A DNA stretch of 64,000 nucleotides from Parasphingorhabdus halotolerans (GTDB taxonomy: Bacteria > Pseudomonadota > Alphaproteobacteria > Sphingomonadales > Sphingomonadaceae). The stretch is from assembly GCF_012516475.1 (NCBI RefSeq), contig NZ_CP051217.1, forward strand, positions 2,480,001 through 2,544,000, read 5' to 3'. Made by a program: the position numbers and the translations under genes. Position 1 is the stretch's first letter, and each line of letters starts with the position of its first letter. The notes below the pieces were generated by a model. It was not told the DNA's origin, ran no database searches, and was given only the letters and a program-made list of their open reading frames with translations. This document shows positions 1 through 64,000 of the stretch, piece by piece.

Positions 1-224
1 CGGAGGCTTATAATATCTTCGTCGGCGATGGTATCAAGTCCGGCGTGTTCCGCGATGTTGATCCCGACCTGTTCTATTCGGCCGTGACCGGCGCGGCGGA
101 CCGGTTCTTTACCGGCAAGCTGGTGTGGAAATATTGCTACGGCCGTACGGATTTCGACGAACGGATGCGCGATGCGTATCGCAATCAGACCGTTGATCTG
201 ATCATGAACGGCATTTTGAAATAA
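1..224 (+). CDS. TetR/AcrR-like regulator, C-terminal end (partial)
   Basis: An open frame enters from the left edge (frame starting at base 3) and stops at TAA 222-224, giving about 73 residues. It contains the segments FVGDGIKSGVFRDVDPDLFY and DRMRD-like helices ending NGILK. The pattern of a helix followed by 'G-x-F-R-D-x-D-P' is typical of the ligand-binding C-terminal domain of TetR-family repressors. The DNA-binding half lies outside the window, so the assignment rests on the C-terminal pattern only. The next gene starts 25 bases downstream on the same strand. Confidence 0.55.
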   Translation, partial: EAYNIFVGDGIKSGVFRDVDPDLFYSAVTGAADRFFTGKLVWKYCYGRTDFDERMRDAYRNQTVDLIMNGILK

Positions 225-248
225 CGGATTGTAGTAGGAGATGATTTT

Positions 249-1232
249 ATGAAACGTGCGATAACGGTTCTTGGATTATCTCTTGGTTTGGCGATTGCTA
301 CTCCCGCAACCGCACATGATGTAAAATCTCACGAGGGCAAAGCCGATCAAGCCCCGCCGCTTGATGCTGAAGGAATCTATAAAGCCTTTGGCTGGGACAT
401 GGATGGCGTCGAGATAAAGACCGAGAAGGTTGCGGATGGGCTTTATGTGCTGTTCGGCAACGGCGGCAATATTGCGGTTTCCGTTGGCGAAGACGGAACC
501 CTGATCGTCGATGACCAGTTCCCCCAGCTGATGCCCAAAATCAAGGCGGCGCTCAAAGAAATTGGCAGCGAGAAGGTTGATTTTGTGATCAACACCCATT
601 GGCATTTCGACCATGCCGACGGCAACATGGCGCTGGGCAAGGATGGCACATGGATTGTCTCTCAATCCAATAGCCGTGAAAAAATGCTGGACGATCATAT
701 CATCAATCTCGGCTTCGTCGCCTATGAGCAGAAAGCTTATCCGAAGCACGCACGGTCAGACATCACCTATGACAAGACGATGCAGTTTCATATCAACGAC
801 CAGCAGATTGATCTGCTCCACGTCGGCCCCGCGCACACGACCGGCGATACTGCAGTTATTTTTCGCGGTGCCAACGCCGTTCACTTGGGCGATGTGTTCA
901 ACAACTCCGGCTATCCGTTTGTCGATGCCGACAATGGCGGTGATATCACAGGCATGATTGCCTTTTGTCAGGCGGTGCATGACACGATCAACAATGACAC
1001 AAAGGTCATCCCCGGCCACGGTGCGGTCACCACGCGAGCAAAGCTGGCGCGCTATATCGAAGTGCTGACCACCATCCGCGACCGCGTGCAGGCGATGATT
1101 GATGAGGGTAAGGGGTTGGATGCGATTGTTGCGGCGCAACCGACTGCGGAGTTTGATAAAGAATTTTATGGGGCTGAGGTGACGACGACGGCGTTTCTGG
1201 GTCGGGTTTATGCTAGTTTGACGCGGGAGTAG
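249..1232 (+). CDS. Exported metallo-beta-lactamase-fold hydrolase
   Basis: A 327-residue protein with a Sec signal peptide (residues 1-22, cleavage after ATPATA). The metallo-beta-lactamase fold is shown by THWHFDH at residues 116-122 (H117, H119, D121, H122), H196 in the HTTGD motif, HLGD near 212 and the C-terminal PGHG. This is a full set of ligands for a two-metal site. It is likely a periplasmic hydrolase of the broad 'MBL fold metallo-hydrolase' group that also includes cyclase-like and quinoprotein-relay enzymes. The substrate cannot be read from the sequence. A purine-rich RBS (TAGGAG) lies 8 bases before the ATG. It follows a TetR-like gene in the same direction. Confidence 0.85.
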   Translation: MKRAITVLGLSLGLAIATPATAHDVKSHEGKADQAPPLDAEGIYKAFGWDMDGVEIKTEKVADGLYVLFGNGGNIAVSVGEDGTLIVDDQFPQLMPKIKAALKEIGSEKVDFVINTHWHFDHADGNMALGKDGTWIVSQSNSREKMLDDHIINLGFVAYEQKAYPKHARSDITYDKTMQFHINDQQIDLLHVGPAHTTGDTAVIFRGANAVHLGDVFNNSGYPFVDADNGGDITGMIAFCQAVHDTINNDTKVIPGHGAVTTRAKLARYIEVLTTIRDRVQAMIDEGKGLDAIVAAQPTAEFDKEFYGAEVTTTAFLGRVYASLTRE

Positions 1233-1308
1233 GAGCTGACATTAGAGACCATCAAGTGTGGATAAGTAGTCTTTGCTGAAAGATTTAGGCGGTCCAGATA
1301 TAGTCGTG

Positions 1309-1617
1309 ATGCTTAAGATGTTTATCTCGGTTTTGTTAACATGTGCGTTTCTGTCGAGTTGCTCGAACACCGACTTGGCCGAATGCAACAAATCAATTAG
1401 TTTCGAACTTATCTCTGATGACCAGCACAGAAAGGACGCGATGAATTCCGTGCGAACCTTCATTGATGCCGACCCCTCAGTAGAAATGGTCATGCTTAAC
1501 GAAAGAGACCAAATCATTCATGTTCGAGGTAAAAATTCGGAATGCATACTTTTTCTGAAATACATTGGGGTGAGCAAAGAATATCCATTCAATCGTATCA
1601 AAGTGATTGATCGGTAG
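1309..1617 (+). CDS. Small lipoprotein of unknown function
   Basis: About 102 residues, not recognised. The start at 1309 is chosen because it puts a lipoprotein signal at the N terminus: MLKMFISVLLTCAFLSSC with an LSSC lipobox, cysteine at residue 18. An in-frame TTG at 1273 would add 12 residues in front of the signal. The mature part has a further cysteine in TDLAEC and one in SECILF and no known motif. It is probably anchored in a membrane facing the periplasm. Codon use looks more AT-rich than the flanking genes. It stands alone between the metallo-hydrolase and a convergent methyltransferase gene. Confidence 0.5.
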   Translation: MLKMFISVLLTCAFLSSCSNTDLAECNKSISFELISDDQHRKDAMNSVRTFIDADPSVEMVMLNERDQIIHVRGKNSECILFLKYIGVSKEYPFNRIKVIDR

Positions 1618-1678
1618 ATGCAAGCCTAAGTCAAGTCCGAAAGCACTTTGCCTTATTTTGCCAATTTGAGCCACAGGA

Positions 1679-2410
1679 TTAGCCCGCAATCACCAACCGA
1701 TACCCCGCATCCAAACTCTCGTCCTCCATCACATACTCATAGCGCTCTTCCCACGCGCCGGACTCCAAATCCTGTTCCAGCTGCGCCAGACTTTTCGGCG
1801 CATCGTCCAGTTTGGCAAAGGTCGATATCGACGCCCGGACCTGCGGGTCGAGATAGGCATTCGGTCGCCGCCAATAGGCGCCCAGGAATCCATCGGTGCA
1901 ATCATGCGGAACCGAAACATGCTCGATTTTCACATCACCAAGGATGCGTCCATATTCACTCATTTTCGGCATGATCGGCTGGTCCAGCTTGACAATCTCC
2001 GGAATATAATCCGCCAACCAGAAATAATGCGCCTCCGGATCAAAAGTCAGGATAACCAGCCTCTCCTTCGCCACCCGCCGCATTTCGCGCAGGCCGGCCT
2101 CCAGATCGCTCCAGTGATGCACAGTCAAAACCGCCATCGCCGCATCAAATTGATTATCGGCAAAGGGCATATCTTCGGCGACGCCCTGATACGCTTTACC
2201 TGCATCAGGCGGACGCTGGCTGATCATTTCCGCCGAGGGCTCCAGCGCGGTTACTTCTCGGTCCGTCGGTTCATAGGACCCGGTCCCCGCACCAACATTC
2301 AATACCGACCGCGCATCACCCAGCGCATCATGAATGGCCTTGGCAATCCGGGGATCAGGTTTGCGCAGGTTGGCGTATCCCACCCCGATCGTGTCATATA
2401 AAGCTGCCAT
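1679..2410 (-). CDS. Class I SAM-dependent methyltransferase
   Basis: A 243-residue cytoplasmic protein with the Rossmann methyltransferase signature. Motif I is VLNVGAGTGSYE near residues 37-48, the acidic residue ending strand 2 is in ALEPSAEM, then GVAEDMPFADNQFDAAMAVL (motifs II-III) followed by VHHW and a post-motif LREMRRV. This matches the Methyltransf_11 (UbiE-like) group. No substrate domain is evident. It reads convergently with the small lipoprotein gene. An interval of about 280 bases separates it from the CoA-transferase gene, which lies upstream of it on the same strand. Confidence 0.8.
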   Translation of the reverse strand: MAALYDTIGVGYANLRKPDPRIAKAIHDALGDARSVLNVGAGTGSYEPTDREVTALEPSAEMISQRPPDAGKAYQGVAEDMPFADNQFDAAMAVLTVHHWSDLEAGLREMRRVAKERLVILTFDPEAHYFWLADYIPEIVKLDQPIMPKMSEYGRILGDVKIEHVSVPHDCTDGFLGAYWRRPNAYLDPQVRASISTFAKLDDAPKSLAQLEQDLESGAWEERYEYVMEDESLDAGYRLVIAG

Positions 2411-2662
2411 CGTTCGCCTCTTTCCTACATCGGGACGATTTTGTAACCTCTTTTCCGTTCTTTCTCAGTCCTGAATCCCATCGCTAAACGGCTATTCTAT
2501 GGGGGATAGCTTTTTCTGTCTTAGGGGGTGTGACCCTGTGTGACCTAAACGCAAGTCTTTGAATTGCAGAACCGATTTGGTTATTGGCATCGCTTAGCCC
2601 CGCAGCGGCAGCCCGTGCACCCTCATCCAACTTCGGCTAATCTTTCAGATAAGCCGCCGTAT

Positions 2663-2684
2663 CCTTCTCCTTCAAGGGAGAAGG
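2663..2684. repeat. Short palindrome at the 3' end of the CoA-transferase gene
   Basis: CCTTCTCC-TTCAAG-GGAGAAGG is an inverted repeat with 8-base arms, just past the stop of the CoA-transferase gene. It resembles one half of the larger CTCCCCTTCAGGGGAG double palindromes found elsewhere in the window, and could act as a transcript 3' end. The rest of the interval 2411-2693 shows no convincing gene. Confidence 0.45.
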
Positions 2685-2693
2685 TTCACAAGC

Positions 2694-3905
2694 CTAATCA
2701 TCATTCGCGGGCATTCCAAGCGCTCCGCGTATCTCGTCATTGTCCGCACCCAGCGTCGGCGGGTCGGCATAGATATTCGCCGGGCTGGCGGAATAGTGCA
2801 CCGGATGTTTGATCGTACGATATTTACCGGTTTTTTTGCCGTCGCGTTCTTGCCAGAAGCCCACTTGTTCCAGATGCGGATCGGTGAGGACGTCTTCCAT
2901 CTTGTTGTAACGCATGGCCGGAATATTATTCTCGTCCAGCAGCGGCAACCATTCGTCGGTCGTCTTGGTCGCGGCAATTTCCTCGATGATTGCATAGAGC
3001 GCGGTGATGTTTTTGGTGCGCTGCGAATAATCCGAAAAACGCGGTTCGTCGAAAACCCCCGGCTTTCCGCCAAGCTCAAAGAATTTGCGCCACTGTGCAT
3101 CATTATAAGGCACCAGTCCGATATAGCCGTCCTTGGTCGGATAGGGTTTGCGATTCTCGTTTATTGACCGCGTGTAGGCCAGCCGTCCGTTGCCGGGAAT
3201 AAACGTCTCGCCCCAGAGATTCTCGACCATATTGAACCAGGTAAACGCCTCAAACATCGGCACCTGAACAAACTGCCCTTCACCGGTTTTCTCCTTGTGA
3301 TAAAGCGCCGCCAGCGTCGCGTTCACCGCGAACAGGCCGATGGTTTTGTCCGCGACAAGCGACGGCATATAGAGCGGCCTGCCGCTATCGCCGCGCATTT
3401 CAAACAGGCTGGCAAAGCCCGAAGCGCACTGGATCAAGTCGTCATAGGCTTGGCGTTTCTCATATTCGCCGCCCTGACCAAAGCCGGCGCAATGGACATA
3501 GACAATTCCGGGGTTAATCGCTTTGACGCTTTCATAATCCAGCCCCAGTCGCTCCATTCCGGCGAGGCGGACATTGTGGAAAAACACATCGGCGTGCTTG
3601 AGCAGCTCGAGAATGACCGCCTTGTCGTCTTCATTTTTGCCGTTCAGCGTGATCGACTTCTTGTTGCGATTGAGCGCCGTATAGATGGGGCCAAGGTCAC
3701 CGGTCGGGCTATCACCAGCATGGCGCATCATGTCGCCAGCAAACTTGCCCTCGCCATTTTCAATTTTGATGACATCGGCACCCATATCGGCAAAGTTGAG
3801 CGTGGCGAACGGGCCGAGCACAACGGTCGACATATCGACAATCTTGAGACCTTTTAGTGGCCCCGTCTGTTCTGCGTCCCATTTCAGTTCCGGCCATCCG
3901 CTCAT
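2694..3905 (-). CDS. Class III (CaiB/BaiF) CoA-transferase
   Basis: About 403 residues, the usual length of a family III CoA-transferase. The N terminus has PLKGLKIVDMSTVVLGPFA and the family pattern LNFADMGADVIKIENGEG, followed by LNRNKKSITLN, DVFFHNVR and GLDYESVKAINPGIVYV. These are hallmarks of CaiB/BaiF enzymes, which move CoA between acids through a conserved aspartate. ATG 3905 is preferred over a TTG one codon upstream because GAGGA sits seven bases before it. The gene is divergent from a thiolase-like gene, suggesting shared acyl-CoA metabolism, but the acid substrate is unknown. Confidence 0.88.
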   Translation of the reverse strand: MSGWPELKWDAEQTGPLKGLKIVDMSTVVLGPFATLNFADMGADVIKIENGEGKFAGDMMRHAGDSPTGDLGPIYTALNRNKKSITLNGKNEDDKAVILELLKHADVFFHNVRLAGMERLGLDYESVKAINPGIVYVHCAGFGQGGEYEKRQAYDDLIQCASGFASLFEMRGDSGRPLYMPSLVADKTIGLFAVNATLAALYHKEKTGEGQFVQVPMFEAFTWFNMVENLWGETFIPGNGRLAYTRSINENRKPYPTKDGYIGLVPYNDAQWRKFFELGGKPGVFDEPRFSDYSQRTKNITALYAIIEEIAATKTTDEWLPLLDENNIPAMRYNKMEDVLTDPHLEQVGFWQERDGKKTGKYRTIKHPVHYSASPANIYADPPTLGADNDEIRGALGMPANDD

Positions 3906-3990
3906 CAAAATATCCTCAAATTACTAGGTGCATCAAACAGCCCGTCTGTTATCAGCTTTAATCGATTGATGAACTGTTTATTTGGGGGAT

Positions 3991-5508
3991 ATGTGCGTGG
4001 CAATAACTGATCCGAAAGCTCCGGTAATTGTAGGCGTTGGGGAATCCAGCGGCAAATTTCTGGAAACGGACTGGCCCTCTACGGTTGATCTCGCATCAGC
4101 AGCGGTAAACGCCGCATTGGCTGATAGCGGGGCTAGCGAAAAACTTGGCGCCTCGATAGACTGCCTGCTCTCGACGCGGCTTTTCCATGATAGCGGCTTA
4201 CCGCATGATTGCGGATCGCCGGATAATCATCCCGATGCTGTGGCCATTGCATCCGGCCTGAGACCGGCCACGCTTCTCTATGGAGATGTTGGCGGCCAGA
4301 GCCCGCAAAAGCATATCAACCAGCTCGCCAAGCAGGTGTATGATGGAAAGTATAAAGCCGTCGTAATTTCCAGCGGTGAGAATATCGGCACGGTGAAGCG
4401 CGCCCGCCGCGCCGGGCACAAACTGGACTGGAGCCAGACATCAGACCGCGACTTTACCAATCTGCTGACGACCGAAGACAAGATGCTCACGCCCTATGAA
4501 TGGCGGCAGGGGATTATCAGCATGCCGATGGCCTATGGCATTGTCGAAAATGCCCGCCGCGCGCGCCTCGGTATGGACCGGGCAAGCTATGCGAAAGACA
4601 TGGCCGAGCTCTGGTCTGCCTTTGCGAGTGTTTCGGTGACGCGAGACCATGCGAATTTTGCCCGGAACTGGACCGCGGAGGAATTGCTCGAAGATGACCA
4701 CGGCAACTATCAGCTCAACGATCCCTATCGCCGCTGGATGGTGGCGCAGGATGCTGTCGAACTTGGCGCGGCCGTGATACTCACAACCGCTGGTCATGTG
4801 GCGGAACTGGGTATATCTGAAGACAAGATGATCTATCTCCACAGCGGCGCGGATGCCAGCGTGCCGCTGATTAGCGAGCAAACCGATTTGTCCGTTTCAC
4901 CGGCGATGGAATCGGCTTTTCCCAAAGCGCTGGAGCTGGCGGAAGTGAACGCCGGTGATCTGGGACCGATGGATATTTACAGCTGCTTCCCGGTCGCCGT
5001 CTCATTGGCAATGGATGCTTTAGGCTCGCCAGACCGGCCGTTGTCGTCATATACTTTGACTGGAGGGCTATCGTTCTTTGGTGGTCCGGGAAATAGCTAT
5101 AGCACGCACGGCATCGTGGCGCTGGTTCAGGCGCTGCGGAACGACGGCAGCAAGCCGGGTATGATCTCGGCCAATGGCGGCGTGATCAACAAGGAGTCGG
5201 TCGGCATTTATGCGGCACAACCGGTGGTCGGCGGCTGGTCCCCGGACCGGATAGCTGAACCCAATAGAATTGGCAGGGCGGAGCATATCAAACCCGAGCA
5301 TTATTTTGACGGCAGCGCGGTGATCAAAAGCTATGCGATGCCTTATGGCAAGGCCAGTCGCGGGGCAGCGAGCCTGTGGCTAGAAGATGAAAATGGCTTG
5401 CCCGCTATTGGCATATTGAATGATGCGCCGGAAGATACCGATTTCATCGGCATGAAGGTGAAGGTGAAAACAGAAGATAATCGAAATCTGGCGACATTGG
5501 CGGGTTGA
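3991..5508 (+). CDS. Thiolase-like acetyl-CoA acyltransferase
   Basis: About 505 residues. It begins DPKAPVIVGVGES, as in SCP-x/thiolase-like proteins, and carries GPMDIYSCFPVAV, then GGLSFFGGPGNSYSTHGIV (equivalent to the thiolase G-G-P-G-N-x-Y-x-x-H region with its active-site histidine), and ends with NGGVINKESVGIYAAQP, the counterpart of the thiolase 'NGG-x-x-(T/N)-K' segment. The classical nucleophilic cysteine is not obvious, so it may be a non-canonical thiolase. Start is uncertain: ATG 3991 lies only three bases after GGGGGA, while GTG 3997 has better spacing. Divergent from the class III CoA-transferase. Confidence 0.75.
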   Translation: MCVAITDPKAPVIVGVGESSGKFLETDWPSTVDLASAAVNAALADSGASEKLGASIDCLLSTRLFHDSGLPHDCGSPDNHPDAVAIASGLRPATLLYGDVGGQSPQKHINQLAKQVYDGKYKAVVISSGENIGTVKRARRAGHKLDWSQTSDRDFTNLLTTEDKMLTPYEWRQGIISMPMAYGIVENARRARLGMDRASYAKDMAELWSAFASVSVTRDHANFARNWTAEELLEDDHGNYQLNDPYRRWMVAQDAVELGAAVILTTAGHVAELGISEDKMIYLHSGADASVPLISEQTDLSVSPAMESAFPKALELAEVNAGDLGPMDIYSCFPVAVSLAMDALGSPDRPLSSYTLTGGLSFFGGPGNSYSTHGIVALVQALRNDGSKPGMISANGGVINKESVGIYAAQPVVGGWSPDRIAEPNRIGRAEHIKPEHYFDGSAVIKSYAMPYGKASRGAASLWLEDENGLPAIGILNDAPEDTDFIGMKVKVKTEDNRNLATLAG

Positions 5509-5540
5509 TTTCGGGGAGATAGCGCCTTGTTATCTCCGGT

Positions 5541-6032
5541 ATGTGTGATAATATTCTATCCATGGCCAATGAAACCAAAAATATTGACGAGAATGACCGG
5601 AATATTCTGAAACAATTGCAACGTGATTCCAGTCTATCATTGGAAAACCTCGCAGCGAAACTCAGTCTTTCGACCAATGCCTGCTGGCGGCGGATCAAGC
5701 GGATGGAAGCAGACGGGATCATCGCGCGCCGGGTGGCGATTGTGGACCCGGAAGCGGTCGGCCTGGGCATGACCGTTTTTGTGGCCGTGCGCACCGGTGA
5801 CCATAGCGATGCGTGGCTCAAGAAATTTGCAGATGCAGCCTCTTCCATCGAGGAAGTGGTCGAGTTTTACCGGATGGCGGGCGAAGTGGATTATCTGCTC
5901 AAGCTGCTCGTCCGCGATGTCGCCGACTATGACCGGGTGTACAAGAAACTGATCAAGGCGGTGCCCTTGTCCGATGTCTCGGCGAGCTTTGCGATGGAGC
6001 GGATTAAGTACGAGACTGCGGTGCCGGTTTGA
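5541..6032 (+). CDS. Lrp/AsnC family transcriptional regulator
   Basis: 163 residues (156 if it starts at ATG 5562). The N-terminal winged helix-turn-helix reads IDENDRNILKQLQRD, then SLENLAAKLSLSTNACWRRI as the recognition region and RMEADGIIARRVAIVDPEAVG leading into the C-terminal RAM effector domain (FVAVRTGDHS through YDRVYKKLIKAVPLSD). This is the standard Lrp/AsnC architecture, which forms octamers that bind amino acids. It lies just downstream of the thiolase-like gene and before the zinc-ribbon gene and could control either neighbourhood. Neither candidate start has a strong Shine-Dalgarno sequence. Confidence 0.9.
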   Translation: MCDNILSMANETKNIDENDRNILKQLQRDSSLSLENLAAKLSLSTNACWRRIKRMEADGIIARRVAIVDPEAVGLGMTVFVAVRTGDHSDAWLKKFADAASSIEEVVEFYRMAGEVDYLLKLLVRDVADYDRVYKKLIKAVPLSDVSASFAMERIKYETAVPV

Positions 6033-6116
6033 ATTGTTTCCGCAAGGCTATCGTTCGATATAGGCGCGCAAGGGACATTAATTGCATTGCTAGGTTTTGT
6101 ATCTTACTGTGCCAGC

Positions 6117-6506
6117 ATGACGACCAAAAAAGAAAAAGCTCGGCGGATGGAAATCAGGAAAAATACTGGTTCTAGAGTTATCATGTCGCCACAACCTAGA
6201 ATGAAATCTGGTGGTTCATTGGAAGCGCATGCCTGCTTTCATTGTCGAGTTAGCTTCAAAGTCGAGCTGAGAGACGGATTGGCTCCATGCCCTAATTGCC
6301 GAGCCCCTTTGGCTCCGATGGGGAGGTCTTTTAAGGCGCCCAAAAAATCGAATGTTTTGCAGTGGAAAAAAGTTGAAAAGCTGTGGATGGCAGGAATCCG
6401 GTTTCCAACAATTTGGGGAGGAGTTCATCGTCCTAAAAGATGGCAGGATGCGGACGATTTTATTCGGCTTGTGCAACTTCACCAGATAGAGCAACGCCGC
6501 CACTAA
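6117..6506 (+). CDS. Zinc-ribbon protein of unknown function
   Basis: About 129 residues, not recognised beyond its metal-binding motif. CFHC and CPNC, separated by about 15 residues (ACFHCR ... APCPNCRAPL), form a probable treble or zinc ribbon. The N terminus is very basic (TTKKEKARRMEIRKN). The C-terminal third has aromatic and basic residues (LWMAGIRFPTIWGG) and no known motif. The start is uncertain: TTG 6087 or ATG 6183 would also be in frame. Base composition is more AT-rich than its neighbours. It may be a small nucleic-acid or protein-binding protein (inference). Confidence 0.5.
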   Translation: MTTKKEKARRMEIRKNTGSRVIMSPQPRMKSGGSLEAHACFHCRVSFKVELRDGLAPCPNCRAPLAPMGRSFKAPKKSNVLQWKKVEKLWMAGIRFPTIWGGVHRPKRWQDADDFIRLVQLHQIEQRRH

Positions 6507-6581
6507 TTGCGCCAGGAAGCTAGTTAGCGGTCGGCTTTCGTAATATATCCGACCCCAAAATCACCCAAACAACCAACCCCG

Positions 6582-7592
6582 TCAGACCGCCACAACCTCC
6601 TGCCGGATCGCACCAAAGATCGAATGCCCATCCGCATCCAGCATCTGGATTTTCACCGTGTCACCAGCGCTCATGAACGGCGTCTTGGCTTCGCCGGTGT
6701 TGATCGTCTCGATCATCCGGATTTCGGCGATGCAGCTATAGCCCAAGCCGCCTTCGCTGACCGGTTTGCCGGGATCGCCGTCGGGGCCTTGGTTGGACAC
6801 CGTGCCGGAGCCGATGATCGTGCCGGCGGATAGCGGTCGGGTTTTGGCAGCATGGGCGACCAGATCGGCTAGGCTGAAGGTCGCATCTACGCCGGCATTA
6901 GCGCGGCCAAAGGGTTCGCGGTTATAGTCGACCTGCAGCGGCAGATGGATGACCGAGCCTTTCCACGCATCGCCCAGTTCGTCGGGGGTCACGCAGACCG
7001 GGGAGAAAGCCGATGGCGGCTTTGACTGGAAAAAGCCGAAGCCCTTGGCCAGTTCGCCGGGAATCAGGCCGCGCAGGGACACATCGTTGCACAGCATGAC
7101 CAGCTTGATATGACCAGCGGCATCGGCAGCACTGACGCCCGGTGGCACATCGTCGGTGATGACCGCGATCTCGCCTTCCATGTCGCAGCCCCAGGCCGGA
7201 TCACCTAGCGGGATATCATCGCGCGGGCCGAGAAAGGCATCACTGCCACCCTGATACATCAGCGGGTCGCTGTAAAAACTCTCCGGCACTTCGGCGCCGC
7301 GGGCTTTGCGAACCAGTTCGACATGATTGATATAGGCGCTGCCGTCGGCCCATTGATAGGCGCGGGGAAGGGGGGAGTGGGCTTCGCGCTCGTGAAAACG
7401 TTCACAGGGCACCGCCTGATGTTCGACATCGCGATAAAGCGCTTCCAGCTTTGGTGCGCAATTCTCCCAATCATCGAGAGCAGCTTGCAGCGTCGGCACG
7501 ATGTTGCTCGCTTCGCAGCAACGGGTCAGGTCTTTCGAGACCACGACCAGACGGCCGTCGCGGGTATTGTTCTTGAGGGTAGCGAGTTTCAT
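6582..7592 (-). CDS. Fumarylacetoacetate hydrolase family protein
   Basis: 336 residues. The FAH catalytic fold is seen in WGCDMEGEIAVITDD (metal-binding acids), LCNDVSLRGLIPGE, KPPSAFSPVCVTP and the C-terminal GSGTVSNQGP ... GDTVKIQML. The N terminus (MKLATLKNNTRDGRLVVVS) is typical of the 330-residue FAA-hydrolase type found with homogentisate pathways. In that pathway the enzyme splits fumarylacetoacetate into fumarate and acetoacetate. AAAGGA precedes the ATG at proper spacing. It lies downstream of a VOC protein gene and hppD on the same strand, which supports a role in tyrosine breakdown. Homogentisate dioxygenase itself is not in the window. Confidence 0.87.
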   Translation of the reverse strand: MKLATLKNNTRDGRLVVVSKDLTRCCEASNIVPTLQAALDDWENCAPKLEALYRDVEHQAVPCERFHEREAHSPLPRAYQWADGSAYINHVELVRKARGAEVPESFYSDPLMYQGGSDAFLGPRDDIPLGDPAWGCDMEGEIAVITDDVPPGVSAADAAGHIKLVMLCNDVSLRGLIPGELAKGFGFFQSKPPSAFSPVCVTPDELGDAWKGSVIHLPLQVDYNREPFGRANAGVDATFSLADLVAHAAKTRPLSAGTIIGSGTVSNQGPDGDPGKPVSEGGLGYSCIAEIRMIETINTGEAKTPFMSAGDTVKIQMLDADGHSIFGAIRQEVVAV

Positions 7593-7613
7593 CTGTGTTC
7601 CTTTATCTGTCAG

Positions 7614-7686
7614 CCGTTCGTCTCGAGCTACGTCGAGAGAACGGTGTGCATTGGTTCAATGTCTCGACTACGCCCGACACGAATGG
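7614..7686. repeat. Imperfect inverted repeat, CCGTTCGT family
   Basis: Left arm begins CCGTTCGTCTCGAGC and the right arm ends CGACACGAATGG. Together they make an imperfect hairpin of about 73 bases that fills the gap between the FAH gene and the VOC gene. It is related to the copies at 8276-8340 and 14429-14495, and is probably a mobile REP/MITE-like palindrome. Confidence 0.6.
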
Positions 7687-7706
7687 AAATAAAGGAGGGA
7701 TTGGGG

Positions 7707-8264
7707 CTAATGTTCGTCGCGCGCCTTTTCATGCAGCCATGCAGCGTGTTGCGGTGCCTTTTTGGTGCGGCTCCATTCTTCAAGCATATCTGGCGCGACG
7801 CGTTCCAGTTCGGCCATTTCTTCCGGCGTGCCGGTGTTGCAGGCGAGTTCCAAACGGTGTCCGTTGGGATCGAAGAAATAGACGGACTTGAAAATGCCGT
7901 GGTTGGTCGGGCCGATTACCTCCAGCCCCTCGGCCTCGGCGCGGGCTTTGGCTGCCATAAGGTCGTCCATGCCGGGTGCCTGAAAAGCAATATGCTGCAC
8001 CCATTCCGGAGTATTTTCGTCGCGGCCCATTTCGGGTTGTTCGGGCAATTCGAAGAACGCCAATATGTTGCCGCCGCCTGCATCCAGGAAAATGTGCATA
8101 TAGGGATCATATGCGCCGGTTGACGGCACATAGTCTTCTGAAAACGCGACGGTGAACGGCATATCCAGAACGCGTTTATAAAATTCCGCTGTCTCCTTGG
8201 CGTCCTTGCAGCGATAGGCAACGTGATGGATGCCGTTGATTTTGGGTGCGGGTAAATCTGTCAT
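7707..8264 (-). CDS. VOC (glyoxalase/bleomycin resistance) family protein
   Basis: 185 residues. Vicinal-oxygen-chelate fold motifs are HHVAYRCKDAKETAEFYKRV near the N terminus, MHIFLDAGGG with FFELPE, WVQHIAFQAPG, and a metal-ligand-like glutamate in NGHRLELACN. It can coordinate one metal with H/E residues and may be a small dioxygenase or lyase. Its place between hppD and the FAH gene, with short palindromes on both sides, suggests it works on or near an aromatic-acid intermediate. The exact reaction cannot be told. Confidence 0.85.
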   Translation of the reverse strand: MTDLPAPKINGIHHVAYRCKDAKETAEFYKRVLDMPFTVAFSEDYVPSTGAYDPYMHIFLDAGGGNILAFFELPEQPEMGRDENTPEWVQHIAFQAPGMDDLMAAKARAEAEGLEVIGPTNHGIFKSVYFFDPNGHRLELACNTGTPEEMAELERVAPDMLEEWSRTKKAPQHAAWLHEKARDEH

Positions 8265-8275
8265 GATGATGTTTT

Positions 8276-8340
8276 CCGTTCATCCTGAGCCTGTCGAAGA
8301 ACATATTCCGGACATGCTGCGACAGGCTCAACACGAACGG
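8276..8340. repeat. Inverted repeat, CCGTTCATCCTGAGCCTGTC family
   Basis: Left arm CCGTTCATCCTGAGCCTGTC and the complementary right arm GACAGGCTCAACACGAACGG lie about 25 bases apart. It fills most of the gap between the VOC gene and hppD. A second copy with the same core lies between dnaE2 and imuB. The structure could also cause partial termination or RNA stabilisation between operon genes. Confidence 0.75.
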
Positions 8341-8361
8341 ATTGTTTTGATAACGCCATAA

Positions 8362-9465
8362 TCAGCCAACAGGTTCCTCGACGTTTAGCACCCCGCGCGC
8401 AACCTGATCGCGTTCGATGCTTTCGAACAGCGCCTTGAAATTGCCTTCGCCAAAACCATCATCGCCTTTGCGCTGGATAAATTCAAAGAACACCGGACCG
8501 ACCTGCGCTTCGGCAAAAATCTGGAGCAGCAAGCGAGGTTCGCCGCCTTCCGTTGTTCCATCAAGCAAGATGCCACGCGTTTGCAGCGCCTTTACGTCTT
8601 CGCCATGGCTCGGCAAACGGCCATCGAGCATCTCGTAATAGGTATTCGGCGGCGCGGTCATGAAGGGCACGCCAAGCTCTTTGAGCCTGTCCCAGCAGGC
8701 AATCAGATCATCGCAGATCAGAGCGATATGCTGGATACCTTCGCCGTTAAATTCGCGCAGGAATTCCTCGATTTGCCCCTTGCCGCCTTCGCCTTCTTCA
8801 TTGAGCGGGATGCGGATTTTGCCGTCCGGTGCGGTTAGCGCCTTGGAGGTGAGGCCGGTATATTCGCCTTTGATGTCAAAAAAGCGGATTTCGCGGAAGT
8901 TAAACAGCGTCTCGTAATAGTCCGCCCAATATTTCATCCGGCCGCCGTAGACGTTATGTGTCAGATGATCGATGGTGTGGAACCCTGCGCCCACAGGATG
9001 ACGGTCAACACCGGGTAGATATTCAAAATCAATGTCATAGATGGACAGGTTTTCGCTGCGCTCGCCGCCTTCATAGCGGTCCACCAGATAGAGGATCGCT
9101 CCACCAATGCCTCTGATGGCCGGAATGCGGAGTTCCATCGGGCCGGTTTCAATATTGACTGGCTCTGCGCCGTTCTCCAGCAAAAGAGCATAAGCTTTGC
9201 GGGCGTCTTTTACGCGAAAGGCCATGCCGCAAGCGGATGGACCATGCTCGCGGGCAAAATACCAGGCTGCCGATTTGGGTTCATAATTGATGATCAAATT
9301 AATGCCACCCTGCCGCCAGAGGTGGACGTCCTTGCTGCGATGATGGGCAATTTCGGTAAAGCCCATGACTGCGAATACCGGCTCCAACACGCCGCGCTCG
9401 GGTGCGCAGAATTCGACAAATTCAAAGCCGTCAAGACCGACGGGGTTTTCAAACAGATCAGCCAT
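8362..9465 (-). CDS. hppD: 4-hydroxyphenylpyruvate dioxygenase
   Basis: 367 residues, the usual HPPD length. It converts 4-hydroxyphenylpyruvate to homogentisate using non-heme iron. Two VOC-like halves are visible. The iron ligands are predicted as the His in [13 protein letters not shown], the His in [10 protein letters not shown] and the Glu in [17 protein letters not shown], with the C-terminal gate helix [16 protein letters not shown] 9465 is chosen because AAGGA precedes it at correct spacing and [19 protein letters not shown] is the normal N terminus; an upstream start at 9498 would add an atypical leader. It leads an apparent operon with the VOC and FAH genes and is divergent from an MFS transporter. 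Confidence 0.95.
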
Positions 9466-9502
9466 TTGTTTTCCTTGAGATGCAATCGTGCAGAGCACGT
9501 TA

Positions 9503-9524
9503 TATAGTTACAAATGAAACTATA
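9503..9524. promoter_or_regulatory. Candidate operator between hppD and the MFS gene
   Basis: TATAGTT-N8-AACTATA is a perfect inverted repeat with 7-base arms, in the divergent promoter region. Its size fits a dimeric repressor of MarR or similar type. No regulator of that class lies next to it; the closest regulator is the Lrp/AsnC gene at 5541. The assignment rests on symmetry and position only. Confidence 0.45.
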
Positions 9525-9604
9525 GGGGATACGGGTTATTTATGCAAGGAAAATGGAATGCCGTCAGGCTTATGGCAAGCTGCGGTTATTCGGGGGAAGT
9601 TTCA

Positions 9605-10864
9605 ATGCAAAAGCGCCACCAACTGGTACTTATGGCCTTTCTGGCCATTTTCATTTGCTATATGGACCGTGTCGCGATTTCCGTGGCGATTATTCCAATG
9701 GTCGAGACTTATGGCTGGGACATGTCGACGCAGGGACTGGTTCTCTCCAGCTTCTTCGTCGGCTATTTGTTGACCCAGATAGTGGGCGGCAAACTGGCTG
9801 ATCGCTACGGTGGCAAGGTTGTGCTGGGCTTTGGCGTTTTTATCTGGTCGCTGTTCACCCTCATCGCGCCGCCTGCAGCGGCTCTGGGTGTGGCGGTGCT
9901 GATCGTTGCCCGTATTTTAATGGGCATGGGCGAGGCGGTTACCTTTCCGGCCATTTATGCACTATATGCGCGCTGGATACCTGTAAAGGAACGGTCCCGG
10001 TCAGCCGGATTTTCCAATAGCGGCATTCCCCTGGGTACCGTTTTTGCCCTTCTGGCGACGCCTGTCATTGTTGCGTGGTGGGGCTGGGAATGGGTGTTCT
10101 ACATATTTGGCGCAGCCGGATTTATCTGGTGTGCCCTCTGGCAAGTCCTGATCACGTCGAATCCGCGGAAGCAACAGGGGATTAGCCAGACCGAGCTGGA
10201 CCTGATTGCAGCGGACGCGATCGCAGATCGACCGGCTGCTGCAACGCCCTGGCGGGCGCTGATGGGAAATATGCCGGTGTGGGCAATCATCGTCGCGCAT
10301 TTCTGTAATAACTGGTGGTTCTATGTGCTGCTGGCATGGTTGCCGACTTTTGTGACCAAGGGGCTGGGTGTGGACTATGCCTCGGTCGGTCTGTTCGCGA
10401 TGATGCCGCATATTGCGCTGTTTCTGTTTATCAATATTTCCGGCATTGTCGCGGACCGGATGATTGGGACGGGCATGACGATTACGCGGGTGCGCAAGAT
10501 CATGATGCTGATCGGATTTGGTGGCAGCATCTCCGCATTGCTGCTTGTGGGACAGGCGCAAAGCGCAGTCGCGGCAATCACGATCATGACGATTGGCAGC
10601 GCGCTGGGCGCTTTTGCGGTCAGCGGTTTTTTCGTTAATCATATGGATATTGCGCCGGAACATGCCGGCACGCTGATGGGCATCACCAATACGGCAGGCA
10701 CAATCCCGGGCATTATCGGGGTGCTGGTGAGCGGGTGGATACTGGAAGTTACCGGATCATGGGCGCTGGTGTTCCAGGTTGCGGCCGGGGTTACCGCTTT
10801 CGGTCTGGTCTTTTATCTGATCTTTGGTAGCGGCGAGCGCCAGTTTGACGGGGCAGTGACTTAA
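9605..10864 (+). CDS. MFS transporter, anion:cation symporter type
   Basis: About 419 residues with roughly 12 membrane segments. The first is HQLVLMAFLAIFICYMDRVAIS, with the 'D-R' of the ACS family, followed by GGKLADRYGGK in the loop 2-3 motif and RSRSAGFSNSGIPLGTVFA in helices 4-5. The family carries organic acids such as sugar acids, phthalate or 4-hydroxyphenylacetate with protons. ATG 9605 is chosen because GGGGGAAG lies at ideal distance; an upstream ATG at 9542 lacks an RBS. Divergent from hppD, so an aromatic acid substrate is plausible (inference). Its stop codon overlaps the convergent dnaE2 stop. Confidence 0.88.
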   Translation: MQKRHQLVLMAFLAIFICYMDRVAISVAIIPMVETYGWDMSTQGLVLSSFFVGYLLTQIVGGKLADRYGGKVVLGFGVFIWSLFTLIAPPAAALGVAVLIVARILMGMGEAVTFPAIYALYARWIPVKERSRSAGFSNSGIPLGTVFALLATPVIVAWWGWEWVFYIFGAAGFIWCALWQVLITSNPRKQQGISQTELDLIAADAIADRPAAATPWRALMGNMPVWAIIVAHFCNNWWFYVLLAWLPTFVTKGLGVDYASVGLFAMMPHIALFLFINISGIVADRMIGTGMTITRVRKIMMLIGFGGSISALLLVGQAQSAVAAITIMTIGSALGAFAVSGFFVNHMDIAPEHAGTLMGITNTAGTIPGIIGVLVSGWILEVTGSWALVFQVAAGVTAFGLVFYLIFGSGERQFDGAVT

Positions 10865-13800
10865 TGAAAATCCCGAGACTTTGGCAGGATGCGAACATTG
10901 CGCGGATGGCCATGCCGGGTATATTGGGATGGCAGTGTAACTGGAGGGTATTTCACCGGCGTTTCCGCTGTGCCCGCTTGCTCACGTTCCTGTTGCCGAT
11001 CTTCCTTGCGATAAATCGGGCGTTTCACTTCATCAGCATGCATCATTGGGACCGGCGTTTGTCCCAGCGCAGTGATCTCATCCAGCATTTGCGTGCAATC
11101 CTCAACCCGGCTGACCATGAGATGCACAACGCCTTCGACGCTGCGTTGAACTTCACCCGTAGCCAGCATCAGCCGCGCAGCCATAACCGGACGGCGCATT
11201 TTTTCGAACCGGCTGGCCCATAGCAGCAGATTGGAGACACCGGTTTCATCCTCCAGCGTGATGAAGACCGCATTGCCCTTGCCGGGGCGTTGGCGGATCA
11301 GGACAACGCCGGCGACCTGCGCCCGTGATCCATTTTTGGCTCGCGCTATTTCTGCACAACTAAGCACGCCTAGCGAACGAAACCGCTCGCGCAGAAATTC
11401 CATCGGATGGCCTTTGAGCGATAATCTAACGCTTTGATAATCGGCCACAACATGCTCCCCCTTGGTCATCGCTGGCAGACGCGCATCTTCTTCCTCGGCA
11501 AGCTCTTTTGCCTGGGCGGCTTCGAAGAGGGGTAGTGTATTGACCGGCGTGCGGCGAACTTCCCAGAGCGCTTTGCGCCGGTCCAGTCCCAGCGAACGGC
11601 AAGCATCGGCATCGGCGAGCAGACGCAATGCACGGGCCGGCAGATTAGCTTTATGGGCGAGTTGTTCGATGGTTCTGAAAGGGCGCGCGGTGATAATTTT
11701 CTCGGCCCACTCCTCGCGGAAGCTGTCAATTTGACGGAAGCCGATCCGGAGAGCAACTTCTCCTCTCCCCTTCAGGGGAGAGACCGGGAGAGGGGGAGTC
11801 GGAGAAGCTGGCGCACTGCCCCCCTCCCAACCCTCCCCCTGAAGGGGAGAGGGCTTTCAACCTCAATCCCGTTATCCCACGCGCTATAATTCACATCGAC
11901 TTCTCGCACTTCCACCTCATGTTCACGCGCATCGCGGACAAGCTGCGCAGGGGCATAAAAACCCATTGGTTGCGAGTTAAGCAAGGCCGCTGCAAACACC
12001 GCTGGATAATGGCATTTGATCCAGCTGGAAATATAAACCAGTATCGCAAAGCTCTGCGCATGGCTTTCGGGAAAACCATAGCTGCCGAACCCCTCGATCT
12101 GCTTGTAGCAGCGCTCGGCAAATTCGCGCTCATAACCGCGCGCCACCATGCCTTCGATCATCTTCGCCTGGAAATGATGGATAGTGCCCACGTTCCTGAA
12201 AGTCGCCATTGCCCGCCGCAATTTATTGGCATCGCTGGCGGAGAAATCTGCCGCGACAATGGCGAGTTTCATTGCCTGTTCCTGAAACAGGGGCACGCCG
12301 CAGGTGCGGCCCAGCACGGTTTTTAACTCATCAGGATCATGTGGCGGGTTGGGTTTGGGATAGACCGTCTTTTCGATGCCGGAGCGCCGCCGCAGATAGG
12401 GGTGGACCATATCGCCCTCAATCGGCCCGGGCCGGACAATCGCGACCTGAATCACCAGATCATAAAATTCGCGCGGCTTCAGGCGCGGCAACATGTTAAT
12501 CTGCGCGCGGCTTTCGACCTGAAACACACCGATGCTGTCGCCCTTGCAGAGCATGTCATAGGTGACCGGGTCTTCGGTCGGGACGTTCTGGAGTGCCCAC
12601 TGCTGTTCTCCTTCCGGCCGTACCCCGATGCTCTCCATCAGATCAAACGCCTTGCGGATGCAGGTCAGCATACCGAGCGCCAATATGTCGACCTTCATCA
12701 GGCCGAGCGCGTCGATATCGTCCTTGTCCCACTCGATAAACGTGCGGTCTTTCATCGCTGCATTGTGGATCGGCACGGTTTCATCGAGCCGGTCTTGCGT
12801 CAGCACGAAGCCGCCGACATGCTGGGACAGGTGGCGGGGGAATTGCAATATCTGCCGCACCAGATCACCAACACGTTTGATCTCGGGGCTTTCGGGGTCA
12901 AGACCGGTTTCGGCAAAGCGATTATCCGGGGCGCTGCTCGAATAGCTGCCCCAGACGGTACTCGAGAGGCGGCTGGTAATATCTTCCGACAGGCCGAGCG
13001 CCTTGCCAACTTCGCGGATCGCGCTACGCGAACGATAATGGACGACAGTGGCGGCTATGCCTGCGCGATGGCGACCATAGCGCTCATATATATACTGGAT
13101 CACCTCTTCGCGTCGTTCATGTTCGAAGTCGACGTCAATGTCTGGCGGCTCCTTGCGCTCCTCGGAGATAAACCGCGAGAAAAGCAGGTCGTGCTTCATC
13201 GGATCAACCGAGGTGATGTGCAGCAAATAGCAGACCGCACTATTGGCTGCGCTGCCTCGACCCTGACATAATATCCCCTGATCGCGCGCCCATTTGACAA
13301 TGTCATGGACGGTCAGGAAATAGGGCGCATAATCCAGTTTCTCGATCAGCCGCAATTCTTCCTCGACTTTGGACCGCAGTCGTTCCGGGATGATCGTACC
13401 ATGTTTTTCATGGGCCGCAGACCAGGCGAGATGTTCGAGCCAATCCTGCGGCGTCCAGCCTTTCGGTACAGGCTCATCGGGATAATGGTAGCTGAGTTCA
13501 TCGAGGGTGAAGTCGATCAATCCAAGCAGCTTCTGCGTCTCGGCAATCGCCTCGGGATAATCCTTGAACAATCGCGCGATTTCTTCCGGTGGTTTGAGAT
13601 AGCGCTCGGCATTGGCAGCAAGCAGGTGACCTGCTTTGTCGATCGTGGTTTTCTGAGCAATGCAGGTGAGAATATCGTGCAGCGGGCGTTGCTCGGGGCG
13701 GTATAGAGCGGATCATTGGTGGCGAGCATGGGAATGCCGAGATGATCGGCCTGGCGGGCGAGCTGGACTAGGTGCCGTTTGTCCGGGCCCGATCGCGGCA

Positions 13801-14416
13801 TGGTTGCAGCAAGCCAGATATGGGAGGTGCAGGATTTGAGCGCCGCTATAAGCCCCTCCCCTTCAGGGGAGGGGTTGGGGTGGGGGTTGTCCTCACACAC
13901 CAAACTCAGAAGTTGGCATCGAGCCAACTCCTTCATACCCCACCCCTTCCCCCTCCCCTGAAGGGGAGGGGCTAATATTATCAAAGCCCAATCCTCCGAG
14001 CACCATTCCAGCAGGTCAGCGGCAAATAAGTGGCAATCACCTTTCTCGGCGCGCAGGTTCCCGGTCGAGAGCATCCGCGTCAGTCGCCCCCAGCCGCGCC
14101 GGTTTAGCGGATAGACAATGATATCTGGTGTCTCGTCGGCAAAGATCAGACGCGAGCCGACGATCAACTTGAGATCCGGCAGTTTGAGATCCGGCAGGGC
14201 GACCCCTTCCTCCTCCGCATCCTCCCGCGCTCTGCGCAGGGCAACATGCGCGCGTACGACGCCCGCAACGCTGTTGCGGTCGGCGATACCGATGCCTGTC
14301 ATGCCCAGTATCATTGCCTGGCTCACCATGGCGGCGGGGGAGGATGCACCGCGCAGGAAGCTGTAATGGGTGGAGGCGGCGAGTTCGGCGAAGGGAGGAG
14401 GGGTGATGACACTCAT
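10861..14416 (-). CDS. dnaE2: Error-prone DNA polymerase DnaE2/ImuC (reading frame broken in this sequence)
   Basis: About 1185 codons read across three frames. The PHP domain starts at [19 protein letters not shown], the polymerase catalytic acids are in [15 protein letters not shown], and the C-terminal OB domain is in [20 protein letters not shown]. It works with ImuA and ImuB in SOS translesion synthesis. Two palindromic elements interrupt the coding sequence: one in the PHP domain (13853-13971), read through in frame, and one near codon 860 (11761-11853). The frame is lost at 13694, where restoring one C gives the expected [12 protein letters not shown], and again inside the second element, also repaired by one base. 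Without the inserts the length is close to the family norm. Either sequence errors or a decaying gene. Confidence 0.88.
11761..11853. repeat. Double palindromic element inside dnaE2 (3' copy)
   Basis: CTCTCCCCTTCAGGGGAGAG and CCCTCCCCCTGAAGGGGAGAGG flank a spacer of about 45 bases. On the dnaE2 strand the element is translated as [12 protein letters not shown], and later [12 protein letters not shown] in the frame that rejoins DnaE2. A one-base shift is needed within it; the six-C run at 11819-11824 is a likely place. Confidence 0.85.
13853..13971. repeat. Double palindromic element inside dnaE2 (5' copy)
   Basis: CCCCTCCCCTTCAGGGG with GTTGGGGTGGGGG on the left is mirrored by TACCCCACCCC and CCCTCCCCTGAAGGGG on the right. 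The whole 119-base unit is read through in the DnaE2 frame as [12 protein letters not shown] ... [12 protein letters not shown], with no stop codon. It lies within the N-terminal PHP domain. Confidence 0.9.
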
Positions 14417-14428
14417 TTATCAGACACT

Positions 14429-14495
14429 CGCTCATTCTGAGCTTGTTGAAGGACCATCGCAAAAAGATGCTTCGACAGGCTCAGCACGAACGGAA
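14429..14495. repeat. Inverted repeat between imuB and dnaE2
   Basis: CATTCTGAGCTTGTTGAAGG on the left and CTTCGACAGGCTCAGCACGA on the right form an imperfect hairpin. It belongs to the same family as 8276-8340. It fills the short gap of the imuB-dnaE2 operon and may reduce read-through or stabilise the upstream message. Confidence 0.7.
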
Positions 14496-14513
14496 TTGGT
14501 GCCGCGCTCGTGT

Positions 14514-16078
14514 TCACGCAAATAACCCATGAACATACCAATCCGGATTGGTATGTTCTGCGCCATAAAGACCGTGGCGGAACAGCCAGTAGCGTCGTCC
14601 TTTGACATCCTCGACCCGGTAATAATCGCGGGTGAGGCCGCCTTTCCCCGTTTCATGACCATCTCCGCGCTGCCACCATTCCGAGGCGATGCGCTCCGGC
14701 CCTTCATAGCGGATCACCTGATGAGTTTTGCGCCGCCAGGTAAAACGATAAGGCGGCCCGTCGGGGACCTCAGCGATCACCTGCACGCGCTGTGGTGGAT
14801 CGAACATATGTAGAGGGCGTAGAGGTGGGTTTTTAGATGAAGATGCTTTCCACGGCATCGGAGCAGGCGCACTCAACATTGGCAATGCAAGCAAGCCCTG
14901 TTCAGGTATATGACTATCGGCTGGTATGAACCTCTGCACGCGTTCCCGACCAAGTCTTGTGCTAAGCTGGCTGACCAGAGCAAGCTCATCACCCTGACGA
15001 TCCTCGCCGCCTTCAAGCTTCAGTTGCTGCGGTGCCAGCGGCTCGGCTGCCACAATAAAAAGCCGGATTAGATCATAGCCAAAGCCAGGATTAAGTTCAT
15101 CGTTGAGTGCATCAATCCGCTCGCGCAGCAGCCGTTTGAACAGGGCATTGTCCCGGGTTGGTGCTCCGGTTTCAACGCCCAATCGCGCGACATCACCGTC
15201 ACAGCGAAACAGCATCATGCGGACCATTCGCGCGCCTTCCCCGCGTTCGTTTAAACGCTCGGCGGCTTCGGCAAACAGCTCCGACAGGCATATGAGCGCA
15301 GCATCAATATGGGCGAGAGGTTCGGCAAACCGGCGTTCGGTCACAACATTGCCAAGGCTGCGAACCGGATCAATCGGGCGGTCTTCGATGCCCAGCAACC
15401 GGTCGAGACGCAAGGTCAGTTCCATCCCGAAGCGCGCCGCCAGCCCTGCACGTGGCCGCTCTGCCAGATCACCTATCTTGTAAAGCCCGGCACGTTCCAG
15501 CGCCTGATGGGTTTTGCTATCCATGGCCAAAGCGGAAACAGGAAGCTGGGCTTCTGCGCCTTCTTTGAGACCGTGCCGCGCCAGCGCCAGCGCGGCATCG
15601 GGCGTGCCTGCCAGCGCCCAATGCACTGAATAACCTGCATTATCGAGCTGATCTTCGGCATCCTGCGCGAGCGCTTCTTCAGAGGCATAAAAATGTGTCG
15701 CACCGGTTATATCGAGGATCAGGCTATTGGGCGGATCGACCGCGACCATCGGCGTGTAGCGCTCACACGCTTCTGCCAGACGCCCGAGCAGGCGCGCATC
15801 ACCCAGCGGATCATAAGCAAAAACCAGCAAGTCCGGCACCCGCGCCCGCGCGTCCGCCAGATTCATGCCGGGTCCAAGACCCAGCGATAATGCCTGATGG
15901 TCTGCAGCAGCAATGACAACGGCCCCCGGACCTTCTCGGTCAGCGTAAAAGGCGCTTCATGCTGCCCGTGTGCCTTGATCAACCGCTCGCATGGCAGATG
16001 GGGGAGGAATAATGCCAAGGTCCGGCGTGTCTTCCGACTGCTGTTCGTGGCCAATGTCTCCAAAGATTCTATGTTCAC
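14514..16078 (-). CDS. imuB: Y-family polymerase-like protein ImuB (reading frame broken in this sequence)
   Basis: About 521 codons in two frames. The N terminus RRTLALFLPHLPCERL is the usual ImuB start, then the Y-family palm (ARVPDLLVFAYDPLGD, DITGATHFY) and the ImuB C-terminal signature DYYRVEDVKGRRYWLFRHG ending WYVHGLFA. ImuB lacks polymerase activity and links ImuC to the beta clamp. The frame breaks at the five-C run 15923-15927 (G run on the coding strand): adding one base gives TEKVRGAVVIAAADHQALSL, the expected continuation. As written, translation from 16078 stops after 71 residues and the rest opens only from ATG 15866. It overlaps imuA by about 120 bases in another frame. Confidence 0.87.
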
Positions 16079-16874
16079 GATTCCACTCCAGTCGGGCGCT
16101 CAGCCCATAGAGCCCGCTGCGATGGCGCAGCAGGGTGATATCAAAAGCGGGATGCCCCGAAGCATTGGCTTCCAGCGGAATGGACGGTGCCGCGCTAACC
16201 TGCCAGCGGCTAAACGCAGACGTGGGCAAGGGGTTGTCCGGATCAGAACCGGATCGCAGCAGCAGGGTCGGGACACCCGATTTCTGAGCCGACAACGACA
16301 GTCTCCGCGTTGCCGTCAGGTCCAGTCCCTTGGGTTTCTTGCCCGCCAGTTCCACAATGACCGCGCCCATGGCGGAAGAGCGCACCCCGTCTGCCGCTGC
16401 CCGCAGCGCCGCGATGCTATCGGGCGCAGCGACATGGATAATGCTGGCAGGATCAATTCCCAATTCGGCAAGACCCGGTGGGTAAAGTTTGCCTTGCCGC
16501 CGCGCTTCCCCGCTTTGGGTAATCCACAGGACCGGCTTGCTGTCGTCCCGGCACCGCTCCGCGAGCAGCAAAGCCATGGCCGCTGCGCTGGTGGCATCCG
16601 CTTTTTCGGCTGCATGCAGTTCATGCAACGCTCCGCGCGGCAAGCCATCTGCCGAGGCATTGCCGCGTAACGCGGCATCGATCCTGTCTATGCCAAAGGT
16701 GAAGTGGGATGGCGCACCACTCTCGCCTGCTGTCTTTACGCCAGACGCAGCCAATATCTTCGCGAGCCGCACCCGCAAGGCAGAAGATTTTGCTGACACC
16801 TCTTTGGGTACAGCAACAGGGTTAATGGGTGAGGCGTCGAAAGGCCTGCCCGAATCCGAATCGATATTGTTCAT
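15957..16874 (-). CDS. imuA: SOS mutagenesis protein ImuA
   Basis: 305 residues, RecA-like/SulA-like protein of the mutasome. The conserved block is FGIDRIDAALRG, then GLPRGALHELHAAEKADATS in place of a Walker A loop, PVLWITQSGEARRQGKLYPP and the later RLSLSAQKSGVPTLLLRSG. It starts the imuA-imuB-dnaE2 operon. The start ATG 16874 lies inside a LexA box, so transcription may begin at or just next to the start codon, or translation may begin further in (inference). The long tail after LEWNREHRIFGDIG overlaps the start of imuB. The frame is intact, unlike the next two genes. Confidence 0.9.
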   Translation of the reverse strand: MNNIDSDSGRPFDASPINPVAVPKEVSAKSSALRVRLAKILAASGVKTAGESGAPSHFTFGIDRIDAALRGNASADGLPRGALHELHAAEKADATSAAAMALLLAERCRDDSKPVLWITQSGEARRQGKLYPPGLAELGIDPASIIHVAAPDSIAALRAAADGVRSSAMGAVIVELAGKKPKGLDLTATRRLSLSAQKSGVPTLLLRSGSDPDNPLPTSAFSRWQVSAAPSIPLEANASGHPAFDITLLRHRSGLYGLSARLEWNREHRIFGDIGHEQQSEDTPDLGIIPPPSAMRAVDQGTRAA

Positions 16875-16883
16875 GGTTTGTTC
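16869..16883 (-). promoter_or_regulatory. LexA operator (SOS box) of imuA-imuB-dnaE2
   Basis: GTTC-ATGGTTT-GTTC is a perfect match to the alphaproteobacterial LexA box GTTC-N7-GTTC (GAAC-N7-GAAC on the coding strand). It overlaps the imuA start codon, since CAT at 16872-16874 is the reverse of ATG. The imuABC cassette is known to be LexA-controlled in this class. Confidence 0.85.
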
Positions 16884-17019
16884 TAAAATATAGAAAGAAC
16901 AGATTTGGTCAAGCGGACTCGTGCATAACTATGATCATTTCAGATAATCGCCAGCCATCGCATGGCGCTTGACTGAACCCTCAGCCTGACCGACATTGTT
17001 GCCAAATGGGAGAGAATCG

Positions 17020-17811
17020 ATGAAATCTGCGCTGCTGAGAATATCCGCTTTTTGCCTCGCGACTACCGCCTTCGGACCCCTGCCGGCATTGGCCAACCAT
17101 CATGAAGAAGCCGGCGCTGCGACCATTGATATAGCGATGACCAAGGCAGCTCTTGCCGCTTCCGAAAATCGTTCCGATGAAGACAAGGCCCGTGATGAAT
17201 CCCGAAAACCGGCTGAAGTGCTTGCCTTCATCGGGTTGAAAACTGGTGACACGGTGCTCGATCTGATTTCTTCCGGCGGCTGGTATAGCGTCGCTGCAGC
17301 CATAGCCACCGGCGCTAACGGCAAGGTTTATGCACAAAATCCGGCCGCTGCTCTGCAACTGCGCGATGGCGCTTATGAAAAAGAAATTGCCGCGCGGCTG
17401 GAGGCAAACAAACTACCGCAAATCGAGCGACTCAATAGTGAGATTGCAGACCTCGGTGTGCCTGATGGCAGCATAGACGTCGCGATCACTGCGCTGAATT
17501 TTCATGATGTGTATAACAGCTTCGGCGCAGAGGCTGCGACCGGAATGCTCGCGGCGGTGAAGGCCAAGCTCAAACCGGGCGGTGTATTTGGCGTGATCGA
17601 CCATGTTGGCGACCCTGATGGCGATAACACGGCCACTCACCGGATCGATCCTGACTTGGCCGTAGCAGCTGCGTCAGCCGCCGGCTTCATGGTCGAGCGC
17701 AATGATGAACTGTTGGAGGGAACCGGCGATGAGCATAGCAAAAATGTGTTTGATCCCGCCGTGCGCGGCAAGACCGACCGGTTTATATTAAAGCTGACGA
17801 AGCCGGAATAA
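17020..17811 (+). CDS. Exported methyltransferase-fold protein
   Basis: 263 residues. A Sec signal peptide (residues 1-26, ending PLPALA) precedes a SAM-methyltransferase-like fold: LKTGDTVLDLISSGGWYS in the motif I place, AAAIATGANGKVYAQNP, DVAITALNFHDVYN and LKPGGVFGVIDH. This matches the predicted exported methyltransferases grouped in COG4798. Motif I lacks the usual G-x-G-x-G loop. ATG 17020 follows GGGAGAG at good spacing. SAM is not expected in the periplasm, so the true role is unclear. It is divergent from imuA. Confidence 0.72.
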   Translation: MKSALLRISAFCLATTAFGPLPALANHHEEAGAATIDIAMTKAALAASENRSDEDKARDESRKPAEVLAFIGLKTGDTVLDLISSGGWYSVAAAIATGANGKVYAQNPAAALQLRDGAYEKEIAARLEANKLPQIERLNSEIADLGVPDGSIDVAITALNFHDVYNSFGAEAATGMLAAVKAKLKPGGVFGVIDHVGDPDGDNTATHRIDPDLAVAAASAAGFMVERNDELLEGTGDEHSKNVFDPAVRGKTDRFILKLTKPE

Positions 17812-17905
17812 ACACAGCCGAAAGAGCTTCGATTTTCCTTCTGGCATGACTTGATAAGCGCTGCCCGAAGCGCCAGATGATCTGTGTCTATCAAAGGGTG
17901 ACATA

Positions 17906-18682
17906 GTGATCGAAAAAATCCGTGCGTTGATTGAGTCTTCACGTTTTCAAAATGCGATCATGGTGGTGATCGTGCTCAATGCGATCATCATCGGAATGGA
18001 AACCTCGCCGGGGTTAATGGCACGCTATGGCGAGATTCTCGTTGCGCTTGACCGGATCGCCATCGTGATTTTCATTGTCGAAATTGCCCTGAAACTGATT
18101 GTTTACCGGCTCAGCTTTTTCAAAAACGGCTGGAATATTTTTGACTTTGTGATTGTTGGCGCGGCTCTGCTGCCGACAGGTGGCAGCTTGTCCGTCCTGC
18201 GCGCCTTGCGGATATTGCGGGCGCTTCGCCTGATCTCCGCTATGCCAAAAATGCGCAAAGTGGTGCAGGGCCTGTTCGCCGCAATCCCATCGATGGGGAC
18301 AGTGATCGTATTGCTTGGACTGGTCTTCTATATTGCCGCCGTCATGGCGACGAAGATGTTCGGTAGCGAATTTCCCCAATGGTTCGGCACGATCGGCGCG
18401 TCGCTTTATTCGCTGTTCCAGATCATGACATTAGAGAGCTGGTCGATGGGCATCGTCCGCCCGATCATGGAAGTCTATTCATGGGCCTGGGTGTTTTTTG
18501 TGCCATTTGTTCTGGTGACTTCTTTCGTCGTGCTCAACCTGTTCATCGCGATCATTGTCAACGCGATGCATGAAGAGACGGATGAAGAACAGGCAGCGCA
18601 GCGGGACGAGATATTGCATGAGATTAGAGGATTGCGGCGGGAAGTGGCGGACATGCGTGAGGGGCAAGTGGAACGAAAATGA
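17906..18682 (+). CDS. Voltage-gated sodium channel, bacterial (NaChBac/NavAb type)
   Basis: 258 residues with six membrane segments. The S4 sensor has arginines at 99, 102, 105 and 108 (LRALRILRALRLI). The pore has the filter TLESWS at residues 175-180, as in NavAb/NavSp-type sodium channels, followed by MGIVRPIMEVY and S6 (FVVLNLFIAIIVNAM). The C-terminal tail, rich in E, Q and R (DEEQAAQRDEILHEIRGLRRE), looks like the four-helix coiled coil that tetramerises these channels. GTG 17906 is the start. Such channels are tied to motility and pH or sodium responses in alkaliphiles and marine bacteria; here no such gene is nearby. Confidence 0.92.
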   Translation: MIEKIRALIESSRFQNAIMVVIVLNAIIIGMETSPGLMARYGEILVALDRIAIVIFIVEIALKLIVYRLSFFKNGWNIFDFVIVGAALLPTGGSLSVLRALRILRALRLISAMPKMRKVVQGLFAAIPSMGTVIVLLGLVFYIAAVMATKMFGSEFPQWFGTIGASLYSLFQIMTLESWSMGIVRPIMEVYSWAWVFFVPFVLVTSFVVLNLFIAIIVNAMHEETDEEQAAQRDEILHEIRGLRREVADMREGQVERK

Positions 18683-18795
18683 AACAGCTGTCGCATTGAA
18701 ACAGGGACGGCGCAGCACTCTTTGTCCTGTCCATGCGTCCATTCGCCTCAATCCCCTTAACAATCACGGCCATCTTTTTTTAGCCAGCAGGTTTC

Positions 18796-18816
18796 GGCGG
18801 AAGGCCGCCATTTTTT
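18796..18816 (+). terminator. Possible rho-independent terminator after the sodium channel gene
   Basis: GGCGG-AAGG-CCGCC followed by ATTTTTT forms a small stem with a T tract. It lies only 21 bases before the next start codon, close to its AGGAG RBS, so it may instead act in the 5' leader of that gene. Confidence 0.4.
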
Positions 18817-18836
18817 GTAATCTCTAGGAGTAAAAT

Positions 18837-19355
18837 ATGAAGAATTTCCTGACCCTCATGACCGGTGTCGCATTACTGGCCGCGACCCCGGCTCTGGCAC
18901 AAGATGCCGCTCCGGCTGTCGAAGCCCAGGTTGGAATGAAGGTTATTGGTCCCAATGGCGGTGAGGTAGGATCGGTAGATTCGGTGAGCGACGGTGTCGT
19001 CGTGGTCGATACCGGCAAGAATAAAGCCGCGCTTGCGACCGATGCTTTTGCCGAGGCAGACAATGGCTTGTCCATCATGATGACGAAGGTTGATCTGGAT
19101 ACAGCCGTCGAAAAGGCTGCTGCCGATGCCAGAGCCCAATTGCTCGCCAGCCTCACTCCTGGCACGGAAGTGAAAACCGTTACCGGTGCCGCGGTGATTG
19201 GCACCATTAAGGAAAGCGATGCAGAATATGTGACCGTCGAACATAATGGCCTGCCAGTGAAGCTGCCGGTGGCAGCATTCATGGCGAAGGCGGATGGTGT
19301 TTCCATCACGATGACCGAAGACCAGTTCAAAGCGGCGCTAGCGGGCACGCAATAA
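18837..19355 (+). CDS. Exported PRC-barrel-like protein
   Basis: 172 residues. Signal peptide MKNFLTLMTGVALLAATPALA. The mature part holds two related strands-rich repeats: VGMKVIGPNGGEVGSVDSVS (residues about 32-51) and GTEVKTVTGAAVIGTIKESD (about 107-126), each followed by VVVVDTG or YVTVEHNG. This resembles a duplicated PRC-barrel/YlmC-type motif seen in small periplasmic proteins of sphingomonads. Function unknown. AGGAG sits at the right distance before ATG. It is convergent with ribH. Confidence 0.65.
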   Translation: MKNFLTLMTGVALLAATPALAQDAAPAVEAQVGMKVIGPNGGEVGSVDSVSDGVVVVDTGKNKAALATDAFAEADNGLSIMMTKVDLDTAVEKAAADARAQLLASLTPGTEVKTVTGAAVIGTIKESDAEYVTVEHNGLPVKLPVAAFMAKADGVSITMTEDQFKAALAGTQ

Positions 19356-19397
19356 AATAGTTTCCATGACGGCGGCGGGCAAACAGGTCCGCTGCTG

Positions 19398-19820
19398 CTA
19401 GCTGGAAAATTTCAGCCCAAGTTCATACATCGCAATGGCCGCAACCGCTGCTTCGCCGCCCTTGTTTTTTTCCGTCTTGTCGGCACGCGCCAAAGCCTGT
19501 GCTTCGTCTTCGACCGTAATGATACCATTGCCGATTGCGGCCCCGTCCATGGTTAGCGCCATGATTCCGCGCGCGCTTTCGCCAGCGACAATTTCAAAAT
19601 GATAGGTTTCGCCGCGGATAACCACGCCGATGGCGACATAGCCATCATATTGGTCGCTCTCCATCGCCAGCGAAATCGCGCCGGGAATTTCGAGCGCCCC
19701 GGGAACAGTGAGGGTCTCATGCTCGTGGCCGGCAGCCTCGAGCGCAGAGCGCGCGCCATCGAGGAGCATATCGTTGAGATGATCATAAAACCGTGCTTCG
19801 ACGATCAGGAATTTTGCCAT
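19398..19820 (-). CDS. ribH: 6,7-dimethyl-8-ribityllumazine synthase
   Basis: 140 residues, typical length. It joins 5-amino-6-ribitylaminouracil with 3,4-dihydroxy-2-butanone 4-phosphate to form lumazine, the penultimate step of riboflavin synthesis. The signatures are [55 protein letters not shown] (with the substrate-binding R-G-E-T-x-H) and [14 protein letters not shown]. It follows ribB with a one-base TAATG overlap, so the two are translationally coupled. The order ribB-ribH gives the enzyme making the four-carbon unit followed by its user. Confidence 0.95.
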
Positions 19821-21136
19821 TATGCCGACTCCAGCTCTATGGTTTCTTTAGACGCATCACCGGTTGGAATTTCACGCTGTCCCACAATGCGCAGACCATA
19901 AGCATCCAGCCCGACCAGATCATGGCTGGTGTTGGAAAGTAGTTCCATATCGCTGACACCCAGCTCGGTCAGGATCTGCGCGCCGACACCATAATCGCGG
20001 AGCTGGTCCATATGCGGTCCCTTTTCGCCAGCCAGTTTGCGAACCTGGTTGGACAGAAATTGCGGGCTCGACTGGGTAATGAACACAATCAGTCCCGCAC
20101 CTTCCTCCCCGATGATTTTCATGCATTCGGACAACGTCTTGCCGCTGGGACCGGTCTGGCCAAATATGTCGTTGAAGATGGTCATCGCATGCATGCGCAC
20201 CAAGGTCGGTCTTTCGGGGTTGACATGACCTTTCTGTAGCACGATCTGCTCGGTCTCTGTTGCCTTGTTGTAATAGGTGATAGCTTTCCACTCGCCGCCC
20301 CAGTCACTGGTGAAGTTCGCTTCTGCGCGGCGGGCAGCGAGATGATCGTTACGCAGGCGATAGGCAATTAAATCCCGGATCGTGCCGATTTTCATGCCGT
20401 GGTGCTGGGCAAACTCAATGAGATCATCAAGCCGCGCCATCTCTCCATCGTCCTTCATGATCTCGCAGATCACGCCGGAAGGATTAAGTCCCGCCAGCCG
20501 CGACACATCAACCGCCGCTTCGGTATGGCCCGCGCGCACCAGCACGCCGCCGTTGCGCGCTTGCAACGGGAAGACATGGCCCGGTGTAACAATCTCCTCC
20601 TTGCTCTTGGTGCCGTCAATCGCCACCGCGACAGTACGCGCCCGGTCGGCGGCGGAAATGCCGGTGGTCACCCCGTCCCGCGCTTCTATGGATATGGTGA
20701 AGGCGGTTTCATGCGCAGTACGGTTATTCTGGCTCATCATATCGAGACCAAGTTCATCGACGCGCGCTTTTTCCAGAGCCAGGCAAATCAGCCCGCGGCC
20801 ATATTTGGCCATGAAGTTAATCGCATCGGGCGTTGCCATTTGGCCCGGAATGATCAGATCGCCTTCATTCTCACGGTCTTCGTCATCGACGAGAATATAC
20901 ATTCTGCCGTTGCGTGCTTCGTTTATAATCTCTTCCGCCGTTGCCATCACGTCGCTACCGCCGCGCGCGAGATATTTCTCCAGCTTGCCAAGCGTTTCAG
21001 CGGTCGGATTCCAGTCATCCTCACCAAGACGGCGCAGGCTGTTAGCGTGTAGGCCCGCCGCGCGAGCAAGGCCAGCGCGGGTTTCTTCACCGGATTCGAT
21101 CAGTTCGATCAGTTGCTCTATCAATATTTTGCTCAT
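19820..21136 (-). CDS. ribB: Dihydroxybutanone phosphate synthase with N-terminal helix-turn-helix and degenerate RibA domain
   Basis: 438 residues in three parts. Residues about 10-57 ([20 protein letters not shown], then [20 protein letters not shown]) look like a Cro/CI-type helix-turn-helix. From about 64 comes RibB, with its acidic metal/substrate motif [10 protein letters not shown] at 84-93 and THE-like [21 protein letters not shown]; it turns ribulose 5-phosphate into 3,4-dihydroxy-2-butanone 4-phosphate. From about 265 comes a GTP-cyclohydrolase-II-like domain whose zinc cysteines are missing ([15 protein letters not shown]), as in RibBX proteins, so it should not hydrolyse GTP. Palindromes upstream may be bound by the N-terminal domain (inference). 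Coupled to ribH. Confidence 0.9.
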
Positions 21137-21171
21137 GGAATCGCCTTTGCAATGTGATGTTGCAAAGCGTC

Positions 21172-21223
21172 TATCACATTGTAGTGTGATACGTCTAGAG
21201 TGATTATCACATTAGATGTGATA
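21172..21223. promoter_or_regulatory. Cluster of TATCACA/TGTGATA palindromes upstream of ribB
   Basis: Two inverted repeats: TATCACA-N6-TGTGATA (21172-21191, perfect 7-base arms) and TATCACATTAGATGTGATA (21205-21223, perfect 8-base arms). A third overlapping palindrome, GTGATTATCAC, lies at 21200-21210, and a half site ATGTGATG at 21152-21159. They fill the region just before the ribB start. This spacing fits binding by a small dimeric helix-turn-helix protein; the one fused to RibB is the obvious candidate. I see no FMN riboswitch. Confidence 0.6.
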
Positions 21224-21284
21224 GCAATATCGCTGTAGTTCGTCCTGTTTGCGCCTGTAAACTTCACGTTGTAGAGACTTGCTC

Positions 21285-22409
21285 ATGCATAATATAGCGA
21301 CTTATCTCACCGCCATATTCTCCGCGCTGGTCTTGTCGCCAGCCGGTTTGGCACAAGAAACCGCGCCAGGCGAAACGGACGCTGCTGCAAAAAGTCCTGT
21401 GGGTTCCTATCGCCTCACCGGTGTTATGGAAACGGCGTCCAATCTTCTGCTTGAAAAAGATGGCACATATAAATGGGAACTTATAGTTGGCGGCCTGGAC
21501 CTGTATAGCGAGGGAAATTGGACGCAAACCGGCGGGCAGGTGATACTCGGCCCGCATCAGTTTAAAAGGGATATGCCGGTTTTTGTATTGGGTCAAAGCT
21601 ATCGCTGGGACAATGAAGAATCCGATGCCGCCTTTGACGCGGAAAATATCCGGCGTATAAACCGGGCTAAATGGAATTGTGCTTTTCTGACAGATGGCGG
21701 CTATTTTTCATCTTCGGATGACACGCCTTTTCCAAAAAACCTGCGGCCAGAAGAACAATTTGATGCTGGTGTTAAAATCGAGCGTGATCGGTATCGCGCA
21801 TATGAAAAAGCGATGACGGCCTATTTTGCGCGTGACCGGTCCGGCACGGACGATGATCTTGAAATAGCCGCGCGCACGGCAAAGCTGGAATGGGAAGAGG
21901 CGGTTGCGTTTCTTGCAGAAAGTGGCCGCGCTGCGGGCAAGACAATGCAATATCAACCGCCCCCTATGCCGGCGGAATGCCTGTATCTGTCTGCTGATAA
22001 AACCGGTTATTCGGCTAATGAAAACGGGTCTTATGCAAACTGGAGCGAGGGCGTGGGTATATGGGTCAACCGGCGCGAATATCCCGATGCGCGTTTGAAC
22101 ATAAGCGCCGAATTTACCTTTGCCGATGGTAGCAAGGAACGCGCGAACAGCTACGAACTTGGCTTTGCCCTCGCTTCAGCAGCTATGCAGCGGCAGTTAC
22201 AGTCGATCAAACTGACCTTGCTCCATGACGGGAAGGAATATTCTTCCCAATTCGATGTTCCGGCGGATTTTAATGCGCGGGTTTATGAAGTCAGCGTGGA
22301 CAGACGCGTGTTTATAAAGCCGCCTTTTGCGGAGCTTCGATTAAATATGTCCGGTGACAAGCTGTTATCCGCAGATGGCAGTCGCGGATATTATGCTAAA
22401 ACCCGGTAA
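21285..22409 (+). CDS. Exported protein of unknown function
   Basis: About 374 residues, not recognised. Signal peptide MHNIATYLTAIFSALVLSPAGLA, cut near residue 23. The N-terminal third (GSYRLTGVMETASNLLLEKDGTYKWELIVGG ... GNWTQTGGQVIL) resembles small lipocalin-like or META-like 'cost/benefit' beta domains. A central charged helical part (KIERDRYRAYEKAMTAYFARD) follows, and a C-terminal beta-rich part with TLLHDGKEYSSQFDVPADF. Divergent from ribB; the ribB palindromes therefore also lie upstream of it. TTG 21279 is a less likely start. Confidence 0.6.
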   Translation: MHNIATYLTAIFSALVLSPAGLAQETAPGETDAAAKSPVGSYRLTGVMETASNLLLEKDGTYKWELIVGGLDLYSEGNWTQTGGQVILGPHQFKRDMPVFVLGQSYRWDNEESDAAFDAENIRRINRAKWNCAFLTDGGYFSSSDDTPFPKNLRPEEQFDAGVKIERDRYRAYEKAMTAYFARDRSGTDDDLEIAARTAKLEWEEAVAFLAESGRAAGKTMQYQPPPMPAECLYLSADKTGYSANENGSYANWSEGVGIWVNRREYPDARLNISAEFTFADGSKERANSYELGFALASAAMQRQLQSIKLTLLHDGKEYSSQFDVPADFNARVYEVSVDRRVFIKPPFAELRLNMSGDKLLSADGSRGYYAKTR

Positions 22410-22453
22410 TGCGACAAGTGACCCCCCGCAGTAATACGCGAAGAAGATAAGGC

Positions 22454-23326
22454 TTACAAAAATTCCCGCAAGGTCGCAATAAACCTATCAAACTGGTCAT
22501 GGTGCAACCAGTGACCGGCATCGGCAAATTCCTTCACGACCGCGTTGTCGCCAAAATACTGCATGCGACCATCTTTCTCCGGATTGCTGGCCCAGCTGTC
22601 GGCACCATAGTGGAGCTGGGTCGGGCAAGTGACATTGGCCCACAGCGCGTGGATCGCATCCTGGGTCAGGTCGATGCTGTCCCAGTGTTGCACATAGGGA
22701 TCGAATTTCCAGCTATAGCTGCCATCCTCATTGCGGATCACCGCATAGGTGGTGAGGTGCCGAGCCTGTTCATCAGACAGATGCTGGTTGGCATCCTGCA
22801 TCCGCTTGAGCGCATCCTCAAATGTTGCGTAGCGCTTGACCTGACGGCCGGCGGCCTTGCGCTTTTCCTCAATGCTATTACGCACCCGCTGCAACTGACC
22901 AATTTTCTCGCGTTCGGCTAGCATCTCGGGTCCCGGGCCAAGCCCTTCTATCGCGACCAGCTTGCGCACTGTATCGGGATAAAGCCCGGTATAGCGTAGC
23001 GCGATATTGCCGCCCATGCTGTGCGCGACAATGGTGACGGGTGAGAGGTCCAGCTGATGGATCAGTTGCGCCAGATCGGTGACCATCGCCATGCTGGAAT
23101 AATTGCCATCGGTACTCCACTGGCTGTCGCCATGCCCACGCACATCAGGACAGATAATATGCCAGTCATGACGCAATTCTTGCGCCACCCAGTCCCAGTT
23201 ACGGCAGTGGTCCTTGCCCCCGTGCAGCAGGATCAGCGGTGGTGCATCGGCATTACCCCAATCGGCATAATGCAGTCGGAGGCGTTGGGAGAAATAGCTG
23301 TGGGAGGCGGGGCCGATAAGGGTCAT
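22454..23326 (-). CDS. Alpha/beta hydrolase
   Basis: 290 residues, alpha/beta hydrolase fold. The oxyanion region LILLHGGKDH comes first, then PDVRGHGDS and the nucleophile elbow AHSMGGN with serine 103. The catalytic histidine is in DAGHWLHHDQF near residue 272. The overall pattern is that of esterases or epoxide-hydrolase relatives with a serine nucleophile. No signal peptide. Substrate unknown. It is convergent with the exported protein gene upstream. Confidence 0.87.
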   Translation of the reverse strand: MTLIGPASHSYFSQRLRLHYADWGNADAPPLILLHGGKDHCRNWDWVAQELRHDWHIICPDVRGHGDSQWSTDGNYSSMAMVTDLAQLIHQLDLSPVTIVAHSMGGNIALRYTGLYPDTVRKLVAIEGLGPGPEMLAEREKIGQLQRVRNSIEEKRKAAGRQVKRYATFEDALKRMQDANQHLSDEQARHLTTYAVIRNEDGSYSWKFDPYVQHWDSIDLTQDAIHALWANVTCPTQLHYGADSWASNPEKDGRMQYFGDNAVVKEFADAGHWLHHDQFDRFIATLREFL

Positions 23327-23517
23327 GGCGGGTTCCGTTGGTGGTGGGTTTGTTTGAGGACGGCTGTAGGGGAGTTACAGTGACGGACAAGCATCCGTCA
23401 AATTTGTTGTGATCTCAACATCCCGAAACCGGACATTCGCATTTGCATTCTTTGATGGCGCAAATTGGGTGGCAAGTTGGCGCCTTCGCGCCAAAAAGAA
23501 GAATTTACCCTTCGAAG

Positions 23518-24720
23518 TCAATGCGAAGTCAATTTAGGAAAGGGCAGCGGCCCCCCAAGGCGCGAGAAAATCAAGCGCCGGGACATTATGCGAAGTGGTA
23601 ACTCGTAGATTCGACAAATCAAGGCACTGACCAAGGTTACGACAATGAGCACGACGCTGTAAAGCGCCAAGGTATCGGCAATCGAAAACTGAGGAATAGC
23701 AACCCCAGAAACGACGACTGTTGAAGCCGTAGACAGGTGGATGGTAGCCTGAAGGAATATATAGATCACCAGGACATGAGACATATAGATCGAATATGAC
23801 CATGCACCCATTGCGACGAAAGGGCGCATCCGTAGCAGTCTTCGCAAGCTCCCATCCCTTCCTTTAGCAATGGCTAGTATAAGAGCGGCAGCAATCAAAA
23901 AGACACCGACCTTTTGATACGGCTCGATAAAAATTCCGACATATAGAAAAAAAGAGACAAATATCGCCCATTGAAGCCAAGCTGGAACTTCCAACGATGG
24001 TTTGCGCGCGCAAATGCCGCTCACTATACAACCGGTAAAAAACCCAGCTAAGCATCGGTAGATTGCACTGTTATCAATGATCGCGAAAACAGAACTCGTC
24101 AAACCAAGTAGAGCGAAAAATCCAAATACATGCCACTTCGCTCGACCAAAAACTAAAACCACCAAGGCGAAAAGCAGGTAACAATAGAACTCAACACTAA
24201 TTGACCAAGCAGGGCCGTTGAACGTGCCCCAACCAATGCTCGGGCCAAGCGCCTGCGTTAGCGTGAGTTGGGATATAATATCGGAAAAGCCATTCGCCGT
24301 GAATGCGGCAGCCTCAAACTCCGGATACCCAATTGCGCCAATTATCCATTTGGCCACTTCGATCGCAAAGAATGCAAGAAAGAATAGGAAGTGAACTGGA
24401 TAGAGCCTTCCCAGCCGTAGCAGTTGAAAGCGGAGTACATCTCTGGTGGAGTTCAGTCGGTCTCCATAGATCATACAGATCACAAAACCCGACAAGACAA
24501 AAAACAGGTCCACCATGGCGGTTCCGTTTCGGAAAAAATCAATATCGTAGAGCCAAGGATTCCATGCCGGGAAATGCACAAACACTACTAGTGTAGCAGC
24601 AATCCCGCGGAGACTTTCAAGCTCTTCAATTTTAGGTGGCGAATTTTCCGAAATATTATGTTCTCCACGACCGCCACTGCCGATCAGTTCCGGGTCGACA
24701 GATGGCCTCGTAGTGGTCAC
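23518..24720 (-). CDS. Acyltransferase 3 (OafA/YrhL type) membrane protein
   Basis: 400 residues with about ten membrane segments. The N-terminal signature is ELESLRGIAATLVVFVHFPA, where the histidine is the catalytic one in this family, followed by VDLFFVLSGFVI and RLGRLYPVHFLFF. These enzymes acylate cell-surface sugars (O-antigen, exopolysaccharide, lipids). The start GTG 24720 is the longest option and gives a cytoplasmic leader; no clear RBS. The gene and its flanks are clearly more AT-rich than the surroundings and no partner genes lie near, which suggests recent transfer (inference). Confidence 0.88.
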   Translation of the reverse strand: MTTTRPSVDPELIGSGGRGEHNISENSPPKIEELESLRGIAATLVVFVHFPAWNPWLYDIDFFRNGTAMVDLFFVLSGFVICMIYGDRLNSTRDVLRFQLLRLGRLYPVHFLFFLAFFAIEVAKWIIGAIGYPEFEAAAFTANGFSDIISQLTLTQALGPSIGWGTFNGPAWSISVEFYCYLLFALVVLVFGRAKWHVFGFFALLGLTSSVFAIIDNSAIYRCLAGFFTGCIVSGICARKPSLEVPAWLQWAIFVSFFLYVGIFIEPYQKVGVFLIAAALILAIAKGRDGSLRRLLRMRPFVAMGAWSYSIYMSHVLVIYIFLQATIHLSTASTVVVSGVAIPQFSIADTLALYSVVLIVVTLVSALICRIYELPLRIMSRRLIFSRLGGPLPFPKLTSH

Positions 24721-24899
24721 TTGTCAAACCGATGCAAGAAATTCAATTCGCCGCTCGTCGGTGGTGATGCAACATCCAGCTTCGCCCAACGAATATCGAT
24801 ACTATTTTCACGACAGCAGGCCAACGTCATCAACTGAGTCGTAAACTGACTGACCGCTATTGAATAGCTGATGTCCACTTTTTGCGCCCATCGCTGCCG

Positions 24900-25724
24900 C
24901 TACCCCAGCGCCACACCCTCAATCGTAATCCGGTTCAGATAGCGCCGATGCCCCTGATAATCATTCAGCGCATAATGCCACGTCGCGCGGTTGTCCCACA
25001 TCGCCAGATCGCCCTCGCTCCATTTGTGGCGATGGTGGAAACGGTCCTGCATGATGTGGGCGTACAGCTCCTGTAGCAGCGCCTTGCTTTCTTCGGGCTC
25101 CATATCGACAATTTCCAGTGTGAAACCGGGATTGACGTACAGCCCTTTCGCGCCGCTTTCGGGGTGGGTGAGCACGATCGGATGGACGGCCGTTTGCCCG
25201 GCCTGATCGGCATTGGTGTAGCGATCACCAACGGCCTTGCGATATTCGCTTTCTTCGCCAAAAATATGCGCGTTGCCGTGACGGGCTTTCAGGTCTTTAA
25301 TCCGTTCTTTCATGTCATCATCGAGCGCTTCATAGGCCGCTGCCATTCCGGCAAATAATGTGTCGCCACCGCTGGGCGGGATTTCCAGTGCGTAGAGGAT
25401 CGAGCCCATCGCCGGAATTTCATCATAGCTGTGATCGGTGTGCCAGCCACCACCGATATTAAGCTGCTGGTCGGGCTCTTTGAGCACTTCGGCAATCGCG
25501 GGATAGCCTTCGCGCTGTTTGAAGAAGCGGTTGAAATCGATGTTGCCCCAGCGTTCGGCAAAGGCAATATGATCTTCGGGCGTCAGGTTCTGATTTTTGA
25601 AAAACAAAGCGCCGTGTTTCTGAAAGGCATTCCGGACTTCGGCGAATTGACCATCGCTCAGCGATTTGACATCAATATCCTCAACAATAGCCCCGACCGC
25701 ATCGCTGGCTTTGGTAATTTGCAT
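24900..25724 (-). CDS. TauD/TfdA family 2-oxoglutarate-dependent dioxygenase
   Basis: 274 residues, complete. The iron ligands are H95 and D97 in WHTDHSY and H250 in NRATWHYALND; the 2-oxoglutarate arginine is R261 or R265 in HRRYLNRITIEG. The N terminus ITKASDAVGAIVEDIDVKSL and LFFKNQNLTPEDHIAFAERWG are typical. The family oxidises taurine, alkyl sulfates, phenoxyacetates and similar compounds. The neighbours (acyltransferase, SDR) do not reveal the substrate. Confidence 0.9.
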   Translation of the reverse strand: MQITKASDAVGAIVEDIDVKSLSDGQFAEVRNAFQKHGALFFKNQNLTPEDHIAFAERWGNIDFNRFFKQREGYPAIAEVLKEPDQQLNIGGGWHTDHSYDEIPAMGSILYALEIPPSGGDTLFAGMAAAYEALDDDMKERIKDLKARHGNAHIFGEESEYRKAVGDRYTNADQAGQTAVHPIVLTHPESGAKGLYVNPGFTLEIVDMEPEESKALLQELYAHIMQDRFHHRHKWSEGDLAMWDNRATWHYALNDYQGHRRYLNRITIEGVALG

Positions 25725-25799
25725 CGCTTTTCTCCCAAATAACGCATTTCTTTATAGTCGAAAACCATGATAGGATAAAGGAAACAAGGAGAATCCCCG

Positions 25800-26792
25800 A
25801 TGACCGCCGCAAAACTGAATCGTCGCCAGTTAATCGCCGCCACTGCCGCAACAGGCGCTGTGCTTGCCACGGGCCCCGCCAGCGCCGCTGAAACGAGCGC
25901 GCCCGATCTAAAAGGCAAATCCATTTTGATCACCGGCTGCTCTTCGGGATTCGGCTATCTCGGCGCAATTCATTATGCCAAACTGGGCGCGAAGGTTTTT
26001 GCAACCATGCGAGGCTTGCCGCGACCTGAAGGCGCTGCGCTGGGAAAGGCAGCGAAGGACGGAAAGCTCGATGTGACGTTGCTGGAGCTTGATGTCTTGT
26101 CGGATGAGTCGGTGAACACAGCGGTGGCCGAGGCCGAACGTCTGAACGGTGGCGCGCTCGATGTTATCATCAACAACGCCGGTATTGGCACCGGCGCGCC
26201 GGTCGAGTTGCAGGATATCGAGGCGATGCAGTTGCTGTTTGAGACCAATGTGCTCGGCTATCAACGGGTGGCGCGCGCGGCGCTGCCGGCTATGCGGGCA
26301 AAGAAATCGGGAGCGATTTTCAATGTGTCCTCGCAGCTTGGCCGGGTGATGGTGCCGGGCATGGGACTGTATAGTTCGACCAAATTTGCGGTGGAATCGA
26401 TGAGCGAGCAAATGGCTTATGAGCTTGTGCCGCATGGCGTTGATGTCACCATCGTCCAGCCCGGCGGGTTCCCGACCAAAATCTGGGAAAATGGAAATAA
26501 ACTGACCGCCCCGATGCTGGAGCGTGCAGATGAAGAGCGCAAAGCGGCCTATCCCGAACTGGTTGCTGGTGCATTGCGCGACGGCGGTGGCTCGACTGAT
26601 CCGATGGATATTCCGCGCGCAATCGCTAGCATAATTGCAATGGCTCCGGGTAAACGTCCGCTGCGCTTGCCGGTGCATCCTGGCGGCAAACCGCAGATCG
26701 GGATAAATGACGTCAGCGCGAAAACGCAGGTTGCGATGCTCGGCAATTCGCCCTTTGGGCCTTGGGTGAAGGATGTTAACGGGCGCGGTTAG
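25800..26792 (+). CDS. SDR family oxidoreductase with Tat signal
   Basis: 330 residues. The N terminus NRRQLIAATAATGAVLATGP with a following SAA cut site looks like a twin-arginine signal. The short-chain dehydrogenase core has the cofactor loop TGCSSGFG (residues 45-52), NNAG (125-128), S178 in NVSSQL and the catalytic Y191/K195 in YSSTK. All catalytic residues are present. An SDR sent out by Tat would carry its cofactor with it, which is unusual. It is divergent from the dioxygenase and convergent with the small membrane protein. Confidence 0.88.
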   Translation: MTAAKLNRRQLIAATAATGAVLATGPASAAETSAPDLKGKSILITGCSSGFGYLGAIHYAKLGAKVFATMRGLPRPEGAALGKAAKDGKLDVTLLELDVLSDESVNTAVAEAERLNGGALDVIINNAGIGTGAPVELQDIEAMQLLFETNVLGYQRVARAALPAMRAKKSGAIFNVSSQLGRVMVPGMGLYSSTKFAVESMSEQMAYELVPHGVDVTIVQPGGFPTKIWENGNKLTAPMLERADEERKAAYPELVAGALRDGGGSTDPMDIPRAIASIIAMAPGKRPLRLPVHPGGKPQIGINDVSAKTQVAMLGNSPFGPWVKDVNGRG

Positions 26793-27227
26793 TCAGGTGT
26801 GCCGGGCGGTTTCGCGTTTCACCAATAGCAGCGGCGCCAGATAGGTTACCAGGAATATCACGTTCGGTATCACATTTGGCGCATTGCCGGAGGCTAGCGA
26901 AGCGCCGCTATCAATGATGAACCACGTCAGAAACGTGTAGATTGAACCCTTGCGGATCAGTTCATTGCCTTGTTCGACCCCCGGCGCGGATATAAATACA
27001 TACATAGCCATTAACCCGCCAAACACACCGCCCGCAATTGCCATCGCCATTTTTGCCTCAAGGGTGTTCAGTCCGGCGACACCCTCGTTGCCCGATGAAG
27101 CAAGCCGGAAGAACAGGTCATTCACACCGGTAAAGTCATTCACGCCTGCCAGCGCGAACAGGACGGCGACAAGGATCGAGAAAATCCCGACAATGCGCAT
27201 ATATTTTCCGGCCATTTGTGGTGACAT
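26793..27227 (-). CDS. Small four-helix membrane protein
   Basis: 144 residues, not recognised. Four hydrophobic segments: IVGIFSILVAVLFALAGV, MAMAIAGGVFGGLMAMYVFI, a third around TFLTWFIIDSGASLAS and the fourth NVIFLVTYLAPLLLV. The loop GGVFGGLMAMYVF is glycine-rich. Probably an inner membrane protein. It is divergent from an XRE regulator (about 130 bases apart), so that regulator may control it. Confidence 0.6.
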   Translation of the reverse strand: MSPQMAGKYMRIVGIFSILVAVLFALAGVNDFTGVNDLFFRLASSGNEGVAGLNTLEAKMAMAIAGGVFGGLMAMYVFISAPGVEQGNELIRKGSIYTFLTWFIIDSGASLASGNAPNVIPNVIFLVTYLAPLLLVKRETARHT

Positions 27228-27354
27228 GATATTCTCCTGTTTTCAGTTCCTCCGTCGATAAAGCACCATTGTCTCGGCAAAACAATTACCTCTCAAGTAA
27301 GTGCAAGGCAGCTGTAATTGTGGCAAAGAAATCAGCTTATCGGGAGACCTATCG

Positions 27355-28116
27355 ATGCAAAGCGAATTTGGCAGCATATTGAAGGAGTGGCGCAAGGTGC
27401 GCCGCTTCAGCCAGCTTGACCTTAGCCTGGAAGCGGAAATGTCCGCGCGGCATTTGAGCTTTCTGGAATCGGGTCGATCAAACCCCAGCCGCGAGATGGT
27501 GCTGCGGCTCTCAGATGCACTGCAACTCCCGCGACCCGCCGCCAATCAGGCCTTGAACGCCGCCGGCTTTGCTCCGGTCTATCCCAGCCTGCCCGATGAT
27601 GCCCCCGAACTGGCTCCGGTCAATCAGGCGATTGACATGATGCTCAGCCACCATGATCCCTTCCCCGGCATCGCGGTGGACCGGCACTGGAATGTAGTAA
27701 AATCCAACAACGGCGCGCAGATGTTGCTGGCGCTCGCCAGTCCCGACGGCACTGCCAATATGATGGACATATTGATCAACAGCGCCGGGCTTGATCTGAT
27801 TGAGAACTGGGACGAGGCTGCAATGCTCTCGCTGACCCGTCTGCGTACCGAAATATTGGAACTGGGTGGGGATGAAAAGCTCGCGGCGCTTATGCAGCGC
27901 CTCGCCAATCATGAGCGCGTCAAGCAAATCGACATGAGCGCGATCAACCTCAATCAGGCGGTTATTCCAACGATCCTTCGCATCGGCGAAAAGCGATTGT
28001 CTTTGTTTTCGACCATCGCCCAGTTTGGGAGCGTGCAAGATACCAGGGCAGGAGAAACGAAGATCGAGTTGATGTTCCCGATGGACGAGGAAACCGTTCA
28101 GTTTTTCGCAAGATAA
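27355..28116 (+). CDS. XRE-family transcriptional regulator with MmyB-like ligand domain
   Basis: 253 residues. The N-terminal Cro/CI helix-turn-helix is FGSILKEWRKVRRFSQLDLS and MSARHLSFLESGRSNPSREM. The rest (PGIAVDRHWNVVKSNNGAQM ... TRLRTEILELGG) is the PAS-like MmyB ligand-binding domain, which in the family binds fatty-acid-like or small ligands. ATG 27355 gives the normal family N terminus. It is divergent from the four-helix membrane protein and upstream of the B3 lactamase and SnoaL genes. Confidence 0.88.
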   Translation: MQSEFGSILKEWRKVRRFSQLDLSLEAEMSARHLSFLESGRSNPSREMVLRLSDALQLPRPAANQALNAAGFAPVYPSLPDDAPELAPVNQAIDMMLSHHDPFPGIAVDRHWNVVKSNNGAQMLLALASPDGTANMMDILINSAGLDLIENWDEAAMLSLTRLRTEILELGGDEKLAALMQRLANHERVKQIDMSAINLNQAVIPTILRIGEKRLSLFSTIAQFGSVQDTRAGETKIELMFPMDEETVQFFAR

Positions 28117-28167
28117 GGGCTGGCATCGTGGCTCCCTCGCAGATAGATTGGCGCAAGGGAGAGAAAT

Positions 28168-29139
28168 ATGACAATCTCGAAACGCGGCCTGTTGGCGATT
28201 GGCTTGTGCCTCGCCAGCTGCACCACTGCTGCTCCACCGGTAGCGGACACCCAGCCCGACACGCTGTCCAAAATCGACACCATGATCGATTCCGGCGAGC
28301 TGGACATGTCTGGCTGGCAGAAAAATATGCCCGACTGGTTCGCATCGGTGGAGCCGTTCAAGGTCATCGGCGAAGATCAGGGCGCGGTTTATTTTGTCGG
28401 CACCAAGGGACTTGGGATGTATTTCATTCCCACCAAGGATGGTCATATCGTGATCGACGGCGGGATGCCGGGGCAGGGGCGATATGTCGCCGATGCGATC
28501 ACAAAACTGGGCTATGATCCGCAGGATGTGAAAATTCTGCTCAACAGCCATGCGCATCTCGATCATTCGGGCGGTCTGGCTGAATTGAAGACGTTGACCG
28601 GTGCGCAGTTGCTGGCGAGCGAGGGCGACCGTTCGGCTCTGGAAGGCGGCTTCTATCTCGGCTCGGAAAAGGAGAGCTATCTGAACGCGCCGCCGGTGAA
28701 GGTCGATGCAATCATAGCAGACGGGAAGACTGTATCTCTGGGCGGCGTCACCCTGACCGCCCATATCACGCCGGGACATTCCCGTGGCTGCACTAGCTGG
28801 ATGATGGATGTGAAGCAGGGCAGCGAGAGCTTCAAGACGCTGTTTTTCTGTTCTGCCTCGGTGGCGGCCAACCGCCTGATCGGACCGCCGCAATATGAGG
28901 GGATCGTAGAGGATTACCGCAAGACATTCGCGATCACCAAGGATTGGCAACCGGATATATTTCTGTCCAACCATCCGGAATTTTTTGGCATGGCGGGCAA
29001 GCAGGAGAAGCTGGATTCTGGCGATCCGCTGGCTTTTGTCGACCGCGACGGCTTCCCCGTCTTTATTGCAAAAATGAAAAGCGATTTTGAAGCGGCGCTG
29101 CAAAAACAGATGCTCAAACATAACGCCATCATGAACTAG
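28168..29139 (+). CDS. Subclass B3 metallo-beta-lactamase, lipoprotein
   Basis: 323 residues. The signal ends LASC (cysteine 18), a lipobox. The mature part has the B3 pattern: PFKVIGEDQGAVYFVGTKGL, then NSHAHLDH with H128, H130, D132 and H133, H204 in TPGHSRGCTSW, and H269 in SNHPEFF. The complete H-H-D-H-H-H set and the GHS-x-G-x-(T/S)-x-W motif mark subclass B3, which hydrolyses penams, cephems and often carbapenems. Activity is inferred, not shown. A SnoaL-like gene follows 11 bases on, so they likely share a transcript. Confidence 0.88.
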   Translation: MTISKRGLLAIGLCLASCTTAAPPVADTQPDTLSKIDTMIDSGELDMSGWQKNMPDWFASVEPFKVIGEDQGAVYFVGTKGLGMYFIPTKDGHIVIDGGMPGQGRYVADAITKLGYDPQDVKILLNSHAHLDHSGGLAELKTLTGAQLLASEGDRSALEGGFYLGSEKESYLNAPPVKVDAIIADGKTVSLGGVTLTAHITPGHSRGCTSWMMDVKQGSESFKTLFFCSASVAANRLIGPPQYEGIVEDYRKTFAITKDWQPDIFLSNHPEFFGMAGKQEKLDSGDPLAFVDRDGFPVFIAKMKSDFEAALQKQMLKHNAIMN

Positions 29140-29150
29140 GGGAGCAGCAT

Positions 29151-29513
29151 ATGGGACAGGCAAAGGCGCTGGCCGAGCAATTCTGGGACATTCAGATCAA
29201 TGGCAGCCATGTGGATCTGCTGCCACTCTTCGCTGATAATGCGGTGTTTGAAGACCCTGCGATTGGGCGGGTTGAAGGCAAGCCTGCCATCGCAAAATTG
29301 CTCGCCCATCTGGACAAATTATTCGCAGGTAATCCGCCGCAGTTTGAAGTGCTGGAAATTGCCGGAGACGAGACGGTCGCGTGGTCGCGCTGGATTTGGA
29401 AGCGGCCACAGGGCGATGTTGAAGGGGTGGGGCTTTACCGGGTGCAGGATGGGAAGTTCATTTCCTATCGCGACGTTTTTGCGGTGCCGGAAAATTTGGC
29501 TGATTCAAGCTGA
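29151..29513 (+). CDS. SnoaL-like/NTF2-fold protein
   Basis: 120 residues. A cone-shaped NTF2-like fold is suggested by LAEQFWDIQINGSHVDLLPL, FADNAVFEDPAIGRVEGKPA (the D-x-V-F-x-D-P motif common in SnoaL-like proteins) and VAWSRWIWKRPQGDVEGVGLYRV. These proteins include isomerases, hydrolases and many of unknown role. Directly downstream of the B3 lactamase with GGGGAG as RBS. Confidence 0.8.
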   Translation: MGQAKALAEQFWDIQINGSHVDLLPLFADNAVFEDPAIGRVEGKPAIAKLLAHLDKLFAGNPPQFEVLEIAGDETVAWSRWIWKRPQGDVEGVGLYRVQDGKFISYRDVFAVPENLADSS

Positions 29514-29552
29514 ACGGGATATCTTGTCGCCAAGCTATATGTTTGAATAAAA

Positions 29553-29888
29553 TCAGCGAATATCGGTGCTGCGTCGCAACGGATGGGTTTTTGCATTTTC
29601 CGTGACCATGGAAACATTGACCGGCGCCTGAAATTCCACACCGAAGACACCTTTGCGCACCCAGCGCACCAAGCCATGCACGCTGCGGCCATTGTCGAAG
29701 CGTACGGTAACCCGTTCCCCTTCGCTCGGCGCGTTGAAACAGGTCGCCTGAAGGCCGCCTGATGACATGTCGCGGATCGTGACCGGCTGCATCATCCCCG
29801 CACCGCGGCGCAATTGACCGACAAATGGACATTGAACACGGTTTTCACTCCGTGTTGTCATGTCATTATTTTGTGCCGTTGAAGCCAT
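29553..29888 (-). CDS. PilZ domain protein
   Basis: 111 residues with ATG 29888 (AGGA upstream at correct spacing; an ATG-less longer frame exists). Residues 13-17 are RSENR, the R-x-x-x-R motif, and further on DMSSGG is the D-x-S-x-x-G motif. Together these make the cyclic-di-GMP site. FDNGRSVHGLVRWVRKGVFGVEF is the following beta strand pair. It is a single-domain receptor; its partner is unknown. A GGDEF protein is encoded elsewhere in this window (45859). Confidence 0.85.
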   Translation of the reverse strand: MASTAQNNDMTTRSENRVQCPFVGQLRRGAGMMQPVTIRDMSSGGLQATCFNAPSEGERVTVRFDNGRSVHGLVRWVRKGVFGVEFQAPVNVSMVTENAKTHPLRRSTDIR

Positions 29889-30012
29889 GATTCTGGTCCT
29901 AGTTCGAAATGGCGGTACCAGCATCTGGTTAATTTTTTGTAAATTGTGATTAGTGGCTCAATACCAAATATCGGTGAGAAACGCGAAACATATTGGTCAG
30001 GCGTTGTTGCTG

Positions 30013-30195
30013 TCAAAAATCAATCGCCAGGCCTTTATGCTCCCAGTCGCCATAACGGGTCGGCCCGCTTTTCTCCAATATCTCGTCGGTTTTTTCCAGC
30101 GGATCAGGTTCTGGCACCGGCTTGCTTTTGGAAAGATGTGCGGGCGGTTTTACGTGGTTAGGGCGATCGCCAGGTTTTCTATCGTTTTTGTCCAT
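30013..30195 (-). CDS. SDHAF4/DUF1674 succinate dehydrogenase assembly factor
   Basis: 60 residues. The C terminus SGPTRYGDWEHKGLAIDF is the DUF1674/SDHAF4 signature (GPTRYGDWE). The N-terminal half is basic and proline-rich, PVPEPDPLEKTDEILEK. In mitochondria SDHAF4 helps insert the flavoprotein subunit of succinate dehydrogenase, and the bacterial relatives are thought to do the same. It is divergent from htpX. Confidence 0.85.
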   Translation of the reverse strand: MDKNDRKPGDRPNHVKPPAHLSKSKPVPEPDPLEKTDEILEKSGPTRYGDWEHKGLAIDF

Positions 30196-30281
30196 ATTTT
30201 TGATATCCCGTAAAATTGAAACATCCCGCCTCCCTCCTTATATTGGATGAGAAACAGGTATAAGCAAGCGAGTATTTTGCG

Positions 30282-31193
30282 ATGAATATGATGAAGACAA
30301 CAATGTTGCTGGCGGCACTGACCGCTTTGTTCATGGTCATGGGTTTCTCGTTAGGCGGCCCGCGTGGTGCTATTCTGGCGTTCATGGTCGCAGCAGGGAT
30401 GAACCTGTTTACTTACTGGAACGCCGACAAGATCGTTCTGAAAATGCACAATGCTGTGGAGGTCGATGCTTCCAGCCATCCGGAATTTTATGGCATGGTG
30501 CAGCGGCTCGCGCAGCGCGCCGGGTTGCCGATGCCAAAGGTCTATATTGTCGATCAGGCGCAGCCCAATGCTTTTGCAACCGGGCGCGATCCTGAACATT
30601 CGGCCGTCGCGGCGACCACCGGACTGCTCAATATGCTCAGCCACGATGAAGTGGAAGGTGTGATGGCGCACGAGCTGGGTCATGTGAAAAACCGCGATAC
30701 GCTGATCATGACGATGGTGGCGACCATTGCCGGTGCCGTTTCCATGCTAGCCAATTTCGGGATGTTCTTTCGCAGCAACAGAGGGCTGGCCGGGATTCTG
30801 GCCGTCCTGGTTGCGCCTTTCGCCGCGATGATCGTGCAAATGGCGATCAGCCGGACCCGCGAGTTTGGCGCGGATAAATCCGCCGCGAAGATTAGCGGGA
30901 AACCGCTGGCGCTGGCTTCCGCTTTGGCGAAAATTTCAAGCGAGGCGCAACATATTCGCAATCCTGTTGCAGAGCGCAATCCTGCTGCCGCGCAGCTGTA
31001 TATTGTGCCCTCTGGCGTGAAGCAGATGTTTTCCACACACCCGCCGACGGAAGACCGGATTGCCGCGCTGCAGGATATGGCCGGTGCATTTGGCGGCGGC
31101 GGAACAGATAGCTGGTCCAGTCGCCCCGATGAAGTGGGTGATATGAGCGGCCTCAGGAAGCGCAGCGCGCTGGATCCTAGAGGGCCGCGATAA
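30282..31193 (+). CDS. htpX: Zinc membrane protease HtpX
   Basis: 303 residues. Two N-terminal membrane segments ([20 protein letters not shown] and IL-rich after), then HELGH with H130, E131 and H134 for zinc, preceded by [21 protein letters not shown] and followed by membrane segments around [15 protein letters not shown]. HtpX degrades misfolded inner membrane proteins. A typical C-terminal [13 protein letters not shown] motif is present. Divergent from the SDHAF4 gene and followed by a mobile palindrome. Confidence 0.95.
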
Positions 31194-31202
31194 CGAAACA
31201 CT

Positions 31203-31287
31203 GTGCTCCGGACTTGATCCGGAGCCGGTTGCGTCTATGGGGAGGCCTGCGAGAATCGCCAAAGGTTCCGCATCAAGTGCGGAACAC
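31203..31287. repeat. Nested inverted repeat, GCTCCGGACTTGATCCGGAGC family
   Basis: Left GTGCTCCGGACTTGATCCGG and right GGTTCCGCATCAAGTGCGGA each are near-palindromic and also pair with each other (about 20 of 24 positions). It fills the 99-base gap between htpX and rsmB and ends just before the rsmB start, so its hairpins would sit in the rsmB leader. Confidence 0.75.
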
Positions 31288-31292
31288 AGATA

Positions 31293-32594
31293 ATGAACGA
31301 ACCCAACGCAAAAATCCCCGGTCTCGCTGCTCGCCAGTCCGCTATCCGGCTGCTCGACGCTGTATGTCGGCGCGGCGAGACGCTCGATCAGGCGATGCCA
31401 GCGGCGACCGGCAAGCTTTCCAATCCTTCGGACAAATCGCTTGCCCACAATATTGCGGCCAATGTGCTGCGCTGGATGAGCGCGCTGGATGCGATGATTG
31501 ACAGCGCAACCCGCAACCGGCTTGCCGATGATGCCAAACCGCGGATGGCTCTGCGTATCGCGCTGGTGCAAGTGCTGATTCTGGAAACACCCCAGCATGC
31601 CGCCATTTCAACCGCTTTGCCGCTGGTTCATGGCGGTCCGCGGCGGCTGGTGCATGGCGTGTTCTCGACAGTGATGCGCGGCATTGAATCCGGCAAGCTC
31701 AAGCTGCCGGAATACCCTGCGATCCCTGAGGAAACCGAGAACCGCTGGATGCAGAATTGGGGTCCGGATATTGGCGATGCGGCTTCACAGGCATGGTCCA
31801 AACCCGCATTGCTCGATTTAAGTTTTCGGGATGAAAATGTTGGAGAATTTATCCAGCAATTCGAAGGCGAAAGCCTCGCTCCAAAACACCTCAGGATGCT
31901 TCCATCTGTTCCATTGACCCAGCTACCTGGCTTTGATGAGGGCGCGTTTTGGGTGCAGGATCTGGCCGCATCGATACCAGCGCGCCTGCTCGGAGAAGGC
32001 AATGTTGATGGTGGGGCAAAGACCGTGCTTGATTTTTGTGCAGCGCCCGGCGGCAAGACGATGCAACTGGCGAGCAATGGCTGGAAAGTGATCTCGGTCG
32101 ACAATAATGCAAAACGCATGGAGCGCTTTCACGATAATTTGAGCCGCACCAAGCTCGAGGCCGAAACCGTTATTGCGGACTTGATGAAGTGGAAACCGTC
32201 CGAGCCAGCAGACGCTGTCTTGTTCGATGCACCATGCAGTGCGACTGGCATTTTCCGGCGTCATCCCGATGTGCTACATTGCATCGGCTCGCGCCAGATA
32301 GCGGACCGCGCTGAAGTGCAACGTGCCTTGCTTGAGCGCGTAGCGCCGTGCGTGAAGCCGGGCGGTGTTCTCGTGTATGCGGTCTGTTCGCTGGAACCGG
32401 AAGAGGGCGAAGAACAGATCGAAGGACTTCTGGAAAAGCGGGATGATTTCGAGATTGAAAAAGTCACCAGTGGTGAGTTGCCCGATGGCATAGAACCACA
32501 AGCTGACGGAACGGTTCGCACGCTGCCCAATATGCTTGCCGAACAGGGTTATCTTGACGGTTTCTATATCGCGAGATTGCGCCGCAAAAGCTGA
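31293..32594 (+). CDS. rsmB: 16S rRNA m5C967 methyltransferase (RsmB type)
   Basis: 433 residues. An N-terminal NusB-like RNA-binding part (IRLLDAVCRRGETLDQAMPA ... DKSLAHNIAANVLRWM) precedes a SAM-binding NOL1/NOP2/sun domain: LDFCAAPGGKTMQLAS as motif I, FDAPCSATGIFRRHPD with the acid cysteine motif IV, and YAVCSLEPEEGEEQ with the catalytic cysteine. It methylates C967 of 16S rRNA in E. coli. Starts rsmB-rpe-heparinase-purH. The start ATG 31293 lies right after a mobile palindrome. Confidence 0.92.
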   Translation: MNEPNAKIPGLAARQSAIRLLDAVCRRGETLDQAMPAATGKLSNPSDKSLAHNIAANVLRWMSALDAMIDSATRNRLADDAKPRMALRIALVQVLILETPQHAAISTALPLVHGGPRRLVHGVFSTVMRGIESGKLKLPEYPAIPEETENRWMQNWGPDIGDAASQAWSKPALLDLSFRDENVGEFIQQFEGESLAPKHLRMLPSVPLTQLPGFDEGAFWVQDLAASIPARLLGEGNVDGGAKTVLDFCAAPGGKTMQLASNGWKVISVDNNAKRMERFHDNLSRTKLEAETVIADLMKWKPSEPADAVLFDAPCSATGIFRRHPDVLHCIGSRQIADRAEVQRALLERVAPCVKPGGVLVYAVCSLEPEEGEEQIEGLLEKRDDFEIEKVTSGELPDGIEPQADGTVRTLPNMLAEQGYLDGFYIARLRRKS

Positions 32595-32714
32595 AAATCC
32601 ATATCTTGTGAACCTGTCCCCAAACTGTCCACAAGGGAGTGTGGATACGTCGGAATCGCATCTTGCTAGCGCGGTGTAAAAATTCTAGATGCCATGGCAG
32701 ATTAAGGAAGTTCC

Positions 32715-33377
32715 ATGTCCCACAACATCCGCATTGCGCCATCTATCCTGTCTGCTGATTTTGCGAGGCTTGGCGAAGAAGTGCGCGCCATTGATGAAGC
32801 GGGTTGTGACTGGGTTCATGTTGATGTGATGGACGGGCATTTTGTACCGAATATCACAATCGGCCCGGCGGTGGTAAAAGCGCTGCGACCGCACAGTGCA
32901 AAACCGTTTGACGTGCATTTGATGATTTCACCGGTCGATCAGTTTCTTGAGGATTTCGCTGACGCCGGCGCGGATATTATTTCTTTCCACCCTGAGGCAG
33001 GCGCGCATCCGCACCGCACCGTGCAGACAATCAAGTCGCTTGGAAAAATGGCAGGCTTGGTCTTAAACCCGGCGACACCGCTGAGCGCTTTGGATTATTT
33101 GATAGATGACCTCGACCTCATTCTCGTGATGAGCGTGAACCCGGGCTTTGGTGGGCAGAGCTTTATCGACACGCAATTGAGGAAAATCGAAGCGATCAGG
33201 AAACGTATTGACGAGACAGGCAAGGATATCCGGCTCGAAGCTGATGGGGGCATTGACTTGACCACCGCGCCAAAAGCAATTGCCGCCGGCGCGGATACAT
33301 TGGTCGCTGGCACCGCGACCTTCCGTGGCGGCCCGGAGCAATATGCCGCCAATATCAGCGGCCTGAGGGGTGAATGA
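32715..33377 (+). CDS. rpe: Ribulose-phosphate 3-epimerase
   Basis: 220 residues, standard length. IAPSILSADFARLGEEV begins the TIM barrel; the metal-binding HVDVMDGHFVPNITIGP, HLMISPVDQFLEDF, VMSVNPGFGGQSFID and LEADGGI are all present. It converts ribulose 5-phosphate and xylulose 5-phosphate in the pentose phosphate and other sugar pathways. The stop overlaps the heparinase gene by an ATGA, so coupled. Confidence 0.95.
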   Translation: MSHNIRIAPSILSADFARLGEEVRAIDEAGCDWVHVDVMDGHFVPNITIGPAVVKALRPHSAKPFDVHLMISPVDQFLEDFADAGADIISFHPEAGAHPHRTVQTIKSLGKMAGLVLNPATPLSALDYLIDDLDLILVMSVNPGFGGQSFIDTQLRKIEAIRKRIDETGKDIRLEADGGIDLTTAPKAIAAGADTLVAGTATFRGGPEQYAANISGLRGE

Positions 33378-35154
33378 GCGAGAGCGCACCGGATCACGAC
33401 GATTGGGATGAGGAAAGCCCGGATCGTTATAGCGGAGAGCATGAGGAAGCGCCGGACGGCCGCAGCCTGACCTTGCGCTCGGATGGCGATCGCGGGCAAT
33501 CACTCGCCGAGCAAGCGGCCATGCTCTACTACCGTCTGACGTGGCGGATGCCGATGCACAAGCTGCGTCTGTCGGGAAAATTGCCGTTGAGGCTGCTTGC
33601 GGTGCCGGTCGATCCTGTTGATGGCGACCGGGTGCAGGGTACCGCCGTGCGTGCGGGCTATTTTCTGTTTCGTGGCCTCAAAAAGAAACACGAGGGCATT
33701 GATTTTGCCGACCTCAAACTGCCGCCCGCTTTTGAGGATTATGTGCACCGCTTCCAGTGGCTGCGTGATCTTGATACCGCGGCGTCACGCGACCAGGCAG
33801 TACCGGTTGCCGAAAAGCTGATCGAACAATGGCTGGACGCGAACGGCGGAAAAATCCGTCAACCAGCATGGAGGCCCGATAATTGCGGTTGGCGGTTGCT
33901 GATCTGGGCCAGCCATGCGCCGCTTATTCTCTCGTCCAATGATCTGATCTACCGCTCCAAATTGCTCAACAATATCGCCCGCACCGCGCGGCATTTGGAC
34001 CGCACGGCAGACAAGGCAACCTCCAGCCTCGGACGGCTGGTGGCATGGAGCGGCGTTGTTGCGTCCTCATTATTGTTGCCGGAAGGGCGGGTGCGCCAGA
34101 TTGTTGGCGAGGCCGGTCTGCAAAAAGCGATGGGCGAGTTTTTCTTTGCCGATGGCGGTTCGGTGTCCCGTTCTCCGCTTAACCAGATGGATGCCGTCAT
34201 CCTGCTCTCGATGCTCAAGCAAGTCTATATCGCTCGCGGGAAGATGCTCCGGAATATCTGGAAGAAGCGCTGAACAAAGCGGTGCCGCCGCTCACCGGGC
34301 TCACCCATTTTGATGGCACGATGGGCAATTGGCAAGGCAGCGGCGCAACGGCGCGGGAACAGGTGGCACAGGTTATCGAAGCCAGTGGTGTGCGGGCGCG
34401 GCCTCTGCGCCAGGCACGGGACTGGGGCTATCAGCGCGTGTCGTCCGGGCGCTCGGTGCTCATTCTCGACGCAGCACCGCCACCAATTGCGCGCATGGCA
34501 GTCGCGGGTTGCGCTTCCACTTTGGCCTTTGAGTTTTCCAATGGCGACTGCCGGATCATCACCAATTGCGGCGGCGCAGGGTTGGTCGGTGCGACGATTC
34601 CTGCCAGTCTTGCGCGTGGACTTCGCACAACGGCGGCTCACAGCACCCTGTGCATTGATGATAGCAACAGCACCTCGATCCTGCCCGATGGCAAGCTGGG
34701 TCGCGGTGTCAATGAAGTGGAATTGTTCCGCCGCGATGTTGAAAATGCGACCCGGCTGGAGGCCAATCACGACGGCTACGCGCGGCGCTTTGGCCTCAAT
34801 CACAAGCGCCTGTTGCTGCTTCGCTCCGATGGTCTGGAGTTGCGCGGAGAGGACATGCTGATCCCCGATGGCCGCAAGCGCCGCCGCAAGAAGGATGATG
34901 TGCAATATGCACTGCGTTTCCATCTCGGACCGAATATCGAGAGCGATCTCATATCCGATGGCAAAGGCGTATTGCTGCGGCTGGAAGACGGCAATTTATG
35001 GCAATTCCGCTCGACCAGCAGCGCGATTATATTGGAAGAAAGTGTCTGGGTTGACGGCATGGGTATCCCCCACGAAGTCCGGCAAATGGTAATATCGGGA
35101 TCAGTGGGCAGCGGCGGCGGGGCGACCGGCTGGCTGCTCAAACATATGGGTTAA
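33374..35154 (+). CDS. Heparinase II/III family protein (reading frame broken in this sequence)
   Basis: About 593 codons in two frames. The first 300 residues hold the alpha/alpha toroid ([20 protein letters not shown] ... [18 protein letters not shown]). The second part has the beta-sandwich: [42 protein letters not shown]-like region and [15 protein letters not shown]. As written the frame ends at a TGA at 34271-34273. Restoring one G in the GGG run at 34238-34240 gives [19 protein letters not shown], which joins both parts smoothly. The family is common before purH in alphaproteobacteria; it may act on a polyuronide or cell-surface glycan. It overlaps rpe by ATGA. Confidence 0.83.
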
Positions 35155-35165
35155 ACGGGGAATTT

Positions 35166-36758
35166 ATGACGGAAAATATTCAGGTAAAACGCGCGCTTTT
35201 GTCGGTATCGGACAAGACTGGTCTGGCCGAACTGGGCAAGCAACTGGCGGCCATGGGCGTTGCGCTGATCTCGACCGGCGGCACGGCGAAGGCGTTGCGC
35301 GATGCGGGGCTTGAGGTCGCGGACATCAGCGATGTCACGAACTTTCCCGAAATGATGGATGGCCGGGTAAAAACCCTGCATCCCAAGGTCCACGGCGGCC
35401 TGCTGGCACGGCGCGATGATGCGGGTCATGTCGCTTCGATGAAGGAGCATGATATTGCCGGAATCGATCTGGTGATCGTCAATCTCTATCCCTTTGCCCA
35501 GACCGTGGCCAAGGGTGCGGAACGCGACGAGATTATCGAAAACATCGATATTGGCGGGCCAAGCATGGTGCGGAGCGCGGCGAAAAATCACGATTTCGTA
35601 ACGATTGTAACTGATGCTGCCGATTACGATACATTACTTACTGAGCTCAAGGAACATGGCGGCGCGACCTCGCTGGCTTTTCGCAAAAACATGGCGGCCA
35701 AGGCTTTCGCTGCGACCGCGACCTACGACAGCATGATCGCGCAATGGTTTGGTTTTGCCGATCAGGGCAAGATGTTTCCGGACACATTGCCGCTGACGAT
35801 GAGCCGCCCGGTTGAATTACGCTATGGTGAAAACCCGCACCAGATGGCGGCACTGTACCTGCCAAATGGCCCTTCCGCTTCAGGCATTGCGCAAGCAAAG
35901 CAACTGCAGGGCAAGGCGCTGAGTTACAATAATTACAACGATGCGGATGCTGCGCTCGAACTGGTCAGCGAATTTCGTGATAGCCCGCCAACCGTGGTAA
36001 TCGTCAAGCACGCCAATCCGTGCGGCGTGGCAAGCGCGGATAATATTCTCGACGCCTATAAAGCGGCTCTGGCCTGCGACAGCGTGTCGGCTTTCGGCGG
36101 GATTATTGCCGTCAACCGGCCTCTCGATGGCGCGGCAGCCGAAGCGATGACCGGCATTTTCACAGAAGTCGTTTGCGCCCCCGACGCTGATGACGATGCC
36201 AAGGCGATTTTTGCGAAGAAAAAGAATTTGCGGCTGCTGCTAACAGGTGAACTGCCTGATCCGAAGCGTGGCGGCATGGCATTTAAATCCATCGCTGGTG
36301 GCTTCCTGCTCCAGTCCCGTGACAACGGGCATGTTTCTGACGATGATCTGAAATGCGTAACCAAACGCCAGCCGACAGAGCAGGAAATGGCCGATTGCCT
36401 GTTTGCCTGGACGGTCGCCAAGCACGTGAAATCAAACGCGATTGTTTACGCCAAAGACGGCGCGACAGCAGGCGTAGGCGCGGGCCAGATGAACCGGCTG
36501 GAATCCGCGCGCATCGCCGCCTGGAAAGCCAAGGATGCGGCAGAGAAAGCCGGTTGGAGCGAAACGCGCACCATTGGGTCTGCGGTGGCGTCTGATGCGT
36601 TCTTCCCGTTTGCCGATGGTTTGCTGGCGGCAGTTGAAGCAGGGGCAACGGCGGTTATTCAGCCCGGCGGATCTATCCGCGATGACGAGGTGATTGCGGC
36701 GGCGGATGAGGCTGGCTTAGCGATGCTGTTCACCGGTATGCGGCATTTCCGGCACTAG
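35166..36758 (+). CDS. purH: Bifunctional AICAR formyltransferase/IMP cyclohydrolase
   Basis: 530 residues, typical. The N-terminal IMP cyclohydrolase half has [31 protein letters not shown] and [18 protein letters not shown]. The C-terminal AICAR transformylase half has [41 protein letters not shown] (catalytic K-H) and [14 protein letters not shown]. It carries out the last two steps of purine synthesis to IMP. Eleven bases after the heparinase stop, so part of that operon. Confidence 0.96.
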
Positions 36759-36788
36759 AAAGCGGTGGGCATGTATATCCCGTCGCGA

Positions 36789-37154
36789 TTACCCGCTATA
36801 TAGATTCACGGAGATCAAAATCCCGCAAGCCAACCAAATCGCAACAATTGCGACGGTCGCATAAACACTGGTCGGTCGCTCTGATTGCGAGGATGCAGTT
36901 TCACGAAACTCCGCCATCAGCTGGTCCGGAATGAAACGCAGGGCCAGCCAGATACCTAGCGGTACGATTATGATGTCATCAAGATATCCGAATAGGGGAA
37001 TAAAATCGGGAATGAGGTCGATTGGGCTAAGTGCGTATGCTGCCGTTGCCCCTGCAACGATTTTTGCGATGAACGGGGTCCGTCCATCGCGGGCCGCAAT
37101 CCATATTGCGATTATGTCTCGCTTCAGGTTTTTCGTCCAAAGCTTGATATTCAC
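36789..37154 (-). CDS. YkvA-like DUF1232 membrane protein
   Basis: 121 residues. The DUF1232 core is TPFIAKIVAGATAAYALSPIDLIPDFIPLFGYLDD, with the typical LSPIDLIPDFIP motif, followed by DIIIVPLGIWLALRF. A C-terminal membrane segment (VAIVAIWLACGILISVN) is present. Function unknown. It lies downstream of the DUF3035 lipoprotein gene in the same direction and is convergent with purH. Confidence 0.85.
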   Translation of the reverse strand: MNIKLWTKNLKRDIIAIWIAARDGRTPFIAKIVAGATAAYALSPIDLIPDFIPLFGYLDDIIIVPLGIWLALRFIPDQLMAEFRETASSQSERPTSVYATVAIVAIWLACGILISVNLYSG

Positions 37155-37166
37155 TCCGGCCCAGCC

Positions 37167-37574
37167 TTACTCAGGCGTGGCGGCCTGGGCGTTTTGTCCG
37201 TCGCCTTCGGGAGCAGCGATAATATCGCGGGTTACACCGCCTTTATTGACGGTGAACGTTCCGGCATCGCCCACGGAGGAGCGGATACCCGCGTCCGAGT
37301 TACCAGCTTGACCAACGATTGCTGATTCGGTGACGCTGCGCGCCTGTGGTCCGCCAAACATGGCTTCCAGCGTCTGCTGCTGCGAACTGGCAACTTGCGG
37401 ACGAGGCTCACCGGGACGTGGCGGGGTCAGCGCAAAATCAGGAGGAATAACCAGCGGCGCCTGCCGCGAAACAGCAAATTCATCGGGCCGGTCACGATTC
37501 AAAAACCCGCCGGAACCGCACGCAGAGAGCGCGATCAGTGAAACAAGGCTGATGCCGATGATGGATTTACGCAT
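37167..37574 (-). CDS. DUF3035 lipoprotein (BamF-like)
   Basis: About 135 residues. Lipoprotein signal MRKSIIGISLVSLIALSAC with the LSAC lipobox. The conserved DUF3035 patch follows: RPDEFAVSRQAPLVIPPDFA and LTPPRPGEPRPQ. The family is found in alphaproteobacteria next to lspA and has been linked to the outer membrane assembly (BAM) machine as BamF. The C-terminal half is low in pattern. Part of the minus-strand cluster ribF-ileS-lspA-DUF3035. Confidence 0.82.
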   Translation of the reverse strand: MRKSIIGISLVSLIALSACGSGGFLNRDRPDEFAVSRQAPLVIPPDFALTPPRPGEPRPQVASSQQQTLEAMFGGPQARSVTESAIVGQAGNSDAGIRSSVGDAGTFTVNKGGVTRDIIAAPEGDGQNAQAATPE

Positions 37575-37638
37575 AATCATATTCCTAAAAAATCTCTAAA
37601 CAGCCTGATAGCGCGCTCTTGCCACAGGTCAACTTTCA

Positions 37639-38154
37639 TCAAGCTGAACCGTCCGCATTTTCCGTTTTCTCTTCCCGGATCAGCAAGGCCCTGGCCAGCA
37701 GGATGACGACCCCGATGGAAATAGCCGCATCGGCAACGTTAAAAATGAGAAATGGCCGGAAATCGCCAAAATGCAGGTCGGCAAAGTCAGCGACGTAGCC
37801 CATACGCGCGCGGTCCAATATATTGCCCATCGCCCCGCCAAGCACCATCGCCAGCGCGATAATATCCCACTTCGCTTTTTCGCGGTTCATCCAGACAAAC
37901 ACCGCGATGCCGATAAGGCCGGTCAATGCAACCAGTGCCCAGCGCTGGAAATCGCTGGATGCGGTCAGAAAACCCATGGAAACGCCGTAATTTTCCGCCC
38001 AGGTGAGATTGAAAAAGGGCAGCAGCTCAATCTGGCCTTTGCCTTTGAGATCGAGCGGATGCATCACCAGATATTTGGTGAACTGGTCAGCGAAGAAAAT
38101 CAGGAAGGCGATAATCAGGCCCGTGCGGCGGTATTTTTTGATTGGGTCGGTCAT
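37639..38154 (-). CDS. lspA: Lipoprotein signal peptidase
   Basis: About 171 residues with four membrane segments. The catalytic aspartates lie in GNILDRARMGYVADF and FNVADAAISIGV, the LspA signature. LIIAFLIFFADQFTKYL is the first helix. It cuts prolipoproteins before the diacylated cysteine; this window alone encodes several lipoproteins. ATG 38154 is chosen; an upstream ATG at 38160 adds two residues. A mobile palindrome lies between it and ileS. Confidence 0.95.
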   Translation of the reverse strand: MTDPIKKYRRTGLIIAFLIFFADQFTKYLVMHPLDLKGKGQIELLPFFNLTWAENYGVSMGFLTASSDFQRWALVALTGLIGIAVFVWMNREKAKWDIIALAMVLGGAMGNILDRARMGYVADFADLHFGDFRPFLIFNVADAAISIGVVILLARALLIREEKTENADGSA

Positions 38155-38176
38155 AAGCAATTCACCATTTTACTGT

Positions 38177-38258
38177 CGTCATTGCGAGGAGCGAAGCGAC
38201 GCGGCAATCCAGAGCGGTTAGCGACGCTCTGGATTGCTTCGCTGCGCTCGCAATGACG
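38177..38258. repeat. Large inverted repeat between ileS and lspA
   Basis: CGTCATTGCGAG ... CAATCCAGAGCG pairs with CGCTCTGGATTG ... CTCGCAATGACG across a small loop. It belongs to the 'CGTCATTGCGAG' palindromes spread through many alpha- and other proteobacterial genomes. It would form a strong hairpin in the ileS-lspA transcript. Confidence 0.85.
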
Positions 38259-38277
38259 AGTGTGCGGCGATTATCTC

Positions 38278-41200
38278 TCATGCCACCACCTTCTGGCAAC
38301 GTCCGCACAACGCGCCATCTTCTTCCACTTCGGGGAGGAGACGCCAACAGCGGCCGCATTTGTGGTTGTTGGTTTTGGTGACGGTGACGTTGCCTGATAA
38401 AGCTTTTTGATCATCATCCAATTTGCCTAGTTGGCTTAAATTGACATCAGATACGATCAGAACCTCTGACCAATCAATACCGTCAGTCCGATCAAAGTTA
38501 CCAGCATCCAAATCCAAAATTACATCTGCTTCCAAACTAGACTTGATTTCCTTCTCACGTCGAAGGGGCTCTATATAAGAATAGACCATTGCACGCCCCA
38601 ACCGGACCGCTCTCCACCTGTCCGCAAGAATGTCATCTTTCCAACCAGCATCAACCTCCGGCCACTCCTTCAAATGAATGCTATCATCCTCATCCGGAAA
38701 ACGGCTCTGCCAGATTTCTTCGGCAGTAAACACCAGCACCGGGGCGATATAGCGGGTCAGTGCGTGGAACAATATGTCCATCACCGTCCGGTACGCCATC
38801 CGCTTGGGATCATCGGGCGCATCGCAATACAAACAGTCTTTGCGGATATCGAAGAAGAAGGCGCTTAAATCTTCCTGCGCAAAAGCGTTCAGCACCCGCA
38901 TATAGGGGCCGAAAGCAAAATCATTGACATGCTGTTTCAGCTCCGCATCCACCTCGGCGAGGCGGTGGAGGATATAGCGTTCCAGCTCGGGCATATCGGC
39001 AACCGCAACGCGCTCTGCCTCGGTGAAGTCGCCCAGACCGCCAAGCATATAGCGGAAGGTGTTGCGCAGCTTGCGATAGCTATCCGAAACGCCCTTGAGG
39101 ATTTCGTCGCCTATCCGGTGATCCTCGGTGTAATCAACGCTCGCTGCCCAAAGCCGCAGGATATCCGCGCCCTGCACGTCGATCACCGTTTTGGGATCGA
39201 GTGTATTGCCCAGCGACTTGGACATTTTCTTGCCGGTTTTATCGAGCGTCATCCCGTGGGTCAGCACCGCCTTGTAAGGCGCGTGGCCCCTTGTGCCGCA
39301 ACTCTCCAAAAGACTCGACTGGAACCAGCCGCGATGTTGGTCACTGCCTTCGAGATAGAGATCGGCGGGTGTTTGCTGATCGGGCCATTTGCCGCTTTCC
39401 AGCACAAAGGCGTGGGTGCAGCCACTGTCAAACCAGACGTCGAGAATATCGGTTATGACCTCAAAGTCATCGAGCGCATATTTATCGCCGAGGAAATCCT
39501 GATGATCGGCATTGAACCAGGCATCAGCCCCACCCGCCTTAAACGCTGCAATAATCCGCTCGTTTACCGCCGGATCGTTGAGATATTCGCCGGTCTTGCG
39601 GTCGACAAAAAGCGCAATCGGCACGCCCCAAGCGCGCTGGCGGGAGAGCACCCAGTCCGGGCGGCCTTCAACCATCGATTCCAGCCGCCGCCGTCCGCGT
39701 TCGGGCACAAAGCGCACTTTGTTGCGGATTTCGTCCAGCGCAACTTCGCGGAGGGTTCCGTTGATGCCTTCAGCATGGCCGATTTCAAGCCCCTCCCCTT
39801 CAGGGGAGGGGTTGGGGTGGGGGAGTTCCTTCGCGAGTGCGCTGTTCGGGTCGTCCCCACCCCGGCCCCTCCCCTGTAGGGGAGGGGGGAGTCCATCGGC
39901 ACAAACCATTGCGGTGTGCAGCGGTAAATAATCTTCGCTTTCGAGCGCCAGCTATGCGGATAGCTATGGGTGAAATCGGCGCTGGCCGACAACAGGGCGC
40001 CGGCTTCGCGCAAATCCGAACAGATCGGGCCATCCGGGCCGTTGAAATTCTTGTTGATCACCCCGCCGGCGCGTTCATCGCTACGCGGCAGCCATTCCCA
40101 GTCCTCGCGATAGACGCCGTCGGCATCGACCGCGAACACCGGATTGATGCCATTGGCCTTGCACAGATCGAAATCATCCTCGCCATGGTCAGGCGACATA
40201 TGGACCAGACCCGTACCCGCATCGGTGGTGACAAAGTGCGAGCCGTCGAGAAACGGGCGCGGTTTGGTGTAGAATTCACTGTCCGGGAAATTGTCGGCCA
40301 TGGGATGTTTGGCTGTGGCTCCGGCAAGTTGGGAGCCTTTGCCTGACCAATGAATTTGCTCAGATTGAGCAAGCCCGTAAAGCATCCGAGTAGATTTCAA
40401 TTCTTCAAATAGATCAGCAGCGATCAAAATTCTTTTACTTTGGCTGGGGTCCATCTGCGTTGGAGGCGAACCACGTTCAGTGGTTGGGATTAATTTTGGA
40501 GTGAAGTGATCGACCAAAACATAATCAACATCCGCCCCATAAGCGAGTGCCTGATTGACCGGAATTGTCCAAGGAGTCGTCGTCCAGATCACCGCATGCG
40601 CACCGACCAGTTCCGGCGCATTTGGCGCCTCGACAATCTCGAACGCCACATCAATCTGCGTCGAGGTGATATCCTCATATTCCACCTCGGCCTCGGCCAG
40701 CGCGGTTTTCTCCACCGGCGACCACATCACCGGTTTCGCCCCGCGATACAACTGTCCCGCTTCTGCAAACTTCAAGAGCTCTGCGACAATCGCGGCTTCG
40801 GCGTCATAGTCCATCGTGAGATAGGGCTTGTCCCACTCGGCAAGTACGCCGAGCCGCTTGAATTCCTCGCGCTGGACATTGACCCATTTGTCCGCATAGT
40901 CGCGGCATTCTGCGCGAAATTCGCTGGCCGGGACCTCGTCCTTGTTGCGCTTTTTCTTGCGATATTGCTCCTCGATCTTCCATTCGATCGGCAGTCCGTG
41001 GCAATCCCAGCCCGGCACAAACGGCGCGTCCTTGCCCAGCAAAGTTTGCGATCTTACGACGATATCTTTAAGTGTCTTGTTAAGACTATGCCCTATGTGA
41101 ATGTTTCCATTGGCATAAGGTGGCCCGTCATGGAAAATGAACTTATCCCGCCCTGCGCGGCACTTTCGCAACTTTTCATAAAGCCCGATTGTCTGCCAGC

Positions 41201-41306
41201 GCTCCAGGATCGCCGGTTCCTTGGCGGCAAGTCCGGCCTTCATCGGGAAATCGGTCTTCGGCAGGAAAACCGTGTCTTTATAATCTGGTTTGGTGGTGTC
41301 AGTCAT
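38278..41306 (-). CDS. ileS: Isoleucyl-tRNA synthetase (reading frame broken in this sequence)
   Basis: About 1009 codons in two frames. The class I HIGH motif is in PPYANGNIHIGHSLNK, the KMSKS motif in KTGKKMSKSLGNT, and the C-terminal zinc finger in CGRCWRLLPEVEEDGALCGRC. It charges tRNA-Ile. A palindromic element of about 102 bases (39790-39891) lies where the chain returns from the editing domain to the catalytic core, between QWFVPMD and EGINGTLREVAL. Frames before and after differ by one base. One extra C in the six-base run at 39884-39889 would make the whole gene, insert included, a single frame reading MDSPPPLQGRG ... [15 protein letters not shown]. The gene is normally essential, so either this base is a sequence error or another copy exists. 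Confidence 0.92.
39790..39891. repeat. Double palindromic element inside ileS
   Basis: CCCCTCCCCTTCAGGGGAGG plus GGTTGGGGTGGGGG on the left is mirrored by CCCCACCCCGGCCCC and CCTGTAGGGGAGGGGGG on the right. The ileS strand translates part of it as [12 protein letters not shown], the same peptide as the 5' dnaE2 copy. Same orientation and frame relative to the host gene as that copy. Confidence 0.9.
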
Positions 41307-41336
41307 GATCGCCGGGGATTACGGACAGTTGCGCCT

Positions 41337-42260
41337 TCACGCAAGATATTCTCGCGCCTTGTGACAATCGCGCTCCATACGGGTCTTTAATTCGTCGAGA
41401 TCATCAAACTTCTGTTCGCCGCGCAGGAAGTGGTGCAGTTCGACTTCGATTGTCTTGCCATATAGATCTTCGTTGAAATCAAAGAAATATGGCTCAAGTA
41501 GTTCTTTGGGCGGATCGAAGGTTGGCCGGATGCCGAGATTGGCGGCTCCGTTCAAAATTCGCCCGTCTGGCAATTTGCCCTTAACCGCATAAATCCCGTA
41601 TTTCGGGCGCAGATAATGGTCGATGTCAATATTGGCCGTGGGATAGCCCAATAAGCGGCCATTTTTATCGCCGTGAATAACTTCACCTTCAATCGCAAAG
41701 GGGCGTGTCAGCAGTGCGTTGGCAGTTTCACAGTCGCCATTTTTCAAGGCATCACGGATACGGCTGGAAGAAATGACTTCATTGTCATCGCTTACCGGGC
41801 CAACGGTTTTTGTCGATAAGCCAAGCGGCTTTCCTAGCTCGGCCATCACTACCACATTGCCCGCGCGGCCTTTGCCAAAGGTGAAATCTTCGCCGGTGAC
41901 CACACCTGCCGCGCCAAAGCGGTCCACCAGCAATTTGGCGACAAAATCCTCTGCCGTGGTCCCGGCGAGTTCCGCGCCAAATTCAAAAACTAGCATTGCG
42001 TCGGCCCCGGCTGCCTTAAAAAGTCGTTCGCGTTGGCCCAGCGTGGTCAGACGAAAAGGCGGAGCATCGGGCGTAAAATGGCGAACGGGGTGCGGATCGA
42101 ACGTGGCGATAATCGCGGGGCGGCCTTGGGCCTGTGCCCAATCGGTAGCGACCTTTGCCACGGCCTGATGACCTTTGTGAAAGCCGTCAAAATTGCCGAG
42201 CGCAATTATTGCACCGCGCAAGTCGCCCTCTATCCGGTCATGTCCGCTCAGCCGAGTCAT
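41337..42260 (-). CDS. ribF: Bifunctional riboflavin kinase/FAD synthetase
   Basis: 307 residues. The FAD synthetase half begins GAIIALGNFDGFHKGHQAV, with the GNFDGFHKGH nucleotide-binding motif, and ends VSSSRIRDAL. The riboflavin kinase half has EGEVIHGDKNGRLLGYPTANI and PKYGIYAVKG. It makes FMN and FAD from riboflavin, completing the pathway of which ribB-ribH are present at 19-21 kb. It leads ileS, thirty bases downstream. Confidence 0.95.
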   Translation of the reverse strand: MTRLSGHDRIEGDLRGAIIALGNFDGFHKGHQAVAKVATDWAQAQGRPAIIATFDPHPVRHFTPDAPPFRLTTLGQRERLFKAAGADAMLVFEFGAELAGTTAEDFVAKLLVDRFGAAGVVTGEDFTFGKGRAGNVVVMAELGKPLGLSTKTVGPVSDDNEVISSSRIRDALKNGDCETANALLTRPFAIEGEVIHGDKNGRLLGYPTANIDIDHYLRPKYGIYAVKGKLPDGRILNGAANLGIRPTFDPPKELLEPYFFDFNEDLYGKTIEVELHHFLRGEQKFDDLDELKTRMERDCHKAREYLA

Positions 42261-42266
42261 AACCGG

Positions 42267-43469
42267 CTATTGGCTGGATTCTTGTGTCGGTTCAACAGCT
42301 TGTTTAGGCAAGTCTTTCAGCGGGCTCATCCCCTGCCTTAGAACGCGCAGAGCATTGAGGCCCATGACCGCACGGATTTCATCCTCGTTAAAGCCCGCGT
42401 CCATGAACGCTTGGGTGATATGGACAATACCGCTGGTGTCAAAGCGCGTGGTCACCGCGCCGTCAAAGTCACTGCCGAGTGCAACAAATTCAATCCCCAC
42501 CAGATCGCGAACGTGCTTGACTGCCTTGGCTACGGATTTCGGGTCCGTATCACACATCGCGCCGTCCCAGTAACCCAGGCCGATTACCCCGCCGGTTGCC
42601 GCGACGCCTTTGATCTCTTCATCGGTAAGATTACGGTTTACGCCGCAAACCGCCTGCAATCCGCCATGACTGGAGACCACGGGACGCCGAGCGATTTTCA
42701 GGACTTCTGCGACGGTAGCGTGGCTCGAATGGGCGATATCAACGATCATGCCCATGTCTTCCATATCGGTCACAATCTGACGTCCAAAGTCGGTCAGGCC
42801 CCCTTTTTTCTCGCCATGCATTGAGCCAGCGAGTTCATTGTCGAAGAAGTGCACTAGTCCGGCCATGCGCATACCGGCATCGTATAGTTTCTGGAGATTC
42901 GCGCGCTTGCCTTCCAGCGACTGGAGGCCCTCAGCGGAGAATAGCACACCGATCGGTCTGTCATTGCCCGACAAGCCATCGATGTCAGCGGGCTTGCTGA
43001 TCAGGGTTATGGCACCATCTGAATCGGCCACCGCGCGGCCGAGCTTTGTTGCATGCCACAACTGGCGTTCCAGGATCGAGAACCATGTCCGGTAGGGTTG
43101 CAGCTGCGCAATTGCGAGCAACGTAATCTGATCGGTATCGGCGCTATTGCTATCGTAATTCTGCCCACGCGGGGTTTTGGTCACGCTGGAAAAAATCTGC
43201 AGGCCGACATTGCCCTGCTGCAGGCGCTGCAAGTCTATATGACCGCGATCAACGCTATCGGTAATCTTGCGTTTCCACAGCAATGTATCGCCATGCAAAT
43301 CAACGATCATCAGGCTGTCATGCAGTTCCTGCGCCTCGGGTGTAATGGGAGGAAGCGACTTGCCGTCAACCATATTGGTCTGTTTTTCAAACACACTTGG
43401 TGCAAAAATGAAGAAAGCAGCCGTCGCTATGGCGAACAAACCAAAGAATGAGAGCAGAAACTTCTTCAT
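42267..43469 (-). CDS. Membrane dipeptidase, peptidase M19 family
   Basis: 400 residues. An N-terminal membrane anchor or uncleaved signal (FLLSFFGLFAIATAAFFIFA) precedes the amidohydrolase-like M19 fold. MIVDLHGDTLLWKRK holds the first H-x-D pair, DIAHSSHATVAEVLKI and VSSHGGLQAV the next histidines, and LGSDFDGAVTTRFDTSG the conserved aspartate. It is a zinc dipeptidase acting outside the cytoplasm. It sits upstream of ribF with a six-base gap, so it may be co-transcribed. Confidence 0.9.
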   Translation of the reverse strand: MKKFLLSFFGLFAIATAAFFIFAPSVFEKQTNMVDGKSLPPITPEAQELHDSLMIVDLHGDTLLWKRKITDSVDRGHIDLQRLQQGNVGLQIFSSVTKTPRGQNYDSNSADTDQITLLAIAQLQPYRTWFSILERQLWHATKLGRAVADSDGAITLISKPADIDGLSGNDRPIGVLFSAEGLQSLEGKRANLQKLYDAGMRMAGLVHFFDNELAGSMHGEKKGGLTDFGRQIVTDMEDMGMIVDIAHSSHATVAEVLKIARRPVVSSHGGLQAVCGVNRNLTDEEIKGVAATGGVIGLGYWDGAMCDTDPKSVAKAVKHVRDLVGIEFVALGSDFDGAVTTRFDTSGIVHITQAFMDAGFNEDEIRAVMGLNALRVLRQGMSPLKDLPKQAVEPTQESSQ

Positions 43470-43492
43470 AGATTACTCTTTACGTGTCGGGG

Positions 43493-43987
43493 TTATGTGG
43501 TGGGGCGCTTCAACGTGACAAAACTATAGGCCGGCTTGCCGTCTGCTGCGTCATGTGCCTCGCGCACAGCCTCGGTCCAGTCCGATAGGTCAAAATCGTC
43601 GAGCACGGTATCGCCATCCGCATCCATATGCACTTCGGTGAGTTCGATGCGGTCGGCGCGCGGAATAAACTGTCGATAGATATCCGCGCCGCCTATTATC
43701 ACGATATGGGGCGCATTTGCGGCCCTCACCGCTGCATCCACATCATGCGCAACGTCAGCGCCATCGCTTTCCCAATCCTCGTCACGGGTCAGCACGATAT
43801 GACGGCGGCCTGGCAGCAATCCGGGCAGGCTGTCAAACGTCTTGCGCCCCATGATCATCGGCTTGCCCTGGGTTAAGGTTTTGAAGCGGCGCAGGTCGGC
43901 TGGTATGTGCCAGGGCAAAGCGCCATCCTTGCCAATGACGCCATTTTCAGCGCGGGCCAGGATCAAGATTATTTCAGGGTGGTTCAT
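43493..43987 (-). CDS. folA: Dihydrofolate reductase
   Basis: 164 residues. LILARAENGVIGKDGALPWHIPADLRRF with the catalytic acid in 'PADLRRF', followed by KPMIMGRKTFDSLPG and LPGRRHIVLTRD are the DHFR signatures. It reduces dihydrofolate to tetrahydrofolate with NADPH. ATG 43987 is the usual family start; a start nine codons upstream adds an atypical MPKFKTRQA. It precedes the M19 gene on the minus strand. Confidence 0.95.
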   Translation of the reverse strand: MNHPEIILILARAENGVIGKDGALPWHIPADLRRFKTLTQGKPMIMGRKTFDSLPGLLPGRRHIVLTRDEDWESDGADVAHDVDAAVRAANAPHIVIIGGADIYRQFIPRADRIELTEVHMDADGDTVLDDFDLSDWTEAVREAHDAADGKPAYSFVTLKRPTT

Positions 43988-44042
43988 TGCTTGCCTTGTT
44001 TTGAACTTAGGCACCTAGCGCAGAAAGATAACAAACAATAGC

Positions 44043-45113
44043 TTAGAAAAACAACTTTGTCACATGGCCCATTTTGCGGCCCTCTCGGGCTTCGCGTTTG
44101 CCATATAGATGCAGATGATTGCGGTCATCGCCGAGGATATTTTGCCAATCGTCTGCTTGTGTGCCGATCAGGTTATGCATCTCGACCCGCTTGGCTGCCA
44201 ATCCGGTGTCGCCCAGCGGCAATCCGCAAATCGCGCGGATATGATTTTCAAACTGGCTGGTGATTGCGCCCTCGATGGACCAGTGACCGCTATTGTGCAC
44301 GCGGGGTGCCATCTCGTTGAACACGGGACCCTTGAAAGTCGCGAAAAACTCGCAGGTCAGCACACCAACATAGTTTATGGCTTGCGCCATATGTGCGGCC
44401 AGCGCGCGCGCTTCTTCCTGCTGATCCAGAATTTCAGAGGGTGCCGGGACGTTTGAAACCGACAATATGCCATCCTCGTGCACATTATGTGGCGTATCCC
44501 AAAACCGGATTTCACCATCTTGGGCGCGCACCAAAATCACCGAGAACTCATGGGAAAAGGTCACAAAGCCTTCGGCCACACAAGGTTGCTCACCAACCGC
44601 TTTCCAATGGACGTTCAAATCATCACCGGCTTTGATTCGCGCCTGCCCTTTGCCATCATAGCCCATGCTGATAGTTTTCAGGATGGCCGGTGCGCCAATT
44701 TCTGCGATGGCCTGCTCCAGTGACGTAATATCCGTAACCTCCGTAAAAGGAGCCGTGACCCCGCTCTGATCGCGGGCGAAGTTCTTTTCGGAGATTCGGT
44801 TCTGCGCAATTTCCAGCGCCCCGACCGGCGGATATAACGGCGCACGATCCTTGATGTGAAACAGGGGATCAACAGGAACATTCTCCCATTCAATTGTAAT
44901 CACGGCACATTTTTTTGCGAAGCTATCGAGGCTCTCGAGATCATGATATCCGGCGCAGGTGAATTCGGCGGAAACCTCAGCCGCCACGCTCCGTTCTTCT
45001 GGCGCATAAATATGACAGTGATAGCCGAGCTGCGCCGCCGCAATCGCCATCATCCGGCCCAGCTGCCCGCCACCTAATATGCCGATAGTTGATCCGGGAG
45101 GAAGCGCGGTCAT
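44043..45113 (-). CDS. purK: 5-(carboxyamino)imidazole ribonucleotide synthase
   Basis: 356 residues. ATP-grasp fold: TIGILGGGQLGRMMAIAAAQL at the start, KTISMGYDGKGQARI as the nucleotide loop, CVAEGFVTFSHEFSVI, and GVLTCEFFATFKGPVFNEMAPRVHNSGHW with metal ligands. It uses ATP and bicarbonate to carboxylate AIR to N5-CAIR, then handed to PurE. ATG 45113 gives the family start and lies seven bases after the purE stop. A longer frame back to 45269 overlaps purE and is rejected. Confidence 0.95.
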   Translation of the reverse strand: MTALPPGSTIGILGGGQLGRMMAIAAAQLGYHCHIYAPEERSVAAEVSAEFTCAGYHDLESLDSFAKKCAVITIEWENVPVDPLFHIKDRAPLYPPVGALEIAQNRISEKNFARDQSGVTAPFTEVTDITSLEQAIAEIGAPAILKTISMGYDGKGQARIKAGDDLNVHWKAVGEQPCVAEGFVTFSHEFSVILVRAQDGEIRFWDTPHNVHEDGILSVSNVPAPSEILDQQEEARALAAHMAQAINYVGVLTCEFFATFKGPVFNEMAPRVHNSGHWSIEGAITSQFENHIRAICGLPLGDTGLAAKRVEMHNLIGTQADDWQNILGDDRNHLHLYGKREAREGRKMGHVTKLFF

Positions 45114-45120
45114 GCTGCGC

Positions 45121-45621
45121 TCATTCAGGCTTGTCTGCAACGGCAGCGCTTTGTGCCGCCCGCCATGCATCCAGGCGATTCGCCAGTGATGCGTCATTAT
45201 TGGCCAAAATAGCAGCGGCCAAAAGCGCCGCATTCTTGGCCCCGGCCTCGCCGATTGCCAAAGTACCAACCGGAATGCCCGCAGGCATTTGCGCTATCGA
45301 GAGCAAGCTATCCATGCCGTTCAGCGCCTTGGACTGAATCGGCACGCCGAGCACTGGGATCCTCGTCATGGACGCAATCATACCAGGCAAGTGGGCGGCG
45401 CCACCCGCTCCGGCGATTATGACATTCAGCCCTCTGGAAACCGCTGATTTCGCATAATCATAGAGCCGGTCCGGTGTGCGGTGGGCGGAGACAATTTGAA
45501 CGTCGTGAGCAACGCCCAGCTGTTCCAGTATATCCGCACCAAGCTTCATCGTGGACCAGTCTGATTGGCTGCCCATGATCATTCCGATTTTCGGATCAAT
45601 TTCTGCTTTTGCTTCGCTCAT
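45121..45621 (-). CDS. purE: N5-CAIR mutase, PurE catalytic subunit
   Basis: 166 residues. [60 protein letters not shown] and [19 protein letters not shown] are class I PurE motifs. It converts N5-CAIR to CAIR in purine synthesis. ATG 45621 (MSEAKAEID) is preferred over one ten codons upstream. Coupled with purK, in order purE-purK. Convergent genes do not interfere; a divergent GGDEF gene starts upstream. Confidence 0.95.
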
Positions 45622-45858
45622 ATATGCACCTGAAACATGCCGTGGAAGCACAGCCTCTTAGCGCTGATTATAGAGTGTGGCAATCAGGCAATGTTCCATT
45701 AGCAGAAACGGGGTGCGAATATTCACGACGGGCAAGAGTTTCCAATTGATACGCGGAATGAAATCTTGTTTTTTCAATAAAATTGACTAGTGAACAAATT
45801 TCGAACAAATAGTGTTTCAGCTTCTATTTGCTGTAAACTTGCATGGTACCACAGGGAT

Positions 45859-46437
45859 ATGAAATTGGTCAGCGGCAACAATAGTACGACCTCACTATGT
45901 AAAAAATGCATTGTTCTGGAACAAGAAAATGCTCGGATGAAGCTGCAGATATCAGAGCTGGAAAAAATGGCCCGGCATGATGTTCTGACTGGATTGCCCA
46001 ATCGCCGGTCGTTCATTGAAGCACTGGAAACCCGGATCATGCGGTGTCAGCGCTATGGCGATATAACGGCACTATTGTATCTCGACGTCAATGGCCTCAA
46101 ATCCGTCAATGATGCCCAAGGACACACAGCTGGAGATCAATTGCTTGTTCATTTGGGGCGCCTACTGGATGACAATATTCGTGCTTCGGACATGGTTGCC
46201 CGCATTGGCGGCGATGAATTTGCACTCTTGCTCGACAAGCTTGATGCCGATCAGGTGGAAGCGAAAATCAAATTCCTGATGGAAAGAATTGCAAGTTCCA
46301 CTTTGCATTATGATGGTTCGCAGATCAAAATGAGTGCGGCCATTGGCTATTGTTTTGTCGGCCCCAAGGATTCTGTTGAAGATCTCATGGTACAGGCAGA
46401 TCAGGCGATGTATGCCTTGAAGCCGGGTCAGAGCTAA
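45859..46437 (+). CDS. GGDEF diguanylate cyclase with CxxC leader
   Basis: 192 residues. After a short leader with SLCKKC, a CxxC pair, comes a helix LEQENARMKLQISELEKMAR that is probably a coiled coil. The GGDEF domain follows, with DVLTGLPNRRSFIEAL, the LYLDVNGLKSVNDAQGHTAGD nucleotide site and RASDMVARIGGDEFAL. The active GGDEF and the inhibitory RxxD site five residues before it are both intact, so a feedback-regulated c-di-GMP synthase is likely. ATG 45859 is chosen; GTG 45790 would add 23 residues with no plausible domain. The region before it (45622-45858) shows no other gene. Confidence 0.88.
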   Translation: MKLVSGNNSTTSLCKKCIVLEQENARMKLQISELEKMARHDVLTGLPNRRSFIEALETRIMRCQRYGDITALLYLDVNGLKSVNDAQGHTAGDQLLVHLGRLLDDNIRASDMVARIGGDEFALLLDKLDADQVEAKIKFLMERIASSTLHYDGSQIKMSAAIGYCFVGPKDSVEDLMVQADQAMYALKPGQS

Positions 46438-46458
46438 GCCGATCCAGCGTTTGGGTTC

Positions 46459-47145
46459 TCAGCGTTCGGACAAATAATAGCGTTCAATTTCATTGAGATC
46501 CCCATCGAGATTGTAGATAATCGGTTGTCCGGTCGGGATTTCCAGGCCGGTAATTTCATCATCGGCAATATTGGAAAGATGTTTGACGAGTGCCCTCAGG
46601 CTATTGCCGTGGGCTGATATTAAAACGCGTTTTCCACCCTGCAATTCCGGTGCGATGCGGGTTTTCCAGTAAGGCAACACGCGGGTAATGGTGTCTTTCA
46701 GACTTTCGGTGGCAGGCACTTCTATGCCCTTGTAACGCGGGTCACTGGACATTTGATATTCGCTATCGGCGGCCATGGGCGGCGGCGGTGTATCAAAAGA
46801 GCGCCGCCAGATATGCACCTGCTCGTCGCCATGTTTATCTCGGGTTTCCTGTTTGTTGAGGCCAGTAAGGCCGCCATAGTGGCGCTCGTTCAACCGATAG
46901 TTTTTCTCAACCGGTAGCCATAGCCGGTCCATTTCCTCCAGCGCCAGATTGAGCGTTTTGATGGCCCGGCTTTGCAAACTGGTGAAGCAAAGATCGGCAT
47001 CAATGCCCTTTTCTTTCATCAATCGCCCTGCGGCGCGCGCTTCCTCAATACCCTTCTCGGTCACGTCAACATCCCACCAGCCGGTAAAGCGGTTTTCGAG
47101 ATTCCATTGTGATTGACCGTGGCGAAGGAGAATGAGTTGGGGCAT
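46459..47145 (-). CDS. gpmA: 2,3-bisphosphoglycerate-dependent phosphoglycerate mutase
   Basis: 228 residues. LILLRHGQSQWN holds the phosphohistidine H9; RFTGWWDVDVTEKG, CFTSLQSRAIKTLNLAL, NERHYGGLTGLNKQE and KRVLISAHGNSLRALVKHL are all in place. It interconverts 3- and 2-phosphoglycerate in glycolysis. ATG 47145 is the family start; the longer frame back to 47241 adds an arginine-rich leader with no match and overlaps the next gene. Confidence 0.95.
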   Translation of the reverse strand: MPQLILLRHGQSQWNLENRFTGWWDVDVTEKGIEEARAAGRLMKEKGIDADLCFTSLQSRAIKTLNLALEEMDRLWLPVEKNYRLNERHYGGLTGLNKQETRDKHGDEQVHIWRRSFDTPPPPMAADSEYQMSSDPRYKGIEVPATESLKDTITRVLPYWKTRIAPELQGGKRVLISAHGNSLRALVKHLSNIADDEITGLEIPTGQPIIYNLDGDLNEIERYYLSER

Positions 47146-47212
47146 GAGTTGGCTGATCCTGTACTGCTGTTTGACGCTCCCTAGCGCGGTGCAAACGACA
47201 GGCCAAGCCGGT

Positions 47213-48052
47213 TTATCGTGCCGGTTCTTTGGTTTGCGCAACTACAACCTTGTAGCGGCCTACAATTCGGTCGATTTCGGCCTGATTTTCTTCTCCCGCC
47301 TTTGCTTCAATATAGGCGGCGCGGATGCGATCGCGATTGGCAGCAAAATCGGCCTTTGCGGCTTGGTCAATCACCTCAATCCGTACCAGATGCAGGCCGA
47401 ATGCCGATCCGACGGGTTTGCTCCACTGGCCCTTCGGCAAAGCAAATACCGCTTTTGCGAAATCCGGGCCAAAGGCACGCGCAACTTCATTTTGCGGTAG
47501 CGCCGCATAGCTGCGCTTCTGCATGAAAGGGTCGCCGAGTGATTTCCAGTCGGCGCCATTTTGCAGTTTTTCGCGCGCGCCATCTGCGACGGCTTCCAAA
47601 GCATCGCCGTGTCTTTCCGGGCTGAAATATATATGGTTAAAGCTGCGCGTCTCGGAAATGTTGAACTTGTCACGATTTTTTTCAAACCAGCGCTCCAGTT
47701 CACTTTCTGACGGTTCGATATCGCTTTCACTGCCCGCAGCAACAAACCGCATTTTCTGGGCAAGGCGGCGTTTTATGATTTCATCGCCTTCCGCCATGCC
47801 GAGCCTCCCGGCTTCACGAGCAAGCGCTTCGTCCTCGACATATTGTGCGACCAGGCCCTTCCGGTCTTCGTCCGACGGCGCCGCGCCGGTTGTCCTTATC
47901 CACGTATCATCGAGCCGCGCTAGCACGGACTGGCTGACGACAATTGTCTGGTCATTGCTGTCCAGACCGCCAGCCCACAAATAGTCCGTGAGAAAGACAA
48001 GCAATCCCAGCGCCAGAAAATGGACCAGCGGTTCGCGCAGCAGTTTTTTCAA
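47213..48052 (-). CDS. PpiC-type (parvulin) peptidylprolyl isomerase, membrane-anchored
   Basis: 279 residues. A membrane segment near the N terminus (LVHFLALGLLVFLTDYLW) anchors it, facing the periplasm. The N-terminal SurA-like helical part ends about residue 120. The parvulin-type domain is visible in ETRSFNHIYFSPERHGDALE, FMQKRSYAALPQNEVARAFG and SKPVGSAFGLHLVRIEVID. It probably helps fold exported proteins. It starts 12 bases after the DUF3604 gene ends, so the two are likely co-transcribed. Confidence 0.85.
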   Translation of the reverse strand: MKKLLREPLVHFLALGLLVFLTDYLWAGGLDSNDQTIVVSQSVLARLDDTWIRTTGAAPSDEDRKGLVAQYVEDEALAREAGRLGMAEGDEIIKRRLAQKMRFVAAGSESDIEPSESELERWFEKNRDKFNISETRSFNHIYFSPERHGDALEAVADGAREKLQNGADWKSLGDPFMQKRSYAALPQNEVARAFGPDFAKAVFALPKGQWSKPVGSAFGLHLVRIEVIDQAAKADFAANRDRIRAAYIEAKAGEENQAEIDRIVGRYKVVVAQTKEPAR

Positions 48053-48064
48053 GCTTCAGGCCTT

Positions 48065-49975
48065 TCAGGCGGTGGTTGGCACATACCAGATCGGTGACGA
48101 CCATGCACGTTCCTGAATGGTTTTTTGGAGCGCGGGATTAGGCGGAACACCGGCGCGCAAAGCATCCCAAGTGGACCAGCGGCATACCGGATTTTCGAGC
48201 ACGCGGACATAATAGGATGCGCGCTGTCCATTCTTATGTTCAGGATCACGCCAGAAGGTCTTGAGCTCTGGCGCACCTTTGTCCTGAGAGATCGAGCAAT
48301 CGCTCAAATCCACTTTTGCGCCATTGTCGGGACACCGGAAATTGGCGTCTACAGTGCCGCCGTCGCTGCAAGCCACATCAAAGATTTTTTCGTTGGCCTT
48401 GCCGCCATCGGTCCAAACTTTGACGATTTGCACGCGTTGTAGCGGTGCGCTTGCGGCGTCGCGCATGGCCCAGACAATAAAGCCCGGTGCTTTGCCTGCT
48501 CCGACAAGATCGCCGCCCATCGGGACGCCGTTTTTATAGGCCTTGCTGACCATAGCCGGATCGTCGAGCATTTTTTCGTCGAAACCAAAGCCGCCAAAGA
48601 ACCGTAATTTGATCCGGGTGCCTGTGGTCGCATAGGTTTCCTTGCGGCGCATAGCATCAAATATCGCCTCACGCGTATTTTGCTCCGCCCAGACCGCCGC
48701 GTAGCCCGACGCGCTCCAGCGCGAGAACCAGTTGGCGGCGCGCGGATCGACCGTCACGCCCTCCCAGCTTTTCTTGTCGCCCGGTGGGACCGAACCGCGA
48801 AGTTCCGGTGTGCCATCGACTGCGCCAATTTTGGACCAGAAATTTTTCTCGTCAAACGACCCGCCAGCGACATGCGTGTCTGAAGAACCGATAAAACCGA
48901 ACTGGAAAGGGTTGGCACCGATTTTCTCTGTCAATGCCAGCCCATTGACCAGCGCTTGCCTCACATAATCGCCGGTTGCGGTCTTGGATTTGGTCTGTGA
49001 CGACAGTAGATATTCGTAAATTTCAAAATCAGCCCATTCGTCATTGGGTGATAACGAAGGATGGGTTTCGGACGTCCCCTTTACCTGAGTAATCTCGACA
49101 ATAGGCTCGTTGCGCAAACGTTTTTCGGCATAAGCCTTGGTCAGCGGTTGGCCGTTGTAGGTTTCCATCTTGAACATTTCGCCATCGGACACGTTACTAT
49201 TGTGCGGGATGGCCATAACGTCATTCCCTGCATCGCGCTGGCTATCCATCCAGTTCCACAAGTCTTCGGGATTGACTGAATCCACCGTCGCAAACGGCAT
49301 ATCGGGAGCGGACCCCTTGAACACCACATTGCGATGGAGATTGCCGCCGGCAAATCCGCCTTCCGGTCCCCTTGTGGTTCGCACGGCGGTATATTCATAT
49401 CCCGAAAATGTCGTGAATTTGCCGGGTTTATTATATTTGTCTGCCGAATCCTTGATTTGTTTCCAGACGTTGCCGACAATTTTGGGATCATAGACGCCTG
49501 GCATTTTTACACCGTCACGAACCGCGCCGCCAATTAGCTGGAACGCCGTCAGAATTTTTTCCTGATCGGTGCTGAACATGTCCTTTGCCATGTCCAGTTT
49601 GGAGAGCACGGTCCCCGGTGTGTTCATGGTCTCAAGATGGCCAAGGTAGGATGCGTGATCGGTAACCGCCATAAAGTCTAGAGGCGGCCCCTCGAGTTTC
49701 AGATCATAGCCGAGGGGATGCTTGATGGTCTCCCCCATGCCGAATTTATAGGCATCATCTGGCGTCGCCCGGACGTTGAAAATATAGGCGTCAAAACTAT
49801 TTTTGGTGTGGATGTGCAAATCACCGAAATAGACATTACGATCCGGATTGGCTTCTTCGCCAGATTTTTCGCCCGGCGCGAGTGCCGTTTCGCTGGTACT
49901 TGCGTTATCGCCGGTGCCAGAGCAGCCTGCCATCAGGACGCCCAAAGCCACAAAGCTCAAAAAATTGCGTATCAT
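48065..49975 (-). CDS. DUF3604 lipoprotein
   Basis: 636 residues. Lipoprotein signal MIRNFLSFVALGVLMAGC. A PHP-like metal motif FGDLHIHTKNSFDAYIF comes first, then FMAVTDHASYLGHLETM, VMAIPHNSNVSDG and FGFIGSSDTHVAGG. This matches the DUF3604 family, thought to be a metal-dependent hydrolase of unknown substrate. Its neighbour, a PpiC-type isomerase, is the usual partner of DUF3604 genes, and a TonB-dependent receptor starts on the other side, so the three may form one outer-membrane unit (inference). Confidence 0.88.
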   Translation of the reverse strand: MIRNFLSFVALGVLMAGCSGTGDNASTSETALAPGEKSGEEANPDRNVYFGDLHIHTKNSFDAYIFNVRATPDDAYKFGMGETIKHPLGYDLKLEGPPLDFMAVTDHASYLGHLETMNTPGTVLSKLDMAKDMFSTDQEKILTAFQLIGGAVRDGVKMPGVYDPKIVGNVWKQIKDSADKYNKPGKFTTFSGYEYTAVRTTRGPEGGFAGGNLHRNVVFKGSAPDMPFATVDSVNPEDLWNWMDSQRDAGNDVMAIPHNSNVSDGEMFKMETYNGQPLTKAYAEKRLRNEPIVEITQVKGTSETHPSLSPNDEWADFEIYEYLLSSQTKSKTATGDYVRQALVNGLALTEKIGANPFQFGFIGSSDTHVAGGSFDEKNFWSKIGAVDGTPELRGSVPPGDKKSWEGVTVDPRAANWFSRWSASGYAAVWAEQNTREAIFDAMRRKETYATTGTRIKLRFFGGFGFDEKMLDDPAMVSKAYKNGVPMGGDLVGAGKAPGFIVWAMRDAASAPLQRVQIVKVWTDGGKANEKIFDVACSDGGTVDANFRCPDNGAKVDLSDCSISQDKGAPELKTFWRDPEHKNGQRASYYVRVLENPVCRWSTWDALRAGVPPNPALQKTIQERAWSSPIWYVPTTA

Positions 49976-50206
49976 TGTTGCGTCCCTCCGTCGGTTCGTT
50001 GACCGGAATCCTAGTTTTTTTCGCGCGATCCGTCAAAAATATTGTCACATTTTTGCAACGTTCGCTGTGGAATCGCCTGATATCTGGCGTTCTCACCTTG
50101 ATTTAATGACGCAATTAAACGACTGACGCAAGCGTAACCGCTAACGAGCAGACCAAACCCCAGGAAAATTGGCGACCAAAGCGGTGAGTTCAACGGGAGA
50201 ATACTA

Positions 50207-52792
50207 ATGAGAGTTTTGAATAAAGTGCTTATGGCTGCCATGTGCAGCACCGCAATGGCCACCCCCGCCTTTGCCCAGGATTCCGGCGCAGAAGAAGCGT
50301 TTGACGAAAACGTCATCATCGTGACGGCAACCCGTCGCGCGCAGGACGTTCAGGATATTCCTATCGCTGTGACGGCGATAAGCCCGGTCCAGCTTGAGCA
50401 ACAGGGCGTTGTCAATGTTCAGGATATTGGCAGCATCGCGCCAAGCTTTTCGTCTTCAAATGCACAAACTGCTTCCGGCACAGTCGTACTTCGTATCCGC
50501 GGTATTGGTACGACTTCGAATAATATCGGTTTTGAATCGGCAGTCGGCATTTTCGTTGACGGTGCCTATCAGTCCCGCCCCGGTGTCGCATTGGGTGAGT
50601 TTGTCGATGTCGAACGGGTTGAAGTTCTTCGCGGTCCTCAAGGCACATTATTTGGGCGGAACACATCTGCCGGAGCCCTGACCATTACCAACAAACGCCC
50701 CGACCTTAATGAATTCGGCGGCTTCGTCAACGCGACCTATGGCAATTATGACCATATGAGTGTGCAAGGTGCCATAAATGCTCCAATCATTCAGGATACC
50801 CTGGCATTTCGCCTGACGGGTGCCTATCGTAAACGCGATGGCTATGTGACTGTCATTAACCGCACCGGTACAGCTATTGGGGAATCCAACAATACAGACC
50901 AATATCTCATTCGCGGTCAGCTGGGCTTCGAAACCGAAGGCGGTATCAAGGGTCGGCTGATTGCCGATTATTCGAAGAGCACTGCAAGTTGTTGTGCTGC
51001 TATCGAGGTTTTGCGGTCACCGGTTGAAAGCGGCGGACTGTTTGCTGCCGTTGGTCTTGGCGCTCGCGGCGGTATGGCCGCACCAGTTGTCGCCGTTAAC
51101 CGGTTTGATACAACAGTAGCAGAGCGCGCTGCTGACAATCTGATTGCTACCTCCGATCAGCAATCTGTAAACAGCAACGATCAATGGGGTATTACCGGTG
51201 AAGTCGAATTTCCGATCGGCGATAATGCGGACCTTATCTATATCGGCTCCTATCGTGAATATAGCGCGCAGGAATCTTACGATTCGGATTTTTCAGGGCT
51301 GGACGTATTCAACGTTCTTCCCGGCGGTGGTACCGATATTGAAACGATGACCCACGAACTGCGCTTGCAGGGCGATGCTCTCGACGGACGCCTTGAGTAT
51401 GTTTTTGGCGGTTATTATTCGGAAGAAGATATTGCCCAGACGGTGAATTTCGGCCTTGGTCAGGATTATGGTGAACTGGTTGGTGCATTGTTCTTCGCGC
51501 CAACTCGCGGCGCTTTTGGTGCAAACCCGCTGACATTATTGACCAACAGCAATATTTTTCCAAATTCACCGCTCAACGTTCCTGGCGGAATTGATCCATC
51601 GGTTGTCCGTGCAACCAATGCCTATACCCAGAACAGCAAAAGCTGGTCACTCTTTGGTAATGTGACAATGGAAATTGTTGATGGTTTGAAGCTGAATGGC
51701 GGCTTGCGTTATTCGGACGAAAGCAAGGATGGCAGCTTCAGCCAGCCTGCGATCAACAATCCACTCTGCCCGGCTATTCTGGGTACTATCGGGGCAGGAA
51801 ACGTTCCGGGTGCATTGGTCAGCAATGTATTTGGATTGGGTTGCTTCGCGTTCACCGCGCCGGCAATCGGTTCAAACGCTAACCCGTTTCCATTGCCACG
51901 GCTATTCACGTCCAAGTTCAAAGATAATGAGCTGATTTATACCGGTAAAATATCCTATGAATTTGCTGATCCGATCACTTTATATGCCAGTTTCACTCAT
52001 GGTTATAAATCAGGCGGGTTTAACCTCGACTCGACCGCTGCTGCCGGTGGCGCTGATCCGCGCTTCCTGTCCGAGACTGTTGATGCTTATGAAGTCGGCT
52101 TCAAGGGCAAGTTCCTGGATAACGCAGTGACGTTGAACGTTGCTGGGTTCATCGAAAATTTCCAGAACTTTCAGGTTCTTGAATTTACCGGTGCCCAGTT
52201 TACGACTTTCAACGTTCCAAAGGCCAGAACCTCCGGTTTTGAAATTGAAACTTTGATTCGTCCAAGCGACAACTTCACCATTAACGGCGGCCTGACCTAT
52301 ACGAATGCGATTTATCCCAATGATTGTGCAGGTACACAAACCGTAGTAAATGTGGTCGCACTATGTGGTAACTCCCACACCAATGCGCCAAAATGGGTGG
52401 GTATCATGGGTGCAACCTATGATCGCGATATCGGTAACAGCCTGAAGTTCTTCGTAAACGCTCAGGCACGCATGGAGAGTGACCGGCGGACATCGACACA
52501 GGCAATTGAGGTGCCAAGCGCAACTGCGATTGCAGCAGCAGGTAGCGTGCAAGCGGCCGTCGCAGCTGCACCGCTCAACCCGTTTGATCTTCAGGACGGC
52601 AATATCAAGATCAACATGCGCGCCGGTATCGGTGATATCAACGATGCATGGGGTATTGAAGCCTGGGTTACCAACTTGACCAACGAAGTCACACGCGGTG
52701 TTACCTTTAACACCGTTCTTCGCTCTGGTTCGCGGTCGACCTTCGTGCAAGAGCCTCGCATGTACGGCGTGACGCTTCGCGGCAAGTTCTAG
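50207..52792 (+). CDS. TonB-dependent receptor
   Basis: 861 residues. Signal peptide MRVLNKVLMAAMCSTAMATPAFA. The TonB-box-like ENVIIVTATRR follows, then the plug (QDIPIAVTAISPVQLEQQG ... VEVLRGPQGTLFGRNTSAGA) and a 22-strand barrel ending GVTLRGKF with the terminal phenylalanine. It belongs to the large sphingomonad TBDR group that imports varied compounds; a specific ligand cannot be told. GGGAGA precedes ATG. A terminator follows the gene, so it is a single-gene unit divergent from DUF3604/ppiC. Confidence 0.93.
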   Translation: MRVLNKVLMAAMCSTAMATPAFAQDSGAEEAFDENVIIVTATRRAQDVQDIPIAVTAISPVQLEQQGVVNVQDIGSIAPSFSSSNAQTASGTVVLRIRGIGTTSNNIGFESAVGIFVDGAYQSRPGVALGEFVDVERVEVLRGPQGTLFGRNTSAGALTITNKRPDLNEFGGFVNATYGNYDHMSVQGAINAPIIQDTLAFRLTGAYRKRDGYVTVINRTGTAIGESNNTDQYLIRGQLGFETEGGIKGRLIADYSKSTASCCAAIEVLRSPVESGGLFAAVGLGARGGMAAPVVAVNRFDTTVAERAADNLIATSDQQSVNSNDQWGITGEVEFPIGDNADLIYIGSYREYSAQESYDSDFSGLDVFNVLPGGGTDIETMTHELRLQGDALDGRLEYVFGGYYSEEDIAQTVNFGLGQDYGELVGALFFAPTRGAFGANPLTLLTNSNIFPNSPLNVPGGIDPSVVRATNAYTQNSKSWSLFGNVTMEIVDGLKLNGGLRYSDESKDGSFSQPAINNPLCPAILGTIGAGNVPGALVSNVFGLGCFAFTAPAIGSNANPFPLPRLFTSKFKDNELIYTGKISYEFADPITLYASFTHGYKSGGFNLDSTAAAGGADPRFLSETVDAYEVGFKGKFLDNAVTLNVAGFIENFQNFQVLEFTGAQFTTFNVPKARTSGFEIETLIRPSDNFTINGGLTYTNAIYPNDCAGTQTVVNVVALCGNSHTNAPKWVGIMGATYDRDIGNSLKFFVNAQARMESDRRTSTQAIEVPSATAIAAAGSVQAAVAAAPLNPFDLQDGNIKINMRAGIGDINDAWGIEAWVTNLTNEVTRGVTFNTVLRSGSRSTFVQEPRMYGVTLRGKF

Positions 52793-52834
52793 GCTACAGA
52801 TCCAGTTTGGGGGAATTTCGTCACCCAGCAACGA

Positions 52835-52860
52835 GGGGCCGGTTTTTCCGGCCCCTTTTT
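52835..52860 (+). terminator. Rho-independent terminator after the TonB receptor gene
   Basis: GGGGCCGG-TTTTT-CCGGCCCC is a perfect 8-base stem with a T-rich loop, followed by TTTTTA. It lies about 40 bases after the TonB receptor stop and just before the alcohol dehydrogenase start. Confidence 0.9.
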
Positions 52861-52897
52861 ATTGCGCCGCCCCGGAATCGGTGCAAGGAATAAGTGC

Positions 52898-54058
52898 ATG
52901 AACGCTTTCACCTTCCAAACCGTCCCGGCCCTTCACTTCGGCCAAGGTTGTTTGTCGTTGCTCGCTGCCCAAATCAAGGTCTTGCGTGCGTCCAAGCCGC
53001 TCATCGTCACGGATAAGGGCATTATCAGCGCTGGCCTGATCTCCCAGGTAGTCACTGCATTGGAGGAAACCGGGCTGAACGTCGAGATTTTTGAAGATGT
53101 CATTGCCGATCCGCCAGAGGCCATTGTTGAACAGGCTATTGCCATGGCAAAGAGCAAGAATGTTGATATCGTGATCGGTCTGGGTGGAGGAAGCTCTCTT
53201 GATACCGCCAAAGTTGTTGCGGCGCTGGCGGTCGACAATGCGCAGCCATTGTCAGCAATCTATGGTGTTGGCGCGCTGGATCGCAAAGGTCTGCCAACTA
53301 TCCTGATCCCGACAACATCGGGAACGGGATCGGAAGTGACCGCTATCTCCATTCTGACCACCGGAGAAACCACCAAGGCTGGTATAGTATCGCCGCATCT
53401 TTTTGCCGATGCTGCTTTTCTTGATCCCGCTTTAACGCTTGGCCTGCCAGCAAATGTCACCGCAGCAACCGGCATTGATGCGATGGTCCATGCGATTGAG
53501 GCGTTTACCGGGCGCAATGCGAAAAACCCGATTTCGGATATGCTCGCGATCGAGGCATTAAAGTTGCTGACGGCCAATATCGAAACCGCCTGTTTCGATG
53601 GTTCCAACATGCTTGCGCGCGAAGCGATGCTGCGAGGCTCCATGCTTGCCGGGCAGGCCTTTGCCAATAGCCCTGTTGGCGCTATCCATGCGCTCGCCTA
53701 TCCACTCGGCGGTATTTATCATATCCCGCACGGTCTCTCCAACGCGCTGGTGATGCCTTATGTCATGCAGTATAATCTTGATGTCGCGGCACCCCTATAC
53801 GCCCAGCTCGCTGATGCTCTGGATTTACCCTGGAGCAGCGAGAACAGCATCGAAGCGCGGGCGCAACAGCTAATTGACCATCTCGAAGACTTGGCGGTCA
53901 AGGTCAGAGCACCGCGCAAGTTGCGCGAACTGGGCATTGCCAAGGAAGCAACGACCGAGCTTGCTGAAGCGGCGATGCTGCAAACCCGGCTGCTCGTGAA
54001 TAATCCCAAGGATCTGGCACTGGTCGACGCACAGCGCATTTATGATGGAGCGTGGTAA
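52898..54058 (+). CDS. Iron-containing alcohol dehydrogenase
   Basis: 386 residues. Group III fold: LHFGQGCLSLLAAQIKVLRA at the start, VIGLGGGSSLDTAKVVAALA as cofactor loop, LPTILIPTTSGTGSEVTAISIL, then metal ligands in GIDAMVHAIEAFTG and HALAYPLGGIYHIPHGLSN. It reduces aldehydes or oxidises alcohols with NAD(P). ATG 52898 is chosen because the family begins FTFQTVPALHFG; a longer frame from 52862 runs through the terminator. The 3' end overlaps a thioesterase gene by 17 bases. Confidence 0.92.
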   Translation: MNAFTFQTVPALHFGQGCLSLLAAQIKVLRASKPLIVTDKGIISAGLISQVVTALEETGLNVEIFEDVIADPPEAIVEQAIAMAKSKNVDIVIGLGGGSSLDTAKVVAALAVDNAQPLSAIYGVGALDRKGLPTILIPTTSGTGSEVTAISILTTGETTKAGIVSPHLFADAAFLDPALTLGLPANVTAATGIDAMVHAIEAFTGRNAKNPISDMLAIEALKLLTANIETACFDGSNMLAREAMLRGSMLAGQAFANSPVGAIHALAYPLGGIYHIPHGLSNALVMPYVMQYNLDVAAPLYAQLADALDLPWSSENSIEARAQQLIDHLEDLAVKVRAPRKLRELGIAKEATTELAEAAMLQTRLLVNNPKDLALVDAQRIYDGAW

Positions 54059-54497
54059 ATTGGTAGAACGAGCATCGCCGCCGGTGTGGGATGATTATCG
54101 GTCAGGCTCGGCGATTACGACACGTTGGAACGACAATGATCCTTATGGACATGTCAATAACGCGGTCTATTATCTCTGGTTTGACAGTGCGGTAAACCGT
54201 TATCTGATCGAACAAGGTGCGCTGGATATCAAGGCCAGCAAAGTCATCGGTCTGGTCGTCAACACGTCCTGCGATTATTTCGCACCTATCACATTTCCAG
54301 ATGATGTGGAGGTTCGTATCCGCGTGGGTAAACTGGGCAATAGCAGTGTCACTTATGGCGTCGGCCTGTTCCGTGGAGAAGAAAAAACCGCTTCGGCGGC
54401 TGGCAGTTTTACCCATGTTTATGTCGATCGCGAAACCCGGCGTCCGGTTGCTCTTCCTGCCCCGCTGCGATCAGTTTTAGAGGCAATATGCGTCTAG
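54042..54497 (+). CDS. 4HBT-type acyl-CoA thioesterase
   Basis: 151 residues. The hotdog fold of the 4-hydroxybenzoyl-CoA thioesterase family is shown by TTRWNDNDPYGHVNNAVYYLWFDSA, where the aspartate of DPYGHVNN is the likely catalytic residue, and VVNTSCDYFAPITFPDDVEVRIRVGKLG. It hydrolyses acyl-CoAs. It overlaps the alcohol dehydrogenase gene, so it is coupled with it. Substrate unknown. Confidence 0.88.
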   Translation: MMERGKLVERASPPVWDDYRSGSAITTRWNDNDPYGHVNNAVYYLWFDSAVNRYLIEQGALDIKASKVIGLVVNTSCDYFAPITFPDDVEVRIRVGKLGNSSVTYGVGLFRGEEKTASAAGSFTHVYVDRETRRPVALPAPLRSVLEAICV

Positions 54498-54598
54498 TCA
54501 TTTAGCTGCATGGAAGAACCAATGAAAGTTCTCGCCGTTCTGAAATTGGGGCTTGATGTAACTGGACAATTTATTTGCCTGGCCTGATAGCATGCGTC

Positions 54599-55510
54599 AT
54601 GACATCTCCAATGATTGATAATGAAAACCCGCCTCTGGTTCCCATGGGATCAGTCATGTTGGGCTTGCTGACCTTCTCGATGATGGACGTGTTTATGAAG
54701 AGTCTCAGCATGGAATTGGGCGCGTACAACGCGATTTTGTGGCGGGTATTGGTGGCACTGGTGATCGTATCGGTCGTGTTCTTCGCGCGCAGCCCGAAAA
54801 TGCCAGGCAAAGCTGCCCGCAAAATTCATCTGCAGCGCGGCGTACTCATGATATTCATGGCCTATTTGTTTTTCTGGGGACTTGCGCGCGTGCCGCTGGC
54901 AGAAGCCATTGCCCTATCGTTCATCGCGCCCATTATCGCGCTTTATCTGGCGACAGTATTTTTGAGGGAAACCATCCACCGCAACGCGATAGTCGCGTCG
55001 ATATTGGGCTTTGGAGGCGTATTAATCATCGCATGGGGCCGTGCGCGCGGCGGATTTGACGAGGAAGCTTTTCTTGGTATTGGCGCGATATTATTATCCG
55101 CTGTCCTTTATGCGGGCAATTTGGTGATCCAGCGAACCCAAGCGTTGCTTGCAAACCCGGTCGAGATCAGCTTCTCGCAAAACCTTGTCTTCAGTTGTGC
55201 GTTTCTGCTGTTTGCCCCTTTTTTTGCCGAGATACCGGACGTCGAATATGCGCCGCAAATCATCGGAGCGGGCGCGCTTTCTGTCATTTCTGCCGTTTTC
55301 ATCGCCTGGGGCTATCGCAGGGCGGAAGCGCAGTTGCTCATCAATCTCGAATATACCGCCTTCATCTGGGCGGCCCTATTTGGCTGGCTTTTTTTTAGCG
55401 AGCCGGTCACGATTTTCACCATTGTGGGAACAATCCTGATCGTTGCAGGATGTGTTTTGACATCACGACGCCAGCGACGAGTGATCCATGTGGAACCGAC
55501 GGTTGTCTGA
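54599..55510 (+). CDS. EamA/DMT family transporter
   Basis: About 303 residues with some ten membrane segments in two EamA repeats: GSVMLGLLTFSMMDVFMKSL ... AEAIALSFIAPIIALYLA and the second VLYAGNLVIQRTQ ... LINLEYTAFIWAALFGWLFF. Drug/metabolite transporters of this kind export amino acids, nucleotides or drugs. ATG 54599 is the start used; an upstream ATG at 54575 adds eight residues. Convergent with the next gene. Confidence 0.88.
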   Translation: MTSPMIDNENPPLVPMGSVMLGLLTFSMMDVFMKSLSMELGAYNAILWRVLVALVIVSVVFFARSPKMPGKAARKIHLQRGVLMIFMAYLFFWGLARVPLAEAIALSFIAPIIALYLATVFLRETIHRNAIVASILGFGGVLIIAWGRARGGFDEEAFLGIGAILLSAVLYAGNLVIQRTQALLANPVEISFSQNLVFSCAFLLFAPFFAEIPDVEYAPQIIGAGALSVISAVFIAWGYRRAEAQLLINLEYTAFIWAALFGWLFFSEPVTIFTIVGTILIVAGCVLTSRRQRRVIHVEPTVV

Positions 55511-55522
55511 TCGTGATTCCGG

Positions 55523-56113
55523 TCACTTAACGACACCGCGAAAGCGAAGCTCTCCGGATTCTCCCGCAGCGATAGGCTCGGCAAACACCCATTTCACGTG
55601 CGTTACGTCAGCTGGTTGTGCTTCACGCTCTATATCAGCGACAGGAGCGGCCGCTGCTTCAACTTCAACTTCCGCTGCTGCTTCGCCCGGTTCGGTGACG
55701 AGTAAATCTGCGAGTTTGCCGAAAGTTTTGCCCCCATCCACCGACACTTCCGCCCAAACTTCGTCCACTTCAGTAAAGGAAACGGCGGGGTGCACGGGAT
55801 TGTTGACGACAAACCCTGTTGCTGGGCTGCTGCCAATATTTTTAAAGGCATTGATAAAGACAAGCTTGTCGCCGGGCACGACTTTTACGTCGTTGGGATC
55901 ATGCAGGGTTGTTTTGATTTCGCCAGTGTCACTGGTCACAGAGCGCTCGACTTTTACCTTGCTCTCAATTTTCACATCGGCAGTAGTCTTATCCGCAGCC
56001 TGCACCAAAAAGGGCAGAGGAGCGGCATGCGCCGAACTTGCGGTACTGATGCCAGCGGTCAACACGCCAACAACCAATGCGGTTTCGATCAAAATAGTAC
56101 GCTTGATAGACAT
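55523..56113 (-). CDS. Exported protein with DUF11-like conserved repeat
   Basis: About 196 residues, poorly characterised. Signal region IKRTILIETALVVGVLTAGISTASSAHA. The mature part, with VVPGDKLVFINAFKNIGSSPATGFVVNNP and FTEVDEVWAEVSVDGGKTFGKLADLL, looks like a DUF11-type immunoglobulin-like repeat used in cell-surface proteins. An acidic alanine-rich stretch (EAAAEVEVEAAAA) links to VTHVKWVFAEPIAAGESGELRFRG. ATG 56113 is preferred because GGGA lies ten bases before it. Convergent with the transporter gene. Confidence 0.6.
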   Translation of the reverse strand: MSIKRTILIETALVVGVLTAGISTASSAHAAPLPFLVQAADKTTADVKIESKVKVERSVTSDTGEIKTTLHDPNDVKVVPGDKLVFINAFKNIGSSPATGFVVNNPVHPAVSFTEVDEVWAEVSVDGGKTFGKLADLLVTEPGEAAAEVEVEAAAAPVADIEREAQPADVTHVKWVFAEPIAAGESGELRFRGVVK

Positions 56114-56329
56114 TTTATGCATTTCCCAAAAAACTCACGGTGCCGGATTTAACAGGGGCCGGCGGTTACTAACCTGAAATATGGGGCATGATGGTTAACG
56201 AGAGGTTAAACGAAGCACGTAAATCATCATTCTATGTCCAAAAATCGGAATATCGCGAATTTTGGCTGGTTTGACGAGGGACCATCTAATTTATTGGCGT
56301 CGCTTTTCCAAAGCGGCTAGTGCAAGGGA

Positions 56330-58501
56330 ATGGGTCTGACAGTGTATCGTTCTCACCTTTTTGCGTGTGTAGCGTCGATAAGTGCGGCGACAATATGCGC
56401 GCCTTTATGGGCGCAGACTTCTGCCGGCAACAGAGAGGCGGCGGCAGCTCCGGACATCCTGGATAATGATCAACCGCTTGATCCCGATCAGCCTTTGACC
56501 GAATTTCCTGACTTTGGCGTAGATTGGCCGGATCTTGAAAATCTGCCGGATCCTGTAGTCAGCGATCTGGACTCAACCGATGATTCCTCCAATGTTAGCG
56601 CCAGCGCGCAGGATGGTTTTGCTGAAACAGAAAATGTCGACCCAACTGCCCAACTCCCTTCGAATTTCGCCGAAACGGATGGAAGCATTATTGCTGACGG
56701 TCCCAACAACACGGCATTTGCTGAAACATTTGCACCCGACGGCAGTATGACTTTGAGCAACTATGATATCCGGTTCTCCGGTCTTCCCGATGCCATTGAC
56801 GAGAAATTCGGGATTCGGTTTGATAGCCTGTCGGTACTCAAGCAATATCAGAATGACCAGGCAAATTTTGCCCAGATCAAACGCCGGGCAGAAACCGATA
56901 CGGAACTGGTAGAGCGCCTCCTGCGGATAGAAGGTTACTACGATGCAATCGTTCGCAATCGCTTCGAGGAAGCAGGAAAAGCCGCCGGTTCCAATGATAT
57001 TTTGGTTGTCATAAACATTGTTGCGGGCCCGCAATATAAGTTCGCTGACATTTTGTTGCCGGGCCTTGAAACTGCTGCGGGCAGCGATCCGGCCAATTTT
57101 CGCTCCGTATTTGGTCTCGAGCCCGGCGCCATATTGAATAGTGACGGGATCATCGCGGCGCAGTTGCGGCTCGACGAGGCGATGGCTGAAAACGGCTATG
57201 CTTTCTCCAAAACCGGTGAACCTGATCTTGTCATAGACCATGCCGACCGCAATGGCGATTTGACCCAACCTGTCATGCCCGGCGGAAAATATAATTTTGG
57301 CGCAATCAAGATGGCGAGCACGGAATTGTTCGGCCCTGAACATGCCCAGCTTATCGCGCGCTTTGAACCAGGCGACATATATAAGGCCTCTGATGTTGAA
57401 GATTTGCGCCGCGCATTGATATCAACGGGTCTGATATCGACCATCACGATGGAGCCGGTGATTTCGGATGATCCGGATAAAGTGGATCTGGCGATTAATT
57501 TGACGCCGGCACCGCTGCGGACAATTGCGGGTGAACTGGGCTACGGAACGGGCGAAGGTGCCCGCGCCGAGGTCAGCTGGGAACATCGCAACCTCTTCCC
57601 GCCTGAAGGCCTGATCCGCTTGACTGGTGTGCTCGCTACGCAGGAGCAATCTGGCAGTGTAACTTTTCGGCGTAACAATCATCGCCGCCGGGACAATGTT
57701 CTCAATGGCCGGGTAGCACTGAACAATATTGATCGCCCGGCATTTGAGGCGCGCACATTTTCGGTCGGCGCTAACATTGAGCGTCAAAGCAATCTGATCT
57801 ATCAAAAGAAATGGAGCTGGTCCGCCGGCCTTGAACTCATCGCCTCGCAAGAGCGGGATGTTGTTGGCACAACAGGGCAAACAAGCCGGCAAACGTTTTT
57901 CATCGGCGCTTTACCCGTCTCGGTGACTTATGATGCCAGCGATGATTTGCTTGATCCGCAGTCCGGCTTTCGCATCGGCGCGCGCATTTCGCCGGAAGCA
58001 TCGTTTCAGAATGGCAGTTTTTTTTACACACGCGGACAGATTGATGGGAGCGCCTATTACCCGGTCTCGGAAAAAATCGTCATGGCCGGACGCATGCGAC
58101 TAGGATCCATTGTCGGTGCGGGCAACAACCGGATTGCGCCGTCGCGGCGATTATATTCCGGTGGCGGCGGATCCGTGCGTGGCTATGGATATCAGCGCAT
58201 TGGACCTCTTGATGCGAATGATGACCCCATTGGCGGGCGTTCGCTCGTCGAGTTTTCGTTGGAAGCGCGAATACGCATAGATGCATTTGGTGGAAACTTT
58301 GGCGTGGTACCGTTCATAGATGCTGGCAATGTCTATACCAACCCGTTGCCAAGATTTTCAGGATTTCAATATGGAGCCGGTATCGGCTTGCGCTACTACA
58401 GCAATTTTGGCCCAATCCGCATTGACCTCGGCACCCCTGTCAATCCGCAACCGGGCGATTCTCCGGTGGCGTTATATGTCTCGCTTGGCCAAGCCTTCTA
58501 A
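56330..58501 (+). CDS. tamA: Outer membrane assembly factor TamA
   Basis: 723 residues, Omp85 superfamily. A signal peptide (to about LWAQTSA) is followed by an acidic linker of about 100 residues (DQPLDPDQPLTEFPDFGVDW ...) rich in D, then POTRA-like domains (NYDIRFSGLPDAIDEKFG, RLLRIEGYYDAIVRNRFEEA, GAIKMASTELFGPEHAQL) and the barrel with RRLYSGGGGSVRGYGYQRIG (the VRGY/F motif) ending VALYVSLGQAF. With TamB it moves proteins or lipids to the outer membrane. GTG 56342 is an alternative start with better RBS spacing. tamB begins at its stop codon. Confidence 0.9.
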   Translation: MGLTVYRSHLFACVASISAATICAPLWAQTSAGNREAAAAPDILDNDQPLDPDQPLTEFPDFGVDWPDLENLPDPVVSDLDSTDDSSNVSASAQDGFAETENVDPTAQLPSNFAETDGSIIADGPNNTAFAETFAPDGSMTLSNYDIRFSGLPDAIDEKFGIRFDSLSVLKQYQNDQANFAQIKRRAETDTELVERLLRIEGYYDAIVRNRFEEAGKAAGSNDILVVINIVAGPQYKFADILLPGLETAAGSDPANFRSVFGLEPGAILNSDGIIAAQLRLDEAMAENGYAFSKTGEPDLVIDHADRNGDLTQPVMPGGKYNFGAIKMASTELFGPEHAQLIARFEPGDIYKASDVEDLRRALISTGLISTITMEPVISDDPDKVDLAINLTPAPLRTIAGELGYGTGEGARAEVSWEHRNLFPPEGLIRLTGVLATQEQSGSVTFRRNNHRRRDNVLNGRVALNNIDRPAFEARTFSVGANIERQSNLIYQKKWSWSAGLELIASQERDVVGTTGQTSRQTFFIGALPVSVTYDASDDLLDPQSGFRIGARISPEASFQNGSFFYTRGQIDGSAYYPVSEKIVMAGRMRLGSIVGAGNNRIAPSRRLYSGGGGSVRGYGYQRIGPLDANDDPIGGRSLVEFSLEARIRIDAFGGNFGVVPFIDAGNVYTNPLPRFSGFQYGAGIGLRYYSNFGPIRIDLGTPVNPQPGDSPVALYVSLGQAF

Positions 58502-61500
58502 TGACCGATGATGCTGCACAGGCACGGACCGCAAGAAGCAGAGGGTCGCGTTGGCCGTTCTATATAATTTTCGCCGTTTTAGGCCTGTTGCTGATCGGGA
58601 TAATAGGTGGCGGGCTGTGGCTGGATAGCAAGAGTGGCCATAGGTATATAATCTCCCAGATAGAAGCTCTCGAGCCTGAAAACGGCCTCCGTATCGGGGT
58701 TGGCGATATTGAAGGTTCGGTTTTTGGACAAGCCCAGATCATCGATCTTGCACTTCACGACCCCAAAGGAAAATTTTTTACATCCGGCAAAGTTTCTCTC
58801 GATTGGAACCCGTTTGCCTGGATATTCAACGAACTTAATATAACGAGCGTCGTCGTTTCGAAGGCGCGCCTGGACCGTCTGCCTAAGCTGCTTGAAACGA
58901 AAGAAGACGCGCCGATCCTTCCAGAGTTCGATATCTATATTGGATCGTTTCGCGTCGATAACCTGGCAATTGGAGCCGAGGTAACCGGGGATGAGCAGTT
59001 TGCCGATCTGGCCGGGGCCGTGGATATCCGCTCCGGGCGGGCTATGGTCGATCTCAATGCTGAAACAACCAGAAGTGGAGATAAGCTGGCGCTGATGCTC
59101 AACGCTGAGCCGGATGCAGAAAAGCTCGACATCAAAGCCGATATCCAGGCACCAGCAAAAGGTGCAATTGCGAAATATCTTGGATTGGAGCGTGATATAA
59201 CGGCGGCAGTCGACGGCGATGGTGATTGGAAAAAATGGGATGGAAATTTGCTCGTCACGGGAAATGAGCAAAAGCTTGTCTCTATTGATATTGCAGCGCG
59301 TGACGGTGTTTTTGGTTATGATGGCAATATCACAGCCGAACTGATGCCCGCGGGATTCGCTCGGAAACTGGCAACTCCCCGGATTGCACTGAACGGGACA
59401 TTGGAATTCGCCGACAACGTGGTTGATGTCGATATGGCCGCCCGCTCGTCCGCATTAAACATGAGCGCGGTTGGCGGTATTGATCTTGGTAAAAATTCGC
59501 TGGATGCCATGCGTATCGAGAGTCAGGTCAGCAACCCTTCGGCATTGACCGCTAGTCTCAAAGCACAGGACCTTGAGATGAAGGCGCTACTTAATGGCAA
59601 ATTTTCAGAGCTGCGCTATCAATATCTGCTGACGGCACCGCAGCTGGCGTTGGGGAAAAGTGTTTTTGGCAATGTTCGTGCCGAGGGAGAAGGGCAGCGT
59701 GACGCTGGCGGCTGGAATATTCCAGTGGAACTCTCTGTGGACAGTCTGATCGGCAATGGTGAATTGGCCAAGCGTTTGGCATCGGCGTTTAAGGGCGACG
59801 CACTTTTGCGGTTTGAACAGGGGCTGCTGTTCTCTGATAACGTAAAATTCTCGACCACTTCTTTGAACGGCAAGGCAGACTTCGAGGTACGCCCATCCTC
59901 TGGCGACTATGCGGTCAATCTGGACGCGCAAGCTCCGGCGTTCTTCATAAAGGGTGTGGGCGTTTCTGACATAGTGGCTTCGATAGCCGTTCGGCCGGAT
60001 AAAAACCGGATGATGCTGACGGGCGATGCGACAGCCAAGTTCCGCCGCTTCGATAACGCATTTCTGCGGGAGTTGGGTGGCGGACTGCCCGTGTTGAAAA
60101 CCGGCCTTGCCTTGGGTGCTGACAACCTGCTTCGTTTTACGGGCCTATCAATTGCCGCACCCAAATTGCGCTTCAATGGCGGCGGCTCCCAAACCGGTGC
60201 CGCGACGTTTGCGTTTAATGGCCGGGGTAATCATAACCAATATGGTAGCTTCAATCTCGATCTTAATGGCCCTCTTGATCGCCCGAAAATTGCGCTTTTG
60301 CTTGATGATCCGCTGCCAGCCGCAGGATTATCGGCGGTCAGGCTAAATCTAAACCCGTTGAACAATGGCTTTGCATTCACCGCTGCGGGTGGTTCAACAC
60401 TTGGGCCGTTTGATGGTGATGGCGCTATTGTGACCGGCAGCGAGGGAACAATCGTGCGGATCGACCGGCTGCTGGTTTCTAATACGCTCGCAACCGGCAT
60501 TATTCGCCCGACCAGTAATGGTTTGGCGGGTGACCTTGATATAAATGGCGGCGGTGTAAATGGCAGCGTCCGGTTTGAACCTGGGGCTGGTCGCCAGCTA
60601 ATCAGAGCAAATCTCGTCGCGAAAAATGCCCGTTTTGATGGGACCCCACCGATCTTGATCAGAACTGGCGTGCTTGACGCGGATCTGGTGCTGGTTGACG
60701 GCCAATCCGATATCACTGCAACTGTGCGGGCGCAGGGTATCAGCCGGGGTGATCTAATTGTCGGACGCGTCGCCGGAAATGCGAAGCTTACCAATGGCTC
60801 AGGCACCGCTGTTTTCTCCGTCGCAGGAACACGCGGTAGTACTTTCGAATTCCAGGCGAAGGCCAATATATCCCCCAATCGCTATCTTGTCACCGGCGAT
60901 GGATTATTTGAAGGGCGGCGTCTTCGGTTGACCAAGGCTCTGGAGCTCAGTCGGGTGAGCGGTGGCTGGGCAGCATCTCCAACCACATTAACTTACGGTA
61001 GCGGTGCTACGCGCTTTTCCGGACGATGGGGTAGTGGCAATTCCAGTCTTGATCTCAATATGTCAAAAATGCCGCTATCCTTGATGGATATTGTTTTTGA
61101 TGACTTGGGCCTTGGCGGCTTGGCCTATGGCACGGTCAAACTCACTCAGAGTGGATCGCAGGTGCCGGTTGGCAATGCAAAGCTGACCGTCAAGGGCCTG
61201 ACGCGGTCGGGCCTTATTCTGACATCGAGACCCATTGATCTTGGTTTCAATGTTGCCATTTCCGATAGAAACGCGGCTGCGCGCGGGATTGTTAAAGATC
61301 AATCGGGCAAAACCATTGGGCGGTTTCAAGGCCGTGTATCCAATTTGAGCGGAGGCAATTGGAAAAATGAACTGCTGCGCAATCCATTATTTGCGCAAGC
61401 CCGTTTCAATGGTGCGGCCGATGTTCTCTGGCGCCTTACCGGTGTGGAGACGTTTGATCTTACTGGTCCGGTAGCGGTAAGCGCGGATGTAAGCGGAACA

Positions 61501-62670
61501 TTGGCAAACCCGCAAATTCGTGGCCAATTTAGAGCGAGCAATGCCCGCCTTGAAAGCGGATTAACAGGTACGGTGATTTCCAGCATTCAAGCTACTGGGC
61601 AATTTGACGGTTCCCGTCTCGTCCTGCCCAACATAACCGGGGTAACGAGCGGCGGCGGGGGCGTTAGCGGTTCGGGCAGTTTTAATTTCGCCGTTGAGCC
61701 TGGTGTTGGTGTCGGCATCGTGATGGATGTAACAGCACGGAATGCAGCGCTTATCGCGCGTGATGACTTTGCAGCAACCGTTTCTGGCCCGATCAAAATC
61801 CGGAATAATATTGATGGCGGCCTGATTTCCGGTGATGTTACTCTCAACCGCAGTTTTTTCAAATTCGGGCAAGCGACTGCGGCTGCATCTCTGCCGCAAA
61901 TCAAGACTCGCGAGATAAATCGTCGTGCGGACGAGAGACCGATAAAAGTAAGGGGGCGACCTTGGAGATTTGCACTCAATGCAACCGCGCCGAACCGATT
62001 GCAAGTGGAGGGGCTAGGCCTCGATAGCGAATGGCGGGCTGATCTGAAAGTCTCGGGTCCGGTCGATAATTTTACCATGGTCGGTAATGCAGATCTGGTT
62101 CGCGGGAATTATACGTTTGCTGGCAGGCGTTTCCGGCTTGAGCGCGGGCGTATTAGATTTGTCGGTAATCAGCCGGTTAATCCGATTTTGGATATCGAAG
62201 CGGAAGCCAATCTTACCGGACTCAATGCGACGATAAATGTAACCGGTACCGGCAACCGGCCTGAAATCGCGTTCAATAGTGTACCCGCCCTTCCGGAAGA
62301 CGAGCTGCTTTCGCGCGTGCTCTTCGGGGCATCCATATCCGATCTTTCGGCACCGGAAGCGGTGCAACTGGCCGCCGCAGTTGCCTCCCTGAATAGCAGC
62401 GGCGGACTTGATCCGATTAACCAGCTCCGTAAAGCAGTAGGGCTGGACAGGCTGCGGATATTGCCGTCTGATGTCGATACCGGCTCGGGCACGTCAATCG
62501 CGGCCGGAAAATATATCACGCGCCGCGCCTATGTTGAACTTATTACCGATGGCAAGGGCTACAGCGCGACGCAGCTAGAGTTCCAGATCACAAGGTGGCT
62601 CTCGATATTGTCCACTATTTCGACGCTCGGCAGACAGAGCGCGAACGTGCGTATCTCAAAGGATTATTAG
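58501..62670 (+). CDS. tamB: Translocation and assembly module TamB
   Basis: 1389 residues. An N-terminal membrane anchor (FYIIFAVLGLLLIGIIGGGLW) is followed by long beta-rich AsmA-like repeats, one of the largest periplasm-spanning proteins of the cell. The C-terminal DUF490 domain is recognised in RGNYTFAGRRFRLERGRIRF, NPILDIEAEANLTGLNATINV, PEDELLSRVLFGASISDLS and ITRRAYVELITDGKGYSA. TamB bridges inner and outer membranes with TamA. Its ATG overlaps the tamA stop by one base (TAATG), giving tight coupling. Confidence 0.92.
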   Translation: MTDDAAQARTARSRGSRWPFYIIFAVLGLLLIGIIGGGLWLDSKSGHRYIISQIEALEPENGLRIGVGDIEGSVFGQAQIIDLALHDPKGKFFTSGKVSLDWNPFAWIFNELNITSVVVSKARLDRLPKLLETKEDAPILPEFDIYIGSFRVDNLAIGAEVTGDEQFADLAGAVDIRSGRAMVDLNAETTRSGDKLALMLNAEPDAEKLDIKADIQAPAKGAIAKYLGLERDITAAVDGDGDWKKWDGNLLVTGNEQKLVSIDIAARDGVFGYDGNITAELMPAGFARKLATPRIALNGTLEFADNVVDVDMAARSSALNMSAVGGIDLGKNSLDAMRIESQVSNPSALTASLKAQDLEMKALLNGKFSELRYQYLLTAPQLALGKSVFGNVRAEGEGQRDAGGWNIPVELSVDSLIGNGELAKRLASAFKGDALLRFEQGLLFSDNVKFSTTSLNGKADFEVRPSSGDYAVNLDAQAPAFFIKGVGVSDIVASIAVRPDKNRMMLTGDATAKFRRFDNAFLRELGGGLPVLKTGLALGADNLLRFTGLSIAAPKLRFNGGGSQTGAATFAFNGRGNHNQYGSFNLDLNGPLDRPKIALLLDDPLPAAGLSAVRLNLNPLNNGFAFTAAGGSTLGPFDGDGAIVTGSEGTIVRIDRLLVSNTLATGIIRPTSNGLAGDLDINGGGVNGSVRFEPGAGRQLIRANLVAKNARFDGTPPILIRTGVLDADLVLVDGQSDITATVRAQGISRGDLIVGRVAGNAKLTNGSGTAVFSVAGTRGSTFEFQAKANISPNRYLVTGDGLFEGRRLRLTKALELSRVSGGWAASPTTLTYGSGATRFSGRWGSGNSSLDLNMSKMPLSLMDIVFDDLGLGGLAYGTVKLTQSGSQVPVGNAKLTVKGLTRSGLILTSRPIDLGFNVAISDRNAAARGIVKDQSGKTIGRFQGRVSNLSGGNWKNELLRNPLFAQARFNGAADVLWRLTGVETFDLTGPVAVSADVSGTLANPQIRGQFRASNARLESGLTGTVISSIQATGQFDGSRLVLPNITGVTSGGGGVSGSGSFNFAVEPGVGVGIVMDVTARNAALIARDDFAATVSGPIKIRNNIDGGLISGDVTLNRSFFKFGQATAAASLPQIKTREINRRADERPIKVRGRPWRFALNATAPNRLQVEGLGLDSEWRADLKVSGPVDNFTMVGNADLVRGNYTFAGRRFRLERGRIRFVGNQPVNPILDIEAEANLTGLNATINVTGTGNRPEIAFNSVPALPEDELLSRVLFGASISDLSAPEAVQLAAAVASLNSSGGLDPINQLRKAVGLDRLRILPSDVDTGSGTSIAAGKYITRRAYVELITDGKGYSATQLEFQITRWLSILSTISTLGRQSANVRISKDY

Positions 62671-62694
62671 GCGCGCAATCGCTTCGTCAATTAT

Positions 62695-63060
62695 CTAGAC
62701 TGACGGCGGGGCTTTTGGAATTAGGGGGACAGGAAAACCGGCCGCAGTCAGGATTGTGGTGAGCCCACCCCACAGCGCATTGGCTACGGCGTTCCACGCC
62801 TTTTCAATGGTGAGGACTGTCAACATCGCCAGAGACCGAACCATGTTGACGGTATCGCGTGCCAGCCCGTCAAGGAAATAGGTGAAGAGTTCATCTTCAT
62901 CTTTCAGATACCCATCCACTCTGGTTTTTGCCAGATGGTCCGCCTGTTTGGCCAGCAGTCTGCCCTGCCGTTCAACAAATTCGGAAATCAACGAATAACC
63001 GTCCGATAATTCCCCCTTTAGGTTGCCAACCATATCGTTAAAAATATCCGCTGAATCCAT
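62695..63060 (-). CDS. Protein of unknown function
   Basis: 121 residues, not recognised. The N-terminal two thirds is helical and charged (SLISEFVERQGRLLAKQADHLAKTRVDG, then DELFTYFLDGLARDT); the last third is hydrophobic, AMLTVLTIEKAWNAVANALW and GGLTTILTAAGFPVPLIP, possibly membrane-embedded or amphipathic. It starts 10 bases after the neighbouring lipoprotein gene ends, so they probably form an operon. It is convergent with tamB. Confidence 0.6.
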   Translation of the reverse strand: MDSADIFNDMVGNLKGELSDGYSLISEFVERQGRLLAKQADHLAKTRVDGYLKDEDELFTYFLDGLARDTVNMVRSLAMLTVLTIEKAWNAVANALWGGLTTILTAAGFPVPLIPKAPPSV

Positions 63061-63070
63061 CTGTCAGTTC

Positions 63071-63580
63071 CTATCTTTTCAAAGCGTTTTCTACGGTCAA
63101 CGCCTGATCAATCTGTGTATCGTATCGATTCCTGAAATCGGCCACGGCATCGGGAACCAAACCTCTGGTTTTGTGGAAGGCGCGCATAACCCGCAAGTTC
63201 GAGACTATTTCAGCCATACTCTTGGGAGAGGCATTAAGGCATTCTGCGGGATTATTTTCAGGACGACAGAAGGTCGGCATGATATTCTTTTTCGCCAACT
63301 TGCTTGCAAGTGGAGGCACCGCGCGCGCGTTTGCCCGTTGTCGCAATGCCTCAAATTTGCCGATTAACCGCGCATAATCATTTTTGTAGTCGGTAAATTC
63401 TTCCGTTGGAGATCCTTCTTCCAGGTTTGCAAATAATGTCAGCGCAGCAACATTGGCGTCATCCAGCCCTGCGACCAGCGCCTGATCATAATCAGGTACG
63501 AGCTGGATTGCACAACCCGATAAAATCAGTGGAATCAGGCAAAGCAATAATCGCCGTACGGCGGTGTGCAAGGCTATCAT
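63071..63580 (-). CDS. Lipoprotein of unknown function
   Basis: About 169 residues. ATG 63580 puts a clear lipoprotein signal at the front: MIALHTAVRRLLLCLIPLILSGC with the LSGC lipobox. An upstream frame adds 30 residues with no meaning. The mature part is helical and charged (LVPDYDQALVAGLDDANVAAL, DYKNDYARLIGKFEALRQRA), with a NAECLNA-type cysteine. No family is recognised. Probably an operon with the 121-residue gene downstream. Confidence 0.6.
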   Translation of the reverse strand: MIALHTAVRRLLLCLIPLILSGCAIQLVPDYDQALVAGLDDANVAALTLFANLEEGSPTEEFTDYKNDYARLIGKFEALRQRANARAVPPLASKLAKKNIMPTFCRPENNPAECLNASPKSMAEIVSNLRVMRAFHKTRGLVPDAVADFRNRYDTQIDQALTVENALKR

Positions 63581-63653
63581 TGCAATTCCCCTCTTGTTAA
63601 GCTTTACACGAAATCCAGCAACAATTCCACCTCCGGTAAAGGTCAGCAACGCG

Positions 63654-63690
63654 AAAAAAAACCGGAACAATTTCTCGCCCCGGCTTCTTA
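63654..63690 (-). terminator. Probable terminator of glnA
   Basis: On the minus strand CCGG and CCGG arms with flanking A/T pairs are separated by about 14 bases and followed by a run of eight Ts (As on the plus strand at 63654-63661). It lies 20 bases past the glnA stop. The stem is short, so strength is uncertain. Confidence 0.5.
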
Positions 63691-63710
63691 AAATGTTCTA
63701 ATCGCAAAGA

Positions 63711-64000
63711 TTAGCTGGAATAATACATATCAAATTCAACCGGGCTTGGGGTTGTTTCAAACCGGCTGACTTCTTCCCATTTCAGTTCTGCATAGGCGTC
63801 AATCTGGTCTTTCGAGAAGACATCGCCCTTGAGCAGGAATTCGTGATCAGCTTCCAAAGCTTCCAATGCTTCACGCAGCGAGCCACAAACGGTGGGCACA
63901 TCAGCTAGTTCTGCTGGCGGAAGATCATAGAGGTTTTTATCCATCGCCTCACCGGGATGGATTTTATTCTCGATGCCATCGAGGCCAGCCATCAGCAATG
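63711..64000 (-). CDS. glnA: Glutamine synthetase, C-terminal end (partial)
   Basis: The last 96 or so residues of a type I glutamine synthetase; the rest lies beyond the right edge. [20 protein letters not shown] and [20 protein letters not shown] are conserved GlnA segments, followed by [22 protein letters not shown] and the normal C terminus PVEFDMYYS. It assimilates ammonia into glutamine. The tyrosine that is adenylylated lies in a part that ends near this stretch. Followed by a probable terminator. Confidence 0.95.

Follow-up and report, generated by a model that had tools for sequence, protein, structure and literature searches.

The window analysed here, a stretch of 64,000 nucleotides of Parasphingorhabdus halotolerans (NZ_CP051217.1, positions 2,480,001 to 2,544,000), carries three double palindromes within protein-coding genes, two in dnaE2 and one in ileS:

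10861..14416, minus strand: dnaE2 (error-prone DNA polymerase), host gene; three frames as assembled
11755..11860, minus strand: element copy in the 3' part of dnaE2; arms 11763-11782 and 11832-11851; the frame changes inside it
13850..13975, minus strand: element copy in the 5' part of dnaE2; arms 13853-13874 and 13950-13971; in frame and read through
38278..41306, minus strand: ileS, host gene; two frames as assembled (39564-41306 and 38278-39909)
39787..39892, minus strand: element copy in ileS; arms 39790-39811 and 39866-39887; the ileS frame changes inside it

These palindromes, which a preliminary description of the sequence had placed at 11761-11853, 13853-13971 and 39790-39891, are real: the arm pattern has six matches in the window (up to three mismatches), at 11763-11782 and 11832-11851, 13854-13873 and 13951-13970, and 39791-39810 and 39867-39886, compared with none in 100 shuffles. 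No RNA family reaches its gathering score in the window; six weak RNA-family matches, on four loci, fall far below these scores and are taken as chance. The absence of a stop in the copy at 13853 is borne out by the open reading frame 13517-14416 (minus strand), which spans this 5' dnaE2 copy. The 3' dnaE2 copy is a CCTCTCCCC variant with its ends in the opposite order, and two frames are joined at it; the other frame change of dnaE2 (approximately 13694-13703) has no element there. The 5' dnaE2 and ileS copies had been described as sharing one frame, which holds for the far arm but not for the near arms, read as APPLQGRG in dnaE2 and SPLPYRGG in ileS. Nor does the assembly of P. halotolerans show the clean in-frame insert that had been reported for ileS: the upstream half (P0001) enters the element as SPLPYRGG and exits in a frame other than that of the downstream half (P0002), and the far-arm peptide is in frame with the downstream half only.

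The elements belong to a palindrome family (family A) with approximately 11 loci in this genome, seven of which lie within genes for nucleic-acid enzymes: ileS, valS, glyS, ligA, truB, and dnaE2 (two copies). Those in valS, glyS, ligA, and truB come in addition to the three first described. Next to their stems, the seven in-gene copies have AAG/CTT, TCA, or G-rich tails. Of 32 genomes in the genus, 30 (this one among them) contain the family as a repeat, and a reversed-pattern control gave zero in all 32. Comparison with relatives, as the preliminary description had proposed, shows that the inserts are missing or different in many of them, and that two congeners (G017 and G021) have an in-frame member of the family at the corresponding IleS loop. 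In-frame copies are also found in glyS, valS, uvrA, and dnaE2 of congeners, and in truB and the 5' part of dnaE2 here. Across six genomes, every in-gene copy identified is in a nucleic-acid enzyme gene (12/12; seven here and five in five congeners); the copies in the five congeners are mostly intergenic, often directly behind the end of an open reading frame. The loops of five proteins are filled, across the genus, by several unrelated palindrome families. The elements have multiple copies with terminal inverted repeats and no gene, as MITEs do, and occupy reading frames of conserved proteins as in-frame palindromic repeats, as Rickettsia palindromic elements do.

The proposal that a distinct family spreads in coding sequence stands as regards its repetition in the genus, although not as regards a preferred frame or a clean ileS insert. 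All three arm frames occur across the genus (read as PLPF.GG, PPLQGRG, and PSLSREGEG), which rules out a frame preference. Six of the seven in-gene copies here share, relative to the host gene, the order of two slightly different ends; no orientation bias is claimed, because both orders occur in congeners (judged by eye).

Genes for DUF559 proteins (PF04480) are closely associated with these palindromes. DUF559 scores above the profile cut-off in 29 of the 32 genus genomes, and palindromes lie on both sides of 27 of 30 genus DUF559 loci and on at least one side of 28, compared with 1 of 60 distal windows; for DUF559 loci of Alphaproteobacteria the corresponding values are 12/29, 26/29, and 0/56. 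The flanks of ileS have palindromes on both sides in 0/54 cases and on either side in 2/54, and random blocks in 0/600 and 12/600, respectively. Six named plasmid records are positive on both sides (two), on one side (two), or on neither (two). In Sphingomonas parapaucimobilis (NZ_CP155753.1), a DUF559 gene between sufB and sufC is bracketed by perfect CCCCTCCCCT..AGGGGAGGGG palindromes. No link to DUF559 was seen here for palindrome families B to F. The D...E.DG..H nuclease residues are conserved in an alignment of 54 DUF559 proteins, and the nearest solved chain (3hrl) is endonuclease-like; phage and defence libraries gave only weak, endonuclease-like matches.

The gene-less copies share their ends with the palindromes flanking DUF559 genes, so that they have a gene-bearing relative, as expected of MITEs. 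In this genome, 38 of 39 bases are identical between the end of the ileS element and a palindrome next to the DUF559 gene at 2285166, and 35 of 36 between the end of the 5' dnaE2 element and a palindrome next to a DUF559 gene; at 2285166 there are two arms on the side with the best match, which is to the outer one, and the right flank has only 15 matching bases. In G021, the ends of a glyS insert match those of a DUF559 element upstream of dnaG (30/34 and 30/33). At this dnaG site, the DUF559 element is present in 6 of 29 loci, the others having a short spacer (8), other palindromes (6), or another context or a contig end (9). No target-site duplication is evident at the dnaG site, where the flanks are strongly diverged.

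We regard the copies in the window as probably best read as gene-less (MITE-like) forms of a mobile palindromic element that encodes DUF559. Such an element would have inverted ends of approximately 35-40 bp around a short centre, each end being made up of a CCCCTCCCCT..AGGGGAGGGG-type hairpin and, after it, a G-rich tail (GGGGTGGGG); in gene-bearing members, these ends would surround a small DUF559 nuclease gene (Vsr-like, PD-(D/E)XK type). The DUF559 enzyme may nick or cut at the hairpin ends or at the target, from which copying of the element would start, and the short gene-less copies would use the enzyme in trans. Within genes, copies would survive only if open and situated in a tolerant loop, giving rise to disordered, translated, and presumably neutral loops (in IleS, ValS, GlyS, LigA, TruB, DnaE2, and UvrA).

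A role of DUF559 as mover has to be weighed against an unlikely but substantial alternative, in which another process spreads the palindromes, or they are terminators or insulators fixed in place, DUF559 being a passenger or just a small gene for which flanking palindromes are tolerable or necessary. The terminator-like position of most copies in the five congeners agrees with this, as does the presence of arms without a DUF559 match in three genomes (G008 and G043, which are incomplete, and G011, which is rated complete). Many DUF559 loci also recur next to the same genes (ligA, dnaG, and suf), a recurrence that fits simple inheritance and counts against mobility. The two-sided share of only 12/29 in the class, the mixed plasmid records, the limited match on the right flank at 2285166, and families B to F, for which no DUF559 link was seen, also weigh against DUF559 as mover. 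A passenger is harder to reconcile with inverted ends and matching tails around the gene, exact over 38-40 bp at two loci (L366 and L372), with in-gene copies that lack the gene yet carry the same ends, and with a dnaG site at which the element is either there or missing as a whole.

Mobilisation of the palindromes by a transposase, whether a RAYT (Y1_Tnp) or another, is improbable. One study, in its available text, proposes that RAYTs move GTAG REPs (PMC3733652), and the number of arms is correlated with that of Y1 matches (rho 0.48, n = 32); DUF559 counts give rho 0.49, so that counts do not discriminate between movers, and copy number was dropped as proof of either. The transposase search, which was confined to Y1 (RAYT-type) proteins, found Y1 in no more than 13 of the 32 genomes; arms occur without Y1 in 17 genomes, palindrome-bearing G006, G010, G013, G040, and G041 have no Y1 match, and the match in this genome is fragmented and contains a stop.

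Our preferred reading, of mobile elements accommodated as extra protein loops inside essential genes, supposes that the in-gene copies are translated. In the assembly, the frame is kept only in truB and at the 5' dnaE2 copy, whereas it changes within palindromes in ileS, valS, glyS, ligA, and the 3' part of dnaE2. The genes ileS, valS, glyS, and ligA are generally essential in bacteria. Because the same genes are in a single frame at 134 of 135 congener loci, the breaks are probably base-calling errors. It is very doubtful that they are real and that the cell bypasses them, frameshifts over them, or otherwise tolerates them, even though five frame switches fall inside elements compared with two elsewhere in the window: the single-frame congener loci include those with elements in place, the broken arms have runs that lack one base relative to the palindrome partner or to the truB copy, and searches of this genome (G000) found ileS, valS, glyS, and ligA each as a single copy, with no second copies seen. 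Runs of N inside such inserts in congener G005 indicate that these inserts are hard to read. As a practical warning, essential genes may look broken in an assembly owing to such palindromes.

The least probable proposal, that the inserts are adaptive and selected for altering replication, repair, or translation enzymes, could draw on the exclusive location of the 12 in-gene copies in nucleic-acid enzyme genes, and on similar targets of other families for which mutator effects are proposed (PMC3733652, available text), but the loops are variable, being empty in some relatives and occupied by unrelated families in others, and the single insert modelled, a different one at the same IleS loop, is predicted to be unstructured (coil, pLDDT <50 at 468-506).

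In this genus, and often in its class, a nuclease of approximately 110-140 residues with these palindromes on its two sides constitutes a concrete candidate mover, and the in-gene copies provide an example of mobile elements adding segments to essential proteins. We consider the chances about even for the broader proposition that DUF559 (Vsr-like) nucleases move a large, hitherto unassigned class of palindromic repeats in bacteria (CCCTCTCCC, CCCTCCCCC, and CCCCTCCCC types), as elements of approximately 0.5 kb in which a PD-(D/E)XK nuclease and hairpin ends replace any known transposase, and of which gene-less copies add loops to essential genes of replication, repair, and translation.

The DUF559 partner appears to be new; a link between DUF559 and palindromic repeats was not found in the titles and abstract openings of the open-licence papers searched. 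The in-gene palindromes themselves have already been published. Intragenic REPs of the GTAG and CGTC superfamilies are likewise small palindromes inside genes, often in inverted pairs, and their targets, in the available text, include DnaE2, DNA ligase, UvrA, tRNA synthetases, and TruB, the last two kinds in two sphingomonads (Di Nocera et al., 2013; PMC3733652). The recurrence of these target kinds with unrelated palindromes in several phyla bears on target choice versus loop tolerance. Family A differs from these REPs in lacking a GTAG/CGTC tag at the stem foot, in having G-rich tails and longer hairpins, and in its association with DUF559 rather than with RAYT, the partner expected for REPs of the GTAG type. 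Same-site inserts are described in the available part of that study only for recB of two Xanthomonas, whereas unrelated families come to fill the same loops throughout the genus studied here. In congeners, the inserts of families D and F have CGTC adjoining the stem, and these inserts may belong to the CGTC REPs of that study (PMC3733652, as available).

Rickettsia palindromic elements, named as a precedent in the preliminary description, are a valid one, joined by examples from other bacteria (PMC3733652, as available): according to partial accounts, they too are in-frame palindromic repeats in coding sequence, with several families and with TruB as a target. Family A is set apart from them by what appears to be a different sequence, by a free-living host genus, and by its nuclease-bearing form. 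MITEs and enterobacterial repeat units are likewise small and mobile, have inverted ends and open frames, and occur within genes; their sequences differ, and the accessible text names no nuclease-bearing relative (Delihas, 2007; PMC2759123). VsrA of Caulobacter has the same DUF559 domain and is, in the accessible text, behind an SOS response in cells without cytosine methylase, and the DUF559 family can therefore act on DNA in the cell (PMC12907096). That text describes VsrA in terms of mismatch repair (VSP) and makes no mention of palindromes or mobility; at most DUF559 loci of the genus studied here, the same domain is encoded between palindromes, as part of what is probably a mobile element.

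The genome of Parasphingorhabdus halotolerans is a single contig of 3,269,179 bases, of which the window covers positions 2480001–2544000. The three double palindromes that the preliminary description placed within ileS and dnaE2 lie at its positions, with six arm matches in the window and none in 100 shuffles. A pattern search allowing at most two mismatches identified 15 places genome-wide, against none for the reversed pattern, and a DNA search of the genome added further weaker copies. The copies were grouped into 11 loci, including one (1657850) at which only one strong arm was seen; seven of the 11 are in genes.

Loci of the element in this genome (genome coordinates or neighboring genes).
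620813, copy in glyS
892018, copy in ligA
902708, copy in truB
1693134, copy in valS
2491755, copy in dnaE2
2493850, copy in dnaE2
2519787, copy in ileS
Behind atpD, non-genic
Near a cytosine methylase gene, non-genic
Between a SufBD-type gene and a DUF559 gene, non-genic
Near a lacI-type gene, non-genic

The ends of several such gene-less elements also occur beside genes for DUF559 (PF04480), a Vsr-like nuclease domain. Of the two arms to the left of the DUF559 gene at 2285166, the outer one matches the ileS element end at 38 of 39 bases and the 5' dnaE2 element end at 35 of 36. The right flank of the same gene retains 15 matching bases, after which another inverted repeat interrupts it; this interruption is a nested insertion. 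The interrupting repeat (AGTTTCAGGT type) lies at about 4000–4120 of the extracted locus L080, near G000:C1 2285500. In the congener G021, both ends of the glyS insert match both ends of a DUF559 element upstream of dnaG (30/34 and 30/33), and perfect copies of both palindromes flank a DUF559 gene that lies between sufB and sufC on the Sphingomonas parapaucimobilis plasmid NZ_CP155753.1.

PF04480 matches occur in 29 of the 32 genomes of the genus (67 rows). Flanks were analyzed for 30 of these rows (the best row of each of the 29 genomes plus one more; two are partial genes), using as criterion a pyrimidine-rich palindrome (stem ≥8, loop ≤8) within 260–300 bp of the gene. Palindromes were found on both sides at 27/30 loci and on at least one side at 28/30, compared with 1/60 for control windows taken at the outermost parts of these loci; under a similar criterion, blocks of 310 bases drawn at random from the window and from stretches of two congeners (G010 and G016) gave 0/600 for both sides and 12/600 for either. 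At two of the exceptions (L374 and L375, in G044 and G002), DUF559 is flanked by another palindrome type (GGCCCCTCCACCACGC...) resembling the family G inserts of DnaE2, and the third (L370) has a palindrome on one side. In G006, a DUF559 gene sits between two arms approximately 400 bp apart. At two loci (L335 of G006; G017:C4:121558), the DUF559 frame continues through the palindrome into a PrmC-type methyltransferase as one 442-residue open frame. At class level, DUF559 was detected in 64 of 190 genomes; 29 further loci had palindromes on both sides in 12 cases and on at least one side in 26, against 0/56 distal windows, and ileS flanks in 54 other genomes had none on both sides and two on either side. 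Six of the 45 plasmid records with a DUF559 match were examined: two had palindromes on both sides, two on one side, and two had none. Among the negative records, one labeled E. coli shows, on one side, imperfect CCCTCACCCCAACCCTCTCCC repeats, which escape the test.

Upstream of dnaG (identified by Pfam; 29 loci), a DUF559 element is present at six loci, a short spacer only at eight, family D palindromes at six, and another neighbor or a contig end at nine; the upstream gene at the empty sites presumably resembles GatB/YqeY.

Palindromes at the dnaG site.
L409, L410, L411, L413, L417, L418 (six congeners), CGTC-type palindromes in the intergenic site upstream of dnaG

The DUF559 element is present or absent here as a unit, and different families can occupy the site, as in protein loops.

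The genus set comprised 31 other species. In alignments of ValS, LigA, GlyS, DnaE2, and IleS (30, 30, 30, 28, and 21 loci, respectively), the loops are occupied by palindrome families that differ between species. Families A to K (A being that of the window elements) were defined by translated motifs, using our own expressions, which overlook short or degraded inserts. In the first LigA loop, for example, 30 loci comprised family E (6), D (5), A (2), B (2), and none assigned (15), in a tally over 12 loops. In many relatives, the insert is absent or different; G017 and G021 carry the same family at the same place in IleS, in frame (SPLPFRGGAGGG...HPNPSREREGL, middle 24 letters not given). Other congeners have different sequences at this place, and in L068, which belongs to another family of bacteria, the segment is far shorter. 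Folding of 93 inserts gave an average of −0.489 kcal/mol per base, whereas 278 control segments picked at random from these genes averaged −0.321; 58% of the inserts fell under the first percentile of the control. The IleS insert maps between aligned residues 415 and 426 of the solved IleRS 8c9e. An uncultured Sphingomonadaceae IleS (L130) carries a family B insert at the same place; in its model (mean pLDDT 78, 20 sequences), residues 468–506 form a coil with pLDDT <50 between a strand and a helix.

The copy at 13853 is read through as originally described, 5' dnaE2 being open across its element, and truB is likewise open, reading SPLPVRGGAGGGESSLQGAADDEPHPNPSPKGEGL between the two TruB domains. 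In-frame insertion was not borne out for ileS and 3' dnaE2, where the frame changes inside the element, as it also does in valS, glyS, and ligA. Because the runs in the arms of these genes fall one base short of those in the palindrome partner or the truB copy, because congener loci are in one frame (IleS 21/21, ValS 29/29, GlyS 29/29, LigA 28/29, and DnaE2 27/27, the sole exception being ligA of the draft G018), and because shifts also occur outside elements, we infer that miscalled bases in the G/C-rich palindromes most likely account for the breaks. Such shifts include a one-base frame change in dnaE2 at about 13694–13703 (minus strand) and one at about 34237 that splits a heparinase II/III-type gene (33374–35154, plus strand) with no element there; in G010 and G016, this gene is a single uninterrupted frame of 595 residues. 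In ten rows of the GlyS search, a single stop is counted where the match begins upstream; given the otherwise long ORFs, we assume that it precedes the start codon. In G005, N runs fall within the glyS and dnaE2 inserts (L239 and L307), a sign that the palindromes are difficult to sequence.

For an unselected sample, all listed arm matches with flanks in five congeners (G006, G010, G013, G040, and G041) were assembled into 39 arm groups. Five are in identified genes (dnaE2 twice, glyS, valS, and uvrA), versus 7/11 in this genome; the remainder are mostly intergenic, often a few bases past the end of an ORF. This in-gene count leaves out the DUF559–PrmC ORF (L335) and a lumazine synthase ORF with the element before the domain (L327); among the other ORFs spanning arm groups, the search gave no family match for seven and did not extend to three short ones. 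All 12 host genes (seven here and five in congeners) act on nucleic acids, in what is a small sample.

As mover of the elements, a REP-associated tyrosine transposase (RAYT) fits poorly, with RAYT-type Y1 matches in 13 of 32 genomes and 17 genomes having arms but no Y1. The Y1-type match of this genome (G000:C1:2907759–2908099) is in pieces with an internal stop, and is probably a decayed gene. DUF559 is the other candidate: the nuclease motif is kept across 54 aligned DUF559 proteins, and the domain resembles PDB 3hrl. PMC12907096 reports that a DUF559 protein, VsrA, is responsible for an SOS response in Caulobacter cells without a cytosine methylase. Against DUF559 as mover, element copy numbers fail to discriminate, target duplications were not observed, and DUF559 loci are in many cases found again beside the same neighbors. 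Homing at preferred sites would fit this recurrence, Vsr-like homing endonucleases being known, as would inheritance.

The open-licence literature searched yielded no report tying DUF559 to palindromic repeats; hence, the palindrome family with a nuclease partner seems to be the new part, and the in-gene palindromes are of a known kind. Rickettsia has such palindromes within genes, and other bacteria have them in the form of REPs. According to PMC3733652, REPs lie within genes for DnaE2, ligase, UvrA, tRNA synthetases, and TruB, with two sphingomonads among the hosts for tRNA synthetases and TruB, and like targets host the in-gene copies described here.
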